A DNA stretch of 64,000 nt from contig PLDW01000143.1 in assembly GCA_003136315.1 (NCBI GenBank), positions 1-64,000 on the forward strand. The letters run 5' to 3'. The notes beneath the pieces are model-generated. The model was not told where the DNA came from and made no database searches. It worked only from the letters and a program-made list of their open reading frames with translations. The position numbers and the translations under genes were made by a program. Numbering within the stretch: the first letter of the stretch is position 1; every line of letters starts with the position of its first letter. Origin of the DNA: Gemmataceae bacterium (GTDB taxonomy: Bacteria > Planctomycetota > Planctomycetia > Gemmatales > Gemmataceae). Below, one piece after another: positions 1-64,000 of this stretch.

Positions 1-630
1 CTCTTGTGAATAATCCGGGCTAGAGAGGACTGCTGAAGAAGCTCCCCAAGACGAACACTCTTCGAACTTTTTCGGGAGAGTAGGGCGCGAGTATTTTGTG
101 GTAGCCTCGCAGCAAGTGCCAGGAAGACAAGCAATTGCGGCGATGGGGCCGTGGGTATGGCGGACGGAAATGTCTCCGGTTCGAATCCCTCTCGGTGGTC
201 GAGACGAACACTCCTCGAACTCTCTCCCTCACTCGGGCTGTAAACCGGCGGGTCGGATCGTTTGGGGAAAAAACTCCCCACCCGTGGGTCAACCTTCAGC
301 GCGAGGGCAAGAGGTGTGGCGGGGCTATCTCCAGCCGTCACCGACCACCCGGCCGATACCCGCCCAACCACCCGGATGTCTGCTCGACCCGTCCGCTGAG
401 GCCGCGCCGTACCCCCTCACACCGACCACTCCGGTGGCGCTATCCCACACCTTCGCGGCCATCCGTCCGCTCGCAGCCACCCGACCGCCAGCTCCCAGCC
501 GCGTCCCCGGTGCCACCCCTCCCCTGCCGGCCCTACCCCTACCGCACCCCTCCGACAGCGTTGTACAGAAACCCTGTCCCACCCCAACGCCGCTCGGAAC
601 CGGCCCGACACCCCACACGCTCGTGCTATC
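1..630. other. Gene-free left edge
   Basis: No convincing coding sequence is visible. The open frames here are arginine/proline-rich and have no ribosome binding site or recognisable motif. The stretch holds two copies of a GAACACT...TCGAAC repeat (51-69 and 180-222) and a small hairpin with GGGGA/TCCCC arms near 255-270. It reads as decayed spacer beyond the end of the large minus-strand operon. Confidence 0.6.
180..222 (+). repeat. Left copy of an operon-flanking degenerate repeat
   Basis: This 43-bp segment (GAATCCCTCTCGGTGGTCGA followed by GACGAACACTCCTCGAACTC) matches 20484-20526 at roughly three quarters of positions, in the same orientation. Shorter copies of the GAACACTCCTCGAAC core lie at 51-69, 858-880 and 20356-20375. 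All copies are outside the twelve-gene operon, on both sides of it. What they are (att-like ends, MITE remnants or a structured RNA) is not shown by the sequence. Confidence 0.5.
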
Positions 631-765
631 ATGCCGCGACTCTTCCATCCCCTGTGGGCCCTCTTAGCCACCGCCACCGACTGCCGACTCCGCAAGGCCA
701 TCGAGTACCTCAAGGCCGAGAACCGCAGCGAGGCTAGGGACTCCGGCGTTTCGGGAAAGGTCTAA
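631..765 (+). pseudogene. 5' fragment of an IS transposase gene
   Basis: An ATG opens a 44-codon frame beginning MPRLFHPLWALLATATDCRL and continuing RKAIEYLKAENR. I recognise this as the N-terminus of integrase-core (rve-type) transposases that are abundant in Gemmata-like planctomycetes, where the coiled region after LKAEN normally continues into the helix-turn-helix. Here homology stops after AENR and the frame ends at TAA about 12 codons later, so only the first ~32 residues remain. It is a decayed insertion sequence next to the operon's 3' end. No terminal inverted repeats were identified. The family assignment is from memory of the motif. Confidence 0.55.
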
Positions 766-981
766 CGCCGTAACCCGAGGTCTTCGGCCACTCCGCTGAC
801 CGTCCAGGAGTTATCTGTACAACTCCGGCTGACGGGATTCAAGGCTAGCTCCGCGAGCCGAACACTCCTCTGACTCCCGGCGCGAGACTCGCGCGGGATG
901 CGGGACGCAGTCGCTCCGAACCCCACGATAACCCCTCCGTGGACGGTCCCCAGAATCGGTATCAGTCGAGTTCAAACGGGG

Positions 982-1674
982 CTACGGAATAACGTGTCGT
1001 TTCCCTACTCGGTCGCCTTGGATCGCATTGGGGGCAGGAAGGCCGGGGACGACGGTGTTCGGATAAGGCGTCCAACCCTGTGACCATTGCGGGCTCGGCC
1101 AGCCGTATGGCGAGTAAGGGCTCGGCCACCGGTTGCCGCCATTGGGCTGGACAGGCGTCCCGTAACTCCACTGCCCGGTGCTGAGGCCGACGGCCAGCGG
1201 TTCGGGCGGCATCGCCGGGGTGGTCGGCCGCTGGAAGGCCGCCGGCTCCGCCTCGAATGCCGTATCCGCAGAGAGCTTTTTGTAGTCTTCGTCGTTGAGG
1301 CCCAGATCGCCCTTCCGCTGGCCGAGGACATTCTCGATCTCGCCCTTCAGGGCCGCCCGGATGCGTTGACGTTGGTCTCCAGTCAGCTGCGAGTCGGTCC
1401 GATACGACCAGACTATCTTGCCGGCCCCGCCAGGGGTAGTGACGTATCGCACCTGACCCGGTTCGAGATGCACCTGCACGCCAACCTCGTTCGCGACCCG
1501 GCCCTCAATCGCGACAGCTCGGCTCACTTTACCGTCTGGCCGGGCCTCCAAGTAGTCCTTGATTTGGGTTTGAAGGCGGTTGGCGAAGTCGGCAGGGGGA
1601 GCGGCCCGGGCGGAAGCGGCAGCCACGAGGCAGGCGAGGAAAAGGGAGCCCGGGTACAGAATGCGGCTGCTCAT
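982..1674 (-). CDS. Small secreted protein, last gene of the GTPase/vWA operon
   Basis: 230 aa from an ATG at 1674. This start is chosen because it gives a clean signal peptide (MSSRILYPG then a hydrophobic LFLACLVAAASARA and an ARA-A cleavage site); a longer frame would bury it. The mature N-terminal ~130 residues look globular (two short lysine/glutamate-rich helices and a beta segment). The last ~70 residues are rich in Pro, Trp, Tyr and Gly (SPYSPYGWPSPQW), typical of a flexible extracytoplasmic tail. It lies 92 bp after the permease gene on the same strand and is probably the operon's last gene. No family was recognised. Confidence 0.7.
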   Translation of the reverse strand: MSSRILYPGSLFLACLVAAASARAAPPADFANRLQTQIKDYLEARPDGKVSRAVAIEGRVANEVGVQVHLEPGQVRYVTTPGGAGKIVWSYRTDSQLTGDQRQRIRAALKGEIENVLGQRKGDLGLNDEDYKKLSADTAFEAEPAAFQRPTTPAMPPEPLAVGLSTGQWSYGTPVQPNGGNRWPSPYSPYGWPSPQWSQGWTPYPNTVVPGLPAPNAIQGDRVGKRHVIP

Positions 1675-1766
1675 GGTGTCGTCCAATGGAGGTGGCCAAG
1701 TGTGAGTGCTCAGCCAACTATGATCCCTTCGGTCCGGCGTGTCAACCACCCGCCCGGCCGTCATCG

Positions 1767-3356
1767 TTAACTTGACAGGCTGAGTGAATAAATGGGCGGC
1801 CGGGTGCGGAACGGCCGGGTGGCGAGGACCATACCGGTTGCAATGGCTAGGAGGAGGGCGATGAGGAACCCGACGTAAAAGGCCCACCAACGCCACTGGC
1901 TGGCGACGGCAATCTGCTCAGTCGGAGACAACCCCGACCACCCCAAGGCGACAAAGGTCAAAACCAATCCGGCAGCCAGCAGGGCCCCGGCCACGGTCCC
2001 CATCGCCCAGAGGAGGACGGCCTCGGCCAAGGCCACCGCCCGGAGCAGCGGAGCAGGGCTCCCCATCGCCCGCAGCATCCCAAACTCGCCGGCTTTCTGC
2101 CGGGCCCGCATCCGGAGCAAGTGGTACATGCCGAGCAGAGTGATGACGCAGAACGCCCCGAGAAGGCCGTACAGTACAATCATTGTCCGCCGGGCGTTCG
2201 CCTCGATCTCTTCCAACTGCGGGATCACCCCCTCATCGACGATTAGCTTCATTTCTTTGACTGTCGCCGCCGCAGGGCGGAGGGCGGACAGGTCGGTAAC
2301 GAATATCCCCGCCCAGTTGTACCCCGGTCGCGGGGCGGGCGGGCGGTGGACCGGGTTCACTGGCTTGGGTACGTCAAACTCCGGTGTCGCCTCCTTCCCG
2401 TGCTTGCGCATCAACGCCCGGGTCTGAATCAGGTACGCCCCCCACTGGTCCAGCGGCAGTGCCATCTTGGCCTGTAGCTTCCACACCCGTTGCTCTTCCC
2501 CGAACGGCCCCTTCCGCTCCTCGTAGACGGTCAGCCCCCACCCGGGCCGGTTGGGGGTGCCGTCCCCGAGCGTGTCGGCGACATCCGGGGGGAGGGCGGC
2601 GGGGGCCGGAAAGTCGCCGACCGGGCCCGAGAACACGGCCTCGGTGTCGTCGAAGTTGTCTCCGTCGAGCAGCCGACCGTGCTCCGCCTCAGTTATCACG
2701 AACCCGTGCCCGAGCGGGAGCGGATCTCGGGTCACTCCGACCAGCGTGAGGCTCACAGGCTGACCCGTTCGGAGGCTGCGAACGATGACCTTACTGGGCG
2801 GGGCGTAGTCGTCAGGATATCCGAGTTCCGTCAGGAGCCGGCGGGACACGATCACCCCTTCAGCCTGCGGGTCGGGAAACCCCGATCTGGCTTCCAGAAA
2901 TGTGGGATCACTGAGGGCGTCGTGGAGCGGGTCACCAGGGGCGACCGTCCGACCGGGCTTCTGGACCGTGTGCATCTGTGCCGCCCCGGGGGCATGTAAT
3001 GCCCAGCCGAGTTCGATCGCGCAAAACCCGTAACACCCTCGGAGCCAGGCCCCGCCGGGCCGCTCGCGGATTCCGGCCTCCAGACGGCCCACGGTGCCCG
3101 GGTCGAACACTACTCTACTCAGTTGCGGGCTCCGGTCCGAGACCCACACGCACTGGGACAGCGGCTGGGCTGCGAGCCGGGCCTGCGCGACCGCCTTGAC
3201 GGCCCAGGGTAGGGCGAGGCAGACGGCCGCCGCCGCAGTCGTGAGCATCAGGCTGATGGCAACCACCCGAGTGGCCGGGCGGGCCTCCTTCTCGGTCAGA
3301 TCCTGCCAGGCGAACCAAACGGCAAAGCGGACCAGTCCGGGGCGGGTCAACGGCAT
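1767..3356 (-). CDS. ABC transporter permease, MacB/FtsX type
   Basis: 529 aa. The start (MPLTRPG) overlaps the stop of the upstream ATPase by 10 bp, which decides it against a longer frame. Topology fits the MacB/FtsX/LolC fold: one N-terminal membrane helix at about residues 30-52, a periplasmic domain of about 330 residues, then three C-terminal helices (YGLLGAFCVITLLGM; LAEAVLLWAMGTVAGALL; WWAFYVGFLIALLLAIATGM). The segment before the last helices (RQKAGEFGMLRAMGS) is the usual FtsX-superfamily coupling region. With the ATPase it would form a mechanotransmission or lipoprotein-release type transporter rather than an importer. Its substrate is unknown; the co-encoded vWA proteins are candidate partners. 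Confidence 0.85.
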   Translation of the reverse strand: MPLTRPGLVRFAVWFAWQDLTEKEARPATRVVAISLMLTTAAAAVCLALPWAVKAVAQARLAAQPLSQCVWVSDRSPQLSRVVFDPGTVGRLEAGIRERPGGAWLRGCYGFCAIELGWALHAPGAAQMHTVQKPGRTVAPGDPLHDALSDPTFLEARSGFPDPQAEGVIVSRRLLTELGYPDDYAPPSKVIVRSLRTGQPVSLTLVGVTRDPLPLGHGFVITEAEHGRLLDGDNFDDTEAVFSGPVGDFPAPAALPPDVADTLGDGTPNRPGWGLTVYEERKGPFGEEQRVWKLQAKMALPLDQWGAYLIQTRALMRKHGKEATPEFDVPKPVNPVHRPPAPRPGYNWAGIFVTDLSALRPAAATVKEMKLIVDEGVIPQLEEIEANARRTMIVLYGLLGAFCVITLLGMYHLLRMRARQKAGEFGMLRAMGSPAPLLRAVALAEAVLLWAMGTVAGALLAAGLVLTFVALGWSGLSPTEQIAVASQWRWWAFYVGFLIALLLAIATGMVLATRPFRTRPPIYSLSLSS

Positions 3357-4291
3357 GGCGGTGGAGTTTCCGTTGGGGGGTCGAGAACGGACCGGATGGT
3401 CGGCTCGTGATCCTTCCACTCGGACTGCGGGAAGTGACACACAAGTTCGTGCCGTTCATTGAGCAGTAGAAAGTAGTCGGAGTAGTCTCGCGCGGTTTCC
3501 CGGTGGTGGCAGACGAAGAACAAGGTCCGCCCGATGCTGGCGTCGGCCCACCGGTCAAGGCGGTCGGCGAGCCGGCCGGGGGGCCGCGCGGCCCGGGCCC
3601 GGAGGGCCTTCGCGCACCGCCGATACAGCTCGCCCGAGTGCCAGTCTCGCATCAAAGCGAGCACGGCCCGGGAGTTGCGGGGGTCGAGGTTGCTGATCGG
3701 CTCGTCGGCGAACAACACGGCCGGACCAGCGGCGACCGCCCGGACAACCGCGAACCGCTGCTTTTGGCCGCCGGAGCAGTAGCGGGGCATGGCCCCCGCG
3801 CAGGCCGCCAGCCCGCCCGCCTCCGGGTCGTCCACAATGCCCAGGGCTGGCCCGGCAGAGTCGTCGACCTCGGCGATCAGCGTGTCGGCCCACGCCGCCC
3901 GCTCGTCTGCCGCCCAACCCTGGAGTGCCAGTGGCATCGCCACGTTGTCCCGACAGGTGAAGTGAGGGAGCAGGTAGCCGGACTGGAGGACGAACCCGAA
4001 TGCGTCCGCGCGCAGGGCCGTCCGCCCCTCGCATTCGCGGTTCAGGGCGTGGTAGTCCGTCTCCTGGCCCAGCCGGGTGTAAACGACGGTCCCAGGGGGG
4101 TGTTCCTTCTCTTCCAACAGCCCGAGGAGGTTCAAGAGGGTGGATTTCCCGGACCCCGATGGCCCAAGGACAGCCACCTTCTGACCGGGCGGGAGGTCGA
4201 ATGACACGCCCCGCAGGGCCGGAGCGGGAGGGCGCCCCGGGACCGCCGCGTAGGTATGGGTGAGGTTGCGGACCCGGAATGTCACGGCCAC
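3347..4291 (-). CDS. ABC transporter ATPase, LolD/MacB type
   Basis: 314 aa from a GTG at 4291 that overlaps the stop of the vWA gene by 10 bp. Walker A GPSGSGKST is at residues 43-51, the Q-loop glutamine near 103 (VLQSGYLL), the signature motif (CSGGQ) at 172-176, and Walker B plus catalytic Glu at 191-198 (AVLFADEP), with D-loop SNLDP. The H-loop His lies in LFFVCHH. All catalytic residues are present, so it should hydrolyse ATP. It is longer than a typical LolD (~230 aa), with an insertion between the D-loop and H-loop and a C-terminal tail. It pairs with the permease that starts within its last codons. Confidence 0.9.
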   Translation of the reverse strand: MAVTFRVRNLTHTYAAVPGRPPAPALRGVSFDLPPGQKVAVLGPSGSGKSTLLNLLGLLEEKEHPPGTVVYTRLGQETDYHALNRECEGRTALRADAFGFVLQSGYLLPHFTCRDNVAMPLALQGWAADERAAWADTLIAEVDDSAGPALGIVDDPEAGGLAACAGAMPRYCSGGQKQRFAVVRAVAAGPAVLFADEPISNLDPRNSRAVLALMRDWHSGELYRRCAKALRARAARPPGRLADRLDRWADASIGRTLFFVCHHRETARDYSDYFLLLNERHELVCHFPQSEWKDHEPTIRSVLDPPTETPPPCR

Positions 4292-6777
4292 TCCCGCTTG
4301 TAGTCGAGCCAGTACCAGGCCTCCCGGAGGTTACCCTCACCAGGCGGCTGCGCGCCCCCGGCCTCGCTGCCCAGCGACTTGTCTGCCGCGGGGTCGCCAG
4401 TGAGACTGGCCTTGTCCATGAAGAAGGAGCGGTCGGTGGAGGCGTCTTTGGTCTGCTTCCCTCGCACAAGCCGCAGACCCTCCTCAAGATTATCTGGGCC
4501 GTACTCGTGCCGGCATTTCTTCAGCAAGTCCTCGAGCAAGAGCCGCTTCTTGTCCAGCCGGGTGACCATCCGCCCACCGTCCGAGAAGTTCCCGGACCGG
4601 ATCTTCTCGGGTGGGAGGGTGAGGATCTCGCTCTGAAAGATGAAGCCGTGTTTGACCTTGAGGGTCAACTCCGCCGACTGGTCCCCGGTACTCGCCGTGG
4701 CCGTCTTGCCCGGCCCCTCCTGGTATCTGGCAATGGCGCTAGCGAACTCCTGAAGCGTGGGTTGTCCCTGACGGTTCCCCAAAAGCCGGCCGAGGAGGTC
4801 ATACACCTGTAACAGTTCGTGCTCGCTTACGAGGAGTTGCTGGCGAACGAGGCTGACCCCCTTCGGGGTAGCGTCGTAGACGTACCGGAAGTCGAACACC
4901 TGAACCCCGCTGGCCAGGGTGGCCAGGTCGATCTTCTTCTGGCGAAGGATCTCCAGGAGTTCGGGGTCGTTGAACTGGGACACTGATTGGGCATTGAACT
5001 GCCCGTTCTGGATCTTACGGAGTTGGGCGTCGAGTTGGGCCGCACGCTGCGCCAGCCGGTCGTACTGGGCCAGGACCGTTTTCACCATCTCGTCTTGGCC
5101 GCCAATCGGAAAGTACCGCTTGACCCGCAGTTCGGGGAGCTTCAGACCGGCATTGAACGCCTCGGCGATCTCCTCGGTCTGGCTCTTGAACTTGGCCACG
5201 TCCTTGTCCGTGGCGACCGCCGCCGCGGTGACGTGAAAGGCGAAGAACTCGATCGGGCTCTGGCCCTCCCTGAGGAGTCGGCGGGCGGCGGCCTGTTCGG
5301 GCTTTCTCTGGCCGCCGTTGTCCATATGGTCTCCGGTGTCACCGATGAGGACCAGGAGGCGGCGGGCCCGGCCGGGGGACCAGCCGCCGTTGTCGAGGGC
5401 GAGTTGGAGCCCCAGGTACATCTGCTCCGGTGGGTCCCCGCCCTCAAACCCGGGCCGGGTCTTGTGGACTTTCAGTTCTTCCAGCATGTCCGTGTAAGCC
5501 TTGGTGCCAGCGGCCACCAGCGGCTTGCACACGACTGCCTTCTCCAGCTTCTCCCGAATGGCCCGGTCGGCCACCGGGACATCCGAGTAATAGGTCACCC
5601 CGACCCGCAGCTTCCGGCCGTCCTTTTGGACCCGGGTGATCAGTTGCTCGACGGCGGCCGCCGCCCGTGGGTGCCAGGGGTCCATGCTATCGCTGTCGTC
5701 GATCACGAACATCAGCTCGGTCAGGTCCAACTCGGCCCGGACGTACGCCAACTCCTGCTGAACTCGGGCCAGTTCCTCCCCGCGGGTGGTGGCGAACTGC
5801 TGCCCGCTGATCAGGTCGCCGATGTAGGCGATCTTGTACAGATTCGCGGCCCCGAGGGCCTCGGCCAGCACCGGACGGTTGTCCTTGTCGACCCCGACCG
5901 GGATGATCGGGTGACGGGGCCGGTTCTTGGCCCACGGGACCGGTTTCCCGTCGACAAAGTCCCCCTCGCGGGTGTCGGTGGCCACCACCTGACCGGCGAA
6001 CGCCTTCTTGGCGTCCTCGGCCGTTTTGTACGCCTTGACCGGCTCACGGTTGGTCGACTCGGTGTCCCACATCACCGCCTCGCGGGTCCGCCACAGCAGC
6101 ACCCGCTCCTTTGGCACCCACCCGATGATGCCGGACGACTCGTCCAGGACATCGCGATGTGCGGCCCGGAGATCGTTGAAGTTCGAGTCCGCGCCGATGA
6201 GCAGGAACCCATCGGTGTCGGATGCCGGGTTGGTGTCCCCCCACACGAAGAAGATGCGGAAGAACCGGATCGGCTCCAGGGGCCTGGCAGCAGGGTCGGG
6301 GGCCAGCCGGAGCGGCGCTGGCTCCAGGTCCTTGTTCGCCTTGGCGTATTTTTCCGAATTAATCAGCAGGGCCTTCAGGTACAGGGTCGAGACGCCCTCG
6401 CGGAGGGCGGCCGTCTCGGTCACCAACGACGTCTTGGGGGTCCACCCGAGGACCTTCAGGGTGTTGTCCCCCAGCCGGCCGGTCCCCAACAGGCTCTCCT
6501 TCTGGTCGTTGGCCAGCACAACCACTTTCTGGAGCCACCTCACCCCGTCTGCCCCTGACTCGTCGGGCCCGCCCGGCTTCTGCCGGGGCTTGTACCCGTC
6601 ATGCGCCAGCCAAGCCGACTTCGGGTCGGCCGGTATCCGGGCCCGGTCGGCGGGCTTGTTCAAGTCGATCGGGGTCGCATCGGTCCGGGACCAGTACACG
6701 ACCGGGTCAGCCGCCGTCGCCGGGGCGGCCCGTGCGGCCAAAGCGACGAGGATCAGGAGGAGGCGGGGAACGTTCAT
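4282..6777 (-). CDS. Secreted von Willebrand factor A domain protein
   Basis: 831 aa from an ATG at 6777 preceded by GGAGG at 5 nt. Residues 1-23 form a signal peptide (MNVPRLLLILVALAARAAPA). An SH3-like segment is plausible around 210-235 (IIGWVPKERVLLW). A vWA domain begins near 353 and has an intact MIDAS motif (D360-x-S362-x-S364 in VIDDSDSM) and a later VLIGDTGDH strand. The C-terminal 300 residues are predicted helical and charged (RLAQRAAQLDAQLRKIQ), consistent with coiled coil. vWA domains bind metal and mediate protein-protein contacts. Two neighbouring products look like MIDAS-less relatives, so this may be the metal-binding member of a vWA assembly outside the cytoplasm. Confidence 0.8.
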   Translation of the reverse strand: MNVPRLLLILVALAARAAPATAADPVVYWSRTDATPIDLNKPADRARIPADPKSAWLAHDGYKPRQKPGGPDESGADGVRWLQKVVVLANDQKESLLGTGRLGDNTLKVLGWTPKTSLVTETAALREGVSTLYLKALLINSEKYAKANKDLEPAPLRLAPDPAARPLEPIRFFRIFFVWGDTNPASDTDGFLLIGADSNFNDLRAAHRDVLDESSGIIGWVPKERVLLWRTREAVMWDTESTNREPVKAYKTAEDAKKAFAGQVVATDTREGDFVDGKPVPWAKNRPRHPIIPVGVDKDNRPVLAEALGAANLYKIAYIGDLISGQQFATTRGEELARVQQELAYVRAELDLTELMFVIDDSDSMDPWHPRAAAAVEQLITRVQKDGRKLRVGVTYYSDVPVADRAIREKLEKAVVCKPLVAAGTKAYTDMLEELKVHKTRPGFEGGDPPEQMYLGLQLALDNGGWSPGRARRLLVLIGDTGDHMDNGGQRKPEQAAARRLLREGQSPIEFFAFHVTAAAVATDKDVAKFKSQTEEIAEAFNAGLKLPELRVKRYFPIGGQDEMVKTVLAQYDRLAQRAAQLDAQLRKIQNGQFNAQSVSQFNDPELLEILRQKKIDLATLASGVQVFDFRYVYDATPKGVSLVRQQLLVSEHELLQVYDLLGRLLGNRQGQPTLQEFASAIARYQEGPGKTATASTGDQSAELTLKVKHGFIFQSEILTLPPEKIRSGNFSDGGRMVTRLDKKRLLLEDLLKKCRHEYGPDNLEEGLRLVRGKQTKDASTDRSFFMDKASLTGDPAADKSLGSEAGGAQPPGEGNLREAWYWLDYKREWP

Positions 6778-6791
6778 CGGGACCTCCGGGG

Positions 6792-8210
6792 TTAATCGAC
6801 CTTCATCTTGCACAGGTCGAGGACACGGTCCTGGAGTTGCCGGTCCAGCGGGACCGTCGAGCCGGGGCCGGGGACGAGTCTCACGCTCCCGCCTCGGGCG
6901 TCGACGTGGTGCCACTGGAGCAGTCGGTCCCGGTCCTCGGGGGTGAGTTCCCGGCGAGCGACCAGCACGACGTGGACTTCCAGGTCCCGCCACCCGCCAG
7001 TGTCCGGCAACAGCGGCGGGCAGTCAATGCTCGCGACCAGGACCGCCCGGCGGGCCGGACGGAGTGGGTCGAAGAACCCCTTGAGCGTCTCCCCGAACCG
7101 ATCCGGGCTCTCAGTCGCGTTGGGGGCCGGTGCCCCCAGGGCCGACAGGTTGACCTTCTCGTCGGTCAGCTTGACCCACAGGTTGGCCTCGGCGGTCTGG
7201 GCCACGACCAACCCGACTCGCGGTCGAGCGTCCTTTCCGCGGGCGAACCGACTCAAGACATGCTCGTACACCCGGACATACTCCTTGGCGCTGAGGTTCG
7301 GGCTGCTGAGGGCGACGATCATCACGTCCCGGAGGTCGTGGGGGTTGTCCGGCGGGCGATCCTGGACCGCGGGCTTGGCAGGAGGTTGGGCTTCAGCGAT
7401 CCGTTTCGGCAATTCGTTCAGCTTGGCGGCGGTGAGATAGTCCTTCAACTCCTTCACCTGACCGGCCAGTTGGCCCGCCGCCTCGACCGCTTTCGGGTCG
7501 GGCCCAGGCGACATTTGCCTATCCCCCTTCCCGAGCGGGGCGCCGCCATCAGGTAGCTTCTCCGGCAGGCGTGCCTTGTCGCGCTTCTCGCCTGGGGCGT
7601 CCGGAGGCTGCCCTTTGAGGGCCACCGCCTTGGTGGCTGCGGCGGTGGCGACTTCCTCCAGATCCGCTGCCGAATGAGCCGGAACCACAGGCGCCAGTTT
7701 TTGACTCTTGGGCATGAGGCCCCATGCCGTGATCAGGACCGCCGCCACTGCAATGCCGCCGACGATTGCCCCGTCGAGCCGGCTCTCCCATTTCTTCGAT
7801 TTGGAAAGTGGATCGAGGCACTCCTCGAATTGCAGGCCAAGGTTGGTGATCTTCTTTCGTAGTTTCGCGAGTGTCTCGCTGGTGCCCCTCATTTCGGCGA
7901 GTCGGTAGGCCGTCTTGATGGCTTTTAACGTCTGCTGAAGTTCACTCTTCGCTTCGTTGTTATACTGCGATTCTGACTTATGAGATATTTCTTTAATACG
8001 TTCCAAGAGTTGCCTGATCTCTTGTTCCAGTATCTTCGCGAATCGTTTGGCACTCGTGTCGAGTTGCGTCGGGGCGGACTCGCTCGCCCCCCCCGCGCCT
8101 TTGCCGTCAGGCGCTTTCCCCCCCTTTGGCGTGTCAGAGGAGCCGTGGTTGGTCACTGTCGCGCTGTTCACCAGTGGCACGTCGTTCGCCTCGCCTTGTT
8201 TGTCAGACAT
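6792..8210 (-). CDS. Membrane-anchored protein with coiled coil and degenerate vWA-like C-terminus
   Basis: 472 aa from an ATG at 8210 (MSDKQGEAND) with GGTGG upstream. Residues 50-150 are highly charged and helical (KRFAKILEQEIRQLLERI), likely coiled coil. One membrane helix follows at about 173-191 (IVGGIAVAAVLITAWGLM). After a Lys/Pro-rich linker, the C-terminal ~170 residues begin with a beta strand followed by VMIVALSSPNLSAKEY and contain alternating strands and helices, resembling a vWA/Rossmann fold without MIDAS residues. This fold call is inference from the pattern. The gene ends 14 bp before the vWA gene and follows a similar membrane protein. Confidence 0.7.
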   Translation of the reverse strand: MSDKQGEANDVPLVNSATVTNHGSSDTPKGGKAPDGKGAGGASESAPTQLDTSAKRFAKILEQEIRQLLERIKEISHKSESQYNNEAKSELQQTLKAIKTAYRLAEMRGTSETLAKLRKKITNLGLQFEECLDPLSKSKKWESRLDGAIVGGIAVAAVLITAWGLMPKSQKLAPVVPAHSAADLEEVATAAATKAVALKGQPPDAPGEKRDKARLPEKLPDGGAPLGKGDRQMSPGPDPKAVEAAGQLAGQVKELKDYLTAAKLNELPKRIAEAQPPAKPAVQDRPPDNPHDLRDVMIVALSSPNLSAKEYVRVYEHVLSRFARGKDARPRVGLVVAQTAEANLWVKLTDEKVNLSALGAPAPNATESPDRFGETLKGFFDPLRPARRAVLVASIDCPPLLPDTGGWRDLEVHVVLVARRELTPEDRDRLLQWHHVDARGGSVRLVPGPGSTVPLDRQLQDRVLDLCKMKVD

Positions 8211-8268
8211 GATCCACCCATACTTAGGCATTCCTGGAAATCCGCACCCGTGACCACGTCTGCCAACG

Positions 8269-9201
8269 TTACTTGTCCCAGCCGAAATAACTAAGATTAT
8301 TCTCCAGGGCTTTGTGCCAAGTGTTAATATATCGATTCGACACTCTTCCGATGGTGAGCTTCTCTGTGTGAAAAAGTGTCGCGAGAATCGGGCTTTCCTC
8401 CGGTGTGCCCTCCGGGCACAGCCGCAACAACCGCGGCCGCAAATTGTCGACCAACAAACCCTGATTCCTCGGGTCGTTTCCCACGTCGTAGCCACTCTCC
8501 CACACGATCACCGGGACGACTGGACTGTGCGCTTGGACCGCCAGCGCCTTCATGTCTGCCAAGATGTGGGTGAATGACGGCTTGAACTCGTCTCGGGCGA
8601 ACCACTCGCTGGGCGGCGCGCCTTCCCGGGTCGCGAGCCAGGTCGACCAAGCCTGCGTCCGGGTCCTGGAGCACACCCACACATCCCCATTGAAGAGCCG
8701 TCCCGCGAGGGCTCCTTTCCGGAGCCCGTCGACGGCGAGAGAGTGGTCGGCGAGGTGACCCACCAAATCCGTGGTCCCCACGAGGACCACTAACAGGTCA
8801 CCGGTTGGGTTGATAAGCGAGGGCACACGGGTGAGTGGCGAGTGGGGGTGCATCGGCGGTTTGGGGGTCGGGCTACCAGTCTGAGAGGGTGCTTGCACCG
8901 GGGGCGTCTCGGGCTGTTTTCCGCCCGGGAGCGTCGTGCCAGGTGTCTTGTTCGGGCCTGGGCCACTAATTGGCTCGCCCGGGATGGAAGGCGGCTGGCC
9001 CCCATCCGGGGGGACCCCATTGCTCGCCACCATCGTGCCGCCCATCGGAGTGCTCGGGACGACCGGCGGCTCGGTGGCATCTGGGGTGACGAGTGAGTCC
9101 GACGTGTGGGGCTTGGCCGCGTACCACCCGAGGGCGGCGACGTTGGTCAGCAGGCCGAGCCCGGCCGTGACGGCGATTCGCGCGACGAGTGAGTCCATCA
9201 T
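8269..9201 (-). CDS. Membrane-anchored protein with Pro-rich linker and vWA-like domain
   Basis: 310 aa from an ATG at 9201 with GGAGG 5 nt upstream (a second ATG follows directly). One membrane helix at residues 6-28 (RIAVTAGLGLLTNVAALGWY) is followed by a ~95-residue Pro/Gly/Thr-rich linker, then a globular C-terminal domain starting with LLVVLVGTTDLVGHLADHSL. The alternation of strands and helices recalls the degenerate vWA-like domain of the next gene product, and again no MIDAS triad is seen. It sits 11 bp after the four-helix membrane protein gene. No catalytic motif was recognised. Confidence 0.65.
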   Translation of the reverse strand: MMDSLVARIAVTAGLGLLTNVAALGWYAAKPHTSDSLVTPDATEPPVVPSTPMGGTMVASNGVPPDGGQPPSIPGEPISGPGPNKTPGTTLPGGKQPETPPVQAPSQTGSPTPKPPMHPHSPLTRVPSLINPTGDLLVVLVGTTDLVGHLADHSLAVDGLRKGALAGRLFNGDVWVCSRTRTQAWSTWLATREGAPPSEWFARDEFKPSFTHILADMKALAVQAHSPVVPVIVWESGYDVGNDPRNQGLLVDNLRPRLLRLCPEGTPEESPILATLFHTEKLTIGRVSNRYINTWHKALENNLSYFGWDK

Positions 9202-9212
9202 CGGGCCTCCGG

Positions 9213-10163
9213 TCAGTCATTTGGGTCGGCGTCGGCCGTGGATCGCCTCGACCCGGTCCCCGGCGATGACAGCGGCACTGAGTTGCCCGCCGCCCCGTCC
9301 TGATCCGCCAGTTGCGTGGGCCTCCCCGTCACACCCTCACCAGGTCCGGTGGCGTCGATCGGGCCGCTGGAGGCGATTGGGCGGATCGGGAGGGGCGCTG
9401 CCGCGAGCGTCTCGACGGGATTCTCGTGTTCGGTCTGCTTCGCCAGTTCCGTCCGCTGGGGGGTTGTCCGCCTGTCGGTTTCGCTACGTGCGGTGTCGGT
9501 GGTTGGAACGTGGGCTTCTTTTGCGGTACTCTCGTTGTTCCGTTCGGCGGCAGTCCGGGCCCAGGTTTCCAGCACGGCGGCCCACTGGCCGGCCTGCCAG
9601 ATGAAACCGGCGGACAGGGCAACCGCTACGATCGACAGAATCAGGCCCACACCACCCACCTCAGCAAAGGAGAGGTTCACCACCGACCCGGCGGTGACCC
9701 GGGTGGCGAACGCAGCGAACCCCAGGAGGGGAAGGATACAGCATGCGGTCAGGGCCATCCGGGACCGCCGCTCCCAGCCGGTCCTCCAATCGCCGATTAG
9801 CTCTTGGGGTGTCAGCCCGGAGCGCCGCGGACCCTCCTTGGACCGGACAGCCTGCCACAGCCGGGTCGCCCAACCCTGTGCTTCCCGCCCGGTCAGGTCC
9901 CGGCGGGCCCGGCTAACCCGGGTGACATCGAGGCTCAAGGCGGCGAGCAGTCCTGCTGCCAACCCGGACCCGGACCCCAGGAACACGGCGTGGAGCGCGC
10001 GGAGGCCCGCACCGCCATCTGGCACGCCGATAGCCCAGCCCGCCGCCGCCGCCACCACTCCGACGATAGCACCGGTTACCGCGGTCGTGGACCCACCCGG
10101 GCCGCTGGCCCCGGGCAGGTATTCGTCAGCCAGCGGGGGTGGCCCCGCGTCTCGCCCGCCCAT
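9213..10163 (-). CDS. Four-helix membrane protein
   Basis: 316 aa. The ATG at 10163 shares a base with the upstream stop (TGATG), which fixes the start and implies coupled translation. Four membrane helices are visible: AVTGAIVGVVAAAAGWAIGV, then ALHAVFLGSGSGLAAGLLAAL, then a pair after residue ~140 (MALTACCILPLLGFAAFA; VGLILSIVAVALSAGFIW). Between the pairs is a basic segment with RSGLTPQELIGDWRTGWERR. The last ~110 residues are a polar, low-complexity cytoplasmic-type tail. It may be the membrane platform of the operon's complex; that is inference from position only. Confidence 0.7.
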   Translation of the reverse strand: MGGRDAGPPPLADEYLPGASGPGGSTTAVTGAIVGVVAAAAGWAIGVPDGGAGLRALHAVFLGSGSGLAAGLLAALSLDVTRVSRARRDLTGREAQGWATRLWQAVRSKEGPRRSGLTPQELIGDWRTGWERRSRMALTACCILPLLGFAAFATRVTAGSVVNLSFAEVGGVGLILSIVAVALSAGFIWQAGQWAAVLETWARTAAERNNESTAKEAHVPTTDTARSETDRRTTPQRTELAKQTEHENPVETLAAAPLPIRPIASSGPIDATGPGEGVTGRPTQLADQDGAAGNSVPLSSPGTGSRRSTADADPND

Positions 10164-12313
10164 CACATCACCTCCACGACAGCAGGGAGCCGCAACACTC
10201 CGGACCCTTCCGCCAGGCCGGGCCTGTGGACCTTCCGCACCCGCCCGGTCATCGCCGGCCGGGAGCCGACCACCTGGACCCACCCCTCAGGATACTCGTG
10301 CAGGGCGGCGGGCTCGAACAGCGTCAGCCCGAAGCTGTCTGTCAGGGTCTTCCCGAGCCGGTTCGCGAACCGCTCCGCCGCCTCGGGGGCGTCGTCGCGG
10401 AATGGAACCCCTGGCCCCCCCCAAAAATCGACGAACAACTGGACTGCGGCGACCGACGGGTCCCCGTCGAGGCTCGCCCACCGCCACTCCTGTAGCCGGG
10501 ACCGAAGCGGGGCCGCCGCCTGAACGGTTCGCACTGAGTCCTCCAACTCCCGATACCCGGCCGGGGCCGGACCAGCCGAGACCACCGCTGTTGCCTCCCG
10601 GACTACCGCCCCGGGCCGCTTCAGGCCGAACTGTCGCACCCTGACGATTGCACCAACGGGCTCGGCATTCCGGTACGTCGGGGCGCAGGTGACACCGGCC
10701 GATTCCAGTCGAGCCCGAGACGGTGGGTCGGCGAACGACCATTCGGCGGGGGTCACCTCGAACCCGAAGGCTGCGGCCCAGTCGCGTACGGCGGCAAGTA
10801 GGCGGTCCAATCCTGCGGGGCCGCCGGGGGCGGGGCCAATCTTGGCCCCGATTCGGGCCAACTCGTCCAGCCACCCGATGAGCACCTCGGCCGCCGGCCC
10901 GTTGGCGTTGGCGTGGCCCAGAGACAGTTGGCGGGCGCCCCCCCACCGGCCGCCGCCCAATAGCTCGGACGCCCCGGCTGCTGTGGCCGCGGCGACCACC
11001 GCCTCGAATGCCCGGCGGAGACCCGTGGCGGCCGCCGGCCCGTCGCTGAGTACCAGCCGCGCCTCGTCGGGGACTGGCGAGAATCGCTGCACTTCGACGA
11101 TTGTATCCGGCGGCGCATCGTCCGAGCGGGAGGTCGCGACCGGCCAGGTTGGGGCGGCACCCATAGGCCAGCACACGGCCCCGGTGTTCGGGTCCAGGTC
11201 GGGGTACGCACGGACCCAGCCAGAGTCCCGCACCTTCGCCCACCATGTAGCTGCGGCGGAGGTACGATCCTTTCGAGCATCGTGAAGCAAGCGTGCGAAC
11301 CACTGCCGCCCTGGGCCGGTCTGCAACCAGGATTGGAAGGCCGTCTTGGCGGCAGATTCGTTTGTGAGTGTACCCCCGCTCTGGGTGGCTCGCCACCACC
11401 CGGCGAGCGGCGGTGAGTCGGCAGGGCCTTCCTCGCCATCCCACGCGGGCGGGGGCGGCAGGTCGGCCCACATACCGGCGATTGGGGCCACCGGGGCCGG
11501 CACCACCCACACGATAAACCCCTGCCCGCCGGTCTGGTTGGCGGGGCCAGTGACCAGTTCCGCCCCGGGCGGGGGGGGGGTCGCGACCCCGGCCTGCAGA
11601 CCGAACCCTCCGAACCACCCGACGAGGAGTGCTCCGACCGCTTCCCAGCGGTCTGCGGGAAGGTGGGGCGGGAGCCGATCGGCCAGTCCGCGTGCCACCG
11701 CCACGGCTTCGGCAGCCGGGCCCGGCCACCGGAACGCGGGAGGGCGGGCCGCTGTCAGGCGCTGGCCGAGGTCCGGGTCGTCAGCCCATTGGGTCAGGAC
11801 TCCCCCTGCCGTGGGCACGAGCACCGCCAGTTCAGTGCCCAGGGTGGCCAGCCGGGTGGCCGGATGGCCGTCGTCGACCGCCCGCAGCCCATGAGCGACC
11901 GCTACCCGGGCTCGGGTCAGTGGGTCGGTCGGGGGCGGCGGGGCGCTCACCCACCGGTTGAGCAGTTCCAGAAACCTCCCTAAGTCCTGGTCGGCCTCCC
12001 GGGCCGATCGCAAATGCCGAAGCCCTGGCAGTGGCAGGCTCGACCATCTCGACTTGGGTCTCGGGCCGGCCAGCCGGGCCAGAAGGCCGCGGGCTGCCGC
12101 GGCCAACTCCAACGGCGGCCCGGGCGGAGCCGGCAGGTCGCGCACGGTGCTCGCCCACTCCGCCCGTGCGGCCGCATGCCGAACCCATCCGGTGGCCAGC
12201 CCGGCGGCATTCGAGCTGGCGCTGAGCCATTCTACGACCCGACTGACGCGGCCGAGGAGGACCACTCCATCGGCCAGTTCGTCTGCCACAGCCTTCCAGT
12301 CCAGCTCCGGCAT
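10163..12313 (-). CDS. Conserved-operon protein of unknown function, 716 aa
   Basis: 716 aa from an ATG at 12313 with AAGGAG upstream. It has no signal peptide or membrane helix, so it is probably cytoplasmic. The N-terminal 130 residues are helical and Ala/Arg-rich (ADGVVLLGRVSRVVEWLSAS). The rest alternates Trp-rich and Pro-rich stretches without a recognised catalytic motif. The coding strand contains a run of ten C (11571-11580) that encodes part of TPPPPG; slippage there would frameshift the gene. Its place directly downstream of the GTPase and Hsp70-like genes suggests an adaptor or a regulator of one of them, but that is inference. Confidence 0.65.
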   Translation of the reverse strand: MPELDWKAVADELADGVVLLGRVSRVVEWLSASSNAAGLATGWVRHAAARAEWASTVRDLPAPPGPPLELAAAARGLLARLAGPRPKSRWSSLPLPGLRHLRSAREADQDLGRFLELLNRWVSAPPPPTDPLTRARVAVAHGLRAVDDGHPATRLATLGTELAVLVPTAGGVLTQWADDPDLGQRLTAARPPAFRWPGPAAEAVAVARGLADRLPPHLPADRWEAVGALLVGWFGGFGLQAGVATPPPPGAELVTGPANQTGGQGFIVWVVPAPVAPIAGMWADLPPPPAWDGEEGPADSPPLAGWWRATQSGGTLTNESAAKTAFQSWLQTGPGRQWFARLLHDARKDRTSAAATWWAKVRDSGWVRAYPDLDPNTGAVCWPMGAAPTWPVATSRSDDAPPDTIVEVQRFSPVPDEARLVLSDGPAAATGLRRAFEAVVAAATAAGASELLGGGRWGGARQLSLGHANANGPAAEVLIGWLDELARIGAKIGPAPGGPAGLDRLLAAVRDWAAAFGFEVTPAEWSFADPPSRARLESAGVTCAPTYRNAEPVGAIVRVRQFGLKRPGAVVREATAVVSAGPAPAGYRELEDSVRTVQAAAPLRSRLQEWRWASLDGDPSVAAVQLFVDFWGGPGVPFRDDAPEAAERFANRLGKTLTDSFGLTLFEPAALHEYPEGWVQVVGSRPAMTGRVRKVHRPGLAEGSGVLRLPAVVEVM

Positions 12314-12340
12314 GAAGGCTCCTTCCCCCGGGTCAGAAGG

Positions 12341-15067
12341 TCACACGTCCCCCCGCATGGCCGGGGCGACGTACACCGCCCCGTCCGTCAGGTCCGTCGG
12401 CCGCCCCGCCACCCCTCCAGTCTGGTCGGTGACCTTGAACTCAAACTCGTCGTCGGTGTAGGACACCAGCAGGTCGGTCCTGATCCCGTCAGAGAAGCTG
12501 AACCTTAAGAAGTCGGTAAACTCCGGATCGCCTGGGAACCTCCGCAGGAGGGTGAACGACCGGGCGGCGGCCCCGGCCGCGTCCTTCTCAGGGGGGACGG
12601 TCGCCATCGGCACCTGGACCGGCGGGAGCCCCTTCAGCTCCTCGTACAGGGTGTGTTCAGAGTAGAGCAGCCGCGGCTGCTGGACGGTGTAGTCCCAGTA
12701 CCCGACATCGTAAGGCAGCCTGTTGGCGAGGTCGCTGTCGAAGTCGACTCGGATCTTCCCGTTGGACTCCTGTGTGGCCAAGGCCAGGACGGCCCCCTTG
12801 GCGGTGGCGTCCTTGGCGTTCTCCTTGTCGAAGGTGAACCGCTCGTCCTCGTCCACCGCTGCCACATGGAGGTGGGCCTTCAGGGCGGCCGTGAGCAGCG
12901 GATACTGGACGGCCTTCCCGCTGGCCACCACCCAGTGCACCTCCTCCGCCGGACCCTGAGACCGCAGCTTGCGTGCGATGAGTTCGTTGCAGTTGTCGAT
13001 GCTCCGGCGGACCTTTCCCGCGACAAGGGCATCGACTTCCCACCGGTGGATGACCACCTGACTGACGGCGTCCCGGTGGGCGTTGAGCCGGTCCGGTTCG
13101 CGGCCCAGCAAAGCCGCAGCCAGGCTGTTCGTGTTAGGATCCTGCCACCGTGGCAGCTCGACCTTGTCCTTCTCGGCCAGTGCGTGCTTCAACTCCTCGG
13201 ACAGCCTCCACAACTCCAGCGTACAGTCCCGGCGGTCATCGGTCCATCGGTCGCCGACTTTGCGGGTGGGGACGAGCCGATCGGTCGGATCGGCAGCATC
13301 AGCCGTCGCGATGAACTTCTCGAGAGCCAGCCCGGTCCGGGCCAGGTCGTCAAGGTCCGGGCCGCCGGTGGTGATACCTGTTTTCGGCCCCGTCGGCCGG
13401 CTTGGAGAGGCGAAAGGAGGGGCGTCCTGGCCGAGCTGAAGCAGGGCGTGGATGAGCTTAGCTTTCACCAGTCGGGCGACCGCCCGGGTCACGTCGTCAC
13501 CACCAAAATCCCGGACCCCGCTCCGCCCACGGACAGTGATGGCCAGGGTGTTGGCTGCCGCACCGTCCCGGCGGACGGTGGCCCGGACGAGGGCGATATC
13601 GGTCGTCCCCCCACCGCAGTCATACAGCAGCAGGTTCAGCCCCCGCTCCTCCAGGTATTCGAAACTAACCAGCCCCCCAGGGTACGTGTCGGAGTCCAGG
13701 CCCGGGCGTATGACCCCCTCGAATATCCGACGGTATACGTAGAAGAAGGCCGCGGCCGACGCCTCGTCGATAAGCAGACGAATTAGCGGATCGCTCTGCC
13801 GAAGGTCGGTTGGCCCGGTCCCGCTGGCCAATTGACGGACGGCCCGGGCGATTTTGTCGGCCGGGGCCGGGGGGGTGTCGCCCGGCGTCGTCCGGTGCTG
13901 CATCCGCAACCACCCCTTGTGGACGGCCCGTCGGAGCTGGGAGAGCTCGTACCGTGAGTACGTCGTCGGGTAGGTCACGGCGAGCTGGGACGGCCACGCC
14001 CGCGCGGCCTCCCGGTAGTGCGCAAGGAGCCGGCATGCAAGCAACTCCAGAGGCACCCTGCAGTCGAACGCGATCTCCTTTCGATCAACCTGGTCGGTTG
14101 TCATCTGCCCGTTTGCCCGGTCACGTACCACCCGGTGGGCAGCGACCACCTCGACCGTGGTCCGGCCCCCTCGGGTGGCGGCCAGCCGTTTGGACCCGAG
14201 CACCAGGCTTCGGGGGGTGGTACCCGCGGTCCTGCGTACCAGTTCGCCGATCTTCCACTCGACTGCGCTGGGCCGGTCGTCCTCAGCCCGCTGCGGGAAC
14301 CGGCGGTCTGGAAGCTCGATCTCGCCTCGCTTCAGCCAAGTCCTCACCCGGTCCACTCGAACGTCCGACGGGATGGCCGGAAGGGCCAGCCCGAGAGCCC
14401 CGAGTTGGTCACCGCGGCCGAGCTCCTGGGTGATCCCGAGCATGACCACCTGGCCGGTCCGGTCTGCCCCCTCGGGGAGCGCTGCAACCGTGCTGTTGGT
14501 GTTCCCCAAGTCCAGGGCCACGAACGCCGTCGCTGGGCCGACCGGGGTGGCCGGGGTGAACCTGAGCGTTACTCGGGTCTCGCTAACGTCTTCCGTCCCA
14601 TCCGGGTAGTACCGGAAGAACATTACCATCACATCGACGGCCGGGCACTCGGCGGCGCCGGTCGCCGCCTTGCAGAACGCCTCTGTGTTGGTGTCCGCAT
14701 ACGCCAGCAACCGGAGGGTGGTGCCAGCCGGCATCCCCCCGGCCCGGAAGTCGTTGACCTTCTGCCAGGCCTCTGAACACACCCGCTGGCCAAGCTCGAC
14801 CTTGTCGGCGCCGTAAGTCCGACAGGTCGCGAGGAGGCGCGCGGCCCGGACGGTGGGGTCGGCCGGATCGTCCGGGAACCGGATCGGCTTGGGGCTGCCG
14901 ACCACCTCGGCCTCAATGTCCAGCCACAATGTCCGGGGCCAGTACACCAGGGCCCCGCACTCGCCCGTTCGCGGCGGGCGGAGCGGGAGGGCGGAGACAT
15001 CCGAGACGAACTCGACAGTCCCGATCCTCTGGTACGCCACGATCGGCTGGTTGTAGGATGGTGGCAT
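12341..15067 (-). CDS. Hsp70/actin-superfamily ATPase (SrfB-like)
   Basis: 908 aa from an ATG at 15067 (MPPSYNQPIV) with GGAG upstream. About 180 N-terminal residues of unknown, beta-rich character precede an actin/Hsp70 nucleotide-binding core. Its phosphate-1 motif is at 186-193 (DLGNTNST) and phosphate-2 at 483-490 (DCGGGTTD), with an adenosine-type segment near 735 (VVASGKAVQYPLL). The architecture and length match SrfB-type virulence-associated ATPases better than DnaK (~640 aa, and no substrate-binding domain is seen here). It is followed upstream by a GTPase gene at 22 bp, the same pairing as SrfB/SrfC. The SrfB relation is inference from size, motifs and context. Confidence 0.75.
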   Translation of the reverse strand: MPPSYNQPIVAYQRIGTVEFVSDVSALPLRPPRTGECGALVYWPRTLWLDIEAEVVGSPKPIRFPDDPADPTVRAARLLATCRTYGADKVELGQRVCSEAWQKVNDFRAGGMPAGTTLRLLAYADTNTEAFCKAATGAAECPAVDVMVMFFRYYPDGTEDVSETRVTLRFTPATPVGPATAFVALDLGNTNSTVAALPEGADRTGQVVMLGITQELGRGDQLGALGLALPAIPSDVRVDRVRTWLKRGEIELPDRRFPQRAEDDRPSAVEWKIGELVRRTAGTTPRSLVLGSKRLAATRGGRTTVEVVAAHRVVRDRANGQMTTDQVDRKEIAFDCRVPLELLACRLLAHYREAARAWPSQLAVTYPTTYSRYELSQLRRAVHKGWLRMQHRTTPGDTPPAPADKIARAVRQLASGTGPTDLRQSDPLIRLLIDEASAAAFFYVYRRIFEGVIRPGLDSDTYPGGLVSFEYLEERGLNLLLYDCGGGTTDIALVRATVRRDGAAANTLAITVRGRSGVRDFGGDDVTRAVARLVKAKLIHALLQLGQDAPPFASPSRPTGPKTGITTGGPDLDDLARTGLALEKFIATADAADPTDRLVPTRKVGDRWTDDRRDCTLELWRLSEELKHALAEKDKVELPRWQDPNTNSLAAALLGREPDRLNAHRDAVSQVVIHRWEVDALVAGKVRRSIDNCNELIARKLRSQGPAEEVHWVVASGKAVQYPLLTAALKAHLHVAAVDEDERFTFDKENAKDATAKGAVLALATQESNGKIRVDFDSDLANRLPYDVGYWDYTVQQPRLLYSEHTLYEELKGLPPVQVPMATVPPEKDAAGAAARSFTLLRRFPGDPEFTDFLRFSFSDGIRTDLLVSYTDDEFEFKVTDQTGGVAGRPTDLTDGAVYVAPAMRGDV

Positions 15068-15089
15068 GGGGCGGCTCCGGTGGTTTGGA

Positions 15090-17069
15090 TCAGGCAGTTG
15101 CCGGGCCCGGGGTCCACAGCACCTTACGGATCTCCCGGACGAGCTCCTCCAGCCGGGCACGGAGCCGGCTCATCACCGCCAACACGACCTGGTGGACGGC
15201 CGTCCGGATCTTAGACCGCATCAGCTGGCGGTACTCGGCGGCCCCGAACACTCCCGCCAAGTTGTCTTCCGCCAGCCGCTGGATCAGTTCCGGTTGGTAT
15301 AGCCGCGGGCGAACCGGCGTGAGCCAGCCGAGGTTCTGCAGGTCGTCCCGACGGAACTGAACCCAGATGTCGGCCGGGCTACCGGCCGCCCCCAGCGATA
15401 GGGCCGGGAGGTTCTGCTTCTCCAGAGCGTCGGAGTAGTGGGCGTAGGCCGCCCGGACGAGTTCTCCGGTCTCCTTGTCGAGCAACGGCTGAAGGGTGGA
15501 CTCGGCATCGATTCGGTACTGCTCGTCTACCAAGGACTTGGCCGACTGCCAGCGGAGGGCCTCGTCGGTGGTCGAGGCCTCGAACCGGGTGAGCAGGGTA
15601 TCCCGAATCCGCCGCACCTCGCCCTCGAAAAACTTGCTGCGACCGAATGTCTGGCCGACCTGCCCCATGAGGGCGTTCCGCCACCGGATGGCGGCTTCCC
15701 GCTCCTGTTGGGACCGGCCGCTGGACGCCTCCTTGATCACCCCACGCAAGAACTCGGCATGCTCTGGGAGGGTGCGGGCGGCATCACGGGCGACCTGGGC
15801 GGCAACCGACCTGGCCACCGTCTCCCGGATGAGCCGCCGGAGGTTCCCGACCCCACCGTCCTTGAGCAACTCCTCGAACGCGAACTTCATGGCTGGGTAC
15901 TTACCCAGGATCTCCGCCAGCCGAGGCTCGTCGTCCGGCTCCAGGTGGATCTTGCCGAGCGCCTTCTCTCGGGCGACGGACCCGGCCTTCTTCGCGTCGT
16001 CGTAGATCGGCTTACACCCGAGGAGAACCTGGGACAGCGGCAGCCCATACCGGGTGTCGAAATCGGCGATGGCGTCGAAGCTGGTGACCCCCTGGACGCC
16101 CTCCAGTTTGGCGTGCCGCAACGGGCCGTCCATCTTGTTGACGACCACCCACACCCGGGATTCCAGCCGGTCTCCGAACTCCCGCTTCAGGTCGCCCAGG
16201 ATGTCCAACAGCGGCTCGTTGAACAGCTCTTCGGCCCGGGTGAACAGGAGGGCTGCGTCGAGCTTTGGAATGAAGTCCTTGGTTAGTACTGTGTCTACCG
16301 ACCGGGCGGCCCCGAGCCCGGGGCAGTCGACCAGCTCGATGTCCGGATCGAGGGTGTCGCGGGGGAACCGGACATCGGCCTCGGCCAGGAGCATGGTCGG
16401 GGCCGGCTGGAGTTCCCCGGCCGGGTGGACGAGGACGATCCCCCGGTCGGTGTAGTCCCGGTCCTCCTCGTGGGCCACCGCCTTGACGTGCCCAGCGTGG
16501 GCTCTACGGCTCTCCAGGAACCGGGTCAGGTATAGCTTGTCGTCCGGCTTAACCGGCCGGGCGGCGGCGGTGGCCGACGCCTCCGGGTTGTGGCCGGCGA
16601 GCTTCTCAAGGATCCGGGTCTCGTCCAGCCCGGCAGTGTTCGGGAGCCGGATCCAGTCGCACAGGATGTTCCGGCGGTGCTGGTAATCGGCAACGCACAG
16701 GTAGCGAAGGGTGAGTCCGTACTCGGGGGCCCGGCGGATCCGGGTCACGACGCTGGTGGTTGCCTTTGTGTTCCCCTCGACCGAGACCGGCTCCCCGAGC
16801 AGGTTGTTCAGGGTGGTCGACTTGCCGCACTGGGACGGGCCGAGAAACCCGACCAGATACCGCTGGCGGGTCAGCCGGTCGCGGACCTCGCGAAGCTTCT
16901 GCAGGGTTTCCGGGACGCCGGGGGCAGCGAGGTGCCGGGGGTGCTTCTCGGCCAGCTCGGCGGCCAGAGCAGCGGCCTCGTTGAACGCCGCCACCGCCCG
17001 GTCCCGGCCGGCAGGGTCGGCGGCCATCAGCGGGCAACTCGTTGGCTCCAGGCGGGGTGGTAGGTCCAT
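15090..17069 (-). CDS. Dynamin-like / SrfC-type large GTPase
   Basis: 659 aa from an ATG at 17069 (MDLPPRLEPT); a second ATG at 17027 is possible. G1 P-loop GPSQCGKST is at residues 77-85, G3 DCPG at 248-251 and G4 NKMD at 311-314. A G2 threonine is plausible in KATTSVVT (102-109). The C-terminal ~300 residues are strongly helical, as in the stalk of dynamin-family proteins, and end with a helix of repeated RARLEELVREIRK. No membrane helix is seen. Large GTPases of this kind act as assembly-driven switches. The Hsp70-like and 716-aa proteins encoded next are the likely partners. Confidence 0.8.
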   Translation of the reverse strand: MDLPPRLEPTSCPLMAADPAGRDRAVAAFNEAAALAAELAEKHPRHLAAPGVPETLQKLREVRDRLTRQRYLVGFLGPSQCGKSTTLNNLLGEPVSVEGNTKATTSVVTRIRRAPEYGLTLRYLCVADYQHRRNILCDWIRLPNTAGLDETRILEKLAGHNPEASATAAARPVKPDDKLYLTRFLESRRAHAGHVKAVAHEEDRDYTDRGIVLVHPAGELQPAPTMLLAEADVRFPRDTLDPDIELVDCPGLGAARSVDTVLTKDFIPKLDAALLFTRAEELFNEPLLDILGDLKREFGDRLESRVWVVVNKMDGPLRHAKLEGVQGVTSFDAIADFDTRYGLPLSQVLLGCKPIYDDAKKAGSVAREKALGKIHLEPDDEPRLAEILGKYPAMKFAFEELLKDGGVGNLRRLIRETVARSVAAQVARDAARTLPEHAEFLRGVIKEASSGRSQQEREAAIRWRNALMGQVGQTFGRSKFFEGEVRRIRDTLLTRFEASTTDEALRWQSAKSLVDEQYRIDAESTLQPLLDKETGELVRAAYAHYSDALEKQNLPALSLGAAGSPADIWVQFRRDDLQNLGWLTPVRPRLYQPELIQRLAEDNLAGVFGAAEYRQLMRSKIRTAVHQVVLAVMSRLRARLEELVREIRKVLWTPGPATA

Positions 17070-17115
17070 CGCGGCGGCTCGGGGGGGCGGGGTGGCTGGC
17101 CGGTGGGTGGCCGGG

Positions 17116-18417
17116 TCAGGGCTTGGCCGGCTCCGGGCCGGCGATGGCCAGCCGCAGCAGCGGCTCCCACTCTGGCAGCTCGACCTCATTGACCGCCTGC
17201 CGCTTCTTCTGGGTTGGCTTCCGCTTGTACAACAGTGCTGTCTTGGACACCCCGTTGTCGAACTCGTACACGACCAGCCGGTGGGCAGTCGGGAGGGCGT
17301 CGAGAACCTTCTGGTATCCGGCCCGGTCGACCCGGGCTGGGTCCTGGTCGACCAGGTAAACCATCCGCCCGAACGCGTCAGGGACCAGCCCGTCGGCCGC
17401 TCCGGGCTGGACCAGCGGCAGCTCGATCCAGCCCGGCGGGCCGTCGGCCGTTAGAACGACCGGCTGGCCGGCCCGGGCCGGCTTGGAGTCCTCGATCGCA
17501 CGGATCAGCTCGGCCCCGGCGAGCTGGTTGTACTTGGCCAGCTGGATCTCTACGTCGGCCTTCTTGAGCGGGAACAGCATCCACGCCCGCGCGGCACTGC
17601 CGCGCTGGAGCTTCGGGACGTTGATGTACAGCTGGTTGCGATCCTTCAGCTTGGTCGGGGCCAGCCCGTCGTCGGCCGCGTCCGCAGTCCCGATTGCCAG
17701 CGTCACCCCCTGCTTAATCTCGAAGCTGTCCAGGGCATTGCCGACCTTCTTGGCGTCCTTGATGGTTGTAACGAACTCGGTCCGTTTGTCGGACGGGAAC
17801 CCGTCCAGCCGGATCAGGTAAAAGTTGTCCCCCTGGGGCCAGTCGCCGGAGAGGGTGTCGCGGCTGCCGGACTTCGTGTCGGTGGTGTTGGCTGTGAATT
17901 TGGCCGGGGCCTTGTCGGCCGGCAATCGGAGGTTGTACAGCCCCGGCTGGACGGCCCGCAATGCGTCGCTGTCCTTGCTCAGCTTGAACGTCCCCTTCGT
18001 CGCGTCAGTGTACTCGACCGCCACGTCGGTGACCATCCGCGGCTGGGCACCGAGTAACTTCAGCTGCCACAGCGGGTCAACTGATGGGAGTTGAGTCAGC
18101 TCGAACTTTTCGGTCTTGATAGCCGGAAGCGGGGGCGGCGATGCGTCCGGGTTCTCGATCTTGGCGTATACCCCATACTCGACGGCCGACAGGGCCCGGA
18201 TGTCCGGCTGCTTCCCGTTGGCCAGGACGGGTGCCTTCCCACCTATCGCCTCAAGTGTATTCGTGACCAGTTCCTTGATCTCCTTCAGTTCCAGGTCCGG
18301 CTTGGCCCGGATGACGAAGATCAGGGTCTCGTTGGTCGGCGGCTGAGAGCAGGCCGGCCCCACAGTGAGAAACCCGGTCGCGGTCAGAAGGCAAACTGCG
18401 CACAGTGTTCGAGCCAT
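17116..18417 (-). CDS. Secreted protein of unknown function, 433 aa
   Basis: 433 aa from an ATG at 18417 that overlaps the upstream gene by 34 bp and has GGAGG-type sequence upstream. Residues 1-24 form a signal peptide (MARTLCAVCLLTATGFLTVG) ending in PAC-S; the cysteine would allow lipidation, but the box is not a classical one. The mature part contains repeated modest-length beta segments and one helix with NKLVT-type character (LELKEIKELVTNTLEAIGG). No enzyme motif was seen. Placed between the pseudokinase and the GTPase genes, it may be the extracytoplasmic sensor of the system (inference). Confidence 0.7.
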   Translation of the reverse strand: MARTLCAVCLLTATGFLTVGPACSQPPTNETLIFVIRAKPDLELKEIKELVTNTLEAIGGKAPVLANGKQPDIRALSAVEYGVYAKIENPDASPPPLPAIKTEKFELTQLPSVDPLWQLKLLGAQPRMVTDVAVEYTDATKGTFKLSKDSDALRAVQPGLYNLRLPADKAPAKFTANTTDTKSGSRDTLSGDWPQGDNFYLIRLDGFPSDKRTEFVTTIKDAKKVGNALDSFEIKQGVTLAIGTADAADDGLAPTKLKDRNQLYINVPKLQRGSAARAWMLFPLKKADVEIQLAKYNQLAGAELIRAIEDSKPARAGQPVVLTADGPPGWIELPLVQPGAADGLVPDAFGRMVYLVDQDPARVDRAGYQKVLDALPTAHRLVVYEFDNGVSKTALLYKRKPTQKKRQAVNEVELPEWEPLLRLAIAGPEPAKP

Positions 18418-19874
18418 CGCCGCTCCTCCACCTGGGTGTTCGCGTCCACTGGCGGCAGTTTCCGGATTCGCTGCAAGTCGTCGAGCAATTGCCGCATCTG
18501 CTCGGCCACGGCACCTGGGTCGCGGTCCCCAGCCGCGGCCTCCTGGCACAACCGCTCGTACTGCTTAAACCAGTCGGCCCGCAACCGTTGCCGCGCGGTC
18601 GCCTGGAACGTCTGGCTTGCGGGGGAGGTGGGCTTGGCGTCCTGGAGCGACTCCGCAGCGGCCAACTGCTCCGTGAACGTGGTGGCCTGCTCGAACTTTT
18701 GAATCGCGGCCACGGCAGCCGATTCCGCGGGTGGCGGGGTGATCGTGCCGCCACTGGTGCTGCTATTGCTGTTGCCGCTACTCCCGCCAACACTGCCATG
18801 CTGATCGAGGCTGTTCAGGTATAGCCAGATGCCCCCGCCAGCCGAGGCGAGAAGCGCGACCCCGATCACACCGGGAAGCTGCCAGCCCCGCGGCTTCTTG
18901 CCCGTCTCCAGCTCCTCGGGCGCTTCGGGTAGGGGAAACAACTGCTCGGACAACGGCGTGGCGGCCAGATGGCGGCGGAACTCTGTGGCGGACGTCACCC
19001 GCCCGGACTCCACTCCAACAAGGATACCCCACGCGCCGTTCCGCGCGGGCGTCAGGGTAACCGACCCGACGGTACCGGTGAGCAGGTACGCGAACAGTCT
19101 GGCAACCAGCTTCAGGTCGGACAAACGGCCTGGGTCGGGGACCGGGTTCCCGTGGGTCGCGTGGACGTACGGCAGGTGTCGCTTCCAGGCGTCGGGGAAG
19201 GACAGTTGCTGGCAAGCAGCCGGGTCCGGGTTGATAGCGGCGAACTCAGCCTGCTTCTGGAGCCAGGTTGGCCGGGAGAGAACATCGGTCCACGGCGGGT
19301 TGCCGTCTGGGAGCCAGACGAACCCGAGGTCGAGAAGGATCAGCGTCGGGGCGACCCCGGGCTTCTGGACGACGTACAGGTTGGTGGGGTCGACGAGCCC
19401 GAGCCGCCACTCGTGGGCGTGGAGGGCCTCGGTCAGGTCCAGGAGCCGGCGAGCGAACCCGTCGACCTCGGCCGCCGCGGGCTCGCGCGGGTCCGGATCC
19501 GGCCCGAGGGCGGCGAGACGCTCGCGCCACTCGCTCAGCGAGATGGCCCGACTCCAAACCTCGTCGGCCAGGGGCATCTCGAACAGCCGACCGGCGGGCG
19601 TGTTGCTCTCCAACCACCTGAACTCGCACCCGGCTACCCGAACCTCCGGCGGTGGGGCCTGGTACACCACGGTCTCTGGGCAACGTGTTCGGGAAAGGCC
19701 GTTCGGGAAGGCGGCGAGACGGGTGAGAGGCACCCAGGCGGTCACTCCCACTTTCCCGATCCGCCCCGCGGGGGTGGCCGGCTTGGCCGCAGCCGGTGTT
19801 GGGACCGGCGCGCTGGGTGCCTGGGGAATGCTCGCATCCAACTCATCGTCGGGGTCGATGGGGAGCGATATCAC
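18384..19874 (-). CDS. Degenerate protein kinase-like protein with membrane anchor
   Basis: 496 aa from a GTG at 19874; no strong ribosome binding site is visible. Residues 1-40 are Pro/Ala-rich. A kinase-like core follows: the sequence HEWRLGLVDPTNLYVV at about 154-169 aligns with the HRD...N catalytic loop, but the HRD aspartate position is not acidic. LLDLGF at 180-185 aligns with DFG. It therefore looks like a pseudokinase, or one with altered chemistry. One membrane helix lies at about 333-355 (LPGVIGVALLASAGGGIWLY), then a Ser/Gly linker and a helical C-terminal region. It is the first gene of the operon and a natural candidate for signal input. The kinase-fold call is moderate. Confidence 0.65.
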   Translation of the reverse strand: MISLPIDPDDELDASIPQAPSAPVPTPAAAKPATPAGRIGKVGVTAWVPLTRLAAFPNGLSRTRCPETVVYQAPPPEVRVAGCEFRWLESNTPAGRLFEMPLADEVWSRAISLSEWRERLAALGPDPDPREPAAAEVDGFARRLLDLTEALHAHEWRLGLVDPTNLYVVQKPGVAPTLILLDLGFVWLPDGNPPWTDVLSRPTWLQKQAEFAAINPDPAACQQLSFPDAWKRHLPYVHATHGNPVPDPGRLSDLKLVARLFAYLLTGTVGSVTLTPARNGAWGILVGVESGRVTSATEFRRHLAATPLSEQLFPLPEAPEELETGKKPRGWQLPGVIGVALLASAGGGIWLYLNSLDQHGSVGGSSGNSNSSTSGGTITPPPAESAAVAAIQKFEQATTFTEQLAAAESLQDAKPTSPASQTFQATARQRLRADWFKQYERLCQEAAAGDRDPGAVAEQMRQLLDDLQRIRKLPPVDANTQVEERRWLEHCAQFAF

Positions 19875-21172
19875 GGGAAGACTCGGAACGCGGGAACGTT
19901 TATGGTTATCGTATGTGTCACGTCAATTAGCTCATAACGTGTGTAATAAAGCTATCTGTCCTTCGACTCGCTGTCAAGCCCCGAGGCGGCTTTGTAATAA
20001 AATGCGAGTTCAGGACACGCTTTGCAACGCAAAATACTCTGCAATTTGGAGTCAGCCATAACTCTTACCCTGGTAATTCCTTGTAGCAAATGGTGTGTTG
20101 CAACCCTGGGGGCACCATAGCGGATGTCGAACTCCCCCCAACTCCCTGCTTTCCTTGCAACTCCCAGGGTTTCCAGGAGGGCGCGGTTGGCAAATCGCAA
20201 AGCCGGTCCTGGCCAAAAGCCGCTAAAAGCGCAGCACCTGAAGGCCGAAGGGCCACTCAAACCCGCAAGTTCACCGTGCGATCTGTGGGGCAGCCCGCTG
20301 CTGATAGGTAAGAAAGAGCTTTCACCCCCGAGCCCCTGTCGACCCCCTCCCTGAGCCGAACCCTCCTCGAACTCCCTGGCAGAGTGTTGAGCGAGGCATC
20401 CCCGGGGCAAGCGGGTTGAATGCCTGTAACTCCCAGAGTTTCGCTCCAGCGGGTCACACTCTCACACTCTGGCCAGGATCGATTTTGAATCTCGCTCGGT
20501 AGCCGAGCCGAACACTTCTCGAATCACGACGTGATAATGCGGTGAGATCCAGCCGCCGCGAGCCTAGTCCGGCAGCTAGGTCGCTCCAACCGGTAGCCGC
20601 CCGAGCGGCGGTGGAGGTAACAAGGTGGTCGGTGCGTCTGGAGGGGGATTTCAGCGAAGCGCGGACGAAGCTGGAGGCAACAGGGGAGCACTCCCTCGAC
20701 TCGGTGGCCGTCCGAATGGCCCTGTCCCACACGGTGATGAATTGCGGTGCAGCCCGGCCGAGGTCGAGGGGCGTGCTCTATTGTCAACCCAGCCGACCGC
20801 CACCCCTGAGTTCGGAAATCCATCCGGAGAGCAAGCATCGAGCGGAGTTGGCTGAGCGGATGATGGAGGGGGAGCAACCATGTGGCGAACGCCTCAAGTG
20901 GTATAGGCGGAAATCTGCAACGAACTTACCCACCTTACGTCCACCTCCGATCCTGCGACGGGGCGACTCCCGGGACTATAATTCGGGGTTAGGGGATGAT
21001 GCCCACCATCAGGTCATGCAACTCCGGACCACTGAGGATCTGTCCCACCCTCCCCTCCGAACAACCTCTGAGAAAACGGTGCCGATATGCTGTGATCACG
21101 AAATGAGCGAAGCTGTGGCCTATCTCGAATGTACGGAGTCGGGCAGATGCGGGCTCCGGATTGGAGAACGAC
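19875..21172. other. 1.3-kb gene-poor spacer between divergent operons
   Basis: The spacer separates the minus-strand GTPase operon from the plus-strand SIS-HAD cassette and must carry both promoters. The first ~250 bp next to the GTG at 19874 are relatively AT-rich and are the likely promoter region. Two copies of the operon-flanking repeat lie at 20356-20375 and 20484-20526. Open frames across 20.5-21.1 kb have no start signals or motifs and overlap on several frames, so no gene is called. Confidence 0.5.
20484..20526 (+). repeat. Right copy of the operon-flanking degenerate repeat
   Basis: The segment reads GAATCTCGCTCGGTAGCCGA followed by GCCGAACACTTCTCGAATC and matches 180-222 in direct orientation. 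Its centre is a perfect small hairpin (GCTCGG-TAG-CCGAGC). Together the two copies bracket about 20.3 kb that contains the whole twelve-gene operon. Confidence 0.5.
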
Positions 21173-23101
21173 GTGGGGAAGCCGTTCGCGACCGAACTCA
21201 GTCTGCTCCCGGCCACCTACGACTGGGCGACCCAGTTCCCGGTCCAGTCGCTATCGTCAACCCTCCGACGATGCCGGTTCCCGCTCGTCGCGGTCGGCTC
21301 GGGCGGATCGTTCACGACCGCACACCTTGCCGCGTCACTCCACCAGAAGCTGTTCGGCCTCCCGGCCCTCGCTGCGACTCCGCTCGAAATCGCCTCCACC
21401 GACATCGACCTCCGGGAGACTGCCGTCCTCCTTCTGACTGCCGGTGGGAAAAACCACGACATCCTCGGGGCATTCGATACAGCCCTCTGCCGGGAGCCGA
21501 AGCGGCTCATCGTGGTCTGCGCGAGCACAAGATCTCCCCTTGCCCAGCGGGTCAGCCGGTACTCGACTGTCGAACTCTGCGAGTTCGCCCTCCCGTCGGG
21601 CCGGGATGGATTTCTCGCGACGAACTCTCTCCTCGCGTCCGGCGTCTTGCTCTGCCGGGCCTACGAGACATCCGAGGCAGGTAGGATTGCCTTGCCCGAG
21701 AGCCTCGAATCTTTGGTCGGGCCGGGGGTCCAGGAGATCGACTACTCACGGCTGCTCACGGCCGAAACCCTCGTTGTGCTCTACCCCCCGTCACTCAAGA
21801 CTGTCGCCATCGAGATCGAATCCAAGTTTACCGAGGCTGCCCTGGGGCACGTGCAACTCACGGACTACCGACAGTTCGCGCACGGCCGGCACCACTGGCT
21901 CGCGAAGCGCGGGGACCGGACAGCCGTCCTCGCCCTCGCAACGGAAGCCACAGCGGGTGTGATGGAGCGAACGCTCACCCTCATCCCCAAGCTGACTCCG
22001 GTGGTGAAGTCCGTCCTTCCCTACGAAGGGCCGCTCGCCTGCCTCGTCGGAATCGTCCAGGGGTTCGAACTCACCCGGCAGGCCGGCGAGGCGAGAGGGA
22101 TCGACCCTGGCGACCCTGGAGTCCCGGCGTTCGGCCGAAAACTGTACAACCTCGGGGTGTTCATCCGCCCGGTGCGTGCCTCAATCAACGCACTGGCAGA
22201 CCCAGAGGTGGCAATCGCCCGGAAAGCCCGTGGCGCGGAACGAGCCCCGGGCAGCCAGACTTCCGGTTGGATACAGGCCCACGCCGACTTTCTCGACAGG
22301 CTCCGGCGAGCGAGAGTCCGGGCTGTCGTCGCTGACTACGACGGCACCCTCTGCGACGAGGCGAGGCGGCTTGACCCGCTGCCAACGCCAATCACAAGGG
22401 AACTCATTCGGTTGCTTCGGGCCGGTCTTGTGTTGGGAGTTGCCACCGGGCGCGGGCCTTCGGTACGGACGGAGCTTCGGAGGGCACTTCCCAAGGATCT
22501 CTGGGACCGCGTTGTCGTCGGCTATTACAACGGCGGCGACATCGGCCTTCTTGACGATGACCAGACGCCGGACAATACCAAGGCGGTATCAGAGCCACTG
22601 AGGGGTGTCGAGAAACTCCTGGCGAAGCTCGTGGGGTTCCTCGGGGTGCCCGAGCCTGAGTTACGCCCAAAGCAGGTGACCCTGAAGCCGGGCGAAGCCC
22701 AACCGCTAGAACGGTTGTGGCAGAACGTGCAGGGGCTTTTCTGCCCGTCCGCGTTCCCGGGTGTTTCCGTCCTGCGGTCCGGCCACTCGATCGACATCCT
22801 CGCCCCGGGGGTGTCAAAGCTCGCTGTCGTCAACCGAGTTGCGGCTATGTCCGGCGGGACGGTGAACGACGTGCTCTGCATCGGCGACCAAGGCTGCTGG
22901 CCGGGAAATGACCATGCGCTCCTCAGCACGCCGCTTTCCCTCAGCGTGAACACGACCTCGGCCGACCCGGAATGTTGCTGGAACCTGGCCCCGGTAGGGC
23001 ACAGCGAGTCTCAGGCGGCGCTGGGCTACTTCAAGCTGCTCAAGCACTGCTCCAACGGGCTTCGGTTCGAGGTGCCGGACGGCAGGAGGAAACGGACGTG
23101 A
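21173..23101 (+). CDS. SIS domain-HAD hydrolase fusion protein
   Basis: 642 aa. The start is GTG at 21173 because GGAG lies 6 nt before it; a TTG four codons earlier lacks this. The N-terminal half is a SIS (sugar isomerase-type phosphosugar-binding) domain: GSGGSFTTAHLAASL near residue 42, and the second-half motif with ESKFTEAALGHVQLTDYRQF followed by HGRHH. The C-terminal half is a HAD phosphatase with motif I DYDGT at 388-392, a VATGRG motif II segment and a late CIGDQG motif. The fusion suggests binding and dephosphorylation of a phosphosugar or nucleotide sugar. It is the first gene of the cassette; the next gene starts within its stop codon. Confidence 0.8.
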   Translation: MGKPFATELSLLPATYDWATQFPVQSLSSTLRRCRFPLVAVGSGGSFTTAHLAASLHQKLFGLPALAATPLEIASTDIDLRETAVLLLTAGGKNHDILGAFDTALCREPKRLIVVCASTRSPLAQRVSRYSTVELCEFALPSGRDGFLATNSLLASGVLLCRAYETSEAGRIALPESLESLVGPGVQEIDYSRLLTAETLVVLYPPSLKTVAIEIESKFTEAALGHVQLTDYRQFAHGRHHWLAKRGDRTAVLALATEATAGVMERTLTLIPKLTPVVKSVLPYEGPLACLVGIVQGFELTRQAGEARGIDPGDPGVPAFGRKLYNLGVFIRPVRASINALADPEVAIARKARGAERAPGSQTSGWIQAHADFLDRLRRARVRAVVADYDGTLCDEARRLDPLPTPITRELIRLLRAGLVLGVATGRGPSVRTELRRALPKDLWDRVVVGYYNGGDIGLLDDDQTPDNTKAVSEPLRGVEKLLAKLVGFLGVPEPELRPKQVTLKPGEAQPLERLWQNVQGLFCPSAFPGVSVLRSGHSIDILAPGVSKLAVVNRVAAMSGGTVNDVLCIGDQGCWPGNDHALLSTPLSLSVNTTSADPECCWNLAPVGHSESQAALGYFKLLKHCSNGLRFEVPDGRRKRT

Positions 23102-24204
23102 ACCAGGAGTTCGTTCTCGGCAAACTGAGCGAGCTGATGGAGTGGGACGACGTCCGGTCCCGCGCTGAGTTCGCGTGGCTTCGGCTGATGTCCCGGATGA
23201 AGTACGACGGATACCAGGAATTCCTCGCCGGGATGCGATTCATCGAGAGCCTGACCGACTGGCTCCAGCAGTTCATCAGGCCCGAACATCGGGAGGTGGC
23301 CTACCGGTTCATCCGCGAACACCTCGTCTTCGTCAGCTCGGCCGAAATGCATCATCTGGTCGAGCTGTTCTACCCGGAGACGGTGCAGCCCCGGCTGCTC
23401 CAGCGGGTGGCCGAGTTGCAAGGCATCCCCCAATATCGCGTGTGGGCCGACAAGGCAGCGATCGCGGCTTTCCGGACCCTTCTCCGGAAGACCCTCTTCA
23501 TTGAACTGAGCGACGGGGGGCGGATCGACATTTTTCGCCGTGCGAACGCCGGGGTTATCATGCATGAGCAGATCGTGACTGCCCCGCGAATCAACAAGGA
23601 GAAGTGGACGGAACTCCTCGCCGACCTGCGGAAGACGACTGGGAATCCGGCCGACCGATTCGCCTTTGTGTTCCTGGTTGACGACTTCACCGCGAGCGGT
23701 GCCACCCTGCTCCGGCTGGAAGGCGAGAAATGGACAGGGAAACTGTGGCGGTTCTGGGAGGACATGTCGAAGGAGACAACCGCCCACTTCGAGGATGACT
23801 GGACTCTCTGCGTCCACCACTACATCGCAACCGAGCAGGCGGTGAAGTCGGTTGATGAGCGAGATGCGGCAGTCCGAAAGGCCTTGGGTCCGTCGGGCTG
23901 GTTTACGAAAAAGATCGAGATGAGCTTCGGCATGCGACTGGATCGCGAGTTTTCCGTGACGGCATCGTCTGATCCGGATCTTGTCGAACTGATCGAGTCC
24001 TACTACGACGACGCGATCGAGACCGAATCCATGAAAAAAGGCGGCCGGAACGCGCGCTACGGCTTCGGGCAGTGCGGGCTTCCCCTGGTTCTCGATCACA
24101 ACACTCCGAACAATGCCATCGCCCTCCTCTGGGCAGAGAGTGCAGGAACGGGCGGCAAGCACCCGATGCGACCACTTTTCCGTCGCCGGCAGCGGCACAA
24201 TTAG
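23098..24204 (+). CDS. Phosphoribosyltransferase-like conflict protein (PRTase-CE type)
   Basis: 368 aa from a GTG at 23098 that overlaps the previous stop (GTGA), with AGGAGG 7 nt upstream. A PRPP-binding loop is recognisable at 195-202 (VDDFTASGAT), preceded by a hydrophobic strand (RFAFVFL) as in type I phosphoribosyltransferases. The N-terminal ~130 residues are helical. As I recall, this architecture is described as PRTase-CE in comparative work on prokaryotic conflict systems, where it neighbours ORC/CDC6-like ATPases, as it does here. The substrate base or nucleoside is unknown. The cassette also encodes a sugar-phosphate binding/phosphatase fusion and a PfkB kinase, so a ribose-phosphate theme is likely. 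Confidence 0.75.
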   Translation: MNQEFVLGKLSELMEWDDVRSRAEFAWLRLMSRMKYDGYQEFLAGMRFIESLTDWLQQFIRPEHREVAYRFIREHLVFVSSAEMHHLVELFYPETVQPRLLQRVAELQGIPQYRVWADKAAIAAFRTLLRKTLFIELSDGGRIDIFRRANAGVIMHEQIVTAPRINKEKWTELLADLRKTTGNPADRFAFVFLVDDFTASGATLLRLEGEKWTGKLWRFWEDMSKETTAHFEDDWTLCVHHYIATEQAVKSVDERDAAVRKALGPSGWFTKKIEMSFGMRLDREFSVTASSDPDLVELIESYYDDAIETESMKKGGRNARYGFGQCGLPLVLDHNTPNNAIALLWAESAGTGGKHPMRPLFRRRQRHN

Positions 24205-24223
24205 ATCCCGAAAGGGGAGACCG

Positions 24224-26185
24224 ATGGAGAACCCATTCCTCCGCCGCGCGAGTGAATTGCTCCGGGACGATGAAGCGTTCCTCGCGATCGTCAGCCCCGA
24301 GCCGGTGACCTTCCACCTCAAACGACCCGGGGAGAGCGGGAAGCTCTACGACCGGCTGGTCCTCCTTCGCGGTACGCCCGGGAGTGGCAAAACGACGCTC
24401 GCACGCCTCTTCGAGTTGCCCACACTCAGCACTCTGCTCAGGAATCAGAGTTTCACCGGACACAAGGAACTGCACGCGGCCTTGTCGGCATGTCGGGCCA
24501 TAGAGGACGACGAACCGCGGGTTCTCGGTTGCCGGCTGCCAATGGAGAGCGACTACCGTGACTTCTGGGAGTTTCCGTACGCGAATGAGGTGAAGACCGG
24601 CCTGATGGCGTCCCTCCTCCAGGCACGGACCGTGCTCGCATGGTTCCGCCACCTACGGGCCGCAGGGATTCCGCCCGACCAAGTCGAGCTGGTCACCCGG
24701 CCAGAGTCTCAGGGTGTACTCGACACCATCGGGGGGACCCAAGGCAAGGACTTGCTCAAGCGGGCAGCGGACGTCGAGAACCGGATGTACAAAGTCATTA
24801 CGGCGCTCGTCGCGCCCGAAGAGTCGGCGCTCGCCGCCGAGGTCGGCGACCCGTACCGGCCGTTCGACCACATTGAGCGGATCCGCGTCCCAGCGGTCCA
24901 CGGGGCGGGGGGTGGGACGCGGGATTTCATCCCACTCGCCATCTTCGACGACGCTCATGTCCTCCACCCCGAGCAATTCCGGGCGCTGGAGCGGTTACTC
25001 ATCCGCCGCGAGCTCCGGATAGCCCGGTGGATCATCGCCCGCTTCGACGTACTTCTGCCAGAGGAGGCACTCGCAGCGGCGATAGAAGACCGGTCGGACG
25101 GCACCGAGCGCCCAGGCGTCAAGGCGGAGCGGGAGACCGAACTGATCCTGCTCCAGAGTTCTGGTCGCCGACGGCAACAGCGGGAGCAGTTCCGCACCGT
25201 TGCTAAGAGCATGGCCACACGATACCTCCGCAAAACGCAGATCCTGAACGATAAGGGCCTCACTGTCCTCGGGAACGTACTCGGCGAGACTGAACCGATC
25301 CTGACCGCGGGGCGATTGGGTGACCTGGAAAAGAATGTGAATGGGACCCAGCGGCGGCTAAAGGTTTCACAGCCAAAGCGGGAGGGGTTCGAGAAGCAAA
25401 TCCGGGATTACTGGGGGGACAAGACGGCCCTCCCACCTCATATCGCACTCGCCATGCTCAGCGTGATGATGCACCGATATAACGTCCGGCGTGGCCGAAC
25501 CAGTCCGAGCCTGTTCGAGTCGAGGGACGACACTGGTGAAGGCTCGGCGGAGCCTATGGCTGCCGAGCCGATGATCAGCGTGGCCGCGAACAGGGAGGTG
25601 TATGAGGCAGCCGTCTTTCAGCTCTTCCACCACTATGACCGGCCATACTATTTCGGCATCGATAACGTCTGCGACGCAAGTTCGGAGAACGCTGAGCAGT
25701 TCCTCCACATGTCGGGCGAACTCGTCGAGGCGGTGGCCACACTCCTCGCACGGTCGAAGTCGCCCACGCTGACTCCGGCGGCCCAGCACAAGCTATTACG
25801 GGAGCACGGGGCGAAGATCATGAAGGAGTGGGACTTCCCGCAGGACGCCGCAGTCCGACGAGTCGTGAAGCGGATCGCGGATCTGTGCCTGGAGAAATCG
25901 TTGGAGCCGAACGGAGCAGTGATTGCGAATGCCTTTGGCATCCCCCAGGCAGAGTTCGATAAACTCGCCAAGACAGCGCCCGAAGTTGCGAGGGTGCTTC
26001 AGTTCGCGGTCGCCTACAACGCGATCACACTGGTACCACACTACACTTGCCAGGATGAGGTGTGGTGCCTGTTGGAACTCGGGGGGGTGGCGCTCCTCAA
26101 GTACGGGCTCACGCTGAAGCGGGGCGGGTTCATCAAGGGAGCGGTCGTGCAACTCGCGTTGTTCGTGGCGGAGGAGCCGACATGA
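24224..26185 (+). CDS. AAA+ family ATPase (ORC/CDC6-like)
   Basis: 653 aa from an ATG at 24224, with AAAGGGGAGA upstream and a 19-bp gap to the previous gene. Walker A (RGTPGSGKTT) is at residues 49-58; Walker B is near 240 (PLAIFDDAHVL), followed by a sensor-1-like segment (ARWIIARFDVL). The C-terminal 350 residues are helical and include a possible winged-helix or lid region. The short FDDA Walker B and the arrangement fit ORC/CDC6-type AAA+ proteins of conflict loci rather than restriction enzymes. It probably acts as the switch or sensor for the PRTase-like protein. It overlaps the next start as ATGA. Confidence 0.75.
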   Translation: MENPFLRRASELLRDDEAFLAIVSPEPVTFHLKRPGESGKLYDRLVLLRGTPGSGKTTLARLFELPTLSTLLRNQSFTGHKELHAALSACRAIEDDEPRVLGCRLPMESDYRDFWEFPYANEVKTGLMASLLQARTVLAWFRHLRAAGIPPDQVELVTRPESQGVLDTIGGTQGKDLLKRAADVENRMYKVITALVAPEESALAAEVGDPYRPFDHIERIRVPAVHGAGGGTRDFIPLAIFDDAHVLHPEQFRALERLLIRRELRIARWIIARFDVLLPEEALAAAIEDRSDGTERPGVKAERETELILLQSSGRRRQQREQFRTVAKSMATRYLRKTQILNDKGLTVLGNVLGETEPILTAGRLGDLEKNVNGTQRRLKVSQPKREGFEKQIRDYWGDKTALPPHIALAMLSVMMHRYNVRRGRTSPSLFESRDDTGEGSAEPMAAEPMISVAANREVYEAAVFQLFHHYDRPYYFGIDNVCDASSENAEQFLHMSGELVEAVATLLARSKSPTLTPAAQHKLLREHGAKIMKEWDFPQDAAVRRVVKRIADLCLEKSLEPNGAVIANAFGIPQAEFDKLAKTAPEVARVLQFAVAYNAITLVPHYTCQDEVWCLLELGGVALLKYGLTLKRGGFIKGAVVQLALFVAEEPT

Positions 26186-27297
26186 ACAACCTGCTGCGGT
26201 GGGAGCGGTGCGTAAATCATCGGGGGGAGGTCGCCGAGGCGTTCGTTCGCGATTACTTCGCCGGGGAAGACCGCCAAGTCGGCTTGATCGCCGGGGCCGG
26301 TTTCGACCCACGCTCCGTGATCGTGGCCGAGTTGCTGGCCTCGGCGGCACCGGGACGAGTCCGGGGCCTGTTCCTCCGTGAGGAGCGGCCGTCCCCTCAC
26401 TCGCACCTCCTCACCTCCGCCGAGGGGAATGTCAGCCGCCTCCGAAAACTCCTGCCTGGGTCCTTGGTCGAGCGGTTCGACATCTTTGACAAGGCCGACA
26501 CCGCCCCCGTCGGGGGCCGCCGTGTCATCGAACTTCTCCGCCGGAATCTCAACCCCGCCGGACTGACCGACCTGGTAATCGATTGTAGCGCGCTCTCTAT
26601 TGGAGTGTGCTTCTCCATCACCAAGTACTGCTACCAGCTTGCTGTGGCCTCCGCCCTGAACGTCCACCTCGCGGTTCTCGACCACCCGGCGACAGATGGA
26701 GCGTTCCAGGCCGCCCACTGTGGACGGCCGAGTTCCCCTCACGGGTTCCAGGGCGAATGGCAACTTGACAAGTGGTCGAAGGCCGCGAAGCTCTGGATAC
26801 CCCAACTCGGGCGGGGTAAGCGGCTCGTGCTGGAGGAGGTCCACAAGTTCGTCAACCCGCACGCTGTTTGCCCAATCCTCCCGTTCCCGTCTGCCACACC
26901 GCGTTCTCCAGACCGATTGATTGAGGACTATGGCGAGCTGTTCCAACCCTCTTCTTGGGATGTCGATGCCCGTGATCTGATCTATGCCCACGAGAAGAGT
27001 CCTCTCGACTTGTACCGGACGATCCTCCGGCTTGCCGACGCCCGCCATCGCGTCTTCGCTGACACGGGCGGGTCCCAGATCATCCTCTCACCAGTGGGAA
27101 GCAAGGCCCTCGCGCTCGGGATGCTAATGGCGGCCATCGAGCGGGGATTTGCGGTTGTGTTGGTCGAGTCTCTCGCGTACAACCCCGCCCCCTCCGTCCT
27201 GGATCTGGAGATGCGGACCATCCCGCGTGGCGAGTTGGTCCACATATGGCTCCACGGGGAGGCGTACGCGGCGGCGGGCCAAGGGGGTGGCGTGTGA
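26182..27297 (+). CDS. Unknown cassette protein, 371 aa
   Basis: 371 aa from an ATG at 26182 overlapping the ATPase stop (ATGA). No family was recognised. The sequence is alpha/beta: an N-terminal strand-turn LIAGAGFDPRSVIVAELLA, a central LVIDCSALSIGVCFSITKYC, and near the C-terminus QIILSPVGSKALALGMLMAA followed by strands (AVVLVESLAYN). The LSPVGSKALALG segment resembles a ligand-binding glycine turn. It has no transmembrane helix. It is translationally coupled to both neighbours, so it is an obligatory member of the cassette and the best candidate for the part whose chemistry is undescribed. Confidence 0.65.
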   Translation: MNNLLRWERCVNHRGEVAEAFVRDYFAGEDRQVGLIAGAGFDPRSVIVAELLASAAPGRVRGLFLREERPSPHSHLLTSAEGNVSRLRKLLPGSLVERFDIFDKADTAPVGGRRVIELLRRNLNPAGLTDLVIDCSALSIGVCFSITKYCYQLAVASALNVHLAVLDHPATDGAFQAAHCGRPSSPHGFQGEWQLDKWSKAAKLWIPQLGRGKRLVLEEVHKFVNPHAVCPILPFPSATPRSPDRLIEDYGELFQPSSWDVDARDLIYAHEKSPLDLYRTILRLADARHRVFADTGGSQIILSPVGSKALALGMLMAAIERGFAVVLVESLAYNPAPSVLDLEMRTIPRGELVHIWLHGEAYAAAGQGGGV

Positions 27298-28406
27298 GGA
27301 AGAAGGGACCGGACGAACCGACGCCACCGCTTGTGATGGGTACCGGCTTGGTCGCCCTTGATGTTGTCGTCACGGCCGACGACCCCGCCCCGCCAAAACT
27401 GTGGGCGGGCGGCACCTGTGGGAACGTGCTTCTCGCGCTCCGTTACCTCGGGTTCGATTCCGCCCCAGTTTGCCGTCTTCGGGACGACCCGGCAGCGGCG
27501 CTCATTATCGACGAATTCCGCGCGTGGGGGGTCTTGACCGAGTACGTCTCAACGGGGGGCGATGGCAGCACCCCCGTCATCGTCGAGACCATTCGGCGGC
27601 GGCCCGCCGGTGACCCCATCCATACCTTTAGTTGGAGATGCCCGGTCTGCGGCGCTCGCTTCCCAGGCTACAAGTCGGTGCTCGCGTCGTCTGCAGAGGT
27701 GATCGCCGCGAAGATGTCTCCGCCCCAAGTCTTCTTCTTTGACCGCCTCAGCAGGGGTTCTCTCGTCTTGGCCGCCCGCGCCGCCGAACTCGGCAGCCTG
27801 GTCGTGTTTGAGCCGTCGGGTGTCGGGGACTCGGCCCAGTTCCGCGAGGCGTGGTCCGCCTCCCACGTTGTGAAGTATTCCCACGAACGGTTGGCCGAAC
27901 TACCAGACGGGCTGGAGTTCGGGCCAAACCTTCTCCTCCAGGTCGAGACACTTGGTGCGGAAGGCCTCCGCTACCGTGCCCGATTTCGCAAGCAGGTGAT
28001 CTCCCCTTGGCAGACACTGCCTGCCGTAAAAGCCCCCTCCCTCAAAGACACTGCGGGGGCCGGAGACTGGGCAACGACAGGCCTGTTACATCGACTCGGT
28101 CGCGCCGGAGCGACCGGGTTCCGGAATGCTACACCAGAGGAAGTCTTAGCTGCACTCCAGTTTGGGCAGGCGCTTGCCGCGTGGAACTGCGCCTTCGCAG
28201 GCGCAAGGGGCGGGATGTACGTAGCGACAGCGCATGAGTGCCTGGAGCAGGTCGGAGGCATTCTCGCGGGCCGGGATGCCGGGACTGGAAACTCCTCTGT
28301 GTCACATCAGCCACAGGGAATCGCACCCTCCTGGTGCCCGACATGTACGGACCATCAGTCTCCCTCGGTTGCGGTCGGTGGCCAACCACGTCGAACGACC
28401 GCCTGA
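27294..28406 (+). CDS. PfkB-family carbohydrate/nucleoside kinase with Cys pairs
   Basis: 370 aa from a GTG at 27294 overlapping the previous stop. PfkB (ribokinase) family motifs are present: the N-terminal glycine motif GGTCGNV at 39-45 and the C-terminal catalytic/anion-hole motif DTAGAGD near 240. An unusual insertion with C116-P-V-C119 and a C-terminal WCPTC suggest a bound zinc, which is not typical of the family. It should phosphorylate a sugar or nucleoside. As last gene of the cassette it would supply or remove the phosphorylated ligand used by the SIS-HAD and PRTase-like proteins. Confidence 0.8.
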   Translation: MRKKGPDEPTPPLVMGTGLVALDVVVTADDPAPPKLWAGGTCGNVLLALRYLGFDSAPVCRLRDDPAAALIIDEFRAWGVLTEYVSTGGDGSTPVIVETIRRRPAGDPIHTFSWRCPVCGARFPGYKSVLASSAEVIAAKMSPPQVFFFDRLSRGSLVLAARAAELGSLVVFEPSGVGDSAQFREAWSASHVVKYSHERLAELPDGLEFGPNLLLQVETLGAEGLRYRARFRKQVISPWQTLPAVKAPSLKDTAGAGDWATTGLLHRLGRAGATGFRNATPEEVLAALQFGQALAAWNCAFAGARGGMYVATAHECLEQVGGILAGRDAGTGNSSVSHQPQGIAPSWCPTCTDHQSPSVAVGGQPRRTTA

Positions 28407-28472
28407 TCAAGTAAATCGATAACAGAGTAATCCCTAATTGTTTTATCGGCTCGCGATATCCATGACACAAAC

Positions 28473-28685
28473 TCAGTCTTCAACCCTGACCTCTCCGGGT
28501 GAGTAGACGAACTCCCTGGCTGGAAGAACCCGTGAAATTGCGCTACCGTCGCAGCCCCACTCATACCTGGCTCCGCGCCTAAAAGTCGTCATCCGTTGCC
28601 CAATCAGGTACTCGCCGGGTTTCTCGCTCCCGTGAGCCTTCGACGGCCAATCTAACCCGGATGACTGACGATGGTACTCCCCCAA
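28473..28685 (-). CDS. Small protein at the element's end
   Basis: Up to 70 aa. The C-terminal half (FRRGARYEWGCDGSAISRV, then REFVYSPGEVRVED) looks like real protein, and the frame overlaps the end of the preceding small gene as elsewhere in this cluster. The start is uncertain. Function unknown; no homolog recognised with certainty. Confidence 0.4.
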   Translation of the reverse strand: MGEYHRQSSGLDWPSKAHGSEKPGEYLIGQRMTTFRRGARYEWGCDGSAISRVLPAREFVYSPGEVRVED

Positions 28686-28909
28686 GGGACCAGCCGTGCC
28701 CTCAATGGCTCCATGATTGCCGGGTCCGGCTCAGGCCCCTCGAAGACAACCGTCGCGCACCTCCCATCAACGTTGAAGTGAACTCCGGGCGGTTGGTCGA
28801 ATGCCATCCCACAGCCGAACGGGACCGCCACGACCATCTCCAGTTGGCCAGGTGGGGGGCGGTTGGCGACCACGTGCTGCAACTTCTCCAGCCTGGCACG
28901 CAATTTCAC
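28652..28909 (-). CDS. Small basic-N-terminus protein, LRARLEKL family
   Basis: 85 aa from a GTG at 28909 that overlaps the upstream stop (GTGA). The N-terminus MKLRARLEKLQHVVANRPP shares a pattern with the products at 29549-29827 (MNLRGRLAKLTKVVASRP) and 29263-29490 (MRLRARLERLA). The C-terminus (GPEPDPAIMEPLRARLVPWG) also aligns with that of 29549-29827 (GDEPDPVVLARVHARMPPWA). These are therefore paralogs within one element. Function unknown. Confidence 0.65.
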   Translation of the reverse strand: MKLRARLEKLQHVVANRPPPGQLEMVVAVPFGCGMAFDQPPGVHFNVDGRCATVVFEGPEPDPAIMEPLRARLVPWGSTIVSHPG

Positions 28910-29238
28910 GGATTCCCCTCATCCGGTCCCGGCCGAACCTCAAGCCCATAGCGGGCCTTCAACTGGCGGATCATCTCACCCGCCTCACCGGCACCGGACC
29001 ATCGAGAACCCCGTGTCAGTCTCAAGAGCAATTCCGCCAACACCGCACCGATCCCGTCTCCGAGGTCTACCAGCCCATCCGGGTCGACCATCGCAGTGAA
29101 CCGTTGTTCATTCGCACGCATCCATCCGGTCAACTCCTCGAACTCGGCCTCGCTCACCGTGGGCACGCCGTCGTACACCCGCAGAAATAATTCAGCCAGC
29201 CACGCTCGCCCTTCATCCACTGCCGGCCGCGGGTGCAA
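28906..29238 (-). CDS. Small acidic helical protein
   Basis: 110 aa if the TTG at 29238 is used, or 104 aa from a GTG at 29220; no ribosome binding site decides. The stop overlaps the next start by GTGA. The sequence is acidic and helical (EFEELTGWMRANEQRFTAMV) with no motif. It is embedded in a run of small co-oriented genes of the mobile element. Function unknown. Confidence 0.55.
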   Translation of the reverse strand: MHPRPAVDEGRAWLAELFLRVYDGVPTVSEAEFEELTGWMRANEQRFTAMVDPDGLVDLGDGIGAVLAELLLRLTRGSRWSGAGEAGEMIRQLKARYGLEVRPGPDEGNP

Positions 29239-29262
29239 TGTTCGCCACCGCTGCTGGCGATC

Positions 29263-29490
29263 TCATGCTGCCCGGTTGGGCTCAAACCCTGGAGGTGGGA
29301 ATGTCTCCGGATTCGCCACGATGGCGGCTCGGTACGCGGCCAGTGCTCGTTGGAAGTCCGGCTCCCCGGCGAACCACCCGGTGGCCCCGAACCGCTCGAA
29401 CACCGCTGCCCAGGCAGCGTCGGTGACCGGCAGACCCACATCCCCCTGCAAGGCGACCGCCAGTCGCTCAAGTCGTGCTCGCAACCTCAC
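29263..29490 (-). CDS. Small protein, LRARLERL family
   Basis: 75 aa. The GTG at 29490 is preferred over an ATG five codons earlier because it aligns the N-terminus (MRLRARLERLA) with the paralogs at 28652-28909 and 29549-29827. The rest (WAAVFERFGATGWFAGEPDF) is not shared. Function unknown. Confidence 0.55.
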   Translation of the reverse strand: MRLRARLERLAVALQGDVGLPVTDAAWAAVFERFGATGWFAGEPDFQRALAAYRAAIVANPETFPPPGFEPNRAA

Positions 29491-29548
29491 CTTCCGCCCT
29501 CCCATCGATACCCCAGCTCATGATCTGCCGCCGTCCAACGCCCCCACA

Positions 29549-29827
29549 TCACGGGTCTTTGGTGGGTGGCGGGATGAACTCCGGGCCGAATTGGATGGTG
29601 AGCGCCCACGGCGGCATCCGGGCATGCACCCGGGCGAGTACCACAGGGTCGGGCTCATCTCCGGCGTACACCATCTCGACGACGTTCCCGGTCTGGTACT
29701 CCCCGGGCGGCCTTCCCTCCGCACCACTCGTCCCGGCGCGGATCCACTCCAGGATGTGAATCTGATCTGCCCTGGGCCGGCTGGCCACAACCTTCGTCAG
29801 CTTCGCCAGGCGACCTCGGAGATTCAT
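29549..29827 (-). CDS. Small protein, LRGRLAKL family
   Basis: 92 aa from an ATG at 29827 with GGAGGGG upstream. It is the clearest member of the paralog group (N-terminus MNLRGRLAKLTKVVASRPR, C-terminal EPDPVVLARVHARMPPWALT). A basic amphipathic N-terminal helix and a short alpha/beta remainder are the only visible features. Function unknown; it may be a nucleic acid- or polymerase-associated accessory protein (speculative). Confidence 0.65.
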   Translation of the reverse strand: MNLRGRLAKLTKVVASRPRADQIHILEWIRAGTSGAEGRPPGEYQTGNVVEMVYAGDEPDPVVLARVHARMPPWALTIQFGPEFIPPPTKDP

Positions 29828-29851
29828 CGTGGCCCCTCCACGTATCCCTCC

Positions 29852-30307
29852 TCAGATGGCGTTTGGATCGGCGTCCCCACCCACCAGCGGGACTACCGGG
29901 GGATACTCCCTCCTGCCTGTGTCTGGCGGCCTCTCCGCCAGGGCTTTGATCTGCATCTCCATCTCCCGCATGTCTGCCTGCAACTCGGCCATCTCCCGCA
30001 CCTTGATCCCGATCTCCAGTACCGCCCGGGCAGCACCCAACCGCACAGCCGGAGGGGCACCTTCCTTTTGCAGGGCGAGCAGGGTCCGCACCGCCTCCCC
30101 TGCGGCAGCGGTCAGCATTCCCGCCGACCGCCGGACCATGTCGCTGCGGAGTGCCCGAAGCTGGGCCACGAATTCCGTATCCTGGAGCCGACGAGAGACC
30201 GTGCGGTCGCTCATCCCGCACTGCTTGGCTGCGGCCTCGACGGTTGCCCCACAGGCCAGGGCCAATAGCAGGGCTTCCTCACCCTTCTTTCGAGTATGCT
30301 TGGCCAC
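29852..30307 (-). CDS. Helix-turn-helix protein (terminase-small-subunit-like HTH)
   Basis: 151 aa from a GTG at 30307 with GGAGG 6 nt upstream. Residues 15-45 form a helix-turn-helix (ATVEAAAKQCGMSDRTVSRR) of the type common to phage small terminase or transposase-like regulators. A long alanine-rich helical region and a coiled coil (MAELQADMREMEMQIKALAE) follow. Such proteins bind DNA and oligomerise. In this element it could be the packaging/mobility or replication-site recognition protein, but no large terminase is present in the window. Confidence 0.7.
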   Translation of the reverse strand: MAKHTRKKGEEALLLALACGATVEAAAKQCGMSDRTVSRRLQDTEFVAQLRALRSDMVRRSAGMLTAAAGEAVRTLLALQKEGAPPAVRLGAARAVLEIGIKVREMAELQADMREMEMQIKALAERPPDTGRREYPPVVPLVGGDADPNAI

Positions 30308-30434
30308 AGGCGACCTCCCTCGACAGGATCCACACGTACCTGACGGACCTTGCTCACTACGACTCGCATGTACCCGGTTCGGTGGGCGGATCGCTCAAAC
30401 AACCGACAAATCCAGACAAAATCCGACAATCGTT

Positions 30435-31622
30435 TCATTCTGCGATGAACCGATCCGCTTTCTTACCCGTGACCGACTCCCAGCGTTTGACCACCACGTC
30501 ACAGTAGCGTGGATCGAGTTCGACGAGGCGGGCTGCTCGCCCCGTCTGCTCGGCTGCGATCAGGGTGGTCCCGCTCCCTCCAAACGGGTCCAGGACGACT
30601 CCCCCGGATGGGCAGGAGTTGCCGATGAGGTAGGCGAACAACTCGACCGGCTTCATGGTGGGGTGGTCGGCATTCTTGGCTGGCTTGTCGAACTCCAGGA
30701 CGGTCGTCTGGGTGCGGTCCGAGAGCCAGGTGTGGGCTGCTCCTTCGGCCCAGCCGTACAGGCAGGGCTCGTGCCGCCAGTGGTAGTCCTGGCGACCCAG
30801 CACGAGCCCTGGCTTGACCCACACCAGGCACTGCCGGATAGCGAGCCCAGCGTCGGCGACAGCTTGCCTCACGGGTAACCCACACAGATCCGCATGCCAG
30901 ACGTAGAAGCCCCCGCCGGGCCGCAGGTGGCCTCCCGCAACGGTCAGGGCGGTGGTGAGGAAACGGCGGTACTCGGCTTCGGGCATCGCGTCGTTGGCGA
31001 TCGTCAACCGCTCTGCCGTCCCCCCTTCATAGGCCACGTTGTACGGTGGGTCCGTGAGCAGCAGGTCAGCGGGTGAACCGTCGAGCACCTGGGCCAGATC
31101 CCCGGGCTTGGTCGCATCTCCGCAGAGCAACCGGTGGCGGCCGAGCAGCCACACGTCCCCGGTCTGGGTGATCGGCACCGCTGGGGGTTCGGGGATCTCG
31201 TCGGGGTCTGCATGCCCACCCTCAGGTGGAGCGGTCAACAACCGCAGCACCTCGTCCTCGGGGAACCCGGTGAGGGACAGGTCGAAGTCGGCTTTCTGCA
31301 GGGCAACCAACTCGGCTGTCAGCCGGTCGTCGTCCCACTGCGAAAGTGTAGCCGTCTGGTTGTCGGCGATGCGGTAGGCCCGAGCCTGCTCGGGGGTCAG
31401 CCCACGGGCCACATGGACCGGCACCTCCTGCATCCCGAGCTTCAGGGCCGCCTTGTACCGGGTATGGCCGACGATGATCACGTCCTGTTCGTCGACGACA
31501 CACGGCTGGCGAAACCCGAATTCGCGGATCGATGCAGCCACGGCGTCCACCCCGGCATCGTTCATCCGCGGGTTGTTCTCGTAGGGCTTGATCAATCCGA
31601 TCGGCCGCATCTCCACGTCCAT
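30435..31622 (-). CDS. ParB-domain DNA N6-adenine methyltransferase
   Basis: 395 aa from an ATG at 31622. Residues 1-100 are a ParB/Srx-type domain (GLIKPYENNPRMNDAGVDAV, with IIVGHTRYKAA). The methyltransferase catalytic motif IV DPPY is at 191-194, and the SAM-binding motif (DPFGGSGTT) lies near the C-terminus. This order (IV before I) is the beta class of adenine methylases found in phages and integrative elements. No cognate restriction gene is adjacent, so it is likely an orphan modification enzyme that protects or marks the element. A copy of the repeated promoter-like sequence begins 32 bp upstream of its start. Confidence 0.9.
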   Translation of the reverse strand: MDVEMRPIGLIKPYENNPRMNDAGVDAVAASIREFGFRQPCVVDEQDVIIVGHTRYKAALKLGMQEVPVHVARGLTPEQARAYRIADNQTATLSQWDDDRLTAELVALQKADFDLSLTGFPEDEVLRLLTAPPEGGHADPDEIPEPPAVPITQTGDVWLLGRHRLLCGDATKPGDLAQVLDGSPADLLLTDPPYNVAYEGGTAERLTIANDAMPEAEYRRFLTTALTVAGGHLRPGGGFYVWHADLCGLPVRQAVADAGLAIRQCLVWVKPGLVLGRQDYHWRHEPCLYGWAEGAAHTWLSDRTQTTVLEFDKPAKNADHPTMKPVELFAYLIGNSCPSGGVVLDPFGGSGTTLIAAEQTGRAARLVELDPRYCDVVVKRWESVTGKKADRFIAE

Positions 31623-31653
31623 CGTTCATCTCCCCGAGCGGGGCGCGGAATGG

Positions 31654-31698
31654 CCCCTATTAGGGAACTACCCCGACCGCCGTCGAAGTGTCCGGCGA
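31654..31698 (-). promoter_or_regulatory. Copy A of the element's repeated promoter-like sequence
   Basis: Read on the minus strand it contains GGACACTTCGA, about 8 bp of variable sequence, GGGGTAGTTCC and a following TA-GGGG block. The same two conserved blocks occur at 38297-38342, 38369-38414 and 44466-44510, and weakly at 44657-44700. The copy lies 32-76 bp upstream of the methyltransferase ATG, where a promoter is expected. Confidence 0.6.
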
Positions 31699-31823
31699 TT
31701 TTGCGGGATCCTGGAAAATCGTGTCGAATCCCGCCCGTATGGACTGGATGTCATCTGCCAAATGGGGTAATCGTGTCACTGCGCTCGTTAATGCAACATC
31801 TGATCACATAAGGAGAACCAGCG

Positions 31824-32138
31824 ATGAGTGACCTCGACATCGGCGATGACCTGACGATCACCCGGACAACCCGCCAGGCTGCGGGGGCCGGAACCTGGGT
31901 GTTCGGACGGGTGGCCGGGCACCGGTTCGAGGGCCTGGTGTTTCCGGAACACGCGGAGTACCCCGCTTACGAGATTGGCGACAGCCGCATCTCGAAACTC
32001 TGGGTCCAGCGACTGGCCGACCGCCAGACGGTATTCAACTGGGACCGCGGGGCCGATGTCACAGCCGTGGATGAGGCGGCCCAGGCGGTGGTCGATTTCC
32101 TGGCCGCAGGGTTGGCGGAGCACGTCTACCCGGGTTGA
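31824..32138 (+). CDS. Small conserved element protein, 104 aa
   Basis: 104 aa from an ATG at 31824 with AAGGAG 10 nt upstream. The sequence is acidic and beta-rich in the middle (GTWVFGRVAGHRFEGLVFPE), ending in a helix (AAQAVVDFLAAGLAEHV). I believe similar proteins occur beside methyltransferase/polymerase modules in other elements, but no function is known to me. It is one of only two plus-strand genes in the element. Confidence 0.65.
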   Translation: MSDLDIGDDLTITRTTRQAAGAGTWVFGRVAGHRFEGLVFPEHAEYPAYEIGDSRISKLWVQRLADRQTVFNWDRGADVTAVDEAAQAVVDFLAAGLAEHVYPG

Positions 32139-32218
32139 GCCGAAACGCCTGCGGGCGTCGCGGCGGGTGGTTCCCGCCGCCTGATGATGGCAACCGAGAA
32201 CCCACACGGGAGACCACC

Positions 32219-32680
32219 ATGACGACTCGGACGAAGACTCCGAAGGCAACGGCGAAGACCAGCAGGAAGGCGGCAGCAACCGGGAAGGCTGGGAAGACAC
32301 GGGCTCCGAAGGCGACCGAGCCAGTCGAGAAGAAGGCCAGCGCCTTGGATGCGGCAGCAAGGGTGCTGTCGGAGAAGGGGGTGGCGATGACCTGCCAGGA
32401 GTTGATCGGGGCAATGGCGGCGAAGGGGTACTGGACGAGCCCCGGCGGTAAGACTCCGCACGCCACCCTCTACTCGGCCATGCTGAGGGAGCTTGCCACC
32501 AAGGGTGACGCCAGCCGGTTCCGGAAAGCAGCTCCTGGCCGATTCGCTGCCGCGGATGCACCTGGAGCAACCACGGACGCCACAGGTGAGTCATCACCAA
32601 TTCCAGCCAAGAAGGGGCGAGCGAAGACGCCTACGCCGGCTCGTGACCCCGAGGGCCAGACTGAACCCGCTGGCGACTGA
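32219..32680 (+). CDS. Winged-helix (HARE-HTH-like) protein with basic tails
   Basis: 153 aa from an ATG at 32219 with GGGAGA upstream. Residues 1-45 are a Lys/Thr/Ala-rich basic tail (TKTPKATAKTSRKAAATGKA). Residues 48-120 form a winged-helix domain of the HARE-HTH type (ALDAAARVLSEKGVAMTCQE, then LYSAMLRELATKG). The C-terminal tail is again basic and low-complexity. The histone-like tails plus the winged helix suggest a DNA-organising or regulatory protein. It is followed by a hairpin at 32705-32725. Confidence 0.75.
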   Translation: MTTRTKTPKATAKTSRKAAATGKAGKTRAPKATEPVEKKASALDAAARVLSEKGVAMTCQELIGAMAAKGYWTSPGGKTPHATLYSAMLRELATKGDASRFRKAAPGRFAAADAPGATTDATGESSPIPAKKGRAKTPTPARDPEGQTEPAGD

Positions 32681-32704
32681 CCCGAACCGCCACCTGTTCG
32701 TACA

Positions 32705-32725
32705 CGAGGCCCCACACGGGCCTCG
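32705..32725. terminator. Hairpin between convergent genes
   Basis: A perfect 8-bp stem (CGAGGCCC / GGGCCTCG) with loop CACAC lies between the plus-strand winged-helix gene and the minus-strand 80-aa gene. There is no T-run, so it may be a weak or Rho-assisted bidirectional terminator. Confidence 0.5.
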
Positions 32726-32789
32726 TTCGCGTTCCGGCGCTTGCCCCGACCGTCGGGGAGATCGGCCCACACCTGCCAACGGTGTCGGC

Positions 32790-33032
32790 TCACTTGAGTT
32801 GGCACAAAACTGCGAGCTGCTTCCTCACCGCGGCCTCGACTGGTCCCGGCATTGCTGCCAGCAACTGGGGCAAGGGCGGCAGCGTGCCCGGCTCCCGGCT
32901 AATATAAGAGTGGGCCAGCTGCGCTGCTGCGGGCGCTCGCAGCCGTTCCAGTTGGATCGCAAGCCCGGACAAATCGTGGTAGTGGTTCACGATTCGCTGA
33001 AGCCTGGTCAGGCGTCGGATGAATGACTTCAT
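32790..33032 (-). CDS. Small protein with basic N-terminal helix
   Basis: 80 aa from an ATG at 33032 with GAGG upstream. The N-terminus (MKSFIRRLTRLQRIVNHYHD) resembles the basic first helix of the LRARLEKL proteins at 28.7-29.8 kb, though less closely. The rest is helical and leucine/proline-rich. It follows the Pol I gene on the same strand. Function unknown. Confidence 0.55.
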   Translation of the reverse strand: MKSFIRRLTRLQRIVNHYHDLSGLAIQLERLRAPAAAQLAHSYISREPGTLPPLPQLLAAMPGPVEAAVRKQLAVLCQLK

Positions 33033-33269
33033 CGTTGGTACCTCGGTTTGCCCCCTTGCGGACCCCAAGCCGGGGACGTCACATGGCACCCGCATTGCGT
33101 CGGCTGGGGGCCGAGTGTGAGGGAACGTCGCTGGTCACATACCAGATCGGACGCACCGAAGCACCCAGGTAAGGTGGCGAAGAGAATCAGGCAAACAACA
33201 CCCCGGCATTTAACGACGAGCGGCCCGAGTGGCCTTATGTTGATCGCACCAACCGCGACCGTCACGTGT

Positions 33270-35117
33270 TCACCCACCCCAGGTTCGCCCGACCGTCACG
33301 TCGACCTCGACCGGCACTGGGTCGATCCATCTGGCGACCGCCTCGACCATACACCGCCGGAGCCAGTCCACCGCCGGTGCGGCGTCACCCACGGGAATCT
33401 CCAGGACAATCTCGTCGTGGCAGAACATGACCGGGACCGCCTCCGGACATTCGGTGCGACTCTCCCACAGCCGGGCGATCGCTTCTTTCAATCCGTCCGC
33501 CCCCGTTCCCTGGACCGGGGTGTTCAAGGCATCAGTCACGTTGGGGTAGGGTGTGCCACTCCCCCGTGTCTTTGCCACCCGCAGGATTCGCCGCCGCCCA
33601 GCAAGGGTCCGAACCTCGTGGGTTCCGGTCGGGTCGGCATGGAACCGCCGTCGGAGGTCAGACCCCACACGATCGTGCCACGCTCGTAGCCCCGGGTACG
33701 ATCGGAAGAACGCCTCCCGGTATCCTTTGGCCTGGACGTCGGTCAGGGCGACCCCGTAGTTCGCCCCTGCGTAACCTTTCAGGCCCCGCCACCCCATCCC
33801 GTACAGCAGCCCAAAGTTCACCGCCTTGGCCAACTGTCGGTCGGCCTTGGTGACCTCGGGCTCGGGTTTGTTGAGGATCCGGGCAGCGGTGAGGGTGTGC
33901 AGATCCCGCCGGTCCTGGTACGCTGCGATCATCACCTCCTCGCCTGCCACCTTCGCTGCAATCCGTAGCTCGATCTGCGAGTAATCCGCCTTCACCAGCA
34001 CCCAGCGTGGACGGGCGACGAAGCATCGGCGGTACTCGTTCCCACGGGGGATCTGTTGCAGGTTGGGATCGGAACAGCTCATCCGCCCACTCTCGGCCCC
34101 AAGTTGGTTCCAGGAGGGGAGGATCCGACCATCGGCCCCGGCGTGCTGAGCGAGCCACTTCTGGCCATATGTCCCGCACCGCTTTGTCGCTCCGCGGTGG
34201 TCTCGAAGCAACCTGGCGAGTGGGTGGTCGATCCCAGCCAGCGTGTCGTCGTCAGTCCCGGCAAGGGTGATTCCGAGGGATGCAAACGCTGCCTTCACCT
34301 CGACCGGCGAGTTCCAGTTCCACCCGCTGAACAAGTTGGCCGGGTTCGGGGCCAGGGTGGTCATCTCCTCGACCAGTCGTGTCACCTCTGCCCTGGCTGA
34401 CGCTGCCAGAGCCGTCCAGGCCGTGGCATCCACGGCGACCGGAGCGGCCCAGGCAATCCCGGGCAGAGCCCGCATCTCGATGTCCGAGGTCGCCGTCAGG
34501 TTGGCCCTGGCCAACTGCCGCTTGAGAGCTTCAGCCAGTGGGAGGAGGACAGCGGCATCGGCCGCAGCGTAGCCGAGCATGGCCGGTGTGAGTGGCCCCG
34601 ACCAGTCGGCCCGCTGGTGGGTCTTGTCCAGGGTCTGGCCGAGTTCGCGAGCGACCACATCCTCCAGGCCGTGGGTGAGCCGGGCGTTATTCGCGCTGCG
34701 GTCCCCGGCATGGAGCACCCGGCTGGCCAGCATGGTGTCGAACACCCGGCCGGGGGTGAACCCGACTCGGGCGAGGAAGCGGAGATCGAACTGGACGTTG
34801 TGCCCGATCACCTCAACCGTGGCGAGAACCTCGAACAGGGGGGCCAGGTCCGCCGCCGGGTCGGTGAGGGCGAAAAGGTCGATGACGCAAGTGTCGTCAC
34901 CCAGCGCGATCTGCACGAGTCTCACACGGTCACGGGCGGGGTCCAACCCGGTTGTCTCGGTGTCCAACCCGACCGGCCCCGGCCAGCCTTTGATCGCTTC
35001 GGCGACCACTGCGACACCCGCCGGATCGGTCACCCTCGTGAACCCGATGTGTGACAAATGCCCTGATGTGTGACAAAAGCCCCCCGGTTCGGACGGCTCA
35101 GCCGCAGACTGCTCCAT
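33270..35117 (-). CDS. Family A DNA polymerase (Pol I-like, 3'-5' exonuclease plus polymerase)
   Basis: 615 aa from an ATG at 35117, which overlaps the Prim-Pol gene; a longer start at 35195 cannot be excluded. The N-terminal 3'-5' exonuclease has Exo I at about 52-54 (LDTETTG) and a YAAADAAVLL Exo III region. The polymerase domain has motif A VKADYSQIELRI, motif B (KAVNFGLLYGMG) and motif C (CHDEIVLE), all with catalytic acids. The 5' nuclease domain of cellular Pol I is missing, as is usual for phage and element replicases. It should replicate the element together with the adjacent primase. Confidence 0.9.
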   Translation of the reverse strand: MEQSAAEPSEPGGFCHTSGHLSHIGFTRVTDPAGVAVVAEAIKGWPGPVGLDTETTGLDPARDRVRLVQIALGDDTCVIDLFALTDPAADLAPLFEVLATVEVIGHNVQFDLRFLARVGFTPGRVFDTMLASRVLHAGDRSANNARLTHGLEDVVARELGQTLDKTHQRADWSGPLTPAMLGYAAADAAVLLPLAEALKRQLARANLTATSDIEMRALPGIAWAAPVAVDATAWTALAASARAEVTRLVEEMTTLAPNPANLFSGWNWNSPVEVKAAFASLGITLAGTDDDTLAGIDHPLARLLRDHRGATKRCGTYGQKWLAQHAGADGRILPSWNQLGAESGRMSCSDPNLQQIPRGNEYRRCFVARPRWVLVKADYSQIELRIAAKVAGEEVMIAAYQDRRDLHTLTAARILNKPEPEVTKADRQLAKAVNFGLLYGMGWRGLKGYAGANYGVALTDVQAKGYREAFFRSYPGLRAWHDRVGSDLRRRFHADPTGTHEVRTLAGRRRILRVAKTRGSGTPYPNVTDALNTPVQGTGADGLKEAIARLWESRTECPEAVPVMFCHDEIVLEIPVGDAAPAVDWLRRCMVEAVARWIDPVPVEVDVTVGRTWGG

Positions 35118-37722
35118 TTTCTGCTGCACGGCCTGTGTGACAGTGTGACACATCCTCCGCGGAGGGTTCAGCAGATTCGGCGAATGTGCTTTCAAAATCA
35201 GAGTTTACGTCGCAATTTGGACAAGGTTCTCCGTTATCGCTTTTCGGGCCTGGAGGGCTTTTGTCACACATCGTCTCAAAAGGCGGCTCATCGGAACCCT
35301 CGTCTTCGTCGGGCTCCTCACCCCTTTTGTCACTTTTGTCACACAGGTCGTGCGGCACAAACGCGCGAATGGGGTGGCCCCTGGTGACCAGCTCCTCCCA
35401 CTCCCCCAACCCGGCCGCGACGAGGCTCTCCAGGGCCGCTTCCGCAGCCCCGGCCGACTGGTACTTTCGTTGGTTCGACCTTTGGAGTTGCCTTCCCGTG
35501 ATCCGACCACCGTGCCGGTCAGCCAGTCGCCGGACGACCTCGAATAGGAGGCGGGCGGCCTGCAACTCGGGTGTCTCACCCAGGGCCATGTACACCCGCT
35601 CGGCCTCGTCGCGAAACCACATCGTCAACTGGATGGCGGCTGCCATGTCCTCGCCACAGATCTGGGATCGGCCAGCGGACTCTTTCAAGCGGCAGCAGTG
35701 GAAGATCAGGGCGAACCGGAGGGCGTAACCCTCCAGTTTGCTCATCACCGCGCTCATGTCCTCATCGGCGGTCTCCAGGGCCGTCCCGTTGGCGTTGTAG
35801 AACGCGATGAACATCTTCTTCGCCTCGTCCGTCAGTCGGACCAGGTGGGGGCAGGGGCGGCCGTCTGGCCAGGCCGCGGGGGACAGCCCAAAGAGATCCT
35901 CCAGGAGTTGGCCGAACGCCTTGCGGACCGGCTCATCGACCTCGGCCTCGGTCCACAGCCGCTTGCGCCACGGAGGCATGGCCAGAAGAAGTCGGGCCAG
36001 GAACCCGGATGCCCGGAACTCCTCGTTGAGGACCCGGGCCAGGATCTTCGGCTGGATCGTCCCGGCGACCGACACCCCGACTCCGCGGATACGCACCTCC
36101 TTCCGGTCCCCGGTCTTGCGGGTGTAGTTGATCGACCCGGCGTTGCTCAACTGGAGCCAGCGGGGGAGGTCGCTTGCCCCGGTCCGACCAGCGTACTTGA
36201 CGAACCCACCGATCCAGGCACTCAACTCGTCCTGGCCAATGAGCAGCCCACGGGGGTTGTCCTGGAGTGTCCCGACCAGGGCCTCGATGGTGACATCCCC
36301 CTTGATGAACGACTTCTTGACCGGAGGTTTCGGCTTTGGGCCTGGGTCGTCCCCGCTCTCCTTGGCCGCCTTCCGCCGTTCATTCCAGTCGTCCAGTTGG
36401 CCCTCGTAGGCGGCCGTCGCGATCTCGAACTCACGCTCCAGTCGGTCGTTGATGTCCTCGGCCAGATCCTCGACATCGCGGTAGGGTGGGCTTTTGATCG
36501 CTCCGGACCGACCGATGGGAAGAGCCCAGATGTAGGGAGGCTCCTTCCACCCGCGTTTGGGTGAGGCGACGTGGGACGATCCAACTGCCGCCCCAAGGGC
36601 AGCGAGGACGGGCAGAGCGCTGTAGGAGGGATCGCAGTTCATGGCGGCGGCGGTGGCTTCGACGTACGCTCGTGGAACCGTGGGGAGGAGATGAGTGGGG
36701 AAGGGGACGAAGGGTGGGATGCGAGGGGTTGGAATCGTCCCGCCACCGGCGGCTGGAGTTCCCGGACCGGGCTTCCCACCCCCGAACGTGAACTTGGGTG
36801 TGGGCATGTCGGGAATGGCGAGCCACTCCTTGATCTTGCCGACCACCTTCGCGAGGGTCGGGTTGTCGATCGCCACGTCGAGCATCTCCTGCAAGGCTGG
36901 TAGTCCCATCATGTGCTTCTTGTCATTCAACCGCTTCCTTGCATCCTTGACGGCCCCGAGGCCCTCCCCATCGGCGATCTTGGCTACCTTGTCGGCGTCG
37001 TTGCGGGCCGTGAAGACCGCGGTCATGAAGCGGACGATTCGGTCGTCCTCCTCCCATTTGGCCCGAACCAACAGGTTGGCGATGAGCAGCACGAGCCCGT
37101 GTCGCTCCCTCGGCCGAGCGTATCGTGCGATGACGACGGCCGCAGCGATGTGACCGCTCGCGGCGACGAGATCCGCTCCGCAGACACCTGTGGGATGGCC
37201 CTCCCGAAACCACTCGATCGTGTGGCCACTGATGTGGAGACTCGGAGGAAACACCGTCTGAAAGTGTTTGAAGCGTTTTTCGGTCTCATCCCATTCCGGC
37301 CACCGCAGTTCGATGATCGTCGCCTCATTGCCGGACAGGACAGGATCGGTGAGTTTGGCATAGATCGCAGTTCCATCGGTCACGGTGTAGAGCGAATGGG
37401 TCACCTTCCCGTCCCGTCCGAAGGCGCACTCTGTGGGCGGGAGCAGGAACGGCGCTGCAAGAATGGCTTCCCGGCAATCCAGATCGGCATCGGCTATGTT
37501 CTGCGAGTCTGGGCCGAGCTTCACACCCAGATTGCGGCCAACGAAATGTTGCCGGTCTGTACTTCCATCTGGCCAGAACCGCTCGACAGGGTGCTTGCCC
37601 GGTTTGGGACATCGTGGAGCGTCGCACGAACATCCGCCAGTGTCCAGGTCGGGACGGTAGACGGGGACGGTCCGCCACCCGGTGGTTCGGTATCGTTCGA
37701 GAAATGCGTCCATCGTGCTCAC
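35098..37722 (-). CDS. Prim-Pol / DUF3987 replication protein
   Basis: 874 aa. The start is the GTG at 37722, which overlaps the previous stop (GTGA) and has AAGGAGG at 6 nt. The N-terminal ~250 residues are a bifunctional primase-polymerase domain: a Cys/His cluster (CSCDAPRCPKPGKHP) and catalytic NIADADLD. The central part is DUF3987, a RecA/SF3-like helicase module with a degenerate P-loop (PIGRSGAIKSPPY) and GLLIGQDELSAW. The C-terminus has a winged-helix-like region and a hydrophilic, acidic, Cys-containing tail. It provides priming and probably unwinding for the Pol I gene that overlaps its 3' end. Confidence 0.85.
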   Translation of the reverse strand: MSTMDAFLERYRTTGWRTVPVYRPDLDTGGCSCDAPRCPKPGKHPVERFWPDGSTDRQHFVGRNLGVKLGPDSQNIADADLDCREAILAAPFLLPPTECAFGRDGKVTHSLYTVTDGTAIYAKLTDPVLSGNEATIIELRWPEWDETEKRFKHFQTVFPPSLHISGHTIEWFREGHPTGVCGADLVAASGHIAAAVVIARYARPRERHGLVLLIANLLVRAKWEEDDRIVRFMTAVFTARNDADKVAKIADGEGLGAVKDARKRLNDKKHMMGLPALQEMLDVAIDNPTLAKVVGKIKEWLAIPDMPTPKFTFGGGKPGPGTPAAGGGTIPTPRIPPFVPFPTHLLPTVPRAYVEATAAAMNCDPSYSALPVLAALGAAVGSSHVASPKRGWKEPPYIWALPIGRSGAIKSPPYRDVEDLAEDINDRLEREFEIATAAYEGQLDDWNERRKAAKESGDDPGPKPKPPVKKSFIKGDVTIEALVGTLQDNPRGLLIGQDELSAWIGGFVKYAGRTGASDLPRWLQLSNAGSINYTRKTGDRKEVRIRGVGVSVAGTIQPKILARVLNEEFRASGFLARLLLAMPPWRKRLWTEAEVDEPVRKAFGQLLEDLFGLSPAAWPDGRPCPHLVRLTDEAKKMFIAFYNANGTALETADEDMSAVMSKLEGYALRFALIFHCCRLKESAGRSQICGEDMAAAIQLTMWFRDEAERVYMALGETPELQAARLLFEVVRRLADRHGGRITGRQLQRSNQRKYQSAGAAEAALESLVAAGLGEWEELVTRGHPIRAFVPHDLCDKSDKRGEEPDEDEGSDEPPFETMCDKSPPGPKSDNGEPCPNCDVNSDFESTFAESAEPSAEDVSHCHTGRAAENGAVCG

Positions 37723-37889
37723 AGGGTTCCTCCTTCCAGGAGAGGAGCCAGATCGATGGCGGACCAGCACCGGCTGCCATCCAGCGACCAGAGTTCGGTG
37801 GCCCACGGGCACCGGCGGGTGACCTCGGCTGGGTCGATCCCCACGGCCCGCAGGTCGTCCTCGCCGAGGTAGTCGAAATGATCTCTCAC
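37719..37889 (-). CDS. 56-aa protein preceding the Prim-Pol gene
   Basis: The GTG at 37889 is chosen because AGGAGG lies 8 nt upstream; the frame is open further upstream without such a signal. The product begins MRDHFDYLGEDDLRAVGIDP and ends with CWSAIDLAPLLEGGTL. It overlaps the Prim-Pol start by GTGA, so it is co-translated with it. Function unknown. Confidence 0.6.
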   Translation of the reverse strand: MRDHFDYLGEDDLRAVGIDPAEVTRRCPWATELWSLDGSRCWSAIDLAPLLEGGTL

Positions 37890-37972
37890 TGGCGGTCCTC
37901 CTATGGCACGGCGCGCACCGCGGACGGTCCCGCCTTGCGGCAGGTTCACGGATGCGTCCGGTCAACAGGTGG

Positions 37973-38272
37973 TTAGGCGGTCACAGGCTCGGGCTGGGGT
38001 TTCTGGGGAACACGCTCGACCCGGAAGCTACCAGGGCCGAACTCGCGGGTGACAAAGCCGATAAACACCCGGTTGAGATCCCTCCCGACCGGAGTTGAGG
38101 CATCGATCACGACCGCCCGCTTCTTGGCATCAAAGGCGTGGGCGGCATCAAGTCGGGTCTGGGACTCCCCGTGGAGCGCCTCGACCGCGAAGATCGACAG
38201 CAGCAGGGTGGCCTCAACCTCTGCCGCCGGGGCGGTGTCCTGGAACCGGTAGCGGTACACGTCCGTTGGCAT
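37973..38272 (-). CDS. 99-aa element protein
   Basis: Starts at ATG 38272 (MPTDVYRYRFQDTAPAAEVE). The sequence is alpha/beta with RAVVIDASTPVGRDLNRVFI in the middle and a Pro-rich C-terminus (VPQKPQPEPVTA). It is the first gene after the tandem promoter-like copies B and C and leads into the replication genes. No family recognised. Confidence 0.6.
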   Translation of the reverse strand: MPTDVYRYRFQDTAPAAEVEATLLLSIFAVEALHGESQTRLDAAHAFDAKKRAVVIDASTPVGRDLNRVFIGFVTREFGPGSFRVERVPQKPQPEPVTA

Positions 38273-38296
38273 CGCACGTCCTCGCGTGGTGAGAGT

Positions 38297-38414
38297 CCCT
38301 TATCCAAGGAACTACCCCGGTCACGAACGAAGTGTCCGGTGATTTGTCCCGATTGGTCGGGAGTTGATCCCCCTACCAAGGAACTACCCCGGCCGAGTTC
38401 GAAGTGTTCGGCGA
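38297..38414 (-). promoter_or_regulatory. Tandem copies B and C of the repeated promoter-like sequence
   Basis: Copy B (38297-38342) and copy C (38369-38414) repeat the blocks seen at 31654. On the minus strand these are GGACACTTCG or GAACACTTCGAA, then GGGGTAGTTCCTTGG. Copy B ends 24 bp before the ATG at 38272. C contains the GAACT...AGTTC dyad; B and A do not, so the dyad is not the conserved part. They would drive the 99-aa gene and the replication genes. Confidence 0.6.
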
Positions 38415-38461
38415 ACTGGGAGGATTTTTCCAGGCGCGTGCCAGATCCTTCGGTCGTGTCA

Positions 38462-39019
38462 TCACAAGGGGTCGAGGCCGACCGCCTCGAAGTACCGCCG
38501 GATCTCCCCAATCCGCCGGTAGATGGTTGCCCTGCTCACTCTCAAGTGGCGGGCAGCCTCGGTTACGGTCCGGTTTCGCAGTGCCTTGGCCGCTCGTCGC
38601 AAGCGACGGGGGAGAATGGCCAGAACCGCCTCCACGTCGAGGGTCAGGGCGACAGCCTGCTCTGGGCCGGGCCACGCTCGTGGGTCTGGCATCCCACCAT
38701 CCTCGGCCTGGAGGATGGCATCTAGCGACTGGGGTGCCCGGCGAAGCCACCGCCTGCGGCCACGGAGGGTCGTGGCGGTGGCGTGGGCGACGAGCATGCG
38801 AATGAAGACGGCAAGGTCGGTCCGGTCGGTGTCAAATCGGCCGAGTCGCTCCCAGACGTGCAGGGTGATGTCTTGTTCGATGTCTGCAAGCTCAGACGGG
38901 GATTGTCCACAGCGGCGGGCGACCTGCCGGGCCTTGCCGCGGATCAACTCACTGGTCGCGGGATCGAGGGTCGGGGATGGTCGGTCGGATTGGGCCGGTG
39001 GCCTCGTGTCGGGTGACAT
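38462..39019 (-). CDS. Element-encoded ECF-like sigma factor
   Basis: 185 aa from an ATG at 39019 (MSPDTRPPAQ). Region 2 is visible around LADIEQDITLHVWERLGRFD and FIRMLVAHATATTLRGRRRW. Region 4 is near the C-terminus with a helix-turn-helix (TVTEAARHLRVSRATIYRRI). It lacks anti-sigma or extra domains. The start codon lies inside the first unit of a 70-bp tandem duplication. Because repeated promoter-like sequences lie directly downstream and at other element genes, it is the natural candidate for recognising them. Confidence 0.8.
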   Translation of the reverse strand: MSPDTRPPAQSDRPSPTLDPATSELIRGKARQVARRCGQSPSELADIEQDITLHVWERLGRFDTDRTDLAVFIRMLVAHATATTLRGRRRWLRRAPQSLDAILQAEDGGMPDPRAWPGPEQAVALTLDVEAVLAILPRRLRRAAKALRNRTVTEAARHLRVSRATIYRRIGEIRRYFEAVGLDPL

Positions 39020-39152
39020 GGACGTGCCCGCAGGGTGGCGAACCCGCTGTGCCCGATGCACGGCGGACACACCCCGGCGGAGGTGACATGGACGTGCCCG
39101 CAGGGTGGCGAACCCGCTGTGCCCGATGCACGGCGGACACACCCCGGCGGAA
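39013..39152 (+). repeat. Perfect 70-bp tandem duplication at the sigma gene start
   Basis: The 70-bp unit starting GTGACATGGACGTGCC is present at 39013-39082 and again from 39083 to about 39151 without visible mismatch. The minus-strand ATG of the sigma gene is in the lower copy. The upper copy carries the same ATG context, but in a different frame because 70 is not a multiple of three. It is a recent duplication that changes the leader of the gene. Confidence 0.85.
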
Positions 39153-39222
39153 TTGCACGAACGTGGTCAAAAGAATTGGCGGCGCAACCTAAGTGGTTAC
39201 ACCGCCGAGAGATGCGCGAGTG

Positions 39223-39266
39223 AAAAAACGAGTTGCAGTTGCACGAAAACGACTCAACTGCAATTC
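39223..39266 (-). terminator. Intrinsic terminator of the HTH gene
   Basis: On the minus strand a 12-nt arm at 39266-39255 pairs with 39241-39230 (GAGTTGCAGTTG against CAACTGCAATTC, one mismatch). It is followed by a run of six T at 39228-39223. It lies immediately after the stop of the 166-aa HTH gene and separates it from the sigma gene. Confidence 0.75.
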
Positions 39267-39267
39267 C

Positions 39268-39768
39268 CTACCACGCCGACTCAGAGAAACCCATGACCTG
39301 ATGAAGGTCCAGTGCTGCTTCCCAGCACATCTTGAGTACCAGTGCGGATTCGTCATTGAGGCATCGACTGACGTCCGGTTCCGTCATCCCGGTCCGTTCG
39401 GCCAGGTGCTTCTGAGTCGGCCGTTCGAGGAGTTTGGCTTCCCCTTGGAGGGCGAGCGTCGCATACGCGTGATCTCTGGCTTCTCGCAGGTGCTCTTTTA
39501 TCTCTTTGACGAGTTTCGCGATCCCGGTTTCCCGTGTTGCCCGCTTCGGAACCGGCTTCTTCTTCAGGGTGGTCGGGCGGGCCAGCTTGGAATCGGTGAG
39601 TGTCGCCTCGATCGCGGCAGTGTCGAATATGAGGCCATCTGGGCCGAGTGAGACGACCGACTCGAGGGCAATGATCGGGTTCGGGGTCGTCGCGCCCCAT
39701 TTCTGGGCTGCAGATTCAGTGGGGAAGAACAGAACGGACTTGGGTCGGGAGGACAACCTTGAGATCAC
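39268..39768 (-). CDS. Helix-turn-helix regulatory protein
   Basis: 166 aa from a GTG at 39768. A helix-turn-helix lies at about 117-138 (TQKHLAERTGMTEPDVSRCL), preceded by a basic helical linker (KLVKEIKEHLREARDHAYAT). The N-terminal 60 residues are of unknown fold. It resembles Xre-like regulators with an N-terminal extension. It could control the sigma/replication genes or the upstream genes. It ends at its own intrinsic terminator. Confidence 0.65.
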   Translation of the reverse strand: MISRLSSRPKSVLFFPTESAAQKWGATTPNPIIALESVVSLGPDGLIFDTAAIEATLTDSKLARPTTLKKKPVPKRATRETGIAKLVKEIKEHLREARDHAYATLALQGEAKLLERPTQKHLAERTGMTEPDVSRCLNDESALVLKMCWEAALDLHQVMGFSESAW

Positions 39769-39796
39769 CGCGGGGCGGTTTAGGTCGTGGAGATAC

Positions 39797-39908
39797 CTAG
39801 ATGTCCATCTCGTAAATCTCTGGGCAGTCGTACTTCCTGGCTTCCCAAGAACTTACGTCATGAGGGCACCGTGAATGCTGCCCAAGGACTTATGAAATGG
39901 ACATCTAG
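39797..39908. repeat. 31-nt imperfect inverted repeat with 50-nt loop
   Basis: Arms 39797-39827 and 39878-39908 are complementary at 26 of 31 positions, and all five differences are transitions. The right arm lies inside the 3' end of the 161-aa gene and encodes CPFHKSLGS on the minus strand. The left arm would encode CPSRKSLGS on the plus strand. It looks like an inverted duplication of the gene end, or a large terminator/regulatory hairpin. Confidence 0.6.
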
Positions 39909-40338
39909 CGAAATACGCATCCCGCTGCCGACCTTCCCACGGGACACTCCCAAGGTGCCACAGATGCCCCGAGACCACCTCGGTGGGATTGCCTCGGCCG
40001 CCAGCGGCGATGAGTATGTTCTCCAGAAGTGTGGGGACGACCACGGCCCACCGGCGGAGTTGGTCCGGGGAGATTTGGACCGGCCCGCACTCGGAGCACG
40101 GCAGGAAGGCTTTCACCCCCCCGGTGCGGTCATCGGTCAACCACCGGACACGGCGGATGTGACCCTGCTGGCATTCCCCGCACACCGCAAACTGGGTCGG
40201 GGCCACCTCTTGAATGAGGCCGAGGCTGAGGAGTCGGTCTCGCCAACTGACCCGTTCCCCTTCGACGTCGCGGGCGAGGAAGAGGGGCGGGTCATTATCC
40301 AGGCGTAGCAACACCGGCACCAATGGATCGCGCTGCAT
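39853..40338 (-). CDS. Zinc-ribbon-like protein, 161 aa
   Basis: 161 aa from an ATG at 40338 overlapping the end of the 398-aa gene. Two Cys pairs, C53-x2-C56 (CGECQQGH) and C81-x2-C84 (CSECGP), suggest a zinc ribbon. The C-terminus ARCPFHKSLGS recalls the CPFH zinc motif of DnaG-type primases but is too short for that domain. It may bind nucleic acid in replication or transcription of the element. The stop codon lies inside the loop of a long inverted repeat. Confidence 0.6.
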   Translation of the reverse strand: MQRDPLVPVLLRLDNDPPLFLARDVEGERVSWRDRLLSLGLIQEVAPTQFAVCGECQQGHIRRVRWLTDDRTGGVKAFLPCSECGPVQISPDQLRRWAVVVPTLLENILIAAGGRGNPTEVVSGHLWHLGSVPWEGRQRDAYFARCPFHKSLGSIHGALMT

Positions 40339-41491
40339 AGATCCCCCATCGTTGGAGGTACTTCATCACAATCTCAACCCGATCCGGGGGTTGATGCCGG
40401 AGACTGCAACTGTTGGGGTACGCCACATCAAATGTCACCGACCCCGCCTTCCGGCCATCGACCGGTTGGAACTCGAAACAAAACGTGACCAGGGTGACGT
40501 GAACGGCGGAGAGCGGGACATGCTCCTGGTTCAGGACCTCACGGAGCATCCGGTCCATATCACCAGGCCACTCCGGGTCAGCACGGAGAGTGATCTGCCG
40601 GTGGCTGTTCTTGAGTGACAGCCTCATTTGCCGGATGTGGACCTCAAGGTGGTCAGCGGGGTCTGTCACCAACGAGTGATTCTCCGTCTTCAGGCCGTCC
40701 AACTCGTAGCTGGCGTCCGGCCGCCAGTCCCCCAGGTCGACCCCCAAGATGGTGCCTGCGAACGCCTCCTCGACCCGCGGCTTGAGCCGGAACGGGAGTT
40801 TGGCGAACAACTCCAACGCTCCCTCGACCGGAGTAAACGCGAACACAATGGGGAACGTCCGGCGGAATGTCCGCGGGGCCAGCCGGCGGTCGTCGTCGTG
40901 GGCAGTCACGGTTTGCACGTGATCATCCGGGTGAGCGAAGAAGTACACCGTCCCCCGGCGGGCGAACGACTCGACGGTGCAGACTCGCCCCCGCCCCTGC
41001 GCGAGAACGAGCAGGTCAGATAGTGCTCGGCCGAGTCGGTCCAGCGCGTCCGGCGAGGTATTCGGCTCGCCACGCGGCAGGTCGTCCCGCCGCCGCCACC
41101 AGGGCAGCGTTTCAACCTCGTGGATCAGGGCGGCCCGGGTCACCACCTCCTGGGAGCGCAGCCATGCCCACATGGCTCTTTCGTAGAGTCCCCCCTCGGC
41201 TGGCATGTCCGCGCCCACTGCCACGTCGTCAGACATCTCGGCGGCCTCCAAAATGGCTGCGATCCCAGTGTCGCAGGACAGCCCGTGAACAGCCCGTAGC
41301 GCGGATTCGACGGCATCAAACTGTGTCGCGTTCAAACCCTCCAGTGCCTCGACGATCGGGTTGATGTCCCGCTCCCGGAGGCCGTCCCAGGGGATGTCGA
41401 GGGCAGCATGACCGAGGTGATCGAGGAACTGGCGGACCAGGCGTTTGGGGACCATCCGCAGAACTGTTGGGATGGAGAACACGCGTGACAT
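40295..41491 (-). CDS. Element protein of unknown function, 398 aa
   Basis: 398 aa from an ATG at 41491 with AAGGAG upstream. It is soluble, alpha/beta, with no signal peptide. Visible features are an N-terminal helical half (RLVRQFLDHLGHAALDIPWD), a segment RRGTVYFFAHPDDHVQTVTA, and a beta-rich C-terminal half (FRRTFPIVFAFTPVEGALEL). No family recognised. It lies between the recombinase operon and the zinc-ribbon gene on the same strand, so it is probably a core element gene. Confidence 0.6.
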   Translation of the reverse strand: MSRVFSIPTVLRMVPKRLVRQFLDHLGHAALDIPWDGLRERDINPIVEALEGLNATQFDAVESALRAVHGLSCDTGIAAILEAAEMSDDVAVGADMPAEGGLYERAMWAWLRSQEVVTRAALIHEVETLPWWRRRDDLPRGEPNTSPDALDRLGRALSDLLVLAQGRGRVCTVESFARRGTVYFFAHPDDHVQTVTAHDDDRRLAPRTFRRTFPIVFAFTPVEGALELFAKLPFRLKPRVEEAFAGTILGVDLGDWRPDASYELDGLKTENHSLVTDPADHLEVHIRQMRLSLKNSHRQITLRADPEWPGDMDRMLREVLNQEHVPLSAVHVTLVTFCFEFQPVDGRKAGSVTFDVAYPNSCSLRHQPPDRVEIVMKYLQRWGIYAARSIGAGVATPG

Positions 41492-41623
41492 GATCGAGTC
41501 TCCTTCCTCGAATCCGGCGGGTATGGGTCGGACGTGTGCCTGAGTGCGCAGTCATATGTCTTATACGATAGGTGACCGCAGCATTCCGATACAAGTCGAG
41601 TCCCGCGAATCTTGGTCGCCCAG

Positions 41624-42054
41624 TCACGCACCCCCGACAGCCCTTGTACGCCCTGACAGGTCGGTCCACATCCGTCGCTGGGTTCGCCAGTCTGCCACTT
41701 GCGCGATCGGTAATAGGTTCCGCAGAACGAGCGTGTCCCGGCCCTTCTCAATGTGGGGCAGGAACAGCAGGGCCTCCTGGAGATCCGGTGCCAGGTGCAA
41801 CAGACTGGCGATCTGACTGACCCGCGCCCGTGTGACGTGCCCCAGCCGGGCGATCTCCGCGTAGTCGGCGATTGTCCCATCCCGGATCATCCGGTCGAAC
41901 TTGATCGCCAGGGCCATCAACCGGGCTACCCGCGGCACCCGCCCTGGGGCCGTGCCCGCCGGTGCCTCCCCAGCCTTGAGCTCCTTCCTGCCTCGCCCGC
42001 CTCGGCCGAAATGGACCGTCCCTTCGACCGTCAGTCGCCCACTCGTCGTCGTGC

Positions 42055-42058
<4 letters not shown>
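41624..42058 (-). CDS. ParB-type HTH protein downstream of the recombinase
   Basis: 144 aa from an ATG at 42058 overlapping the recombinase stop (ATGA). A helix-turn-helix is at about 62-90 (IADYAEIARLGHVTRARVSQ), of the KorB/ParB central type, preceded by a basic Gly/Arg-rich stretch. Small proteins of this kind regularly follow DUF2924 and large serine recombinase genes. A role in recombination directionality or autoregulation is plausible but not shown. Confidence 0.7.
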
Positions 42059-43652
<1,594 letters not shown>

Positions 43653-43656
<4 letters not shown>

Positions 43657-44177
43657 GCCGCACCTCCCTTCGAATTGAGTCGGAAGAACAGAAACCCGTT
43701 GCAGTGGTTCCCCGAGACCGCCTTGGCCACAGCGCTGAGCGAGCCGTAGACCTGGCCGTCGTACTCGAATCCCTCGGCGAGAACCTTCACCTGGACGTCC
43801 CCGCCCTTGTACTTGCGGGTGAGGATCGTGCCGGCCGGGGGAAGACGTCCGTCGGCTGGGGATCGCACGTCTTTGGCCCGGGTTGGGCCTGTCGGGCCTC
43901 CAGGTGGGTCCGTGCGGCCCGTGGGCGGGCTGAGCCGGAGGTCGGCATCCCGGGCCAACTCGGTTGCCCGGGCCTTGGCCCGCTCGCTCAGGTCGCCCTC
44001 GGCGAGGGCCTGGACCCGCCAGGCGATCCGGCGGACCAGCCAGGTCCGGTTGCCGGTCGTTGTGGCCTCGTCGAACACCTCGGCATATCGCTCGCGGAGT
44101 TGTTTGACGGTCATTCGCTGCAAGGCGGCCACCTCCTTGGCCACGTTCGGCGTCTCTTTCTCGACCTTCGTTTGCAT
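43653..44177 (-). CDS. DUF2924 protein
   Basis: 174 aa from an ATG at 44177 with GAGAGG upstream, preferred over a TTG at 44210. N-terminal helices (VAALQRMTVKQLRERYAEVF, then RTWLVRRIAWRVQALAEG) and a C-terminal beta domain (GTILTRKYKGGDVQVKVLAE) match DUF2924, known as the regular upstream neighbour of large serine recombinases. Its stop overlaps the recombinase start. The function is unknown; the constant pairing suggests an accessory DNA-binding factor of the recombinase. Confidence 0.85.
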
Positions 44178-44206
44178 CGCAACCTCTCTGGGAATCTCGG
44201 GATCGG

Positions 44207-44422
44207 TCAACCGCCGTGGACAGTAACGCTCGTCTCGGCCGACACAGCAAGTCGATTCGGAGCAGATTCTGAAGAATCCTCCGATGCCCGTTCGAGGGGG
44301 ATTTCCGGGGAGATGATCGGCCGGCGGAGACGCAGAAGACCGGCCGCGAGAATGGTGGCCAGGGCGCTCGTTCGAGCATCAGGGGAGAGTTCGACAGGGT
44401 CGATTGCAGAGGGGAAGAGCAT
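44207..44422 (-). CDS. 71-aa protein at the head of the recombinase operon
   Basis: Starts at ATG 44422 with GAGG upstream. It begins with an acidic/hydrophobic helix (SPDARTSALATILAAGLLRL) and ends SAPNRLAVSAETSVTV. I recall similar short products before DUF2924-recombinase genes in planctomycetes, so it is probably real. It ends 29 bp before the DUF2924 start. Copy D of the repeated promoter-like sequence is 44 bp upstream. Confidence 0.6.
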   Translation of the reverse strand: MLFPSAIDPVELSPDARTSALATILAAGLLRLRRPIISPEIPLERASEDSSESAPNRLAVSAETSVTVHGG

Positions 44423-44465
44423 GAGGCAACCTCGGCAGGGTGGCGACCTGCCAGAAGCGGCGGTG

Positions 44466-44510
44466 TCCCCCTACCAAGGAACTACTCCAGCCGAGTTCGA
44501 AGTGTCCGCT
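44466..44510 (-). promoter_or_regulatory. Copy D of the repeated promoter-like sequence
   Basis: Minus-strand blocks GGACACTTCGAAC and GGAGTAGTTCCTTGG match copies A-C, with the second block differing by one base. It lies 44-88 bp upstream of the first ATG of the recombinase operon. A weak fifth copy (44657-44700) shares GGACACTTTGAAC but has lost much of the second block. Confidence 0.6.
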
Positions 44511-45323
44511 CGGGGGAGTTGGGACAGAGGTTGGGGCCGCCAGGAGGGCGGGTTGGAGAAGGTGTCAGCGTGCGGTGGCATGTGGGCACCTCCAAAGGGG
44601 GTGGGGCCCACAGCGACCTTCGCCTGGCGACGGGTAGCTGTCTGGCGGGAACGAAGCCTCTACTTGTTAATTACCCGGTTGGGGTTCAAAGTGTCCGATC
44701 TTGCGAGAGGACGCCTCAGAATACGCGGTGAGTCGGACCGAAGCGTGCGCCGTGGAAAGGTTTGTTAGGTCATGTCGGGAGAGCCCCGACCCCGCTGGAA
44801 GAAGGCGGGTAAAACGATCCGTTTACCTTCATCCGAAAGGAGCGAGGGGACAATAGCATGCGGATGAAGCGACGTGAGACCCAGCGTCAAAGGGTCGATA
44901 GACGCTCGCGAGTTAGGCCACGCATGGGCAAGGCTGGATTGCTTGAACTCCAGTCCCAGTGGGTGCGTTCCGACACCTCCGGGAAAGACGCTGATACCCG
45001 GATTCCTGTCTCACGGGGTGAGTGCTTCGCTCCCCGTGATCTTCCGACAGGACACACCCGGCAATGAGTCGGGGCAAGGGACGAACGGAGGCCCTAAACG
45101 TGGAGCGGACCTGACAGACAACCACGGGATCGCCTACAGGCAGTAATGCCCAGGGCGACAGAGTCCCCCTAGTAGGCGTCAGCCGAAGGGGGACAGGACA
45201 CAGGGCTTCAACAAGAAAGGGGTTACTCGGATGAGTAGTTCAGCCCTGCTCAGGCTTGAAGCACTGCGGAAGTGCATGGCTTACCGGGTTGGGCCATGAC
45301 ACCATGTAGATCCCGTGTCTGGA

Positions 45324-45343
45324 GAGCCGGATGCACGGAAACA
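45324..45343 (+). ncRNA. 5' part of outer-intron domain V
   Basis: GAGCCGGATGCACGGAAACA supplies positions 1-20 of domain V including the catalytic AGC and the GAAA loop. The remaining 14 nt (ending TCCGGTTC) resume at 47745. The joined stem has 8 basal pairs, a 2-nt CG bulge and four of six upper pairs, with C-A and T-C mismatches. Confidence 0.75.
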
Positions 45344-45802
45344 GTGCGCCGCGGAACGCGGTGTTGAATCCCTGACGCAGTCAGGAGAAACTCGGAGGAA
45401 TGTTTCTGGGCCGTCTGGTTTACCTGAAGGCGAAAGCTAGAGGGGAAAAGAGCATGCCAGAGAAGCGGGAGTCACTCGAAGGCGTTTACGGTGCCGTCCC
45501 GCGAGGCTCGCGTGATATGGCGAAAGCGACACTGCCTGAATCCCAATCCCCAGTGGTGGAACCGCACACCCGCTGCTACAGCGCCTACATCGCAGCGCCC
45601 CAGGAGCGGATCGTTCGGATTTCGCGATCGGCTTCCTCCGCTTGGCGGGGCGATGGAGAACGACTCCATTCAAGGGGATGAGTGGGACGCCTACGTCACG
45701 CTCGACACGTTCAGCACCAACGGAACGCGGGATCGCCTACAGGACGCGAGTCCCACGGCGACGGAGTCTCCGTAGTAGTCCGAGGACGGGAAAGCCGTCC
45801 AC

Positions 45803-47665
45803 ATGGCGAAGGGAGACAGGTGGTCCGACGACCAAAACGTCCAGGTACGCGAGATGCGAAACGCCGAAACGGTTTTGGGAGTCATTCGTGAACGTGGCAG
45901 ACGAAGGCTGCCGCTGGAGGACATCTATCGGCAACTGTACAACCGCGAGCTTTACCTCCGTGCCTACGGGAGGATCTACCGCAACGACGGTGCGATGACC
46001 CCCGGTTCGACGCCGGAGACCGTGGATGCCATGTCGCTGGAGAAAATCGGTGCGATCATCGGCTTGCTTCGCGAGGAACGCTACCGCTGGACTCCAGTCC
46101 GACGGACGTACATCCCCAAGAAATCGGGGAAGTTGCGGCCTCTCGGGATCCCGACCTGGTCGGATAAATTGCTGCAAGAAGTGATCCGCTCCCTCCTGGA
46201 AGCGTATTACGAGCCGCAGTTCAGCCGGCACTCCCACGGTTTTCGACCCGGCCGAGGGTGTCACACCGCCCTGGGGGAGATCACTCAACATTGGAGAGGG
46301 GTCAAGTGGTATATCGAGGGCGACATTGTTCAATGTTTCGACCGGCTGGATCATTCGGTCCTGCTGAGCGCGCTGAACGAGAGGCTCCACGATCACCGCT
46401 TCTTGCGGTTACTGTCCAACTTGCTTCAGGCCGGATATTTGGAGGACTGGAAGTATCACGGCACGCTCAGCGGTAGCCCGCAGGGCGGGGTGATCAGTCC
46501 GATCCTTTCAAACGTCTACCTGGACAGGCTGGATCAGTTCGCCGAGTCGGTGTTGCTCCCGGCTTACAACCACGGAGACCGACGGAAGCCGCACCCGCCT
46601 TACATGGCGCTCCTGAACGCGGCGCGAAGACATTGGGATGCGGGACACCCCGACGAAGCCCGGCGGCAGCGTCAGCAGGCGCAGCGTCTGGCCTCACGGG
46701 ATCCCAACGACCCGAACTTCCGCCGCCTCTGGTACGTCCGGTATGCGGACGACTTCCTGCTGGGCTTCAGTGGGCCGCGAGAAGAAGCCGAACGGATCAA
46801 GCAGCGACTGCAAGGGTTCTTGCGCGAGACTCTCAAGCTGGAACTCTCACAGGAGAAGACGCTGATCACCCACGCCCGAACGGAAGCGGCGCGGTTCCTC
46901 GGCTACGAGATCGTCACCTTGGACGCCGACTGCAAGCATGACCACCGCGGTCAGCGTTGCATCAATGGCGCACCGGGGCTGAAGGTTCCCGCGGCAGTCA
47001 TCCGCGAGAAGTGCTCTCGGTACATGCGACGAGGCAAACCCATCCACCTGGCCGCTCGATTGCAAGAAACGGATTTCAGCATCGTCACCCAGTACCAGGC
47101 GGAATATCGGGGCCTCGTGCAATACTACCTGTTGGCCTTCAACGTCCACCGCCTGTGGCAACTCCACTGGGTCACGAGCTTGTCGCTGGTGAAGACGCTG
47201 GCGAACAAGTTCCGGACGTCCGCGCGGCAGGTCCGCCGGAAGTACCAGACGACCATCGACACGCCCCACGGCACCTTGAAGGTGCTGGAGGTCGTCGTCG
47301 AACGCGGCGGGACCAAGAAGGCACTGGTAGCGCGTTTCGGGGGTATCGAACTGCGGTGGCAGAAAAGCGCCACCCTCGACGACCGGCCCAAGGACGTCTT
47401 CAGTGTCCGGAGCGAGGTGGTGCAACGCCTTCTGGCGAGGAAGTGCGAGCTGTGCGGGGCAGAAGGGGACTGTCAAGTTCACCACGTCCGCAAGCTGGCT
47501 GACCTGAGCCGACCAGGTCGCAGCGAGAAACCGCTGTGGGTCAAGCGGATGGCGGCCCGCCGCCGCAAGACGCTGGTCGTTTGCCGACAATGCCACGAGG
47601 CCATTCACCGCGAACGGCCGAAGCGGCATGCGTTCAAGACGGAGACCACCGGAGAGCTGCGGTGA
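45803..47665 (+). CDS. ltrA: Group II intron reverse transcriptase/maturase with HNH endonuclease
   Basis: 620 aa from an ATG at 45803. The RT domain has RPLGIPTWSDKLLQEVI, EGDIVQCFDRLDH (motif 3 aspartate), GSPQGGVISPILSNV at 224-238 and the catalytic YADD at 314-317. Domain X follows (QYQAEYRGLVQYYLLAFNVH). An HNH endonuclease is at about 545-600, with Cys pairs CELCG and VCRQC around HH. All catalytic residues are present, so the intron may be active for splicing and retrohoming. The stop codon (47663-47665) lies inside domain V of its own intron. The gene symbol is by analogy with LtrA. Confidence 0.9.
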   Translation: MAKGDRWSDDQNVQVREMRNAETVLGVIRERGRRRLPLEDIYRQLYNRELYLRAYGRIYRNDGAMTPGSTPETVDAMSLEKIGAIIGLLREERYRWTPVRRTYIPKKSGKLRPLGIPTWSDKLLQEVIRSLLEAYYEPQFSRHSHGFRPGRGCHTALGEITQHWRGVKWYIEGDIVQCFDRLDHSVLLSALNERLHDHRFLRLLSNLLQAGYLEDWKYHGTLSGSPQGGVISPILSNVYLDRLDQFAESVLLPAYNHGDRRKPHPPYMALLNAARRHWDAGHPDEARRQRQQAQRLASRDPNDPNFRRLWYVRYADDFLLGFSGPREEAERIKQRLQGFLRETLKLELSQEKTLITHARTEAARFLGYEIVTLDADCKHDHRGQRCINGAPGLKVPAAVIREKCSRYMRRGKPIHLAARLQETDFSIVTQYQAEYRGLVQYYLLAFNVHRLWQLHWVTSLSLVKTLANKFRTSARQVRRKYQTTIDTPHGTLKVLEVVVERGGTKKALVARFGGIELRWQKSATLDDRPKDVFSVRSEVVQRLLARKCELCGAEGDCQVHHVRKLADLSRPGRSEKPLWVKRMAARRRKTLVVCRQCHEAIHRERPKRHAFKTETTGELR

Positions 47666-47689
47666 GATCGAAAGACTCATGCCCGGTTC
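47654..47689 (+). ncRNA. Inner-intron domain V
   Basis: A 36-nt hairpin begins GAGCTG (AGC triad) and closes with CGGTTC. A GAAA tetraloop is at the tip (ATCGAAAGA) and the upper stem pairs GTGAG with CTCAT. One C-C mismatch lies in the basal stem. The last four maturase codons and its TGA are within this hairpin. Confidence 0.7.
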
Positions 47690-47810
47690 GGAGAGGGGCC
47701 GTCGGAAAAGTGCCGCAAGGCAACTCGTCGGCGGCCTACTCTACTGCCCGTCCGGTTCGGGAGGGGGCGGTTGGATTCCCTTGGTAACAAGGGTTGGCCG
47801 CCTACCTCAT

Positions 47811-48096
47811 AGTTTAACGGTTCGGTTACGGAGTCGCCGAGAGCATCCTTGGTGAGGGCCTGGAGCCGCAACCGACCCGTCGGTCCAACCACGTCTGTTG
47901 TTGGCCACCATCGCCTCGCCGATTGCCGATCGGCCAACCGAAGTCCAAAGCGAGCTGCGAGTTGTCCATAACAGAGTACTCGAACAGGACGGGACGACCC
48001 CGCCCCGCTACCGGCTCAAGCCATCACCGCACGCAGGTCGCCGCCGGCACCGACCATCCCTGCGGTTTTCGACCACTCGCCGCGATGTCGCCCCGG
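47811..48096. other. Gene-free spacer after the intron pair
   Basis: About 285 bp between the outer intron's 3' end and the GAF-protein stop. No motif-bearing frame, repeat or clear terminator was found. Confidence 0.5.
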
Positions 48097-50595
48097 TTAC
48101 TTTGGATTCGATTGCGGTTCCAGGGAGTGGCGGACCAGCAACGAGGTGCCCTTCAAGGTGTTCACCAGCGGGGACATGAACTCGGGGTTGACGGTGGCGC
48201 AGTAAGCGTCCCGTGGTGCCCGGCGGGGGGGGGGCCGCGACCCGATCGGGGTGTTGGATATCGGCACCAGGAACGCGTCGCGGATGAGGAGCGAGTCGAA
48301 TATCATCAGCGGGTTCGGGTGGTGGTACTTCAGCCAAAGGACCCCGAAGCATCTCTCGTTGTCGATTAGCGGGATGCCGATCAGACATAGCGTTTGTTCG
48401 CCGGTGCGCACGGGACTCAGGAGGATTTTCTCAAGCAGAAGGGGGTCCGAGGGTGCCTCCCAGCCCGGCGTCCGGTCGTCGCACCAGACGAGCACACGGT
48501 ACGAGTCCCACTGGCCGGGAGTGATGTCGGTGAGGCACACGACCCGTCGGGTCCGCGCGACGCGACTCGTCCACCCGTTGGCCCGCGGCCCCTCGTGAGG
48601 CTCGGGTGGCGACGACACCACGGCGGTGAACCGGAACTCGGACGAGATCTCCTCGACCCGCCACAACAGGCCAGCATACGCCCGGAACGTGCACAGCGTC
48701 CGGTCGTACCAGTCGCGGACGACGGCCGGGCTCGGCTTCCGCGAGCGAAGGATGTCGTACATCGAAGCAAGCTCCTCGCTCAGTCGCCGTCGTAGGCACC
48801 CGCGCCACGCCTGGGCGACCGGGTTGACAACTAGGGAGAGGAGGATGAGCTGGCTTTGGGTGAACGCGTGCGGCCGGAAGCACTCGACGTTGAGCACCGC
48901 GAAGAACTCGTCGCCGGCGAACATCGGGACGGCGATCTCGCTCCGCACCCGGGGGTCGAGGCGGATGGGGAGGCCGGCGATGTGGGGCGCGTTCACGTCG
49001 GGGATGCGGATGGCCCGGCGGTGGAGGGCCACCCACGAGACGACGCCCTCGCACTGGAGGGCGTCGTGGTACTTCAGGTGAGCAGCCTCAGGGTCGGCCG
49101 GCACTGCCCCGGCGTGGGCGACCGGGTAAAGGAGGTACTCCTCGGGGTTGAACCCACTGAGGGTGGCGAGTCCCTCGTCCGGGCGGACCCCCAGCACCTC
49201 CATCACGTTCGCCAGGAACCGATGCAGGCACGCCCCGAGGCACTCCTCGAACGACCCTTTCGACTCGGCCGCCGGTAGCTCGGCCAGTTCGTTCGCCGTG
49301 TGGAGCAGGAGCGCCGCCAGGCGCGAGTCGATCGGAGAACAGAACTCGGTCTTGAACCGCGGGTACAATCTTGCCAGGTTGTCCTTGAGCCGCCGCAGGT
49401 AGGCACGAATTCGGTTCCCAAAGACAACCTCACGCTTGAAGTTGAGGTACACCGACAGGCAAAGCCGCGTGCCGGACCGACCGTGCAGCAGAGCCAGCCC
49501 CTTCAACTCTTCCCGGACGAAGTACGCCCCGTAAATCCTCTTGTCTGGGTCGTTGAGCATCCGGGTGTACTCCCGAAACTGCATCCGACCCCGCGCGGTG
49601 ATGAACCAGCGGTTCATCGGCAACCGCCGCAGGGCCGAGATCGGGGACGTGCAGAGGACGATGTCGTCCCGCGAGGCACCGGCCAAGTCGTCGGCCGCCC
49701 CACGATCCGACACCTCGAACCCGTCCTTCCCGGGGAACGCCCAATGAGCTGACCCGAAGCCCCAGAACCCGTCGAGCATTTCGCGGTATTTCACCCCCTC
49801 AGCGAGCACGACCCGGTAGTCCTCTTCGGAGGCCGGGTCAAGTACGCACATCATGTACCCAGACGCGCCAAGGTCGGCCACCGCCCGGTCGAGTAGGCGG
49901 CGGGCGCGGGCGGTGGCCGACGGGGCCAGCAGTCGGTCAGCTGCAGCCCGGTCGGCGGTCGCAGCCACGACTCCGGCAGAGGCCGTGACCCACTCTGCGA
50001 GGGGTGGGGGCGGGTTGCGGGTCGCAGCCGGGACGGCCAGATCACGGGCTGCCGATGCGATACGGCCGAACGCGGTCTCCGGGAACGCATCGGCGACGGC
50101 CTCAGCCGACGCGACCAGTTGCGACAACGAGACAGCCCGGGAGTTCGACGGGTGAGGGGACGCGGACTTCGGACGGGCGGGGCAGATCCGCCGACGGGAA
50201 GGCTTATCAACGAACCACGATACTACGGATTTGGGAAACCCGAGCGCCAGGAATTCCCGCACGGCCGCAGCTGGGCACTCGACTTCGATCAGTCCGTAGA
50301 CCGGCTGGCCGACGAGCTTGCCTCGGATCGGGTCCTTGCTCGCCAGCCAGCGGCCTAAGTACTGCTCCCACGTGTGACCGGCTGCATCGGGGGTCGTGGC
50401 CGGTTGAGAGAGGACGTCGAGAGGGCGGCACAGGATTTCGAGCGTGACCACCTCGCCCGGGTGGCTCTCGACGTACCGGGCGAGCGGTTTCGGCCAGCGC
50501 AGAGGAGTTGGTTGCTGCGAACGTTGATCCGAAGGCTTCTCCGAGGGCTGGTGCTCGGTCGGGAGAGGCTCGTGAATTGGGTCGGGATCGGACAT
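48097..50595 (-). CDS. GAF-domain sensor-like protein, 832 aa
   Basis: 832 aa from an ATG at 50595. The N-terminal 60 residues are polar. The middle has an Ala-rich helical part and a beta-rich part. From about residue 480 there is a GAF-like domain (GVVSWVALHRRAIRIPDVNA ... IAVPMFAGDEFFAVLNVECF), and a second GAF-like region lies near the C-terminus (LCLIGIPLIDNERCFGVLWL). It has no histidine kinase or output domain, so it should be a ligand or redox sensor acting through a partner. A run of ten G (48225-48234) lies within the C-terminal coding region. It follows the protease gene by 116 bp on the same strand. Confidence 0.7.
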   Translation of the reverse strand: MSDPDPIHEPLPTEHQPSEKPSDQRSQQPTPLRWPKPLARYVESHPGEVVTLEILCRPLDVLSQPATTPDAAGHTWEQYLGRWLASKDPIRGKLVGQPVYGLIEVECPAAAVREFLALGFPKSVVSWFVDKPSRRRICPARPKSASPHPSNSRAVSLSQLVASAEAVADAFPETAFGRIASAARDLAVPAATRNPPPPLAEWVTASAGVVAATADRAAADRLLAPSATARARRLLDRAVADLGASGYMMCVLDPASEEDYRVVLAEGVKYREMLDGFWGFGSAHWAFPGKDGFEVSDRGAADDLAGASRDDIVLCTSPISALRRLPMNRWFITARGRMQFREYTRMLNDPDKRIYGAYFVREELKGLALLHGRSGTRLCLSVYLNFKREVVFGNRIRAYLRRLKDNLARLYPRFKTEFCSPIDSRLAALLLHTANELAELPAAESKGSFEECLGACLHRFLANVMEVLGVRPDEGLATLSGFNPEEYLLYPVAHAGAVPADPEAAHLKYHDALQCEGVVSWVALHRRAIRIPDVNAPHIAGLPIRLDPRVRSEIAVPMFAGDEFFAVLNVECFRPHAFTQSQLILLSLVVNPVAQAWRGCLRRRLSEELASMYDILRSRKPSPAVVRDWYDRTLCTFRAYAGLLWRVEEISSEFRFTAVVSSPPEPHEGPRANGWTSRVARTRRVVCLTDITPGQWDSYRVLVWCDDRTPGWEAPSDPLLLEKILLSPVRTGEQTLCLIGIPLIDNERCFGVLWLKYHHPNPLMIFDSLLIRDAFLVPISNTPIGSRPPPRRAPRDAYCATVNPEFMSPLVNTLKGTSLLVRHSLEPQSNPK

Positions 50596-50711
50596 AAAAC
50601 TGCCATTGTAGGGAGAGCGACTTCTCACCCGAGCACAATAGATCACACTGCGAGTCAGACTACAACCCTAGAACAAGATCATTGCCGGCACACCGCGTCC
50701 GTTAGTAGCGA

Positions 50712-51656
50712 TTACACGGGGTCTAAGGGGTGTGCGAGTTCGGCAAGAAAGCTCTGGACGTTAACACACCGCCGCGGCGGTGCAAGTGTGGAGCGCGAGT
50801 CGAGCACGGGGTCCCCTGTGGCGGCCAAAGCTCGGCGGACGCGGCCAATCTCGTCAGCGGTGAGCGGTTGGGGCGGGACGGCAAGCAGTCGCTCGATGCC
50901 GAGGGAGGCGATGCCGCTCGTCCGGGCGGTAGCAACTGACGTACCGCGGAGGGTGTTGACATCGCAGTACGCGTGCGGGACGTGGTGGACGCGTCCGGTG
51001 CGGCTGCGGCGGGTGCAACAGAGCGAGTCGTCGCACCGATAATAGGTCTCGTCGCGCCACTCTGCGGCCCCAACGGTGAACCCGCGGTGGGCGCTCCCCG
51101 GCAGCGGGGTCTGTTGGTCGGGCCGGCCTGGGTCCGCGTTTCCGGCGGTCGTCACCACCAGCTTACCTCGGTCCCGGAGCCGGGCGAACACGTCGTTGAA
51201 CGTGTGCGTCAGGTCCCGGATGACAGGAGCGGCCGCCCCCCTCATCGTCACCGATAGGTTGACAACCGACACATCCGGCCGGTTCTCGACATGTTTCAGG
51301 GCCTGCAAGAGTGGCCGGCACGCCACCATCGGCGACGGGGACCTTACCACCGTTAGCCGGTAAACGTACAGCTCGATCGACGGGACCAGACCGCCCTTAG
51401 GTTCACCCAGTTGTTCGGCCATGAGGGTGCCATGACCGTGCTGGTCACCGAGCCGGTCGTATAGCCACCAGCCGGTCCCGCCACCCCGCGCATAGATCTG
51501 ATCACATCCTTCGTGGTGACACACCCATACCTCGCGGACGGTCCGCTGCAGCCAGTCTGTGCGGAGCTTGATCCCCCCATCTATCAGGGCGACGCCGACA
51601 GTGGGGCGGGACGGCCCAGGCGGGGCGGTCGCGGTGTCGAGCGAAGGATTCGACAT
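50712..51656 (-). CDS. Cytoplasmic subtilisin-like (S8) serine protease
   Basis: 314 aa from an ATG at 51656. Triad residues are recognisable: Asp26 (GVALIDGG), His75 (HGHGTLMA) and Ser240 (RGTSVATA), with the oxyanion Asn at about 173 (TAGNAD). It has no signal peptide or propeptide, and is shorter than secreted subtilases (~380+). Four Cys (CDDSLCC; YCD) are close together and may bind metal. A protease without export signals next to a GAF sensor gene, divergent from an ECF sigma gene, suggests regulated intracellular proteolysis or a suicide effector. Confidence 0.8.
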   Translation of the reverse strand: MSNPSLDTATAPPGPSRPTVGVALIDGGIKLRTDWLQRTVREVWVCHHEGCDQIYARGGGTGWWLYDRLGDQHGHGTLMAEQLGEPKGGLVPSIELYVYRLTVVRSPSPMVACRPLLQALKHVENRPDVSVVNLSVTMRGAAAPVIRDLTHTFNDVFARLRDRGKLVVTTAGNADPGRPDQQTPLPGSAHRGFTVGAAEWRDETYYRCDDSLCCTRRSRTGRVHHVPHAYCDVNTLRGTSVATARTSGIASLGIERLLAVPPQPLTADEIGRVRRALAATGDPVLDSRSTLAPPRRCVNVQSFLAELAHPLDPV

Positions 51657-52211
51657 GGCTGGGCGGGTCCCTTCAAACTGTCGGCTGCTTGAGTCGGAAA
51701 GTGTTGAATACAGTAATGAGGCGGCCGCTGCCAGGCAATTCAGGTTCTACGGGATTCTTGGGGAGGTTTCAGGATAGTCTGTATCGAAGATGGCGCAATT
51801 TATATAAGGATATCGAGTTACGACGATACAGCTCCTTGATTACTCACTAGCTTCCCGTAACACTCTATATTTTTTCCATAAGTCCAGGTCCAGAAAGCAG
51901 TTACGGTGAATCATTGGGATAGTCAACAATTTTCTTGCTTTCCATAAGTTTATTTTCTGCAATAACTTGCGCCACCAATATGATATTTTCCGAGAAACAA
52001 CTGATTGCTGTGGACGCCTGGCGATTCCCTCAACTTTTGCGGAGAGCCGCAATTACGAATTCTACGGCTGGTCGGCGAATTTCGACCGCAGTCAGTGTTT
52101 TTCACTGCACCGGACGGCCGCGCTCTCGACACCGGGGCGGGGTGAAAAAATCCGGCCCGGCTGCGTTATACTGCAAGAGAACCGGATGTCCCAACCCGCG
52201 GAGGCTCGGGC
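51657..52211. promoter_or_regulatory. AT-rich divergent promoter region
   Basis: A 555-bp spacer, clearly more AT-rich than its surroundings between 51780 and 52010, separates the minus-strand protease from the plus-strand sigma operon. It contains two direct copies of TTTCCATAAGT (about 51874 and 51942). A 70-codon minus-strand frame here is Lys/Arg/Trp-rich and is not supported as a gene. Both divergent promoters should be inside. Confidence 0.5.
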
Positions 52212-52751
52212 ATGGGGGTTTCACCCGATCTCCAGAAGTGGTCTGCCCGCTACGAGCGGGAGGGATACGGATGCGGGGCGGTGTTCAACCTGATCGTCCG
52301 ATGGGGCACCCACCCGGCTGCCGCCACCGAGCTGATGACCGAGGCACGTCAGGAGGCCGTGACCCGGATCCTGTACGCCTACGCGCGGGCGCCGAGGCAC
52401 TTCAGGGACTACCGCCATTTCGCCAACTCTGTCACCCAGGCGGCGGCCAATTGGCTCCGCGACCAGCGGCGGCGGAACCGGGGTGTGGTCGGCATTTTCG
52501 ACAACGAGTTCGCCGCTCTTGAGACCGACCCCCGCGAGCAGGTGGTGAGGCAGGCGTTCGAGCGGCTTGTCCCGACTGACCAGGAGATCATCGGGTTCGG
52601 GGTACTTCAGGGGTGGACGCTCGACGAACTGGCCGACAAGTTTCTGCCCCGCGACGAGGCGTCAGCGAACGCCCGTCGGCTTAGGGTCCGCCGCCAGCTC
52701 GTCGCCGCCCTCACCCGGCTCCGCATTCAGTACGAGGAATTAGACCGCTGA
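52212..52751 (+). CDS. ECF-type sigma factor
   Basis: 179 aa from an ATG at 52212 with GGAGG upstream. Region 2 spans roughly residues 40-90 (MTEARQEAVTRILYAYARAP, then FANSVTQAAANWLRDQRRRN). Region 4 is near the C-terminus (RLVPTDQEIIGFGVLQGWTL followed by DELADKF and a basic recognition helix). No anti-sigma gene follows; the next two genes are of unknown function. It is likely the regulator of this divergent module. Confidence 0.75.
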   Translation: MGVSPDLQKWSARYEREGYGCGAVFNLIVRWGTHPAAATELMTEARQEAVTRILYAYARAPRHFRDYRHFANSVTQAAANWLRDQRRRNRGVVGIFDNEFAALETDPREQVVRQAFERLVPTDQEIIGFGVLQGWTLDELADKFLPRDEASANARRLRVRRQLVAALTRLRIQYEELDR

Positions 52752-52802
52752 CAACCCGCCATCCCCCCTCACCCCCCTGGTGAAGACCTCCGGAGCCACA
52801 AC

Positions 52803-53255
52803 ATGCCTCTGCCCTATCTCTACCCCGAGTGGCTCTACAACCTCAAGCGGCGGCGGTTCGCCCTCCTCCGGGAGCTGCGCAACCAGCTCGCCCACTGGAT
52901 GTTCGACCAGCGGTTCTGGCTGTCGGACGACGAGTGCAAATTGCTGCTGCAGCAGACGGTCGATAGCCTCGGGGAAACGCCCAGCCTCCACCACGCCTTC
53001 CTCCGGCGGGACGAGCTGACGTTCGCGGAGTTCGAGAAGCTGTACGAGGATGAGGCATTCCTGTGCCTGGTTCAGGCGTACCTCAAGTCCGAGAAGGGGT
53101 ACCGGCGGCTCACGGACGCAGTGGTCGGCCTGACCCCGCAAGAGATCGACCTGCTCTGCGAAGTGTACCGAGACCGGACCCGCGACCCGGCTGCGGAACC
53201 GATACGGTCCCGGGTCGACGCCGCCCTCGCGAAGTTCTTCCTGCCGCCCTACTAA
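52803..53255 (+). CDS. Unknown protein of the sigma operon, 150 aa
   Basis: 150 aa from an ATG at 52803 with GGAG 8 nt upstream. Helical, charged, no signal peptide or membrane segment (NLKRRRFALLRELRNQLAHW; FAEFEKLYEDEAFLCLVQAY). It follows the sigma gene by 51 bp and precedes the 329-aa gene by 19 bp. It could be a cytoplasmic anti-sigma-like or adaptor protein; the sequence alone does not show this. Confidence 0.6.
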   Translation: MPLPYLYPEWLYNLKRRRFALLRELRNQLAHWMFDQRFWLSDDECKLLLQQTVDSLGETPSLHHAFLRRDELTFAEFEKLYEDEAFLCLVQAYLKSEKGYRRLTDAVVGLTPQEIDLLCEVYRDRTRDPAAEPIRSRVDAALAKFFLPPY

Positions 53256-53274
53256 CCCCTCCTGGAGACCAGAC

Positions 53275-54264
53275 ATGACCGCGATCGCGACAGCCGCGCA
53301 GCGCAAGAAGGGACCCGATCTCGTGGGGGACCTCCGGATCGCGGAGGCCCGGGAGTCCGGGCCACCTCGGGTACCGGCGGCCACCATCCCGGATGCGCGG
53401 GCCTACCTGACGTTCGTGCTGGTTGACGCCCCGAACGGGCTGCTACCCCACCTCCGCTGGCTCGAGACACTGTACTTCTCCCGGTTCGAGGCCCCGCTCG
53501 GCCGGCGTCTTGCCGGCCAGGACCGATACGCCGCTCCGGTCGCCTCCCCAGCATTCGTCCATCGGAACCCGCTCCCGGAGCCGCAGGCGGTCGCCCTGCT
53601 CGATCGCGGCCCGGACGCCCTGGCCGAGCCGGACGTCTTTCCGGACGGAGAGGCGGTGAGCCTGGCCCGGCTCCTGCTCAACCCAGCCGCGCTGTGGGAT
53701 TTGGCCGACCACATTGGCTACCAGCTGCCCGACGCCTGGATCCCGGCCCTGGAAGCATCCGGCCGGGAGCTCGCCGCCGAACTGGGCATCACCTTCGAAG
53801 AGTCGTGGGAGCCTGAGGACGACCAGCCGGTCTCGGTCGACGAAAACATGTACGAGGTCATTCCGGCCACGGTAATCCCGTACGAGCTGAGCGGACAGAC
53901 GGTCGTGGTCGAGTTCGAGGGACCCGAGGGTGCGGCGGCGCGGCGAAGGCTCGCGGCCGACCTGTTCGGTGACCCCGCGGCCGACTTCACAGTCCGGCTG
54001 CGCGTCCGGCGCGGGTTCCGCATCGCGATGGAGGTCGAGCCCGCACCCTGGGTGAAGCCGCTTACCCTTCGCGTCAAGTTGCCATCGGGCGATGTGAGGG
54101 AGTTCGTGGTCCCGGCCGGGTCTGCCGGAGAAGCCCCCACGTCTGCGGGCCGGTCGTCGCCGGCATCCGAGCCGGTTCCGCCGTCCGTTTTCCCACTGGC
54201 CCTGGCTGTCTTCCAGTCCCGGGACGGGTTCGATTGCGTCGACGTCCGATCGGCTAGGGGCTGA
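53275..54264 (+). CDS. Unknown protein of the sigma operon, 329 aa
   Basis: 329 aa from an ATG at 53275 with GGAG 7 nt upstream. The N-terminal half is helical with Pro-rich turns. The middle is very acidic (EESWEPEDDQPVSVDENMYE). The C-terminal third is beta-rich (TVVVEFEGPEGAAARRRLAA; FTVRLRVRRGFRIAMEVE). No membrane helix or enzyme motif was seen. Its place in the sigma operon opposite the protease gene suggests a substrate or target of the protease, as a testable idea only. Confidence 0.6.
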   Translation: MTAIATAAQRKKGPDLVGDLRIAEARESGPPRVPAATIPDARAYLTFVLVDAPNGLLPHLRWLETLYFSRFEAPLGRRLAGQDRYAAPVASPAFVHRNPLPEPQAVALLDRGPDALAEPDVFPDGEAVSLARLLLNPAALWDLADHIGYQLPDAWIPALEASGRELAAELGITFEESWEPEDDQPVSVDENMYEVIPATVIPYELSGQTVVVEFEGPEGAAARRRLAADLFGDPAADFTVRLRVRRGFRIAMEVEPAPWVKPLTLRVKLPSGDVREFVVPAGSAGEAPTSAGRSSPASEPVPPSVFPLALAVFQSRDGFDCVDVRSARG

Positions 54265-54976
54265 CGCGCCCTGGCCGCTCGAACCGGCGCACGTTCAGGC
54301 TCTCTGATCTGAGTATTTCGTTGAGGCACTCTGCCCCTTCGGACAGACTGACGCTTACCCGTCCAGTATCGCGTCCGAGTCCACAACCTCCCCGCAAGAG
54401 ACAGGTTCGGAACCGAGACTTTTCGGAGACCGGTGAGAGGACCGCGAGCGGTCGCGGCGGCCGGCTTCGACCTCAAACCTCGTCAAGCCGATCGACCCGG
54501 CCGACCTGATCACCTCATTGGGTTGGATTACTCGCTCCGACGTCATGCACGCACGTGTTACTTACGTCGGTCATATCGACCGATGCACCGCTCCGACATG
54601 AAGCCACGCCGGGATGAACTCATCCGGCCCTCGAAAATCGCTGCAGCACTGAAGGAAAATGGCTCGGGAAACGACACTACTCGGAGCAGAGAATCGATCA
54701 ACTCTGGTCCGTATTCGATGTTTCGGGTAAGGCCCTGAGAAGAACCAGATTGTTCAGCGAAGGCAGCAGCGGCAGTCGTTGACAAGCCGTGAAGGCCCTG
54801 TTGACCCCTCGCGTTTTGCCCCCGGCGAGACTTCGTCGGTGCATAACATCCTGGTACTCCTTCCTCACAGCCGTATTCCCTCATGTGGCCTTACTGGAAC
54901 GACTTGAGTTCTCCTTACCGAAGATGTACTCATGCCGAAGTCGAGGTACTTGCCGAGATCCAGAGCCGTCTCTGGC

Positions 54977-55011
54977 CTGTTAACTGGTTTGCCCTCTGTT
55001 AACTGGCGGGT
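54977..55011 (+). repeat. Duplicated tRNA-Asn anticodon-core sequence
   Basis: CTGTTAACTGG occurs at 54977-54987 and again at 54996-55006, the second extended as CTGTTAACTGGCGGGT to 55011. This matches 15 of 16 bases of the tRNA-Asn fragment on the opposite strand (CTGTTAACCGGCGGGT from 55289 downward). These may be att-core remnants from other integration events. Confidence 0.5.
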
Positions 55012-55053
55012 AGGTCTCTGGGGAGAGTCTCCGAGACTTTTCGAGGGAGATAT

Positions 55054-55096
55054 TCGGGGTCCGAGGGCAACCCCCAGGGTTCGGCTCGGACCCCGA
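55054..55096. repeat. Perfect 12-bp inverted repeat
   Basis: TCGGGGTCCGAG and CTCGGACCCCGA are separated by 19 nt. The GC-rich arms would form a stable hairpin in DNA or RNA. No T-run follows on either side, so its role is open. Confidence 0.6.
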
Positions 55097-55175
55097 GTGA
55101 TCTCTTTCGAACCCGAGACTTTTTCTTGCGTCAGAGGGACGCAAAAACCCTTGGAAATCCAGGGGAAAAACGCGA

Positions 55176-55202
55176 CACCCCGGGAGTGTGTCTCCCGGGG
55201 TG
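55176..55202 (-). terminator. Strong intrinsic terminator downstream of the tRNA-Asn fragment
   Basis: An 11-bp perfect stem (CACCCCGGGAG / CTCCCGGGGTG) with a 5-nt loop is followed on the minus strand by TCGCGTTTTT. It lies 45 bp beyond the 3' end of the tRNA fragment in the tRNA's direction, as a native tRNA terminator would. Confidence 0.8.
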
Positions 55203-55247
55203 CGCAGTCAACCGATGGGTCGGGAAATTCCGTAACCGTACACTCAG

Positions 55248-55289
55248 CTCCGCGACCTAGATTCGAACTAGGAACCCGCCGGTTAACAG
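55248..55289 (-). pseudogene. Exact 3' half of a tRNA-Asn(GTT) gene
   Basis: On the minus strand the 42 nt run from the anticodon loop CTGTTAA through CCGGC, a 5-nt variable loop, the T-arm (CCTAG-TTCGAAT-CTAGG) and the acceptor strand TCGCGGA to discriminator G. This is precisely tRNA positions 32-73. The 5' anticodon-stem strand (expected GCCGG) and everything before it are absent; the upstream sequence is CACGC and is not tRNA-like. Such a break at the anticodon loop is the hallmark of an integration att site in a tRNA gene. CCA is not encoded. Confidence 0.85.
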
Positions 55290-55401
55290 GCGTGTGCTTG
55301 AGGGTGTCAGGAACGCCGGAAACACAAGGAATATCAGGGTTCTACACCATTTCCCGGACTTTGCAAGGTGACACATCCCTTGCGTAGAACCACAAGGAAT
55401 C

Positions 55402-55440
55402 GGCGTAGTCCGGGGGGTTTTGGCGTAGTAATGGCGTAGT
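55402..55440 (+). repeat. Three copies of GGCGTAGT upstream of repA (iteron-like)
   Basis: GGCGTAGT occurs at 55402, 55422 and 55433, with a related TGCGTAGA at 55381. Short direct repeats next to a rep gene are typical of iterons, but the copies are unevenly spaced, so this is tentative. Confidence 0.4.
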
Positions 55441-55572
55441 GGCCCCGAACCGTCGATCTGGCTGGATTTTCACAGTCGTATCGATCCTCTGGAGCGTGGT
55501 CCTGAAAACTGTGGAACGCATCGCTGCGTATTCGAGGCTGGGTCCGCCATCGACCCGCGGACTGGCGATTTT

Positions 55573-56247
55573 GTGCGATTGGGACTGCCTTACGGTGAGA
55601 AGCCGCGTCTGGTCCTGATCCATCTGGCCACTGAGGCCAAGCGGACTGATTCACCAGTGATTGATGTCGAAGGGTCGATGACAGCGTTTGCCCGATCCCT
55701 CGGCATGGAAACTAACGGGCAACAGATTCGCGACCTCAAAGGACAACTCAGCCGATTGGCCGCATCGTCGGTCCGAATGAGGATGGTTCAGGAGGGGCGG
55801 GCCTATCAGGTCAACACTCAGATCATCTCCGCCTTTGACCTCTGGTATCCCACGCACCCTGGTCAGAAGGTTCTTTGGCCATCGACCGTCCGTCTCAGTC
55901 ATGAGTTCTTCGAGAGTCTGGAGCGTCATGCTGTTCCGCTTGACTACCGGGCCGTCCTGATGATCGCTCACTCGTCGATGGCTCTGGACGCCTACACCTG
56001 GCTGGCCCAGCACCTCCATCGTGTACCGGTTGCCATGCCCCAGTTCATCCCGTGGTCGGCGGTCTACGACCAGTTCGGGCAGGGGTTCGGCCGAGTCCGG
56101 GACTTCAGCCGCCGGTTCCTGAAGACGCTGCTCCAGGTCAAGAGCGTCTACCCGGCTGCCCTATTGGATGCCGACCAGAAGGGGATGATGCTGTTCCACA
56201 GCCCGACCCCGATCCCGTCGAAGTCGATTCTGATCGATCAAGGCTGA
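55573..56247 (+). CDS. repA: Plasmid-type RepA replication initiator, 5'-truncated
   Basis: 224 aa from a GTG at 55573. The sequence LGLPYGEKPRLVLIHLATEA followed by DSPVIDVEGSMTAFARSLGM and LKGQLSRLAAS is the core of the RepA family of broad-host plasmids. A C-terminal winged-helix region (WSAVYDQFGQGFGRVRDFSR) and the ending SPTPIPSKSILI also match. Homology continues in frame upstream to about 55531 (FEAGSAIDPRTGDF), but no ATG/GTG/TTG is available there and a stop is met at 55429. The N-terminal ~70 residues of the family are thus missing or frameshifted. It probably marks an integrated plasmid or ICE remnant. Confidence 0.75.
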   Translation: MRLGLPYGEKPRLVLIHLATEAKRTDSPVIDVEGSMTAFARSLGMETNGQQIRDLKGQLSRLAASSVRMRMVQEGRAYQVNTQIISAFDLWYPTHPGQKVLWPSTVRLSHEFFESLERHAVPLDYRAVLMIAHSSMALDAYTWLAQHLHRVPVAMPQFIPWSAVYDQFGQGFGRVRDFSRRFLKTLLQVKSVYPAALLDADQKGMMLFHSPTPIPSKSILIDQG

Positions 56248-56262
56248 TGGTCGGGTCGAGTT

Positions 56263-56440
56263 CTCCAACGTTGACTTGGTCGCGCCTGGGGATAAGCCTG
56301 GGGACCATCGAAGTTATCCCCGGTAAGTTGGTCGCGGCCCCCCACAGAATCCTGCGGGCCTGTCACGGTAAGCTGATCGCTCAAACTTATATGTCTATAT
56401 GCCTCTTCCGGTAGTCGACACATCCCTTCTGTGGATAACT
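56263..56440 (+). other. Candidate replication origin (oriV-like)
   Basis: Directly after repA are three related 15-mers (GTTGACTTGGTCGCG at 56270, GGTAAGTTGGTCGCG at 56322, GGTAAGCTGATCGCT at 56367). There are two near-consensus DnaA boxes (56287-56295 and 56314-56322), an AT-rich stretch at 56380-56402 and a perfect DnaA box (TGTGGATAA, 56430-56438). Iterons, DnaA boxes and AT-rich DNA beside a rep gene are the usual plan of an iteron origin. Confidence 0.55.
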
Positions 56441-56778
56441 CCTCTCACGATCCTGGATGCCTCCAGAGCAGCAGAGAGGCTTCGCAGAGAAGAAAGTGGA
56501 GGGTAGGGGTAGGTGACCCAGCCACCGACCTTCAGAACCGCTTGTAATCACATCGGACTGACTCTGGACAGATCCAGACTCACCCACAATCTCTCCCGAC
56601 GCTCACACCTCTCGCACTACGCCGATTTCTTCGGTCGGGGTGATGGCTCTCGGCGAGGTATGCGGAGGTATCTGGCATCGAGCAGTTGTCCTGGTCGGTC
56701 GCTCAGTCAAAGAGGACAGTACGCACTACCGCGTTTTGTCCATTACTCCCCACCCTCCCAAGCTCAGGAGTCGCTCCA
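56441..56778. other. Spacer before the surface-protein gene
   Basis: No supported gene. It should contain the promoter of the large surface-protein gene; AGGAG lies at the expected distance before the ATG at 56779. No other feature is evident. Confidence 0.5.
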
Positions 56779-59700
56779 ATGGCCATCGCGTCGCTGAAAA
56801 CCTTCCTTCGCCGACTGTTCGCTCCTCGCTCGCTATCCCCGGTCCGCACCGCACCGCGCCACCGTCTCGGCGTCGAGTTTCTCGAGGACCGCTTGACCCC
56901 CACTACCAACGTCTGGCTCGGCGCTGTGAACTCCGGGACTGTGCAGGCTCCCGCATACGACTGGAGTACCCCTGGCAACTGGTCACTGGGAACCCCCGCC
57001 GTAGGCCAAGATCTGGTGTTCGGGGCATTGACCGGCGCCACCGCCGCGCAGTACACAGTCACGGACGACCTGGCCATCACAAGTGTAAACTCGATCACGT
57101 TCACCAGTAACACTGGCTACGTTATCAGCCCGCTCAACCCCAGCAACACCATCGACCTGGCCAGCATCGCGCTGTCCGCCCCGACGAACAGCCAGGCCAC
57201 GGTCGGCGCCGATTTAACCTTTACCGCTGGCGGGACGACAACACCCACCGGCAACGCGACCCTGACGATCAATTCCACCGCCGGCACGACCCTGGCCATC
57301 AGCAGCCCAACCGTGAACAACGGCGGTAACACCCTGACGGTCACGGGGCAAGGCATCGTTTACTTCAACGGAACCAGCGGCATCGTCCCCGGAACCATCA
57401 TCGGGGCCGGCGGGCTCTCCATCAACCAGAAGTACTCGTCAACTGTCTATACTTGCGACCTGGATGACACTGCGAACTACTCGGGCTCGACCATAATCAT
57501 CACAGGAAGCGCGTTACTGGATGCGCCCAGCGGCTACGCTGTCTCCAACTGCCTGGTCATCGGGAAATTTAGCGCCACCTCCCCTTCCACCGCTCCTGCG
57601 ATCAACGCCACTGCCACCCTCGGAGCGAGCAACGAGATCCCCGGCGCCCAACCCGCCTCGGTGGCGATCTTCGCGAACGGCGCACTCTATACGGGTAACC
57701 TCCAACAGACAACCATTAACTCTAAAGGCAAGCCCGTCACGACTAACCAAGGCTACACCGACACAATCGGCTCCTTGCTCATGCAGGGCGGCCTCATCGA
57801 CACCAGCGACTCCAGCATCTCGGGGGCCACACCCGGCACCATCATTCTCAACGGGGATGTGACGACCCTGGGGTACAGCTTTAGTGCTGCCATCAAGGGG
57901 CATCTCGATCTCGGGAACGTGGCACCCGACGCCTACGGAAATCAATCCCGCAACTTCAACCTGGACTCCGGCACCGCGGTTCCCGATCTGGACATCGCGG
58001 CAACGGTCACCAGTGCCACCCCGAACGTGGGGCTGAAACTACAGGGTTACTCGACGCCGTTGAACCTGGCTCTTGCCTCTCTTGTGAACGCCTATCAGAC
58101 AACGAATACACCCGGCATGTTGCAGTTGGACGGGACCAACACCTATTCGGGCGCGACTCAAGTGGGCGCGACTCCGGGGAGCAGCGCACCGGGTGGCACC
58201 CTGATCATCACCAACGCGCAATCCCTCGGGTCGCTGACGACGCCTGCGGGGACCACGAACAGTACGACCGTCGAATCCGGTTCCAGCCTGAACCTCTGGA
58301 ACCCCAACGCGGACACCACCCTCCCATTTTTGCCGTACTCCCTGACGCTCTACGGCGCAGGCGACGTTGACCTGGTGGGTGACACGAACCTGACCGTTGA
58401 CACGAGCCTGACCGACCCCTCTCTCGCGTCCCTGAGCGATGGGGGTGCCCTCCAGGCCGGCGGCCCCACTGACGGCGTCCACTACACCAGCCTCCAGTGG
58501 ACGGGGAACGTGACCCTCGCGAGTACTAGCGTCATTGAGGAGAACGACTTTACTTCTCTCTCTATCACCCCGACGACAACCTATCCCAACGGCGGAATCG
58601 TCAGCGGTCCTGGCGGTCTGATCAAGACCGGCACGGGCACGGTTGTGCTCAACCAGAACAACAGTTACACGGGCGCCACCGAGGTGACCGATGGCATCCT
58701 CAAGGTGAATCACCCCTTCTCGCTGGGTGGGTCTGGGATGGGCTCGCCAGCTAACCCCGATCCGTCGGCGGGGACAATGGTGGACTTCAGCGGGTCGCTC
58801 CAGTTGGCGGGCAGCGTGACGATCAGCAATGAGACGTTGACGCTGGTGGCGGGCGCGGGCGGCCGCTACGACTTCTACAACAACGACACGACCGATTCCA
58901 CCCAGGCCACTCAAGCCACCCCCGCGTTGTTCAGCAATGGGACAAACACCTGGAACGGGGCGGTGATCCTCGCTCCCAATCCCCTCACCGGCCAGACCAC
59001 GAACCACATTGCGGCGATCGATGGCGCCACGCTAACGATCTCCGGCGCCATCTCCGATCCGTCGCCCGCCACGACGCCGAGCCCCGACAATTTCCTCATC
59101 GGCCAATCGGACGCCAGCCTCACCCATATCGCCGCTGTGTATGACGGGACTGTCCTGCTGACGGGCACCAACACTTACGCCGACACGACAGAGGTGAGAT
59201 TCGGCATCCTGGCGGTTGCCAACGCGGATGCGCTGGGTTCCCCGAACAATGAGGCGACCAACCCGGCTCTGAACGGAGGCACCACAGTCGATTCTGGGGC
59301 AACCCTCCAGTTGCAGGGCGGAGCAACGGGCACAATCCCGTTCGACCCGATGGAGAATTTGACCCTCAACGGCAGCGGAATGGCCGTCGCCACGGCAGAC
59401 GCCCCGGGCTACGGAGCCCTCCAGAATTGGACCGGCTTCAACACCTGGGGTGGGAACGTTGATCTGGCGACGGCCTCTTCGATCAGCGCTGCGTCCTACA
59501 CTGACTTCACTCAAACCGGCTTCCCGGAGTTCATCACCTCTCAATTGACGATCATGGGGGTGGTCAGTGACCCCTATTCGACAAACCCTAAACTCACGAC
59601 GAGCAATCTGACGGAGATCGATAGTGGCATTCTCGCGCTGACGGGCACCAACACCTATGCTGGGGTCACTTATGTGACCGACGGCACCCTCGTGGCGGAA

Positions 59701-60651
59701 AACGCTACCGCTTTGGGAGCGACCACCGCCGGAACGACGGTCTCAAACGGTGCCACCCTCGAGTTGAGCACGCTACCAAACGGTCCAGGCATCGTTTACA
59801 ACCCCGAGCCACTCACCCTTCAGGGGGGAAGTGATCTGGTGAATGCCCAGGGCTCGAACACGTGGCAAGGCCCGATTACGCTCGCCAATGCAGCCTCGAT
59901 CCCAGCCTCGATTCAGACCAACAGCGGCTCAGCGCTGACCGTGACCAACGTGATCAGCGACCTCTCCAAAGGCGTCACCACCGGCGGCGCTTTAGACACC
60001 TGGGGGAGCGGGACACTGACCTTCTCGTACAACGGTTCGGAGGCGTATACCGGAGTGACGACGGTCGAGGCTGGCACCCTGACGCTGGCCAGTTCGGGCA
60101 CCAATAACGTGGCCCTCACCGGTAGCGTCACGGTCGGTTCAGGTGCGACCCTGACCGGCACCGGCAGTATCAGTGGTACTGTCACCATTTCGCCGTCTTC
60201 GCCGATTTATGGTCCCGGCACCATGACCGGCACTTTCACCATCCGTGGCAATGTCAACAATTCCGGTACGATGTCCGGCAGTTATCTCATCACTGGCAAC
60301 CTCACCAATTCTGGCACGATCATCGTTGGTGGTTCGACCGTTCCGGGCACCTTCACCGTCAACGGAAACTACCACCAGACGAGTAATGGGGTTCTGACGA
60401 TCGAACTGGCTAGCCCGACTTCCTACTCCGAGTTCGTGGTCACAGGGGCCGCTACCCTCGACTCTGGCAGCGAACTAAACGTCATCTCGGTGAATAACTT
60501 CACCCCAACCACCGCGAACTCGTTCAGCAACGTGTTAGCATTCGGTTCGGTGAGTGGCAGCCTCGCCGTGGAGAGCCCGATGTCAGTCCCGTTCTCTCTC
60601 GTCACCTCCCAGCCGTCGCCCAACCAGATCGATGACACGCTGGATGTCTAG
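56779..60651 (+). CDS. Giant surface protein with autotransporter-type beta-strand repeats
   Basis: 1290 aa from an ATG at 56779 with AGGAG upstream; a longer frame would start 31 codons earlier without support. The N-terminus carries the planctomycete motif FLEDRLTP at 34-41, within a basic, Pro-rich leader. The body is a right-handed beta-helix type sequence, rich in Thr/Asn/Gly. It contains autotransporter-associated beta-strand repeats (KTGTGTVVLNQNNSYTGATE; LTGTNTYADTTEVRFGILAV; LTGTNTYAGVTYVTDGTLVA). No C-terminal beta-barrel is present, so it is not a true autotransporter. It is probably exported to the cell surface. Two hairpins downstream separate it from the sigma gene. Confidence 0.85.
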   Translation: MAIASLKTFLRRLFAPRSLSPVRTAPRHRLGVEFLEDRLTPTTNVWLGAVNSGTVQAPAYDWSTPGNWSLGTPAVGQDLVFGALTGATAAQYTVTDDLAITSVNSITFTSNTGYVISPLNPSNTIDLASIALSAPTNSQATVGADLTFTAGGTTTPTGNATLTINSTAGTTLAISSPTVNNGGNTLTVTGQGIVYFNGTSGIVPGTIIGAGGLSINQKYSSTVYTCDLDDTANYSGSTIIITGSALLDAPSGYAVSNCLVIGKFSATSPSTAPAINATATLGASNEIPGAQPASVAIFANGALYTGNLQQTTINSKGKPVTTNQGYTDTIGSLLMQGGLIDTSDSSISGATPGTIILNGDVTTLGYSFSAAIKGHLDLGNVAPDAYGNQSRNFNLDSGTAVPDLDIAATVTSATPNVGLKLQGYSTPLNLALASLVNAYQTTNTPGMLQLDGTNTYSGATQVGATPGSSAPGGTLIITNAQSLGSLTTPAGTTNSTTVESGSSLNLWNPNADTTLPFLPYSLTLYGAGDVDLVGDTNLTVDTSLTDPSLASLSDGGALQAGGPTDGVHYTSLQWTGNVTLASTSVIEENDFTSLSITPTTTYPNGGIVSGPGGLIKTGTGTVVLNQNNSYTGATEVTDGILKVNHPFSLGGSGMGSPANPDPSAGTMVDFSGSLQLAGSVTISNETLTLVAGAGGRYDFYNNDTTDSTQATQATPALFSNGTNTWNGAVILAPNPLTGQTTNHIAAIDGATLTISGAISDPSPATTPSPDNFLIGQSDASLTHIAAVYDGTVLLTGTNTYADTTEVRFGILAVANADALGSPNNEATNPALNGGTTVDSGATLQLQGGATGTIPFDPMENLTLNGSGMAVATADAPGYGALQNWTGFNTWGGNVDLATASSISAASYTDFTQTGFPEFITSQLTIMGVVSDPYSTNPKLTTSNLTEIDSGILALTGTNTYAGVTYVTDGTLVAENATALGATTAGTTVSNGATLELSTLPNGPGIVYNPEPLTLQGGSDLVNAQGSNTWQGPITLANAASIPASIQTNSGSALTVTNVISDLSKGVTTGGALDTWGSGTLTFSYNGSEAYTGVTTVEAGTLTLASSGTNNVALTGSVTVGSGATLTGTGSISGTVTISPSSPIYGPGTMTGTFTIRGNVNNSGTMSGSYLITGNLTNSGTIIVGGSTVPGTFTVNGNYHQTSNGVLTIELASPTSYSEFVVTGAATLDSGSELNVISVNNFTPTTANSFSNVLAFGSVSGSLAVESPMSVPFSLVTSQPSPNQIDDTLDV

Positions 60652-60694
60652 TGTGCGTGCGGTGGGCGCGGCCCCATTGAGTTGTTCTTGTTTG

Positions 60695-60726
60695 CCGCAG
60701 AACGCGCTTCCTCGGGCGTTCTGTGG
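60695..60726 (+). terminator. Terminator-like hairpin after the surface-protein gene
   Basis: CAGAACGC (60698-60705) pairs with GCGTTCTG (60716-60723), extended by neighbouring CCG/TGG pairs, with a 10-nt loop. It lies 45 bp after the stop of the surface-protein gene. Confidence 0.55.
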
Positions 60727-60778
60727 TGGCTGGTCATTGGGCGGTTGTCATCGAATCGTGCCGAGCGGGCGGCGCATA

Positions 60779-60827
60779 CAGCAGGTCAGTCTCCATGCCC
60801 CCGAAGCGGGGCGGAAACGACCTGCTG
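60779..60827. terminator. Compound hairpin between convergent genes
   Basis: CAGCAGGTC and GACCTGCTG form a perfect 9-bp outer stem around an inner CCCCG/CGGGG hairpin. It lies between the ends of the plus-strand surface-protein gene and the minus-strand sigma gene, and probably acts on both. Confidence 0.55.
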
Positions 60828-60905
60828 ATGATTGTTCAAGAGGCACCAACGGTGATGTGGCAGGGGCCAGACGCTGAATCTCCTCGCGACAGATGACATC
60901 GCATG

Positions 60906-61505
60906 TCACGACGGTTCGCGGTCCTGCCAGACCTCTCGAATCCGGCGGAGTTTTCTTTCCACTGCCGGAACAGACCGGTCGAGCTTCTCACCAATCTGGG
61001 CGTTGGAATACCCCTCTAGCTTCCAGACCGCGATCTGCCGAAGCGTCGGATCGGGAAGAACTTGGAGCAATCGCTGGAATTCTTCGGCCATGATTGCCGC
61101 TTCGGCCGGACCGGGGTCGGCTGCTGGGAGTGGCTGTTCATCGGACCCATCACCGCCGAGCGGGACGTGTACCCTTCCCCCACCACGTTTCTGACGCCCT
61201 TCTGCTTCAAATTGGTCCGCGGCTTTCCGGGCAGTGACCACAAATAACACTTGCCAGAGGTCGTCGCGGTCATCCAGTTTGGGGAATCGCCCGTTCTGGG
61301 CTGCCCGGATGAAGCTGTCGAATGCCGACAGGGCGATGTCCTCCTCGTCCGCAACAGCACGGGGTCGGCCACCCAGGTGGCGGCGAGCCAGGCCGATCAG
61401 TCGGCCGAAATAGACTATCCACAGCCGGTTGACCGCCTCGTCGCGGTCTCCGGCCTTCATGCGATCGAGCCAGAGGGTAACGCTACCGGAGTTGGGCACA
61501 ATCAT
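60906..61505 (-). CDS. ECF-type sigma factor, planctomycete group
   Basis: 199 aa if the ATG at 61505 is used. The GGAG upstream is only 1 nt from that ATG but 8 nt from a GTG two codons later (61499), so the 197-aa form is more likely. Region 2 is in SVTLWLDRMKAGDRDEAVNR ... DDLWQVLFVVTARKAADQFE. Region 4 is LPDPTLRQIAVWKLEGYSNA followed by a recognition helix (VPAVERKLRRI). This group is abundant in planctomycetes and often linked to Ser/Thr kinases or TPR proteins. Here it is divergent from a TPR-CHAT gene, 176 bp away. Confidence 0.8.
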   Translation of the reverse strand: MIVPNSGSVTLWLDRMKAGDRDEAVNRLWIVYFGRLIGLARRHLGGRPRAVADEEDIALSAFDSFIRAAQNGRFPKLDDRDDLWQVLFVVTARKAADQFEAEGRQKRGGGRVHVPLGGDGSDEQPLPAADPGPAEAAIMAEEFQRLLQVLPDPTLRQIAVWKLEGYSNAQIGEKLDRSVPAVERKLRRIREVWQDREPS

Positions 61506-61681
61506 ACTCCTTTCAAGCCACTCTCAGTGTATCGCTCGAAGAAAGTCCACGGAAGGGTGATGAGTGGCGAACCGATTTGTAGATGAATCGAGAGATCGCT
61601 GGTTTCCGGCATGTTGAGCCGGGGCAATCCGGCGGGTACGATGGGCGGCAAGGTGAAATGATTGATCCGGAGGAGGTTGTG

Positions 61682-64000
61682 ATGAGGCGGTTCATCTTGG
61701 TGGGGTTGGCCTTGGCCTATGGGCTGACCGCGATGAGCGACGAGCCAAAGCCAAAACCCACTGCGACACTGCCCCCGTATAAAAGGCTGCTGACGGATGC
61801 CGATGCGAAGATAGCCGAGGAGCTGGAGAAGAGGAGCGAGGAGGCAGAGAAGGCTGACGATTTCGACAAGGCGATCGCGCTTCGCGGAGAGTTGCTGGCC
61901 TTGAGGATCAAGGCTCAGGGGGCCGACCACTGGGAAGCGATTGACGTGAAGTGGGAGCTTATTACAACGCGCAAGGTGGCCGCGCTGCCCGCGGATCAGC
62001 GGGCGGGCTGGCGAAAGGCGGACCAGGGAGTCAACGAGGCCCGGGAACTCGAAGCGAAAGGCGAGTACGCAAAGGCTCAGCCGCTCCGCCAAAAATCACT
62101 CGACCGCTACCGCGAACTCTTTAGCGATAGACACCCCAACACTGCCATCTGCTACGGCAACCTGGCCGCCAACCTGAACGCCCAGGGGAAGTGCGCGGAT
62201 GCCCATCTACTCTTCCAGAAGTCCCTCGACCTCTACCGCGAACTCCTTGGCGACAAACATCCTAACACTGCCACTATCTACAATAACCTAGCTTTGAACC
62301 TGACCGCTCAGGGGCGGTACGCGGACGCAGAGCCTCTCTTACAAATGGCCCTCGGCCTTCGCCAAGAACTACACGGTGATAAACACCCAAATACGGCCTC
62401 CAGTTACAACAACCTGGCCGGCAACCTGAACGCCCAGGGGAAGTGCGCAGAAGCACAGCTCCTCTACCACAAGGCCCTCGACCTCTACCTCGACCTCTTC
62501 GGCGACGCACACCCCAATACTGCCACTATCTACAACAACCTTGCCCTGAATCTGGATGCGCAGAGGAAGTACGCGGAGGCACAACCACTCTACCAGAAGG
62601 CCCTCGACATCCGCCGCTCACGGTTTGGTGACAAACACCCCGACACTGCCCTGAGCTATAGCAACATGGCCGGCAATCTGTACTCCCAAGGGAAGTACGC
62701 GGAGGCACACCCACTCTTCCAGAAGGCCCTTGACCTCAATCGTGATCTCCTCGGTGACACACACCCCAACTCCGCCAAGAGCTTCCTGGTCCTGGCCTAC
62801 AGCCTCCACGCTCAGAGAAAGTATGCCGAGGCCCAGGGGCAGTTGACGGAGGCCGCCACGGCCTATGAAGTCGCCCGCCTGGGTGTGGCAAGCCGTGGGT
62901 TGGATCGGGCGGTCTTCGGGGCAACGCGATCCCCATATCGCTTGCAGGCGACCACACTGGCTCACCTCCATTCCCCGGTGGCAGCCTGGGTCGCTGCCGA
63001 GAACGACCTGGCCCGCGGCCTGAGCGATGAAACCGCAACCTACAAGGGACTCACGCTCACTCTCGACGAGCAGAACCACCGCATCAACTTGACCGACCGT
63101 CTGGCGCAGATTCAGCCCCGCCTCCTCCAGCTCGTCTCAAAGGCGACCCTCACCGATCCGGAGAAGGAAGAACTTGCCAAACTCCAGGTCGACCGTCGAG
63201 CAATCGAAACCGAACTCTCGGGCCTAGCCTCCCGCTTGAGCCGCCGACAACTTGCCAGTCTCCCCGGCGTTCAGGCTGCGCTCTCTTCCGATGCCGCTGT
63301 AGTGCTGTGGGTGGATCTCCCGAATCAAGGGGATCTCCTGGAGCACTGGGGCTGCGTGGTCCGCCGTGACGGCGAACCCGCCTGGGAACAGCTTCCAGGT
63401 TCAAGTCCCAAGCAGACATGGACCAACGCCGATTCCGTCCTCCCGTCAAAACTACGTGAGGCCCTCGCCTCCGGTTCAGCCACTGCCGCAGAACTGGCCA
63501 ACCTTGCGGATCAATTGCATGCCCAGCGGCTCGCCCCGCTCTCTCGACACCTCGGCGGAGTCAAAACGATCTACGTGATCGCTGTGAATGAGATGGCGGG
63601 TATTCCGGTCGAGGCGTTGACCTGTGAGTACACGATCAGCTACCTGCCCTCCGGCACCTTCCTGGCCCAGCTCCAAAGCCGTGTACCGCCCTCAAGCTCG
63701 GCCCTAATGGCCCTCGGCGATCCGGACTTCTCACGTCCGGAGGCCAAACCGAAGGCAGCCAGGGGCGGAAACTGGAAAGACCTCCCCGGCACCCGCTCGG
63801 AAGTGGCACAGATCGCCAAACTGTTCGGCCCCTCAAGCACTACCCTGCTTGATAGCGAAGCCAGCGAGCAATCGCTCGACACGCTGCGCAAGAAGGGGGA
63901 ACTGTCGAAGTTCCGCTTCCTGCACTTTGCCACCCACGGCGAGGCTAACAACATCCGGACACTCGAATCGGTGCTGATCCTGGCACAGGACAAGCTCCCG
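61682..64000 (+). CDS. TPR-CHAT protein (kinesin-light-chain-type TPRs plus caspase-like domain), 3' end beyond window
   Basis: At least 773 aa from an ATG at 61682 with GGAGGAGG 6 nt upstream; the frame is open at the window end. A short hydrophobic N-terminus (MRRFILVGLALAYGLTAM) could be a signal peptide. Residues ~150-380 are tandem TPRs of the kinesin light chain type, each with G-D-K-H-P-N-T and YNNLA..L. A CHAT (caspase-HetF-associated) domain starts near residue 530, and its conserved His is in RFLHFATHGEA near 752. The catalytic Cys would lie beyond the window. CHAT proteases act as regulated proteases, some in defence. Confidence 0.85.
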   Translation, partial: MRRFILVGLALAYGLTAMSDEPKPKPTATLPPYKRLLTDADAKIAEELEKRSEEAEKADDFDKAIALRGELLALRIKAQGADHWEAIDVKWELITTRKVAALPADQRAGWRKADQGVNEARELEAKGEYAKAQPLRQKSLDRYRELFSDRHPNTAICYGNLAANLNAQGKCADAHLLFQKSLDLYRELLGDKHPNTATIYNNLALNLTAQGRYADAEPLLQMALGLRQELHGDKHPNTASSYNNLAGNLNAQGKCAEAQLLYHKALDLYLDLFGDAHPNTATIYNNLALNLDAQRKYAEAQPLYQKALDIRRSRFGDKHPDTALSYSNMAGNLYSQGKYAEAHPLFQKALDLNRDLLGDTHPNSAKSFLVLAYSLHAQRKYAEAQGQLTEAATAYEVARLGVASRGLDRAVFGATRSPYRLQATTLAHLHSPVAAWVAAENDLARGLSDETATYKGLTLTLDEQNHRINLTDRLAQIQPRLLQLVSKATLTDPEKEELAKLQVDRRAIETELSGLASRLSRRQLASLPGVQAALSSDAAVVLWVDLPNQGDLLEHWGCVVRRDGEPAWEQLPGSSPKQTWTNADSVLPSKLREALASGSATAAELANLADQLHAQRLAPLSRHLGGVKTIYVIAVNEMAGIPVEALTCEYTISYLPSGTFLAQLQSRVPPSSSALMALGDPDFSRPEAKPKAARGGNWKDLPGTRSEVAQIAKLFGPSSTTLLDSEASEQSLDTLRKKGELSKFRFLHFATHGEANNIRTLESVLILAQDKLP

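Follow-up and report, generated by a model that had tools for sequence, protein, structure and literature searches.

Which machine, if any, is encoded by a planctomycete operon that joins a kinase-like protein, a dynamin-like GTPase, an Hsp70-like ATPase, a von Willebrand factor A (vWA) protein and an ABC transporter? The question was raised by a locus of a Gemmataceae bacterium (GCA_003136315.1), in a stretch of 64,000 nucleotides (positions 1 to 64,000 of contig PLDW01000143.1) that is referred to here as the window. The initial annotation had proposed a single minus-strand operon of overlapping or closely spaced genes, and this was confirmed: 12 open reading frames run in one direction from position 19874 down to 982, with intergenic gaps from A to L of -34, 46, 22, 27, -1, 11, 37, 14, -10, -10 and 92 bases (starts of C and H as given by the gene caller). 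The contig (C223) begins at window base 1, and the operon runs into this contig end just past L. The genes are as follows.

A, 18384..19874, minus strand, 496 aa: membrane pseudokinase
B, 17116..18417, minus strand, 433 aa: secreted-looking protein with a hydrophobic N-terminal segment, conserved in the core
C, 15090..17027, minus strand, 645 aa from ATG (659 aa from the gene caller's start): dynamin-like GTPase
D, 12341..15067, minus strand, 908 aa: Hsp70/actin-like ATPase of the wider SrfB-like superfamily
E, 10163..12313, minus strand, 716 aa: protein without a known family
F, 9213..10163, minus strand, 316 aa: four-TM membrane protein (hydropathy)
G, 8269..9201, minus strand, 310 aa: periplasmic-looking protein with a single N-terminal TM segment or signal anchor (hydropathy)
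H, 6792..8231, minus strand, 479 aa: membrane protein with one TM segment and a conserved C-terminal domain
I, 4282..6777, minus strand, 831 aa: secreted-looking vWA protein with MIDAS-type residues
J, 3347..4291, minus strand, 314 aa: ABC ATPase of LolD/FtsE/MacB type
K, 1767..3356, minus strand, 529 aa: FtsX-type permease
L, 982..1674, minus strand, 230 aa: secreted-looking protein, last operon gene before the contig end

The motifs first quoted for this locus were present in C (GPSQCGKST, DCPG and NKMD) and in D (DLGNTNST and DCGGGTTD), and the three membrane proteins correspond by hydropathy to F, G and H, with four, one N-terminal and one TM-like segment, respectively. In Pfam, A, B, E, G and L matched nothing at E≤1, and the matches of F and H were weak (E 0.019 at best). 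Our preferred reading, to which we assign a probability of about 0.45, is that the operon encodes a modular trans-envelope NTPase device in which the pseudokinase and periplasmic parts would gate dynamin-like membrane remodelling, with a function that we infer to be, probably, envelope defence or stress.

Conservation was assessed in genomes of the same family (relatives are given below by G numbers and individual loci by L numbers). Genes A-B-C-D-E were contiguous and in this order at 8 loci, and the operon is therefore not a chance arrangement; the same order was seen in G329, where E is cut by the contig end. Strong matches to A occurred in 9/95 family genomes, a count that leaves out weak, mostly short matches (E 9e-4 to 9e-6) in further genomes as well as G352 (3e-36) and G307 (6e-31). 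E was present in eight of these nine genomes and in none of the other 86 (Fisher 7e-11), the ninth being G384, whose contig ends after D. Over 7 to 10 loci, pairwise distances of A-E were correlated (r 0.81-0.95): the core genes, conserved in order, also diverge in concert. Co-occurrence in other genomes, on which the initial annotation had staked its proposal, was thus borne out by the neighborhood survey, both at the 8 core loci and in the link between A and E within the family.

The operon is made of two modules, the core A-E and a second module F-K that is attached to the core at some loci and found alone or on another contig at others. The two modules adjoin each other in the window, G000 (contig C346), G167, G387 and G351, and L044 has D, E and I. 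Five of the six genomes with strong I (E<1e-40) also carried A (E<1e-30) or D (E≤1e-8), compared with 8/89 of the remainder (p 1e-4); strong I was found in 3/9 strong-A genomes and 3/86 others (p 0.01). This contiguity, the tracking of A or D by I, and the position of L after K in G387 also (a weak match) argue against two unrelated functions sharing one transcript by loose adjacency, namely a membrane-remodelling or cell-biology device (A-E) and a MacB/Lol-like exporter of lipoproteins or peptides with a vWA partner (F-K). We regard that explanation as unlikely, but it has evidence of its own. G321, a genome of 82% completeness, has H-I-J but lacks the core, with A matching only at 6e-5 over 50 residues, which means that the two modules may be independent; in G300 and G352, H-I-J-K lies on contigs separate from A; a search for I at E≤0.001 came up empty in six of the seven core-only genomes (G329 and G384 were labeled core-only on the basis of contigs ending at E or D and genomes without gene I); and J resembles LolD and DarD. 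Of the one joined machine originally envisaged, the co-occurrence of its genes held, but the machine is a composite of two modules and not an indivisible whole.

The center of the core is the pair C and D. C matched Pfam Dynamin_N above the cut-off (1.9e-9; 38.2 bits against 27) and has all of the G1, G3 and G4 motifs, and it thus carries the domain and motifs by which dynamin-like proteins are recognized. In profile comparison with the PDB, the best match was SynDLP (4.9e-16), followed by a GTP-binding protein (5owv) and mitofusins; at the level of profiles, the nearest solved relative of C is therefore this cyanobacterial dynamin. D matched Hsp70 ATPase domains by profile (6.7e-6 for SSB1 and 7.2e-6 for a 78 kDa glucose-regulated protein homologue), and the Hsp70 ATPase motifs are conserved, placing D in relationship to Hsp70. 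The Pfam HSP70 model itself gave no match to D at E≤1; the D relative in L055 did score above the threshold of this model. C shares with bacterial dynamin-like proteins (SynDLP, LeoABC) the Dynamin_N domain, the G motifs and the profile match to SynDLP; the difference is that here one GTPase is coupled to an Hsp70-like ATPase and not to a second dynamin.

A profile scan of genome contigs with D recovered at least 33 loci (L040, L041 and L042 among them duplicate contigs of G384, G300 and G383), and a single-sequence scan of such contigs with D found nothing, as did a search for D in plasmids and viral contigs. Among the matches listed, 28 loci could be scored for gene order; they come from several phyla, and in 20 of them the GTPase is the immediate upstream neighbor of the ATPase. 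The pair therefore looks older than the remaining operon genes. In the D tree, which has long branches, the seven core-only rows formed one clade (97/99) and the long-form rows fell outside it; support at the window row was 89/93, its placement being loose.

The initial annotation had pointed to SrfB/SrfC pairs, and the locus does resemble SrfABC in setting an Hsp70/actin-like ATPase next to a large partner. A planctomycete SrfABC, with D as SrfB, C as SrfC and E as SrfA, would fit the adjoining of GTPase and SrfB-like genes and the D relatives that exceed the Pfam SrfB cut-off (L046, 30.0 bits; G353, 31.4 bits). D itself, however, remained below that cut-off (E 9e-4; 17.8 against 27.1 bits), and C, a Dynamin_N protein, had no match to Virul_Fac (PF10139, SrfC) at E≤1; a genome search with Virul_Fac matched nothing in 8 genomes, controls included, and so carries no weight here. 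E matches no Pfam family, all of these comparisons being with Pfam models, and the operon has additional pseudokinase, secreted and envelope genes. Membership was not upheld, the link to SrfB is distant, and we consider this identity highly improbable.

Eight members of the E family were compared with Pfam, and none of them matched a model at E≤1, PASTA included. Its structure model (mean pLDDT 58.8, from 6 sequences) is confident for residues about 480-716, which are helical with beta units. A fold search gave no significant match: Foldseek ranked GrpE chains highest, with E values no better than 0.22, and VIA-align gave Z scores up to 6.1 for GrpE, 3.5-4.5 for PASTA domains and up to 6.9 for other rows. 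The VIA-align scores all fall within the tool's 'common arrangements', and that E acts on D as a GrpE-like exchange factor is therefore only an idea. Homology of E to the third gene after D in distant loci (k7, k17 and k11) was not supported. Although k7 and k17 are related to each other (hhalign E 4e-5), full-length E reached only E 0.43-0.46 with the two of the three that were tested, its C-terminal parts gave at best E 0.047 over 14 columns, when unrelated controls reach 0.077, and short C-terminal profiles of E and of the third genes showed no cross-match. An identity of E with GAP1 was rejected on comparison.

The operon had been described as headed by a degenerate membrane kinase, and the analysis of A agrees with this. 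A has a kinase-fold N-terminal part, one TM-like segment (residues 333-351) and a helical C-terminal part. Although its structure model is weak (mean pLDDT 55, from 4 sequences), all 50 entries listed by structure comparison were, by title, kinases or proteins with kinase-like domains, such as RNase L (Z 10.4-11.7). At the positions that we take to be the HRD and DLG/DWG motifs, the alignment has Leu in place of the HRD Asp in 9/9 rows and retains the Asp of DLG/DWG. A therefore lacks the catalytic Asp by which an active kinase is judged, and the kinase fold together with this replacement identifies it as a pseudokinase. B had no PDB match at E≤1 and is conserved as a member of the five-gene core.

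In the second module, a multi-TM counterpart of F was found in the corresponding region of G387, G000 C346, G321, G167 and L044. G matched its positional counterpart in G387 (BLAST 8e-7), and H matched H of G300, G387 and G321 (4e-25, 9e-23 and 8e-14). The vWA assignment of I derives from a Pfam VWA match below the cut-off (0.0013), profile matches to collagen VI (0.0021) and integrin beta-3 (0.03) chains, and metal-site positions retained in 4/5 aligned rows. J and K exceeded the cut-offs of Pfam ABC_tran (4.9e-20) and FtsX (1e-8), respectively. By hydropathy, K has a TM segment, about 340 residues outside and then 3-4 TM-like segments, and the pair thus shows the MacB/LolCDE layout of an ABC ATPase and an FtsX-type permease with a large outer domain; unlike in MacB/LolCDE, the genes before this pair encode three membrane proteins and a secreted vWA protein. 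The NCBIfam LolD match of J (2e-30) was below its cut-off, and the LolD, DarD and MacB models all remained far below theirs. L had a weak relative at the corresponding place in G387 only (5e-8; 66 aligned residues at 1e-5). An envelope-facing vWA protein and ABC pair do therefore stand beside the cytoplasmic GTPase and Hsp70-like part, as first described.

A PADLOC scan of ten products (A and C-K) called no system. J matched mad3 (2.7e-22) and mad8 (4e-7), with no other mad genes among the ten, and C matched LeoA (1.2e-6); MADS and LeoA readings were rejected, as the ABC and GTPase domains alone match. A literature search, outside which lay most subscription journals and bioRxiv, found no paper joining these genes, consistent with the earlier failure to match them to a described system.

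Also among the closest described parallels are the DO-GTPase/GAP1-N2 systems, which, in the accessible part of the source, are GTPase-centered and predicted to be membrane-proximal conflict systems (eLife 2020, PMC7159879). Their sub-themes there also include vWA, kinase and HSP70 partners, and planctomycetes are among the hosts; here, in contrast, a dynamin-like GTPase goes with a SrfB-like Hsp70 relative and a dead kinase, no GrpE or DnaJ gene was recognized in the operon, and 'ABC transporter' and 'FtsX' have 0 occurrences in that text. Some PSP envelope-stress operons are likewise reported with a DO-GTPase (PMC11237479, accessible part).

In the genomes of relatives, though not in that of the window, the core is statistically tied to a DO-GTPase2-type gene, a link that the initial annotation had not noted. 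A full-length DO-GTPase2/beta-helix gene, c8 (profile ≥600 bits), was found in 7/9 core genomes and 0/86 others (Fisher 3e-9), or 2/86 if broken (G340) and partial (G354) matches are counted. PF19993 matched five of the seven c8 genes at E≤0.001, four of them above the cut-off; the genome search gave no match at this level for c8 of G387 or G300, and in L041 (the same contig as in G300) the score was just below the cut-off. A GAP1-N2 gene directly adjoins c8 in five of the seven (G299, G383, G329, G368 and G387), and in G384 and G300 c8 is at or near a contig end. The DO-GTPase2-type gene is directly upstream of A in G299, G383, G384 and G300, preceded by GAP1-N2 in the first two; the pair is downstream of the core in G387 and away from it in G329 and G368. 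G366 has the core without I or c8 (beta-helix matches only). GAP1-N2 is common in the family (47/95 genomes) and weakly tied to D (9/11 with D vs 38/84 without, p 0.03). The 12 operon products had no match at E≤1 to DO-GTPase, GAP1 or FNIII repeats, used here as markers of these systems, and the window's genome had no full-length c8; as the contig ends just past L, loss of c8/GAP1 by assembly is possible.

These data bear on a further explanation, a housekeeping envelope-stress or trafficking machine in which the chaperone D and the dynamin C would repair membranes or form vesicles, with no conflict role. Membrane remodelling by dynamin-like proteins (SynDLP, PMC10104851, accessible part) is consistent with it, as are the Hsp70-type partner, the envelope parts and the lack of any recognized nuclease, toxin or other plain effector among the 12 products. 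The tie to c8/GAP1-N2 genes, two divergent copies in one genome and a patchy, accessory distribution speak against it: D was found in 11/95 family genomes and in 5/294 drawn from the phylum, and A in 2/392 (own genome included in the last two counts). On balance, we regard this explanation, too, as unlikely.

For the preferred trans-envelope device, we propose that the periplasmic parts (the C-terminal part of A, B, and the vWA protein where present) would sense or hold an envelope event, with the ABC/FtsX pair working the vWA protein as a mechanical relay and not as a pore. The dead kinase domain of A may relay the signal to the inner face by binding, without phosphorylation. With GTP, C would then assemble at the inner membrane to remodel or seal it, D would use ATP to load, unload or reset C, and E could serve as adaptor of the C-D pair. 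The device would probably serve to respond to an invader or to damage of the envelope, a role like that predicted for DO-GTPase systems; whether sensing or defence, the role is one that we infer.

A bolder proposal, which we hold to be rather doubtful, is an undescribed machine in which the Hsp70-like ATPase runs the dynamin-like GTPase as an ancient pair commanded by the membrane pseudokinase and the vWA/ABC relay. On this proposal, the pair would be common to planctomycetes, cyanobacteria, actinobacteria and gammaproteobacteria, lineages would add different sensors and effectors to it, and the machine would offer a bacterial parallel to the pairing of dynamin with Hsc70 in eukaryotic endocytosis, of special interest in the Gemmataceae.

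If the proposed device is real, then in bacteria membrane remodelling of the dynamin type works in conjunction with an Hsp70-type ATPase and with trans-envelope sensing, and a defined five-gene unit would be available for probing the role of SrfB-like/GTPase pairs. The GTPase-centered conflict systems, themselves described, in the accessible text, by prediction, would also gain a planctomycete branch whose modules can be exchanged.

The twelve genes studied here form a conserved modular gene system, and no description of it as such was found in the literature searched. Designated A to L in reading order, they lie on the minus strand from 19874 to 982, on C223, one of 524 contigs in an 11.6-Mb genome, and overlap or are separated by at most 92 bases. 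Pfam placed C in Dynamin_N, J in ABC_tran and K in FtsX above the cut-off, and D in SrfB and I in VWA below it. Weak matches were obtained for F and H (best 0.019), and A, B, E, G and L had no Pfam match at E ≤ 1. GTPase motifs were present in C and ATPase motifs in D. Hydropathy indicated signal or anchor sequences in the envelope-facing products, and K has one transmembrane segment, about 340 residues outside, and then a transmembrane bundle. The twelve-gene operon recognized in the initial annotation stands.

Other features of the window were as follows.

21161-28406, plus strand: divergent neighbour cassette encoding HAD-like, PRTase-CE, ORC-CDC6-like ATPase, triple-CARF and PfkB-like proteins
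30435-47665: region encoding a ParB/N6-N4 methyltransferase, a DNA polymerase A with exonuclease and a DUF3987 protein (weak Prim-Pol match)
42055-44379: serine recombinase, within 30435-47665
45803-47665: group II intron reverse transcriptase, within 30435-47665
61583-64000, plus strand: TPR-CHAT protein (CHAT 2.2e-19), extending past the window end

Domain matches in the genes at 21161-28406 included PRTase-CE (Pfam 1.3e-17; PADLOC PRTase_III-A 8.6e-13), the ORC-CDC6-like ATPase (3.2e-9) and the triple-CARF protein (PADLOC CARF6 2.5e-95), and the group resembles a CRISPR-ancillary or conflict cassette. The region at 30435-47665 bears signs of a mobile region.

Genes A to E, the core, were contiguous and in the same order in eight loci: the window, contig C346 of the same genome, genomes G368, G299, G300, G366 and G387, and locus L045. 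Contig ends interrupted the core in G329 (E cut), G384 (ending after D), L043, L044 and G383, where A-B-C lie on C985 and D-E on C910. D adjoined C in every core locus that was not cut. Profile searches of 95 family genomes found A strongly (E < 1e-100) in nine, E in eight of these nine and in none of the remaining genomes, and D in 11. Intermediate A matches occurred in G352 (3e-36) and G307 (6e-31), and 13 additional genomes matched at 9e-6 or weaker only. Across the phylum, D was present in 5 of 294 genomes drawn (own genome counted), and A at E ≤ 1e-8 in 2 of 392, namely the own genome and G167. The latter, a single-contig genome from another family of the same class, carries A-B-C-D, further genes and then I-J-K, with no recognizable E. 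Distance matrices of A to E correlated pairwise (r 0.81-0.95 over 7 to 10 loci, which shared species history could also yield), most highly for C-D (0.95), C-E and D-E (both 0.94).

Genes F to K follow E in the window, in G387 and on C346, and less clearly in G167; in relatives, F, G and H were assigned by position and membrane layout, with sequence matches for some only. The C346 locus (L019/L020) is a second, divergent long-form locus (core plus F-K) of the same genome, with three consecutive copies of the type-I vWA gene. Parts of F-K were seen in L044 and L045, and G351 has B-C-D followed by I-J-K. Gene I was strong (E < 1e-40) in 6 of 95 genomes, namely the own genome (G000), G387, G321, G352, G300 and G351, and 19 more matched the vWA stretch only. 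In G321, H-I-J occur without D, the A match being just 6e-5 over 50 residues, and in G300 and G352 H-I-J-K lie on contigs separate from A. Gene I showed a modest association with strong A (3/9 versus 3/86, p 0.01) and a stronger one when the partner was taken as A at E < 1e-30 or D at E ≤ 1e-8 (5/13 versus 1/82, p 1e-4). As F-K were also found apart from the core and the association is partial, the operon is two modules that frequently, not invariably, travel together. The earlier reading of all twelve genes as a single machine gives way to a modular one. A tree built from 20 D proteins united all seven core-only rows as a clade (97/99), outside which the seven long-form rows fell. Rooted with the distant rows, it suggests, tentatively given its long branches and the unsettled place of the window's row, that the long form is the older.

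Against solved chains, the C profile matched best the cyanobacterial dynamin SynDLP (4.9e-16), followed by GTP-binding protein 5owv (8.9e-9) and then mitofusins, and the D profile matched Hsp70 ATPase domains, from 6.7e-6 downward. A structure model of A, weak overall, matched kinases at Z 10.4-11.7 among the best 50 entries, all of them kinases or kinase-like-domain proteins by title, PknI and KSR1/KSR2 included. At what we take to be the HRD, DFG and helix-F positions, the HRD catalytic Asp is Leu in nine of nine aligned rows, and the DFG Asp and helix-F Asp are retained. A is a dead kinase. Metal-site residues of the vWA domain of I were kept in four of five rows, the exception being one tandem copy on C346, and its profile matched a collagen VI chain (0.0021) and an integrin beta-3 chain (0.03). 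A profile search with B gave no match among solved chains at E ≤ 1. For E, no Pfam family matched at E ≤ 1 in eight of eight members, and comparison of its structure model with known folds gave no convincing match.

A profile scan of genome contigs located D relatives at at least 33 loci, with hosts among the matches listed that included cyanobacteria, actinobacteria, Thiotrichaceae and a myxobacterium. Among these listed matches, a C-type GTPase lay directly upstream in 20 of 28 non-edge loci; L069 adds another, obscured by an overlapping frame, and no upstream GTPase was recognized in the remaining seven. The gene after D varies by lineage. Two such third genes, k7 and k17, are mutually related, and a relationship of E to them was not demonstrable. 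An identity of D with SrfB proper was rejected by Pfam's own rule, the match being below the cut-off. Since that cut-off is exceeded by D-like proteins in L046 and G353, such intermediates make D a member of a wider SrfB-like superfamily.

Several other genes were observed near distant relatives. AAA_15/AAA_21 (SMC-like) ATPases (L055:1181-2533, L047:9465-10820) lie near GTPase/SrfB-like pairs in Thiotrichaceae and Parabeggiatoa, and an intein-bearing DnaB helicase gene is found at L048:2268-4040 in a Calothrix MAG. A cluster of related genes occurs near distant planctomycete D-like genes (L050, L051, L054, L056, L062, L064 and L066); its L064 member is an FGE-sulfatase (2e-53), a domain we equate with the 'FGS' of the section cited next. 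'FGS domain' effectors are named for planctomycetes in section 29 of PMC7159879.

A gene family with an N-terminal DO-GTPase2 domain and right-handed beta-helix repeats (c8) lies directly upstream of A in G384, G299, G300 and G383. The DO-GTPase2 score was above the cut-off in G299 (7.2e-8) and just below it in G300 (locus L041, 6.8e-6), where the end of the contig truncates c8. PF19993 matched at E ≤ 0.001 at five of seven c8 genes (G299, G383, G384 and G368 above the cut-off, G329 just below), with no match at this threshold in c8 of G300 or G387. A GAP1-N2 gene (c11; 7.1e-12 in G299) is upstream of c8 in G299 and G383; the pair lies downstream of the operon in G387 and elsewhere in the genome, away from the core, in G368 and G329, making the two adjacent in five of seven c8 genomes. 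In G384, c11 starts at the end of a different contig, and a 231-aa open frame preceding c8 had no Pfam match. Also upstream of A are hybrid histidine kinase and response regulator genes in G387 (L035:268-4364, just upstream) and, in a Planctomycetaceae locus (L045:1090-4536), a VIT and vWA protein with a weak C-terminal EAD8 match (0.0027, below cut-off).

By profile search, c8 was full-length (≥600 bits) in 7 of 95 family genomes, all core-bearing. Imperfect c8 without the core occurred in G340 (broken) and G354 (partial), and many weaker rows matched the beta-helix part only. The association of c8 with the core was 7/9 versus 0/86 (Fisher, 3e-9; 1e-7 with G340 and G354 counted). The GAP1-N2 domain is generally widespread (47/95 genomes), and its tie to D is weak. 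In the own genome, GAP1-N2 occurs on two contigs apart from that of the window and profile search found no full-length c8; the window operon stops at the contig edge. Six of the seven core-only genomes have c8; G366 has neither c8 nor F-K, G387 has both, and G300 has c8 with unlinked H-K. This distribution fits c8 and F-K as alternative input or output modules, an alternation that G387, G300 and G366 do not follow.

PMC7159879 predicts DO-GTPase/GAP1-N2 systems to be membrane-proximal conflict systems and lists for firmicutes and actinobacteria the linked-gene themes of tubulin, of HSP70 with GrpE, and of a kinase joined by PP2C and vWA. The A-L-type gene set does not appear among the themes of its section 29.

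In the mechanism we propose, C would act at the inner face of the membrane in dynamin fashion, D would control its assembly using ATP, E may be a dedicated adaptor, and A and B may relay a signal across the membrane through binding. MacB-type machines move periplasmic partners, and by analogy the J/K pair would move the vWA protein I and its anchors. Both defence and envelope maintenance are compatible with the gene set. The A-L system is closest to GTPase-centred conflict systems, and its accessory distribution, together with its link to conflict systems, weighs a little in favour of defence over envelope maintenance.

What the first reader, a model, noticed from the sequence alone, without database searches (positions are those of the whole stretch)
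21173..28406. Ribose-phosphate themed conflict cassette: SIS-HAD, PRTase-like, AAA+, unknown 371-aa, PfkB kinase
Seen: five plus-strand genes, four junctions, three of them start/stop overlaps. Motifs: SIS GSGGS, HAD DYDGT, PRPP loop VDDFTASGAT, Walker A GTPGSGKTT, PfkB GGTCGNV and DTAGAGD. Known (from memory): PRTase-CE and ORC/CDC6-like proteins appear together in predicted prokaryotic conflict systems. Inference: the cassette makes, senses or destroys a phosphoribosyl or nucleoside signal, with the AAA+ protein as switch. The 371-aa protein is unassigned and coupled on both sides.
Basis: partly seen in the sequence, partly recalled or inferred. Interest (0 to 1): 0.75.

Follow-up and report, generated by a model that had tools for sequence, protein, structure and literature searches.

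The report
Two-module CARF-sensor conflict cassette
Five adjacent bacterial genes form a mobile, probably anti-viral kit in which a nucleotide sensor, a molecular switch and a nucleotide-acting enzyme travel with a pair of sugar-phosphate enzymes, hinting at an immune signal that is still to be identified.

Summary
Five plus-strand genes (21173-28406) encode SIS-HAD, PRTase-CE (PF24390), ORC-CDC6-like AAA+ (PF24389), a 371-aa protein and a PfkB kinase. The 'unknown' 371-aa protein is a CARF-fold protein of PADLOC's CARF6 family (E 1.7e-95; model pLDDT 92.8; nearest solved folds are CARF effectors of type III CRISPR). It is not housekeeping: 6 of 149 genomes searched (own included) have the CARF gene. 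The cassette recurs in 13 phyla; 60 of 62 loci with enough sequence hold all five genes. Trees split it into two modules: {CARF, AAA+, PRTase}, in two subtypes, and {SIS-HAD, PfkB}, sometimes with a NADAR N-glycosidase. The modules are re-paired repeatedly (AU p 1.3e-41), and two plasmids carry one triad of each subtype beside a single enzyme pair. Of 50 cassette genomes, 28 lack both Cas10 and SMODS CD-NTase above cut-off. Best reading: a CRISPR-independent conflict system in which the pair sets the level of a ribosyl or sugar-phosphate signal that the triad reads. Ligand, direction and phage defence are inferred. Two papers likely to describe parts of it could not be opened.

The parts
21173..23101 (+). 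SIS-HAD fusion (642 aa, GTG start): sugar-phosphate isomerase-type SIS domain plus HAD-IIB phosphatase domain; enzyme-pair module
   Evidence: PF08282 27.5 bits (cut-off 20.9); profile hits to phosphosugar isomerases 8eol/3hba (E 6e-5) and HAD hydrolases 3mpo, 4qjb (E 1e-5 to 5e-5); E216, E221, H237, H240, D388, D390, T392, K549, D572, N579, D580 identical in all 61 taxa
23098..24204 (+). PRTase-CE (368 aa), class I phosphoribosyltransferase fold with PRPP loop DDFTASG; candidate effector of the triad
   Evidence: PF24390 65.6 bits (cut-off 27); PADLOC PRTase_III-A E 5.7e-13; AlphaFold pLDDT 93.8; 45 of 50 listed VIA-align rows name a PRTase, Fur1p or PyrR (5 have uninformative titles), best Z 8.9; D195, D196, F197, G201 identical in 61 taxa
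24224..26185 (+). AAA+ ATPase, ORC-CDC6-like (653 aa), Walker A GTPGSGKTT, Walker B D242-D243; candidate switch
   Evidence: PF24389 36.8 bits (cut-off 27); G53, G55, K56, D242, D243, W269, R273 identical in 61 taxa
26182..27297 (+). CARF6-family protein (371 aa), two CARF-like Rossmann halves (about 30-170 and 198-335) in one chain; candidate ligand sensor
   Evidence: PADLOC PDLC01916 CARF6 E 1.7e-95; pLDDT 92.8; top 12 VIA-align rows are CARF proteins, Z 12.7 to 7.3
27294..28406 (+). PfkB/ribokinase-family kinase (370 aa, GTG start) with two CxxC pairs (C116/C119, C348/C351); enzyme-pair module
   Evidence: PF00294 37.6 bits (cut-off 25.8); ketohexokinase/fructokinase profile hits from E 3.6e-13; G39, G40, N44, D252, G255, G257, D258 identical in 61 taxa
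42055..44379 (-). large serine recombinase, candidate integrase of an element that may carry the cassette
   Evidence: PF00239/PF07508/PF13408; PHROG 95 integrase E 1.5e-116. Element ends not found
29852..37965 (-). phage-like genes right of the cassette: terminase-small-like 29852-30307, ParB-methyltransferase 30435-31622, DNA polymerase 33270-35195, helicase/primase 35098-37965

Best explanation
A mobile, CRISPR-independent conflict (most likely anti-phage) system made of two modules. Module 1 is a triad: the CARF6 protein binds a small nucleotide-like ligand in the cleft between its two CARF halves, this drives the ORC/CDC6-like AAA+ ATPase to assemble or release, and that unleashes the PRTase-CE, which stops the cell or the virus by acting on nucleotides or PRPP. 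Module 2 is an enzyme pair, SIS-HAD plus PfkB kinase (in some lineages with a NADAR N-glycosidase), that makes or clears a ribosyl/sugar-phosphate metabolite and so sets the level of the ligand. Shown here: domain identities, invariant catalytic-type residues, co-occurrence, sporadic mobile distribution, separate evolution and repeated re-pairing of the two modules, and one pair beside triads of both subtypes in two plasmids. Inferred: that the modules communicate through a diffusible metabolite rather than a specific protein contact, that the AAA+ is a switch, that the PRTase is the effector, and that the target is phage. Open: whether the pair makes the activating ligand or keeps it low.
For: CARF identity. 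PRTase-CE and ORC-CDC6-like families; PRTase fold. All five genes in 60 of 62 loci with room. In 72,556 plasmid records the SIS-HAD, CARF and PRTase queries hit 18, 17 and 18 records, 17 of them common to all three. Sporadic: 6 of 149 and 3 of 392 genomes, own included. Tree-distance correlation 0.91 within the pair, 0.93-0.96 within the triad, 0.45-0.71 between; order held in 1000 of 1000 bootstraps of taxa. Subtype-B triads are rejected as one clade on the SIS-HAD tree, p-AU 1.3e-41, at least 5 changes forced by starred branches. One A and one B triad beside a single pair in S. meliloti and R. tumorigenes plasmids. Alternative orders keep the modules as blocks: SIS-HAD-PfkB-PRT-AAA-CARF (L056-L059, and L060 as far as its contig goes) and PRT-AAA-CARF-SIS-HAD-PfkB. 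NADAR next to the pair in 4 of 80 genome loci and 6 of 9 plasmid cassettes viewed. Catalytic-type residues invariant. No Cas10 or SMODS over cut-off in 28 of 50 cassette genomes. Restriction and DISARM families in flanks. Precedents read as passages: RtcR, a CARF-AAA+ protein, oligomerises on a ligand that is not cyclic oligoadenylate (PMC7790460); DprA-PRTase protects against T7 and lambda (PMC9122126).
Against: No experiment of any kind. The ligand is unknown; the pair could serve repair or recovery and never touch the CARF ligand. Re-pairing of modules also fits plain recombination in defence islands without any shared metabolite. The CARF could be triggered by a host or phage RNA end or nucleotide. 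22 of 50 genomes do carry a Cas10 or SMODS hit over cut-off, the window's own genome among them (Cas10), and other cyclases were not searched. The defence-island signal rests on redundant family counts with a small, imperfect control.
Confidence: 0.5

Rival explanations
1. The CARF6 protein is an ordinary receptor for cyclic oligoadenylate or a cyclic dinucleotide made elsewhere in the genome by Cas10 (type III CRISPR) or a CBASS CD-NTase; the cassette is an effector in trans and the enzyme pair is incidental.
For: Closest solved folds are cA4/cA5/cA6-binding CARF proteins. The window's own genome has a Cas10 on another contig (G000:C313, 112 bits). 12 of 50 cassette genomes have Cas10 over cut-off and 14 of 50 have SMODS over cut-off.
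Against: 28 of 50 cassette genomes have neither over cut-off, and 6 of the 12 Cas10 hits are weak (27-36 bits). No Cas10 or CD-NTase belongs to the cassette. The pair is present in 60 of 62 loci with room, which an incidental pair would not be. Genome incompleteness and other cyclases are not controlled.
Confidence: 0.15
2. The enzyme pair is a guardian (metabolic antitoxin): it keeps a toxic or triggering ribosyl/sugar phosphate low, and phage takeover or loss of a plasmid lets it rise, which frees the triad. The cassette then acts as an addiction or abortive-infection module.
For: The pair is kept beside the triad and one pair can accompany two triads. NADAR, a ribosyl N-glycosidase (PMC9503650, passages), sits with the pair. 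9 of 18 SIS-HAD plasmids are predicted conjugative. Clover gives a precedent for an inhibitory nucleotide signal (PMC12265719, abstract and passages).
Against: Nothing here distinguishes making from clearing; both fit the same data.
Confidence: 0.25
3. The PRTase makes the signal (a phosphoribosylated compound) and the effector is the AAA+ protein or a host target.
For: The PRPP loop is intact and its DDF and G are invariant; pair and PRTase share phosphoribosyl-type chemistry; the AAA+ is ORC/CDC6-like and could act on DNA.
Against: The PRTase co-evolves with CARF and AAA+ (r 0.93-0.96) rather than with the pair (0.60-0.71). PRTases are regarded as probable effectors in retrons and in DprA-PRTase (PMC12548924 and PMC9122126, passages).
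Confidence: 0.12
4. A housekeeping or niche sugar/nucleoside salvage operon.
For: SIS, HAD, PfkB and PRTase domains all occur in salvage pathways.
Against: Absent from all 5 other genomes of the genus and from 143 of 149 genomes searched. It carries a CARF protein and an AAA+ ATPase, lies on plasmids, and shows module exchange.
Confidence: 0.05

Closest known systems
CARF6 family (PADLOC models PDLC01916/PDLC01910; recalled to come from Makarova et al. 2020, NAR, not held)
   Same: The 371-aa protein matches over nearly its full length at E 1.7e-95.
   Different: The model names one protein only. Whether that paper describes this five-gene neighbourhood could not be checked.
PRTase-CE / ORC-CDC6-like conflict systems (Pfam PF24390, PF24389; recalled source Nicastro et al. 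2023, NAR, doi 10.1093/nar/gkad879, not held)
   Same: Both families hit over curated cut-off, side by side.
   Different: Here the two are in a triad with a CARF protein and beside a separately evolving SIS-HAD/PfkB pair. The paper may already describe this; not readable here.
Retron type III-A (reverse transcriptase + PRTase + winged-helix protein)
   Same: PRTase matches PADLOC PRTase_III-A, E 5.7e-13; PRTase/WH effector genes are typical of III-A1 (PMC12548924, passages). That the PADLOC label means this retron type is recalled.
   Different: No reverse transcriptase in the five-gene block; the candidate sensor is a CARF protein.
DprA-PRTase anti-phage system (PMC9122126, passages)
   Same: PRTase proposed as effector behind a sensor; reported to protect against T7 and lambda.
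   Different: Sensor is DprA; no CARF, AAA+ or sugar enzymes are mentioned.
RtcR (CARF-AAA+-HTH regulator of RNA repair, PMC7790460, passages)
   Same: CARF coupled to an AAA+ ATPase outside CRISPR; ligand binding drives oligomerisation.
   Different: CARF and AAA+ in one chain with a transcription role; ligand is a tRNA 5' half ending in cyclic phosphate.
Clover (CloA dNTPase + CloB, PMC12265719, abstract and passages)
   Same: A nucleotide-acting effector set by a signal-making partner enzyme.
   Different: Signal enzyme is a nucleotidyltransferase; two genes, effector is an HD-domain dGTPase.

Membership tests
CARF superfamily (CARF6) | CARF profile match and Rossmann-like CARF fold | tested here: met
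   PADLOC CARF6 E 1.7e-95; VIA-align rows 1-12 all CARF proteins, best Z 12.7 (rmsd 6.3, 264 aligned) and Can2 Z 12.1 (rmsd 2.4, 114 aligned); first row outside CARF Z 7.2. Plain Foldseek order was led by unrelated chains.
CARF superfamily (CARF6) | binds cyclic oligoadenylate or another nucleotide | not testable with these tools
   needs biochemistry
PRTase-CE (PF24390) | profile over curated cut-off, PRPP-binding loop | tested here: met
   65.6 against 27 bits; D195, D196, F197 and G201 of the loop identical in 61 taxa
ORC-CDC6-like (PF24389) | profile over curated cut-off, intact Walker A and B | tested here: met
   36.8 against 27 bits; K56, D242, D243 invariant. A winged-helix part was not tested.
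Type III CRISPR / CBASS effector | encoded with its nucleotide cyclase (Cas10 or CD-NTase) | tested here: not met
   no cyclase in the five-gene block; Cas10 over cut-off in 12 and SMODS in 14 of 50 cassette genomes, 28 of 50 with neither
Retron type III-A | reverse transcriptase and ncRNA next to the PRTase | tested here: not met
   five-gene block without RT in 60 of 62 loci; apart from the block no flanking family recurs in more than 9 of 88 loci. The RT at 45803-47665 of the window is a group II intron protein.
Anti-phage defence system | protects a host against phage | not testable with these tools
   indirect only: mobility and defence-gene flanks
Salvage / housekeeping operon | conserved in relatives | tested here: not met
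   CARF gene in 6 of 149 genomes (own included) and in 0 of 5 other genomes of the genus

The most novel reading that the evidence does not exclude
A CARF-based immune circuit whose ligand is made or cleared by carbohydrate enzymes (SIS-HAD, PfkB, at times NADAR) instead of a nucleotide cyclase: a new chemical class of prokaryotic immune signal, probably a ribosyl or sugar-phosphate derivative, read by exchangeable CARF-AAA+-PRTase triads of two subtypes.
Probability: 0.35. Interest if true: 0.85.

Novelty: new variant of a known kind. Interest (0 to 1): 0.62.

Why it matters
CARF sensors are known mainly as readers of cyclic oligoadenylates made by Cas10. Here a CARF protein is tied, in 13 phyla, to enzymes of sugar-phosphate chemistry and to a PRTase of a type thought to be an immune effector. 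If the enzyme pair acts on the CARF ligand, this exposes an unknown immune messenger and gives a direct way to find it: purify the CARF protein with and without the pair and identify what is bound. The natural mix-and-match of pairs and triads supplies ready-made test constructs.

Tried and rejected
Housekeeping salvage: rejected on distribution. Retron or type III CRISPR membership: no RT or Cas10 in the block. A sixth obligatory gene: none; the most frequent flanking family occurs in 9 of 88 loci. NADAR is a lineage-restricted partner (4 of 80 genome loci). att sites of the window's element: only 11-12 bp matches, no better than two control pairs. Empty site in relatives: the flanking genes are not conserved enough. 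Phage records: no match for CARF or SIS-HAD in 50,697 records; two putative viral contigs carry the cassette.

Foldseek alone gave unrelated transporters and KaiC first; the CARF call rests on VIA-align plus the PADLOC profile. Profile search of PDB sequences found no CARF relative and only a weak orotate PRTase (E 0.63) for the PRTase. The pocket-loop enrichment of residues shared by both triad subtypes (15 of 31 conserved positions in 80 of 371, p 5e-4) uses loops that I defined after seeing the model; I give it little weight. Weak CARF match in G040 (E 7.5e-5): no SIS-HAD in that genome and no hit with the cassette profiles; set aside. Exceptions to the five-gene rule: L033 (no PRTase or AAA+ found, partial CARF) and L078 (SIS-HAD only, shortened); not pursued. 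A lone PRTase lies on one Rhizobium plasmid. Rows dropped: one search kept the best 80 of 97 loci; one search used 60 of 63 full loci (L010, L051, L059 left out as duplicates or near-duplicates) plus the window; one search used 35 representatives plus the window; searches used 49 of 80 loci plus the window's genome; of 18 SIS-HAD plasmids I displayed 9, some chosen for unusual gene order.

Literature: 'CARF' and 'PRTase' as whole words occur together in 3 held papers; passages of two were read, the third (PMC5512222) was seen only in the listing. Searches with 'CARF6' and 'ORC-CDC6-like' and with combinations of the domain names listed nothing on this cassette. The two most relevant papers (NAR 2020 CARF classification; NAR 2023 nucleotide-targeting effectors) are not held, so I make no claim that the cassette is unpublished.
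Full report
What is in the window. The genes are SIS-HAD 21173-23101, PRTase 23098-24204, AAA+ 24224-26185, a 371-aa protein 26182-27297 and PfkB 27294-28406; three junctions overlap by ATGA or GTGA and one has a 19-bp gap. Pfam gives Hydrolase_3, PRTase-CE (65.6 bits, cut-off 27), ORC-CDC6-like (36.8, cut-off 27), nothing for the 371-aa protein, and PfkB (37.6, cut-off 25.8).

The unknown protein. PADLOC names the 371-aa protein CARF6 (E 1.7e-95, residues 9-357) and the PRTase 'PRTase_III-A' (E 5.7e-13); I recall that label as the type III-A retron effector, and PMC12548924 says that PRTase/WH genes are typical of retron III-A1 (passages). An AlphaFold model from 38 homologues has pLDDT 92.8. 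Re-alignment of Foldseek's candidates by VIA-align puts twelve rows of CARF proteins first (Csm6, Can2, Cam1, Cad1; Z 12.7 to 7.3), with other Rossmann-like folds from Z 7.2 on. Rows 2 and 4 fit Can2 on residues 198-331 and 30-357, so the chain seems to hold two CARF halves; that they form a pseudo-dimer with one cleft is my inference. Plain Foldseek order did not show this, and a profile search of PDB sequences found no CARF.

The enzymes. The PRTase model (pLDDT 93.8) matches phosphoribosyltransferases: 45 of 50 listed rows name a PRTase, Fur1p or PyrR and 5 have uninformative titles; best Z 8.9. Profile searches place the SIS half near phosphosugar isomerases, the HAD half near HAD hydrolases, and the kinase near ketohexokinases and fructokinases. 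Over 61 taxa the residues that I checked are identical in SIS-HAD (11 of 11), and in AAA+ 7 of 8 (T57 is 94% in subtype B); in the PRTase 9 of 10 (position 200 is T or S); in PfkB 9 of 13, the other four being the cysteines of two CxxC pairs. Which SIS residues are catalytic is by analogy recalled from GlmS-type isomerases.

Distribution. The CARF gene is in 6 of 149 genomes searched, the window's own included and one match weak, and in none of the other 5 genomes of the genus; its family is in 3 of 392 genomes of the phylum, own included. A scan of one genome for each of 84,980 species with a SIS-HAD alignment found 97 loci, of which 80 were kept, from 13 named phyla: Pseudomonadota 43, Planctomycetota 13, Bacteroidota 6, Acidobacteriota 4, nine others with 1 or 2, one unassigned. 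Of 62 loci with at least 5.6 kb after SIS-HAD, 60 hold all five genes. In 72,556 plasmid records SIS-HAD, CARF and PRTase queries hit 18, 17 and 18 records; 17 are common to all three, and 9 of the 18 SIS-HAD plasmids are predicted conjugative. No named phage record has the CARF or SIS-HAD gene; two viral contigs have the cassette.

Two modules. Patristic distances over 61 taxa correlate at 0.91 for SIS-HAD with PfkB, 0.93-0.96 among PRTase, AAA+ and CARF, and 0.45-0.71 between the groups; the lowest within-module value exceeded the highest between-module value in 1000 of 1000 bootstraps of taxa. PRTase, AAA+ and CARF split the taxa into the same 45 and 16 (subtypes A and B). On the SIS-HAD tree of 36 rows the 13 subtype-B members need 6 changes, at least 5 forced by starred branches, and holding them together is rejected (p-AU 1.3e-41; the group was named from the other proteins). 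Sister SIS-HADs carry different triads in Opitutaceae (L088/L090) and Acidobacteriaceae (L073/L074). Gene order agrees: Bradyrhizobium loci have SIS-HAD-PfkB then PRT-AAA-CARF; four plasmids have PRT-AAA-CARF then SIS-HAD-PfkB; Sphingomonas has the two blocks apart, NADAR and an HTH gene between them. S. meliloti RRI128 and R. tumorigenes 1078 plasmids carry two triads, one scoring as A and one as B, with a single pair. One pair therefore coexists with both subtypes, which fits a link through a small molecule better than through a specific protein interface. That is inference: recombination between neighbouring defence genes could also re-pair modules.

A recurrent guest. A NADAR gene abuts the pair in 4 of 80 genome loci and lies with it in 6 of the 9 plasmid cassettes that I displayed, some of which were chosen for unusual order. 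NADAR domains are described as ribosyl N-glycosidases (PMC9503650, passages). This points the chemistry of the pair towards ribosyl compounds.

Where the signal comes from. Cas10 over cut-off was found in 12 and SMODS in 14 of 50 cassette genomes, four in common, so 28 have neither; the window's genome has Cas10. Some genomes are incomplete MAGs and other cyclases were not searched, so this weakens but does not exclude a standard cyclic oligonucleotide.

Defence context. Of 148 proteins flanking 33 cassettes, PADLOC families at E 1e-10 included type I methyltransferases (up to 3 proteins) and specificity subunits (2), type IIG enzymes (2) and DISARM DrmD and DrmA (2 each), with 165 and 126 families matched in the two batches. 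83 proteins from 14 control stretches of cassette genomes matched 73 families, with no restriction or DISARM name among the 25 shown. Family counts are redundant and the control is small. In the window the cassette lies beside phage-like genes and a large serine recombinase, but I could not define the ends of an element.

Mechanism. Best reading: ligand binds CARF6, the AAA+ protein converts this into assembly or release, and PRTase-CE attacks nucleotides or PRPP; SIS-HAD and PfkB, sometimes with NADAR, make or clear the ligand. Precedents: RtcR, a CARF-AAA+ protein that oligomerises on tRNA 5' halves (PMC7790460, passages); DprA-PRTase, reported protective against T7 and lambda (PMC9122126, passages); Clover, an effector restrained by a partner enzyme's nucleotide (PMC12265719, abstract and passages). 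Deleting the pair would tell making from clearing.

Novelty. Every part belongs to a catalogued family. The two papers that I recall as their sources are not held, so the five-gene unit may be in print. My searches of the held library list nothing on it. I file it as a new variant of a known kind: a CARF-gated conflict system without its own cyclase.

Noticed in passing
L101 5847-18117 (S. meliloti pRRI128_5); L105 2804-17083 (R. tumorigenes pRt1078): Two complete triads, one per subtype, with a single SIS-HAD/PfkB pair and NADAR; in L105 a patatin-like phospholipase gene lies between the triads.
   Followed up: yes
window 27294-28406, residues 116/119 and 348/351 of PfkB: Two CxxC pairs, kept in 96-98% beside A triads and 62% beside B triads at all four positions: possibly a zinc site built from an insert and the C-terminal tail.
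   Followed up: partly
L132 7212-8620 (Sphingomonas plasmid): Nucleoside 2-deoxyribosyltransferase gene just upstream of the SIS-HAD/PfkB/NADAR block.
   Followed up: no
L102 14040-15494 (Rhizobium CB3060 plasmid): Caspase-family protease gene next to the cassette's NADAR gene.
   Followed up: no
L106 2889-6376 (Shinella plasmid p3_Teo12): Mu-transposase-like, TniB and TniQ genes upstream and two integrase genes around the cassette.
   Followed up: no
window 12341-19874, minus strand: Dynamin-family GTPase (15090-17189), a weak SrfB-like protein (12341-15160) and two proteins without Pfam match, in one direction left of the cassette.
   Followed up: no
window 45803-47665: Group II intron reverse transcriptase/maturase with HNH domain, just right of the serine recombinase.
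   Followed up: no
G000 contig C313:11374-11742: Cas10 palm match (112 bits) elsewhere in the window's genome.
   Followed up: no
L146 7983-9044 (Rhizobium sp. CC1099 plasmid): A lone PRTase of this family without annotated cassette partners nearby.
   Followed up: partly
L014 5294-6115 (G040): Weak CARF relative (E 7.5e-5) in a genome without SIS-HAD.
   Followed up: partly

Follow-up and report, generated by a model that had tools for sequence, protein, structure and literature searches.

Why does a stretch of Gemmataceae DNA carry a group II intron within the catalytic domain V (DV) of a second group II intron, and is this nesting a single accident or the work of an intron lineage that targets this site? 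Most known twintrons are isolated cases, and a preliminary description of the window, i.e. the whole 64-kb stretch of DNA analysed here, had seen one isolated twintron, with a maturase-encoding intron sitting inside DV of an ORF-less one. We find this arrangement supported by the intron boundaries, the EBS/IBS pairings of the outer intron, two covariance models, covariation within DV and independent genomes, and the evidence shows that the twintron is a member of a lineage targeting DV.

Anatomy of the nested introns

The inner intron spans 45344-47744 on the plus strand (GTGCGCC...CTCTAC) and is matched by two covariance models, R1 and R2, as well as by the Rfam model RF00029. Its ends, GTGCG at 45344 and AC at 47743-47744, correspond to 5' GUGYG and 3' AY. 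A reading frame without stops (45803-47665, plus strand) encodes a protein of 620 amino acids with RT (YADD), maturase and HNH domains, containing the Pfam domains PF00078 (RVT_1), PF01348 (Intron_maturas2) and PF21368 (AI2M-like_HNH). LtrA is the nearest solved relative of this protein (E 3e-109), and its TIGR04416 score of 264 lies under the cut-off of 300. The inner DV (36 nt, 47654-47689, plus strand) has a C.C mismatch in its basal stem as well as an additional bulged A and is followed by domain VI (DVI; 47690-47744, plus strand) ending with CTCTAC. DV and DVI together match RF00029 at 47652-47744 with 40.0 bits, which is exactly the gathering score, the stem being atypical. As this is the sole Rfam group II match in the window, Rfam detected the inner intron alone, meaning that DV searches miss host introns that are interrupted. 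The other Rfam group II models match neither the inner nor the outer intron; since both introns are missed alike, their silence is no evidence. The inner EBS1 (GGATTTC, +274, 45617-45623, plus strand) was positioned by exact EBS1/IBS1 matches in relatives; an early candidate near +58 (TGTTTCTG) was dropped, because EBS1 of the relatives is situated between about +274 and +283. Most of the introns residing in a DV (DV-homers) have an additional bulged A in the distal stem of their own DV (UGAG-A-YC GAAA GA CUCA), e.g. the window copy (47654-47689), L043, L053-L056 and L062.

The outer intron is composed of 44745-45343 and 47745-47810 on the plus strand. Its 5' segment (44745-45343) starts with GTGCGCC and comprises domains I-IV and nucleotides 1-20 of a 34-nt DV (45324-45343), while its 3' segment supplies DV nucleotides 21-34 (47745-47758) and a DVI (47759-47810) that ends with CCTACCTCAT. 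The second DVI and AY end described previously are borne out by a DVI stem predicted by RNAfold and by the final AT at 47809-47810. Inspection of the open reading frames revealed no RT ORF inside the outer intron. To build the models R1 and R2, we used the inner intron together with its relatives and left the outer intron out; each of them matches just two places in 64 kb, namely the inner intron, which was used in building, and the outer one: R2 at 44821-44959 (62.4 bits, E 2.5e-19) and R1 at 45075-45177 (59.8 bits, E 5.6e-13). Moreover, the outer EBS2 (TCCGAC, +225, 44969-44974) and EBS1 (GCTTCG, +280, 45024-45029, in a hairpin loop) each form 6/6 Watson-Crick pairs with IBS2 (GTCGGA, 44732-44737) and IBS1 (CGAAGC, 44739-44744) in the 5' flank (44732-44744), all on the plus strand. 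They lie at positions used by relatives, and EBS1 shares alignment columns with the EBS1 of the relatives. The model matches and the complete pairing with the flank establish the outer element as a group II intron with domains I-III present. The preliminary description had named failure of 44745-45323 to fold as group II domains I-IV as the result that would refute it; the covariance-model check identifies this segment as group II, so the refutation does not apply.

By DNA search, no near relative of the outer intron was found in the genus or phylum (392 genomes); the outer intron interrupts no recognisable conserved gene at the locus, and a search across the order with its joined flanks found no empty site. 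Upstream of it, the non-coding sequence at 44561-44699 (plus strand) resembles repeats of ~100 bp (72-82% identity) that occur in many Gemmataceae genomes and in multiple copies in some of them.

Exact removal of 45344-47744 joins 45324-45343 to 47745-47758 and yields a 34-nt DV (GAGCCGGA UGCACG GAAA CAUGCC CG UCCGGUUC) whose basal stem counts eight pairs and which shows a GAAA loop, a bulge of 2 nt and the AGC triad; the same hairpin is predicted by RNAfold. The GTGCG starts at 44745 and 45344, the CTCTAC end at 47744 and the hairpin features thus stand as first reported; what had been omitted are two mismatches among the six distal positions, U.C beside the bulge and C.A near the loop.

Relatives of the inner intron at the same position of DV

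We collected relatives of the inner protein from genomes as well as from plasmids and viral contigs, and the statements below hold among the matches listed and do not represent a census. We observed relatives of the inner intron at exactly the same DV position, named site A (after nucleotide 20 of a 33- or 34-nt DV, two bases past the tetraloop), in differing host introns from at least four bacterial phyla. Both junctions were read in Singulisphaera (L024, 81% at the amino acid level to the inner protein, the protein containing stops), in a contig of the viral collection (L062, 81%), in a complete Microvirga plasmid (L053, NZ_CP141049, 66%), in another Gemmataceae genome (L090, 61%) and in a complete Priestia plasmid (L108, CP136440, 53%). 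Only the 5' DV junction is readable in L043 and L025, L043 being a partial protein match (93%) that has the same odd inner DV as the window copy, and only the 3' DV junction in L054, L055 (Salmonella plasmids), L056 (Microvirga) and L057 (Streptomyces), the 5' ends of which are truncated or replaced. RT-maturase ORFs of other introns lie upstream of L024, L062 and L053; within reach of L108, L090 and the window copy, no upstream host RT-maturase ORF was found. A second position, site B, lies just ahead of the two terminal bases of DV and was read at both junctions in L104 (3019) and L105 (3019) and at one junction in L119, L120, L121 (1516) and the intron in L030 (5373); its users are introns of Streptomyces plasmids and one Ktedonobacter intron. 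About thirty further relatives examined are located elsewhere than at sites A and B.

Among 45 proteins placed in a tree, ten form a clade (support 100/99), and nine of these ten have DV flanks. The sole exception, L061, is located in or beside an HU-like gene with a cold-shock-like gene also near, showing that DV targeting by the clade is not absolute. As L108 is placed far from this clade, use of site A is either older or arose twice, and its rooting is unresolved. Scanning the viral collection with the Microvirga protein gave no match, and a pattern of the DV 5' half followed by GTGCG, searched in the viral collection and in 384 genomes from the phylum, returned only chance matches in coding sequences apart from the window.

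In the Microvirga plasmid, a complete tRNA-Met gene (L053 2920-2995) lies between the stop codon of the host-intron RT-HNH protein and DV, and a tRNA-like 3' sequence follows the end of the host intron. In Salmonella (L055, L054), an IS66-like transposase gene takes the place of the 5' end of the Javiana DV-homer, and in Macclesfield the 5' end is likewise lost; searching E. coli with the Salmonella locus gave the IS66 element truncating that locus as the sole match. The intron 3' flank in plasmids of Streptomyces NBC_01450 (L122, L127) resembles domain I of an intron of the same class, representing a different nesting.

The interrupted DVs could be evaluated at eight loci, six with site A and two with site B, where only the last two bases lie beyond the insertion. 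Scored on the DV structure, 95.5% of the cells of the eight rejoined DVs are paired and 9/14 pairs are changed on both sides; none of 500 shuffles equalled the observed pairing and covariation, and structures slid along the sequences paired only 18-45%. In the six loci with site A, the two strands of the distal stem, and likewise those of the basal stem, are separated by an insertion of roughly 2.4 kb. Since stem partners on opposite sides of the insertion covary, this is direct evidence that the site A flanks form one hairpin and excludes that the DV halves lie side by side by chance.

EBS1 and EBS2 covary with the host DV

In non-DV relatives and in the site B intron L105, EBS1 is found at +275 to +280, and EBS2 of the relatives lies at about +217 to +225. 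Exact EBS1/exon pairing over 6-7 bases was observed for L026, L027, L058, L107, L105 and L071. Across 21 introns, the own exon outscores permuted exons, with 0/5000 permutations reaching the observed value for EBS1 and 0/5000 for EBS2; the rows being related, we regard this test as strong but not as calibrated. Exchanging exons among the eight DV-homers alone also favours the true partners (514/40320 for EBS1, 112/40320 for EBS2). EBS1 of the DV-homers has UU or UUU facing the DV loop, and EBS1/IBS1 pairing is perfect in L024 (GGUUUU/AAAACC) and L108 (CCUUUC/GAAAGG). EBS1 and EBS2 of the invaders thus match and covary with the DV sequence of their hosts.

A probable lineage homing into DV and alternative explanations

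Our data make it very likely that the twintron arose by retrohoming and that the invader belongs to a lineage of HNH group II introns targeting the DV of other introns, the retrohoming route itself being inferred. According to this model, the inner RNA, carried by its own RT-maturase, would reverse-splice into the DNA of the host intron after DV nucleotide 20, with EBS1 reading DV nucleotides 14-20, among them the conserved tetraloop (GAAA or a near variant), and EBS2 reading the distal-stem 5' strand directly ahead of the EBS1 target, and the inner protein would then make the cDNA. As long as the inner intron stays in place, the host would be left without an intact catalytic hairpin; the inner intron would exit first, restoring DV, before the outer one splices. 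This order follows from the anatomy and is an inference, RNA data being absent. We further consider it probable that the lineage lives as a parasite of group II introns, EBS-tuned to the tetraloop and distal stem of DV, crossing phyla via plasmids and chromosomes, retargeting with variation of the host DV and keeping the host ribozyme silent until the invader leaves by splicing. Since nearly all group II introns possess a DV, the target recurs in many genomes.

The window copy does not fit its present host well. The inner EBS1 (GGAUUUC) forms only 5/7 pairs with the host DV, and the fit of EBS2 is only partial. In its own genome, this EBS1 pairs 7/7 (one G.U) with the DV of an intron family present in multiple copies (L008-L015, L019), 7/7 in Watson-Crick geometry with the DV of L016 and 7/7 with wobbles with that of L017, all of these DVs (L008-L017, L019) being intact. 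Full pairing of a random 7-mer has a chance of 0.002; the matching DVs are related and equal one or two independent cases. Combined EBS1 and EBS2 scores are 10-10.5 for these DVs versus 7.0 for the actual host, and L018 also scores 10, via another register. Because of the better fit to other DVs of its own genome, the present landing in the outer DV looks off-target. Whether the window copy splices is uncertain, given the C.C mismatch and bulged A of the inner DV and the two mismatches of the rejoined outer DV, and the copy may be impaired; no transcript evidence bears on this. The inner DV of the window copy mismatches its own EBS1 at site A, which possibly serves self-protection.

These features would also be expected from a dead nested insertion, i.e. 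a single off-target retrotransposition into DV after which neither intron splices now. We consider this possible though rather doubtful: it accommodates the weak EBS1/EBS2 pairing with the present host, the distal-stem mismatches of the rejoined DV, an inner DV whose mismatch and bulge go along with an RF00029 score only at the cut-off, and an outer intron without an IEP and without a near relative in 392 genomes, whereas the inner ORF is intact, the odd inner DV is common to L043 and hence is not a fresh lesion, and the pattern of the family identifies DV as a regular target even if the landing here is imperfect. A dead insertion at this locus is compatible with a lineage homing into DV.

Alternatively, the DV hairpin could guide insertion as a DNA structure, as terminator or attC hairpins do for group IIC introns, without EBS/IBS pairing. 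Every host offers a strong hairpin, and the position is constant despite differing basal-stem sequences; nevertheless, we judge this explanation improbable, as EBS1 and EBS2 covary with the host DV sequence and as L026, L027, L058 and L107, which have other EBS1 sequences, pair exactly with their sites in ordinary genes. Introns of group IIC (bacterial class C) lack an endonuclease domain and insert beside terminator or attC hairpins; the inner intron fails these criteria, its protein, unlike group IIC proteins, possessing an HNH domain and its insertion being inside DV at a fixed position.

That the arrangement is retained as a regulatory switch, with inner splicing timing outer splicing, appears very improbable: the integrity of DV would hinge on inner excision, and nested introns have served as switches in engineered systems (PMC8393795), but the outer intron interrupts no recognisable conserved gene and the searches in genus, phylum and order gave no sign that the locus is conserved. 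An assembly artefact or chance adjacency of intron fragments can practically be set aside, for although the source genome is a draft of 524 contigs, both junctions are exact, the complete Microvirga and Priestia plasmids contain a like arrangement, the DV halves covary and the outer EBS1/EBS2 match the flanks at 12/12 positions.

Comparison with known nested introns

If the model of a lineage homing into DV is true, it describes a mobile element that has made the active site of other such elements its niche, repeatedly using one position of the most conserved part of group II introns, with a target that would recur wherever group II introns occur and with host splicing that would depend on the invader. 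Going by the title of the work on them, Methanosarcina introns are said to home into related intron ORFs. The nested introns of Methanosarcina acetivorans (Dai and Zimmerly 2003, in PMC4424553) resemble our case in that site-specific homing into other group II introns occurred repeatedly, and differ in forming nested arrays in one archaeon, not located in DV. A twintron within DV is known from psbF of the Euglena gracilis chloroplast (Copertino and Hallick 1991, described in PMC8393795); it is an organellar, single case, and no lineage repeatedly targeting DV is described, whereas the lineage reported here is bacterial, has an intact RT-maturase-HNH protein and occupies one position in many unrelated hosts. 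Preferential insertion into other introns is known from Methanosarcina (PMC4424553) and from Thermosynechococcus elongatus, for whose TeI3/TeI4 twintrons it was proposed as a route to proliferate (PMC2882425). There, an ORF-less inner intron is located in DIV between two IEP start codons, involving one related family in one genome (PMC2882425), whereas the invader here carries an IEP and enters the catalytic DV of diverse hosts. Sequential splicing was shown for the bacterial group II twintron Tery_4732 of Trichodesmium (PMC4649490), where the inner intron resides in host domain I at a single conserved locus, in contrast to DV and many hosts here. In the mat1f twintrons of Porphyridium, one inner intron is found at an identical site in two different outer introns (PMC4476101), the setting being a plastid and the target a DIV/IEP remnant instead of DV. 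We found no report of an intron lineage homing into DV in open-access papers, most subscription journals lying outside this scope.

The members of the lineage would provide natural replicates for studying ordered splicing and EBS-directed retargeting. Elsewhere in the window, a Type II hammerhead ribozyme is present at 32138-32199 on the plus strand (Rfam, 42.7 bits; gathering score 37).
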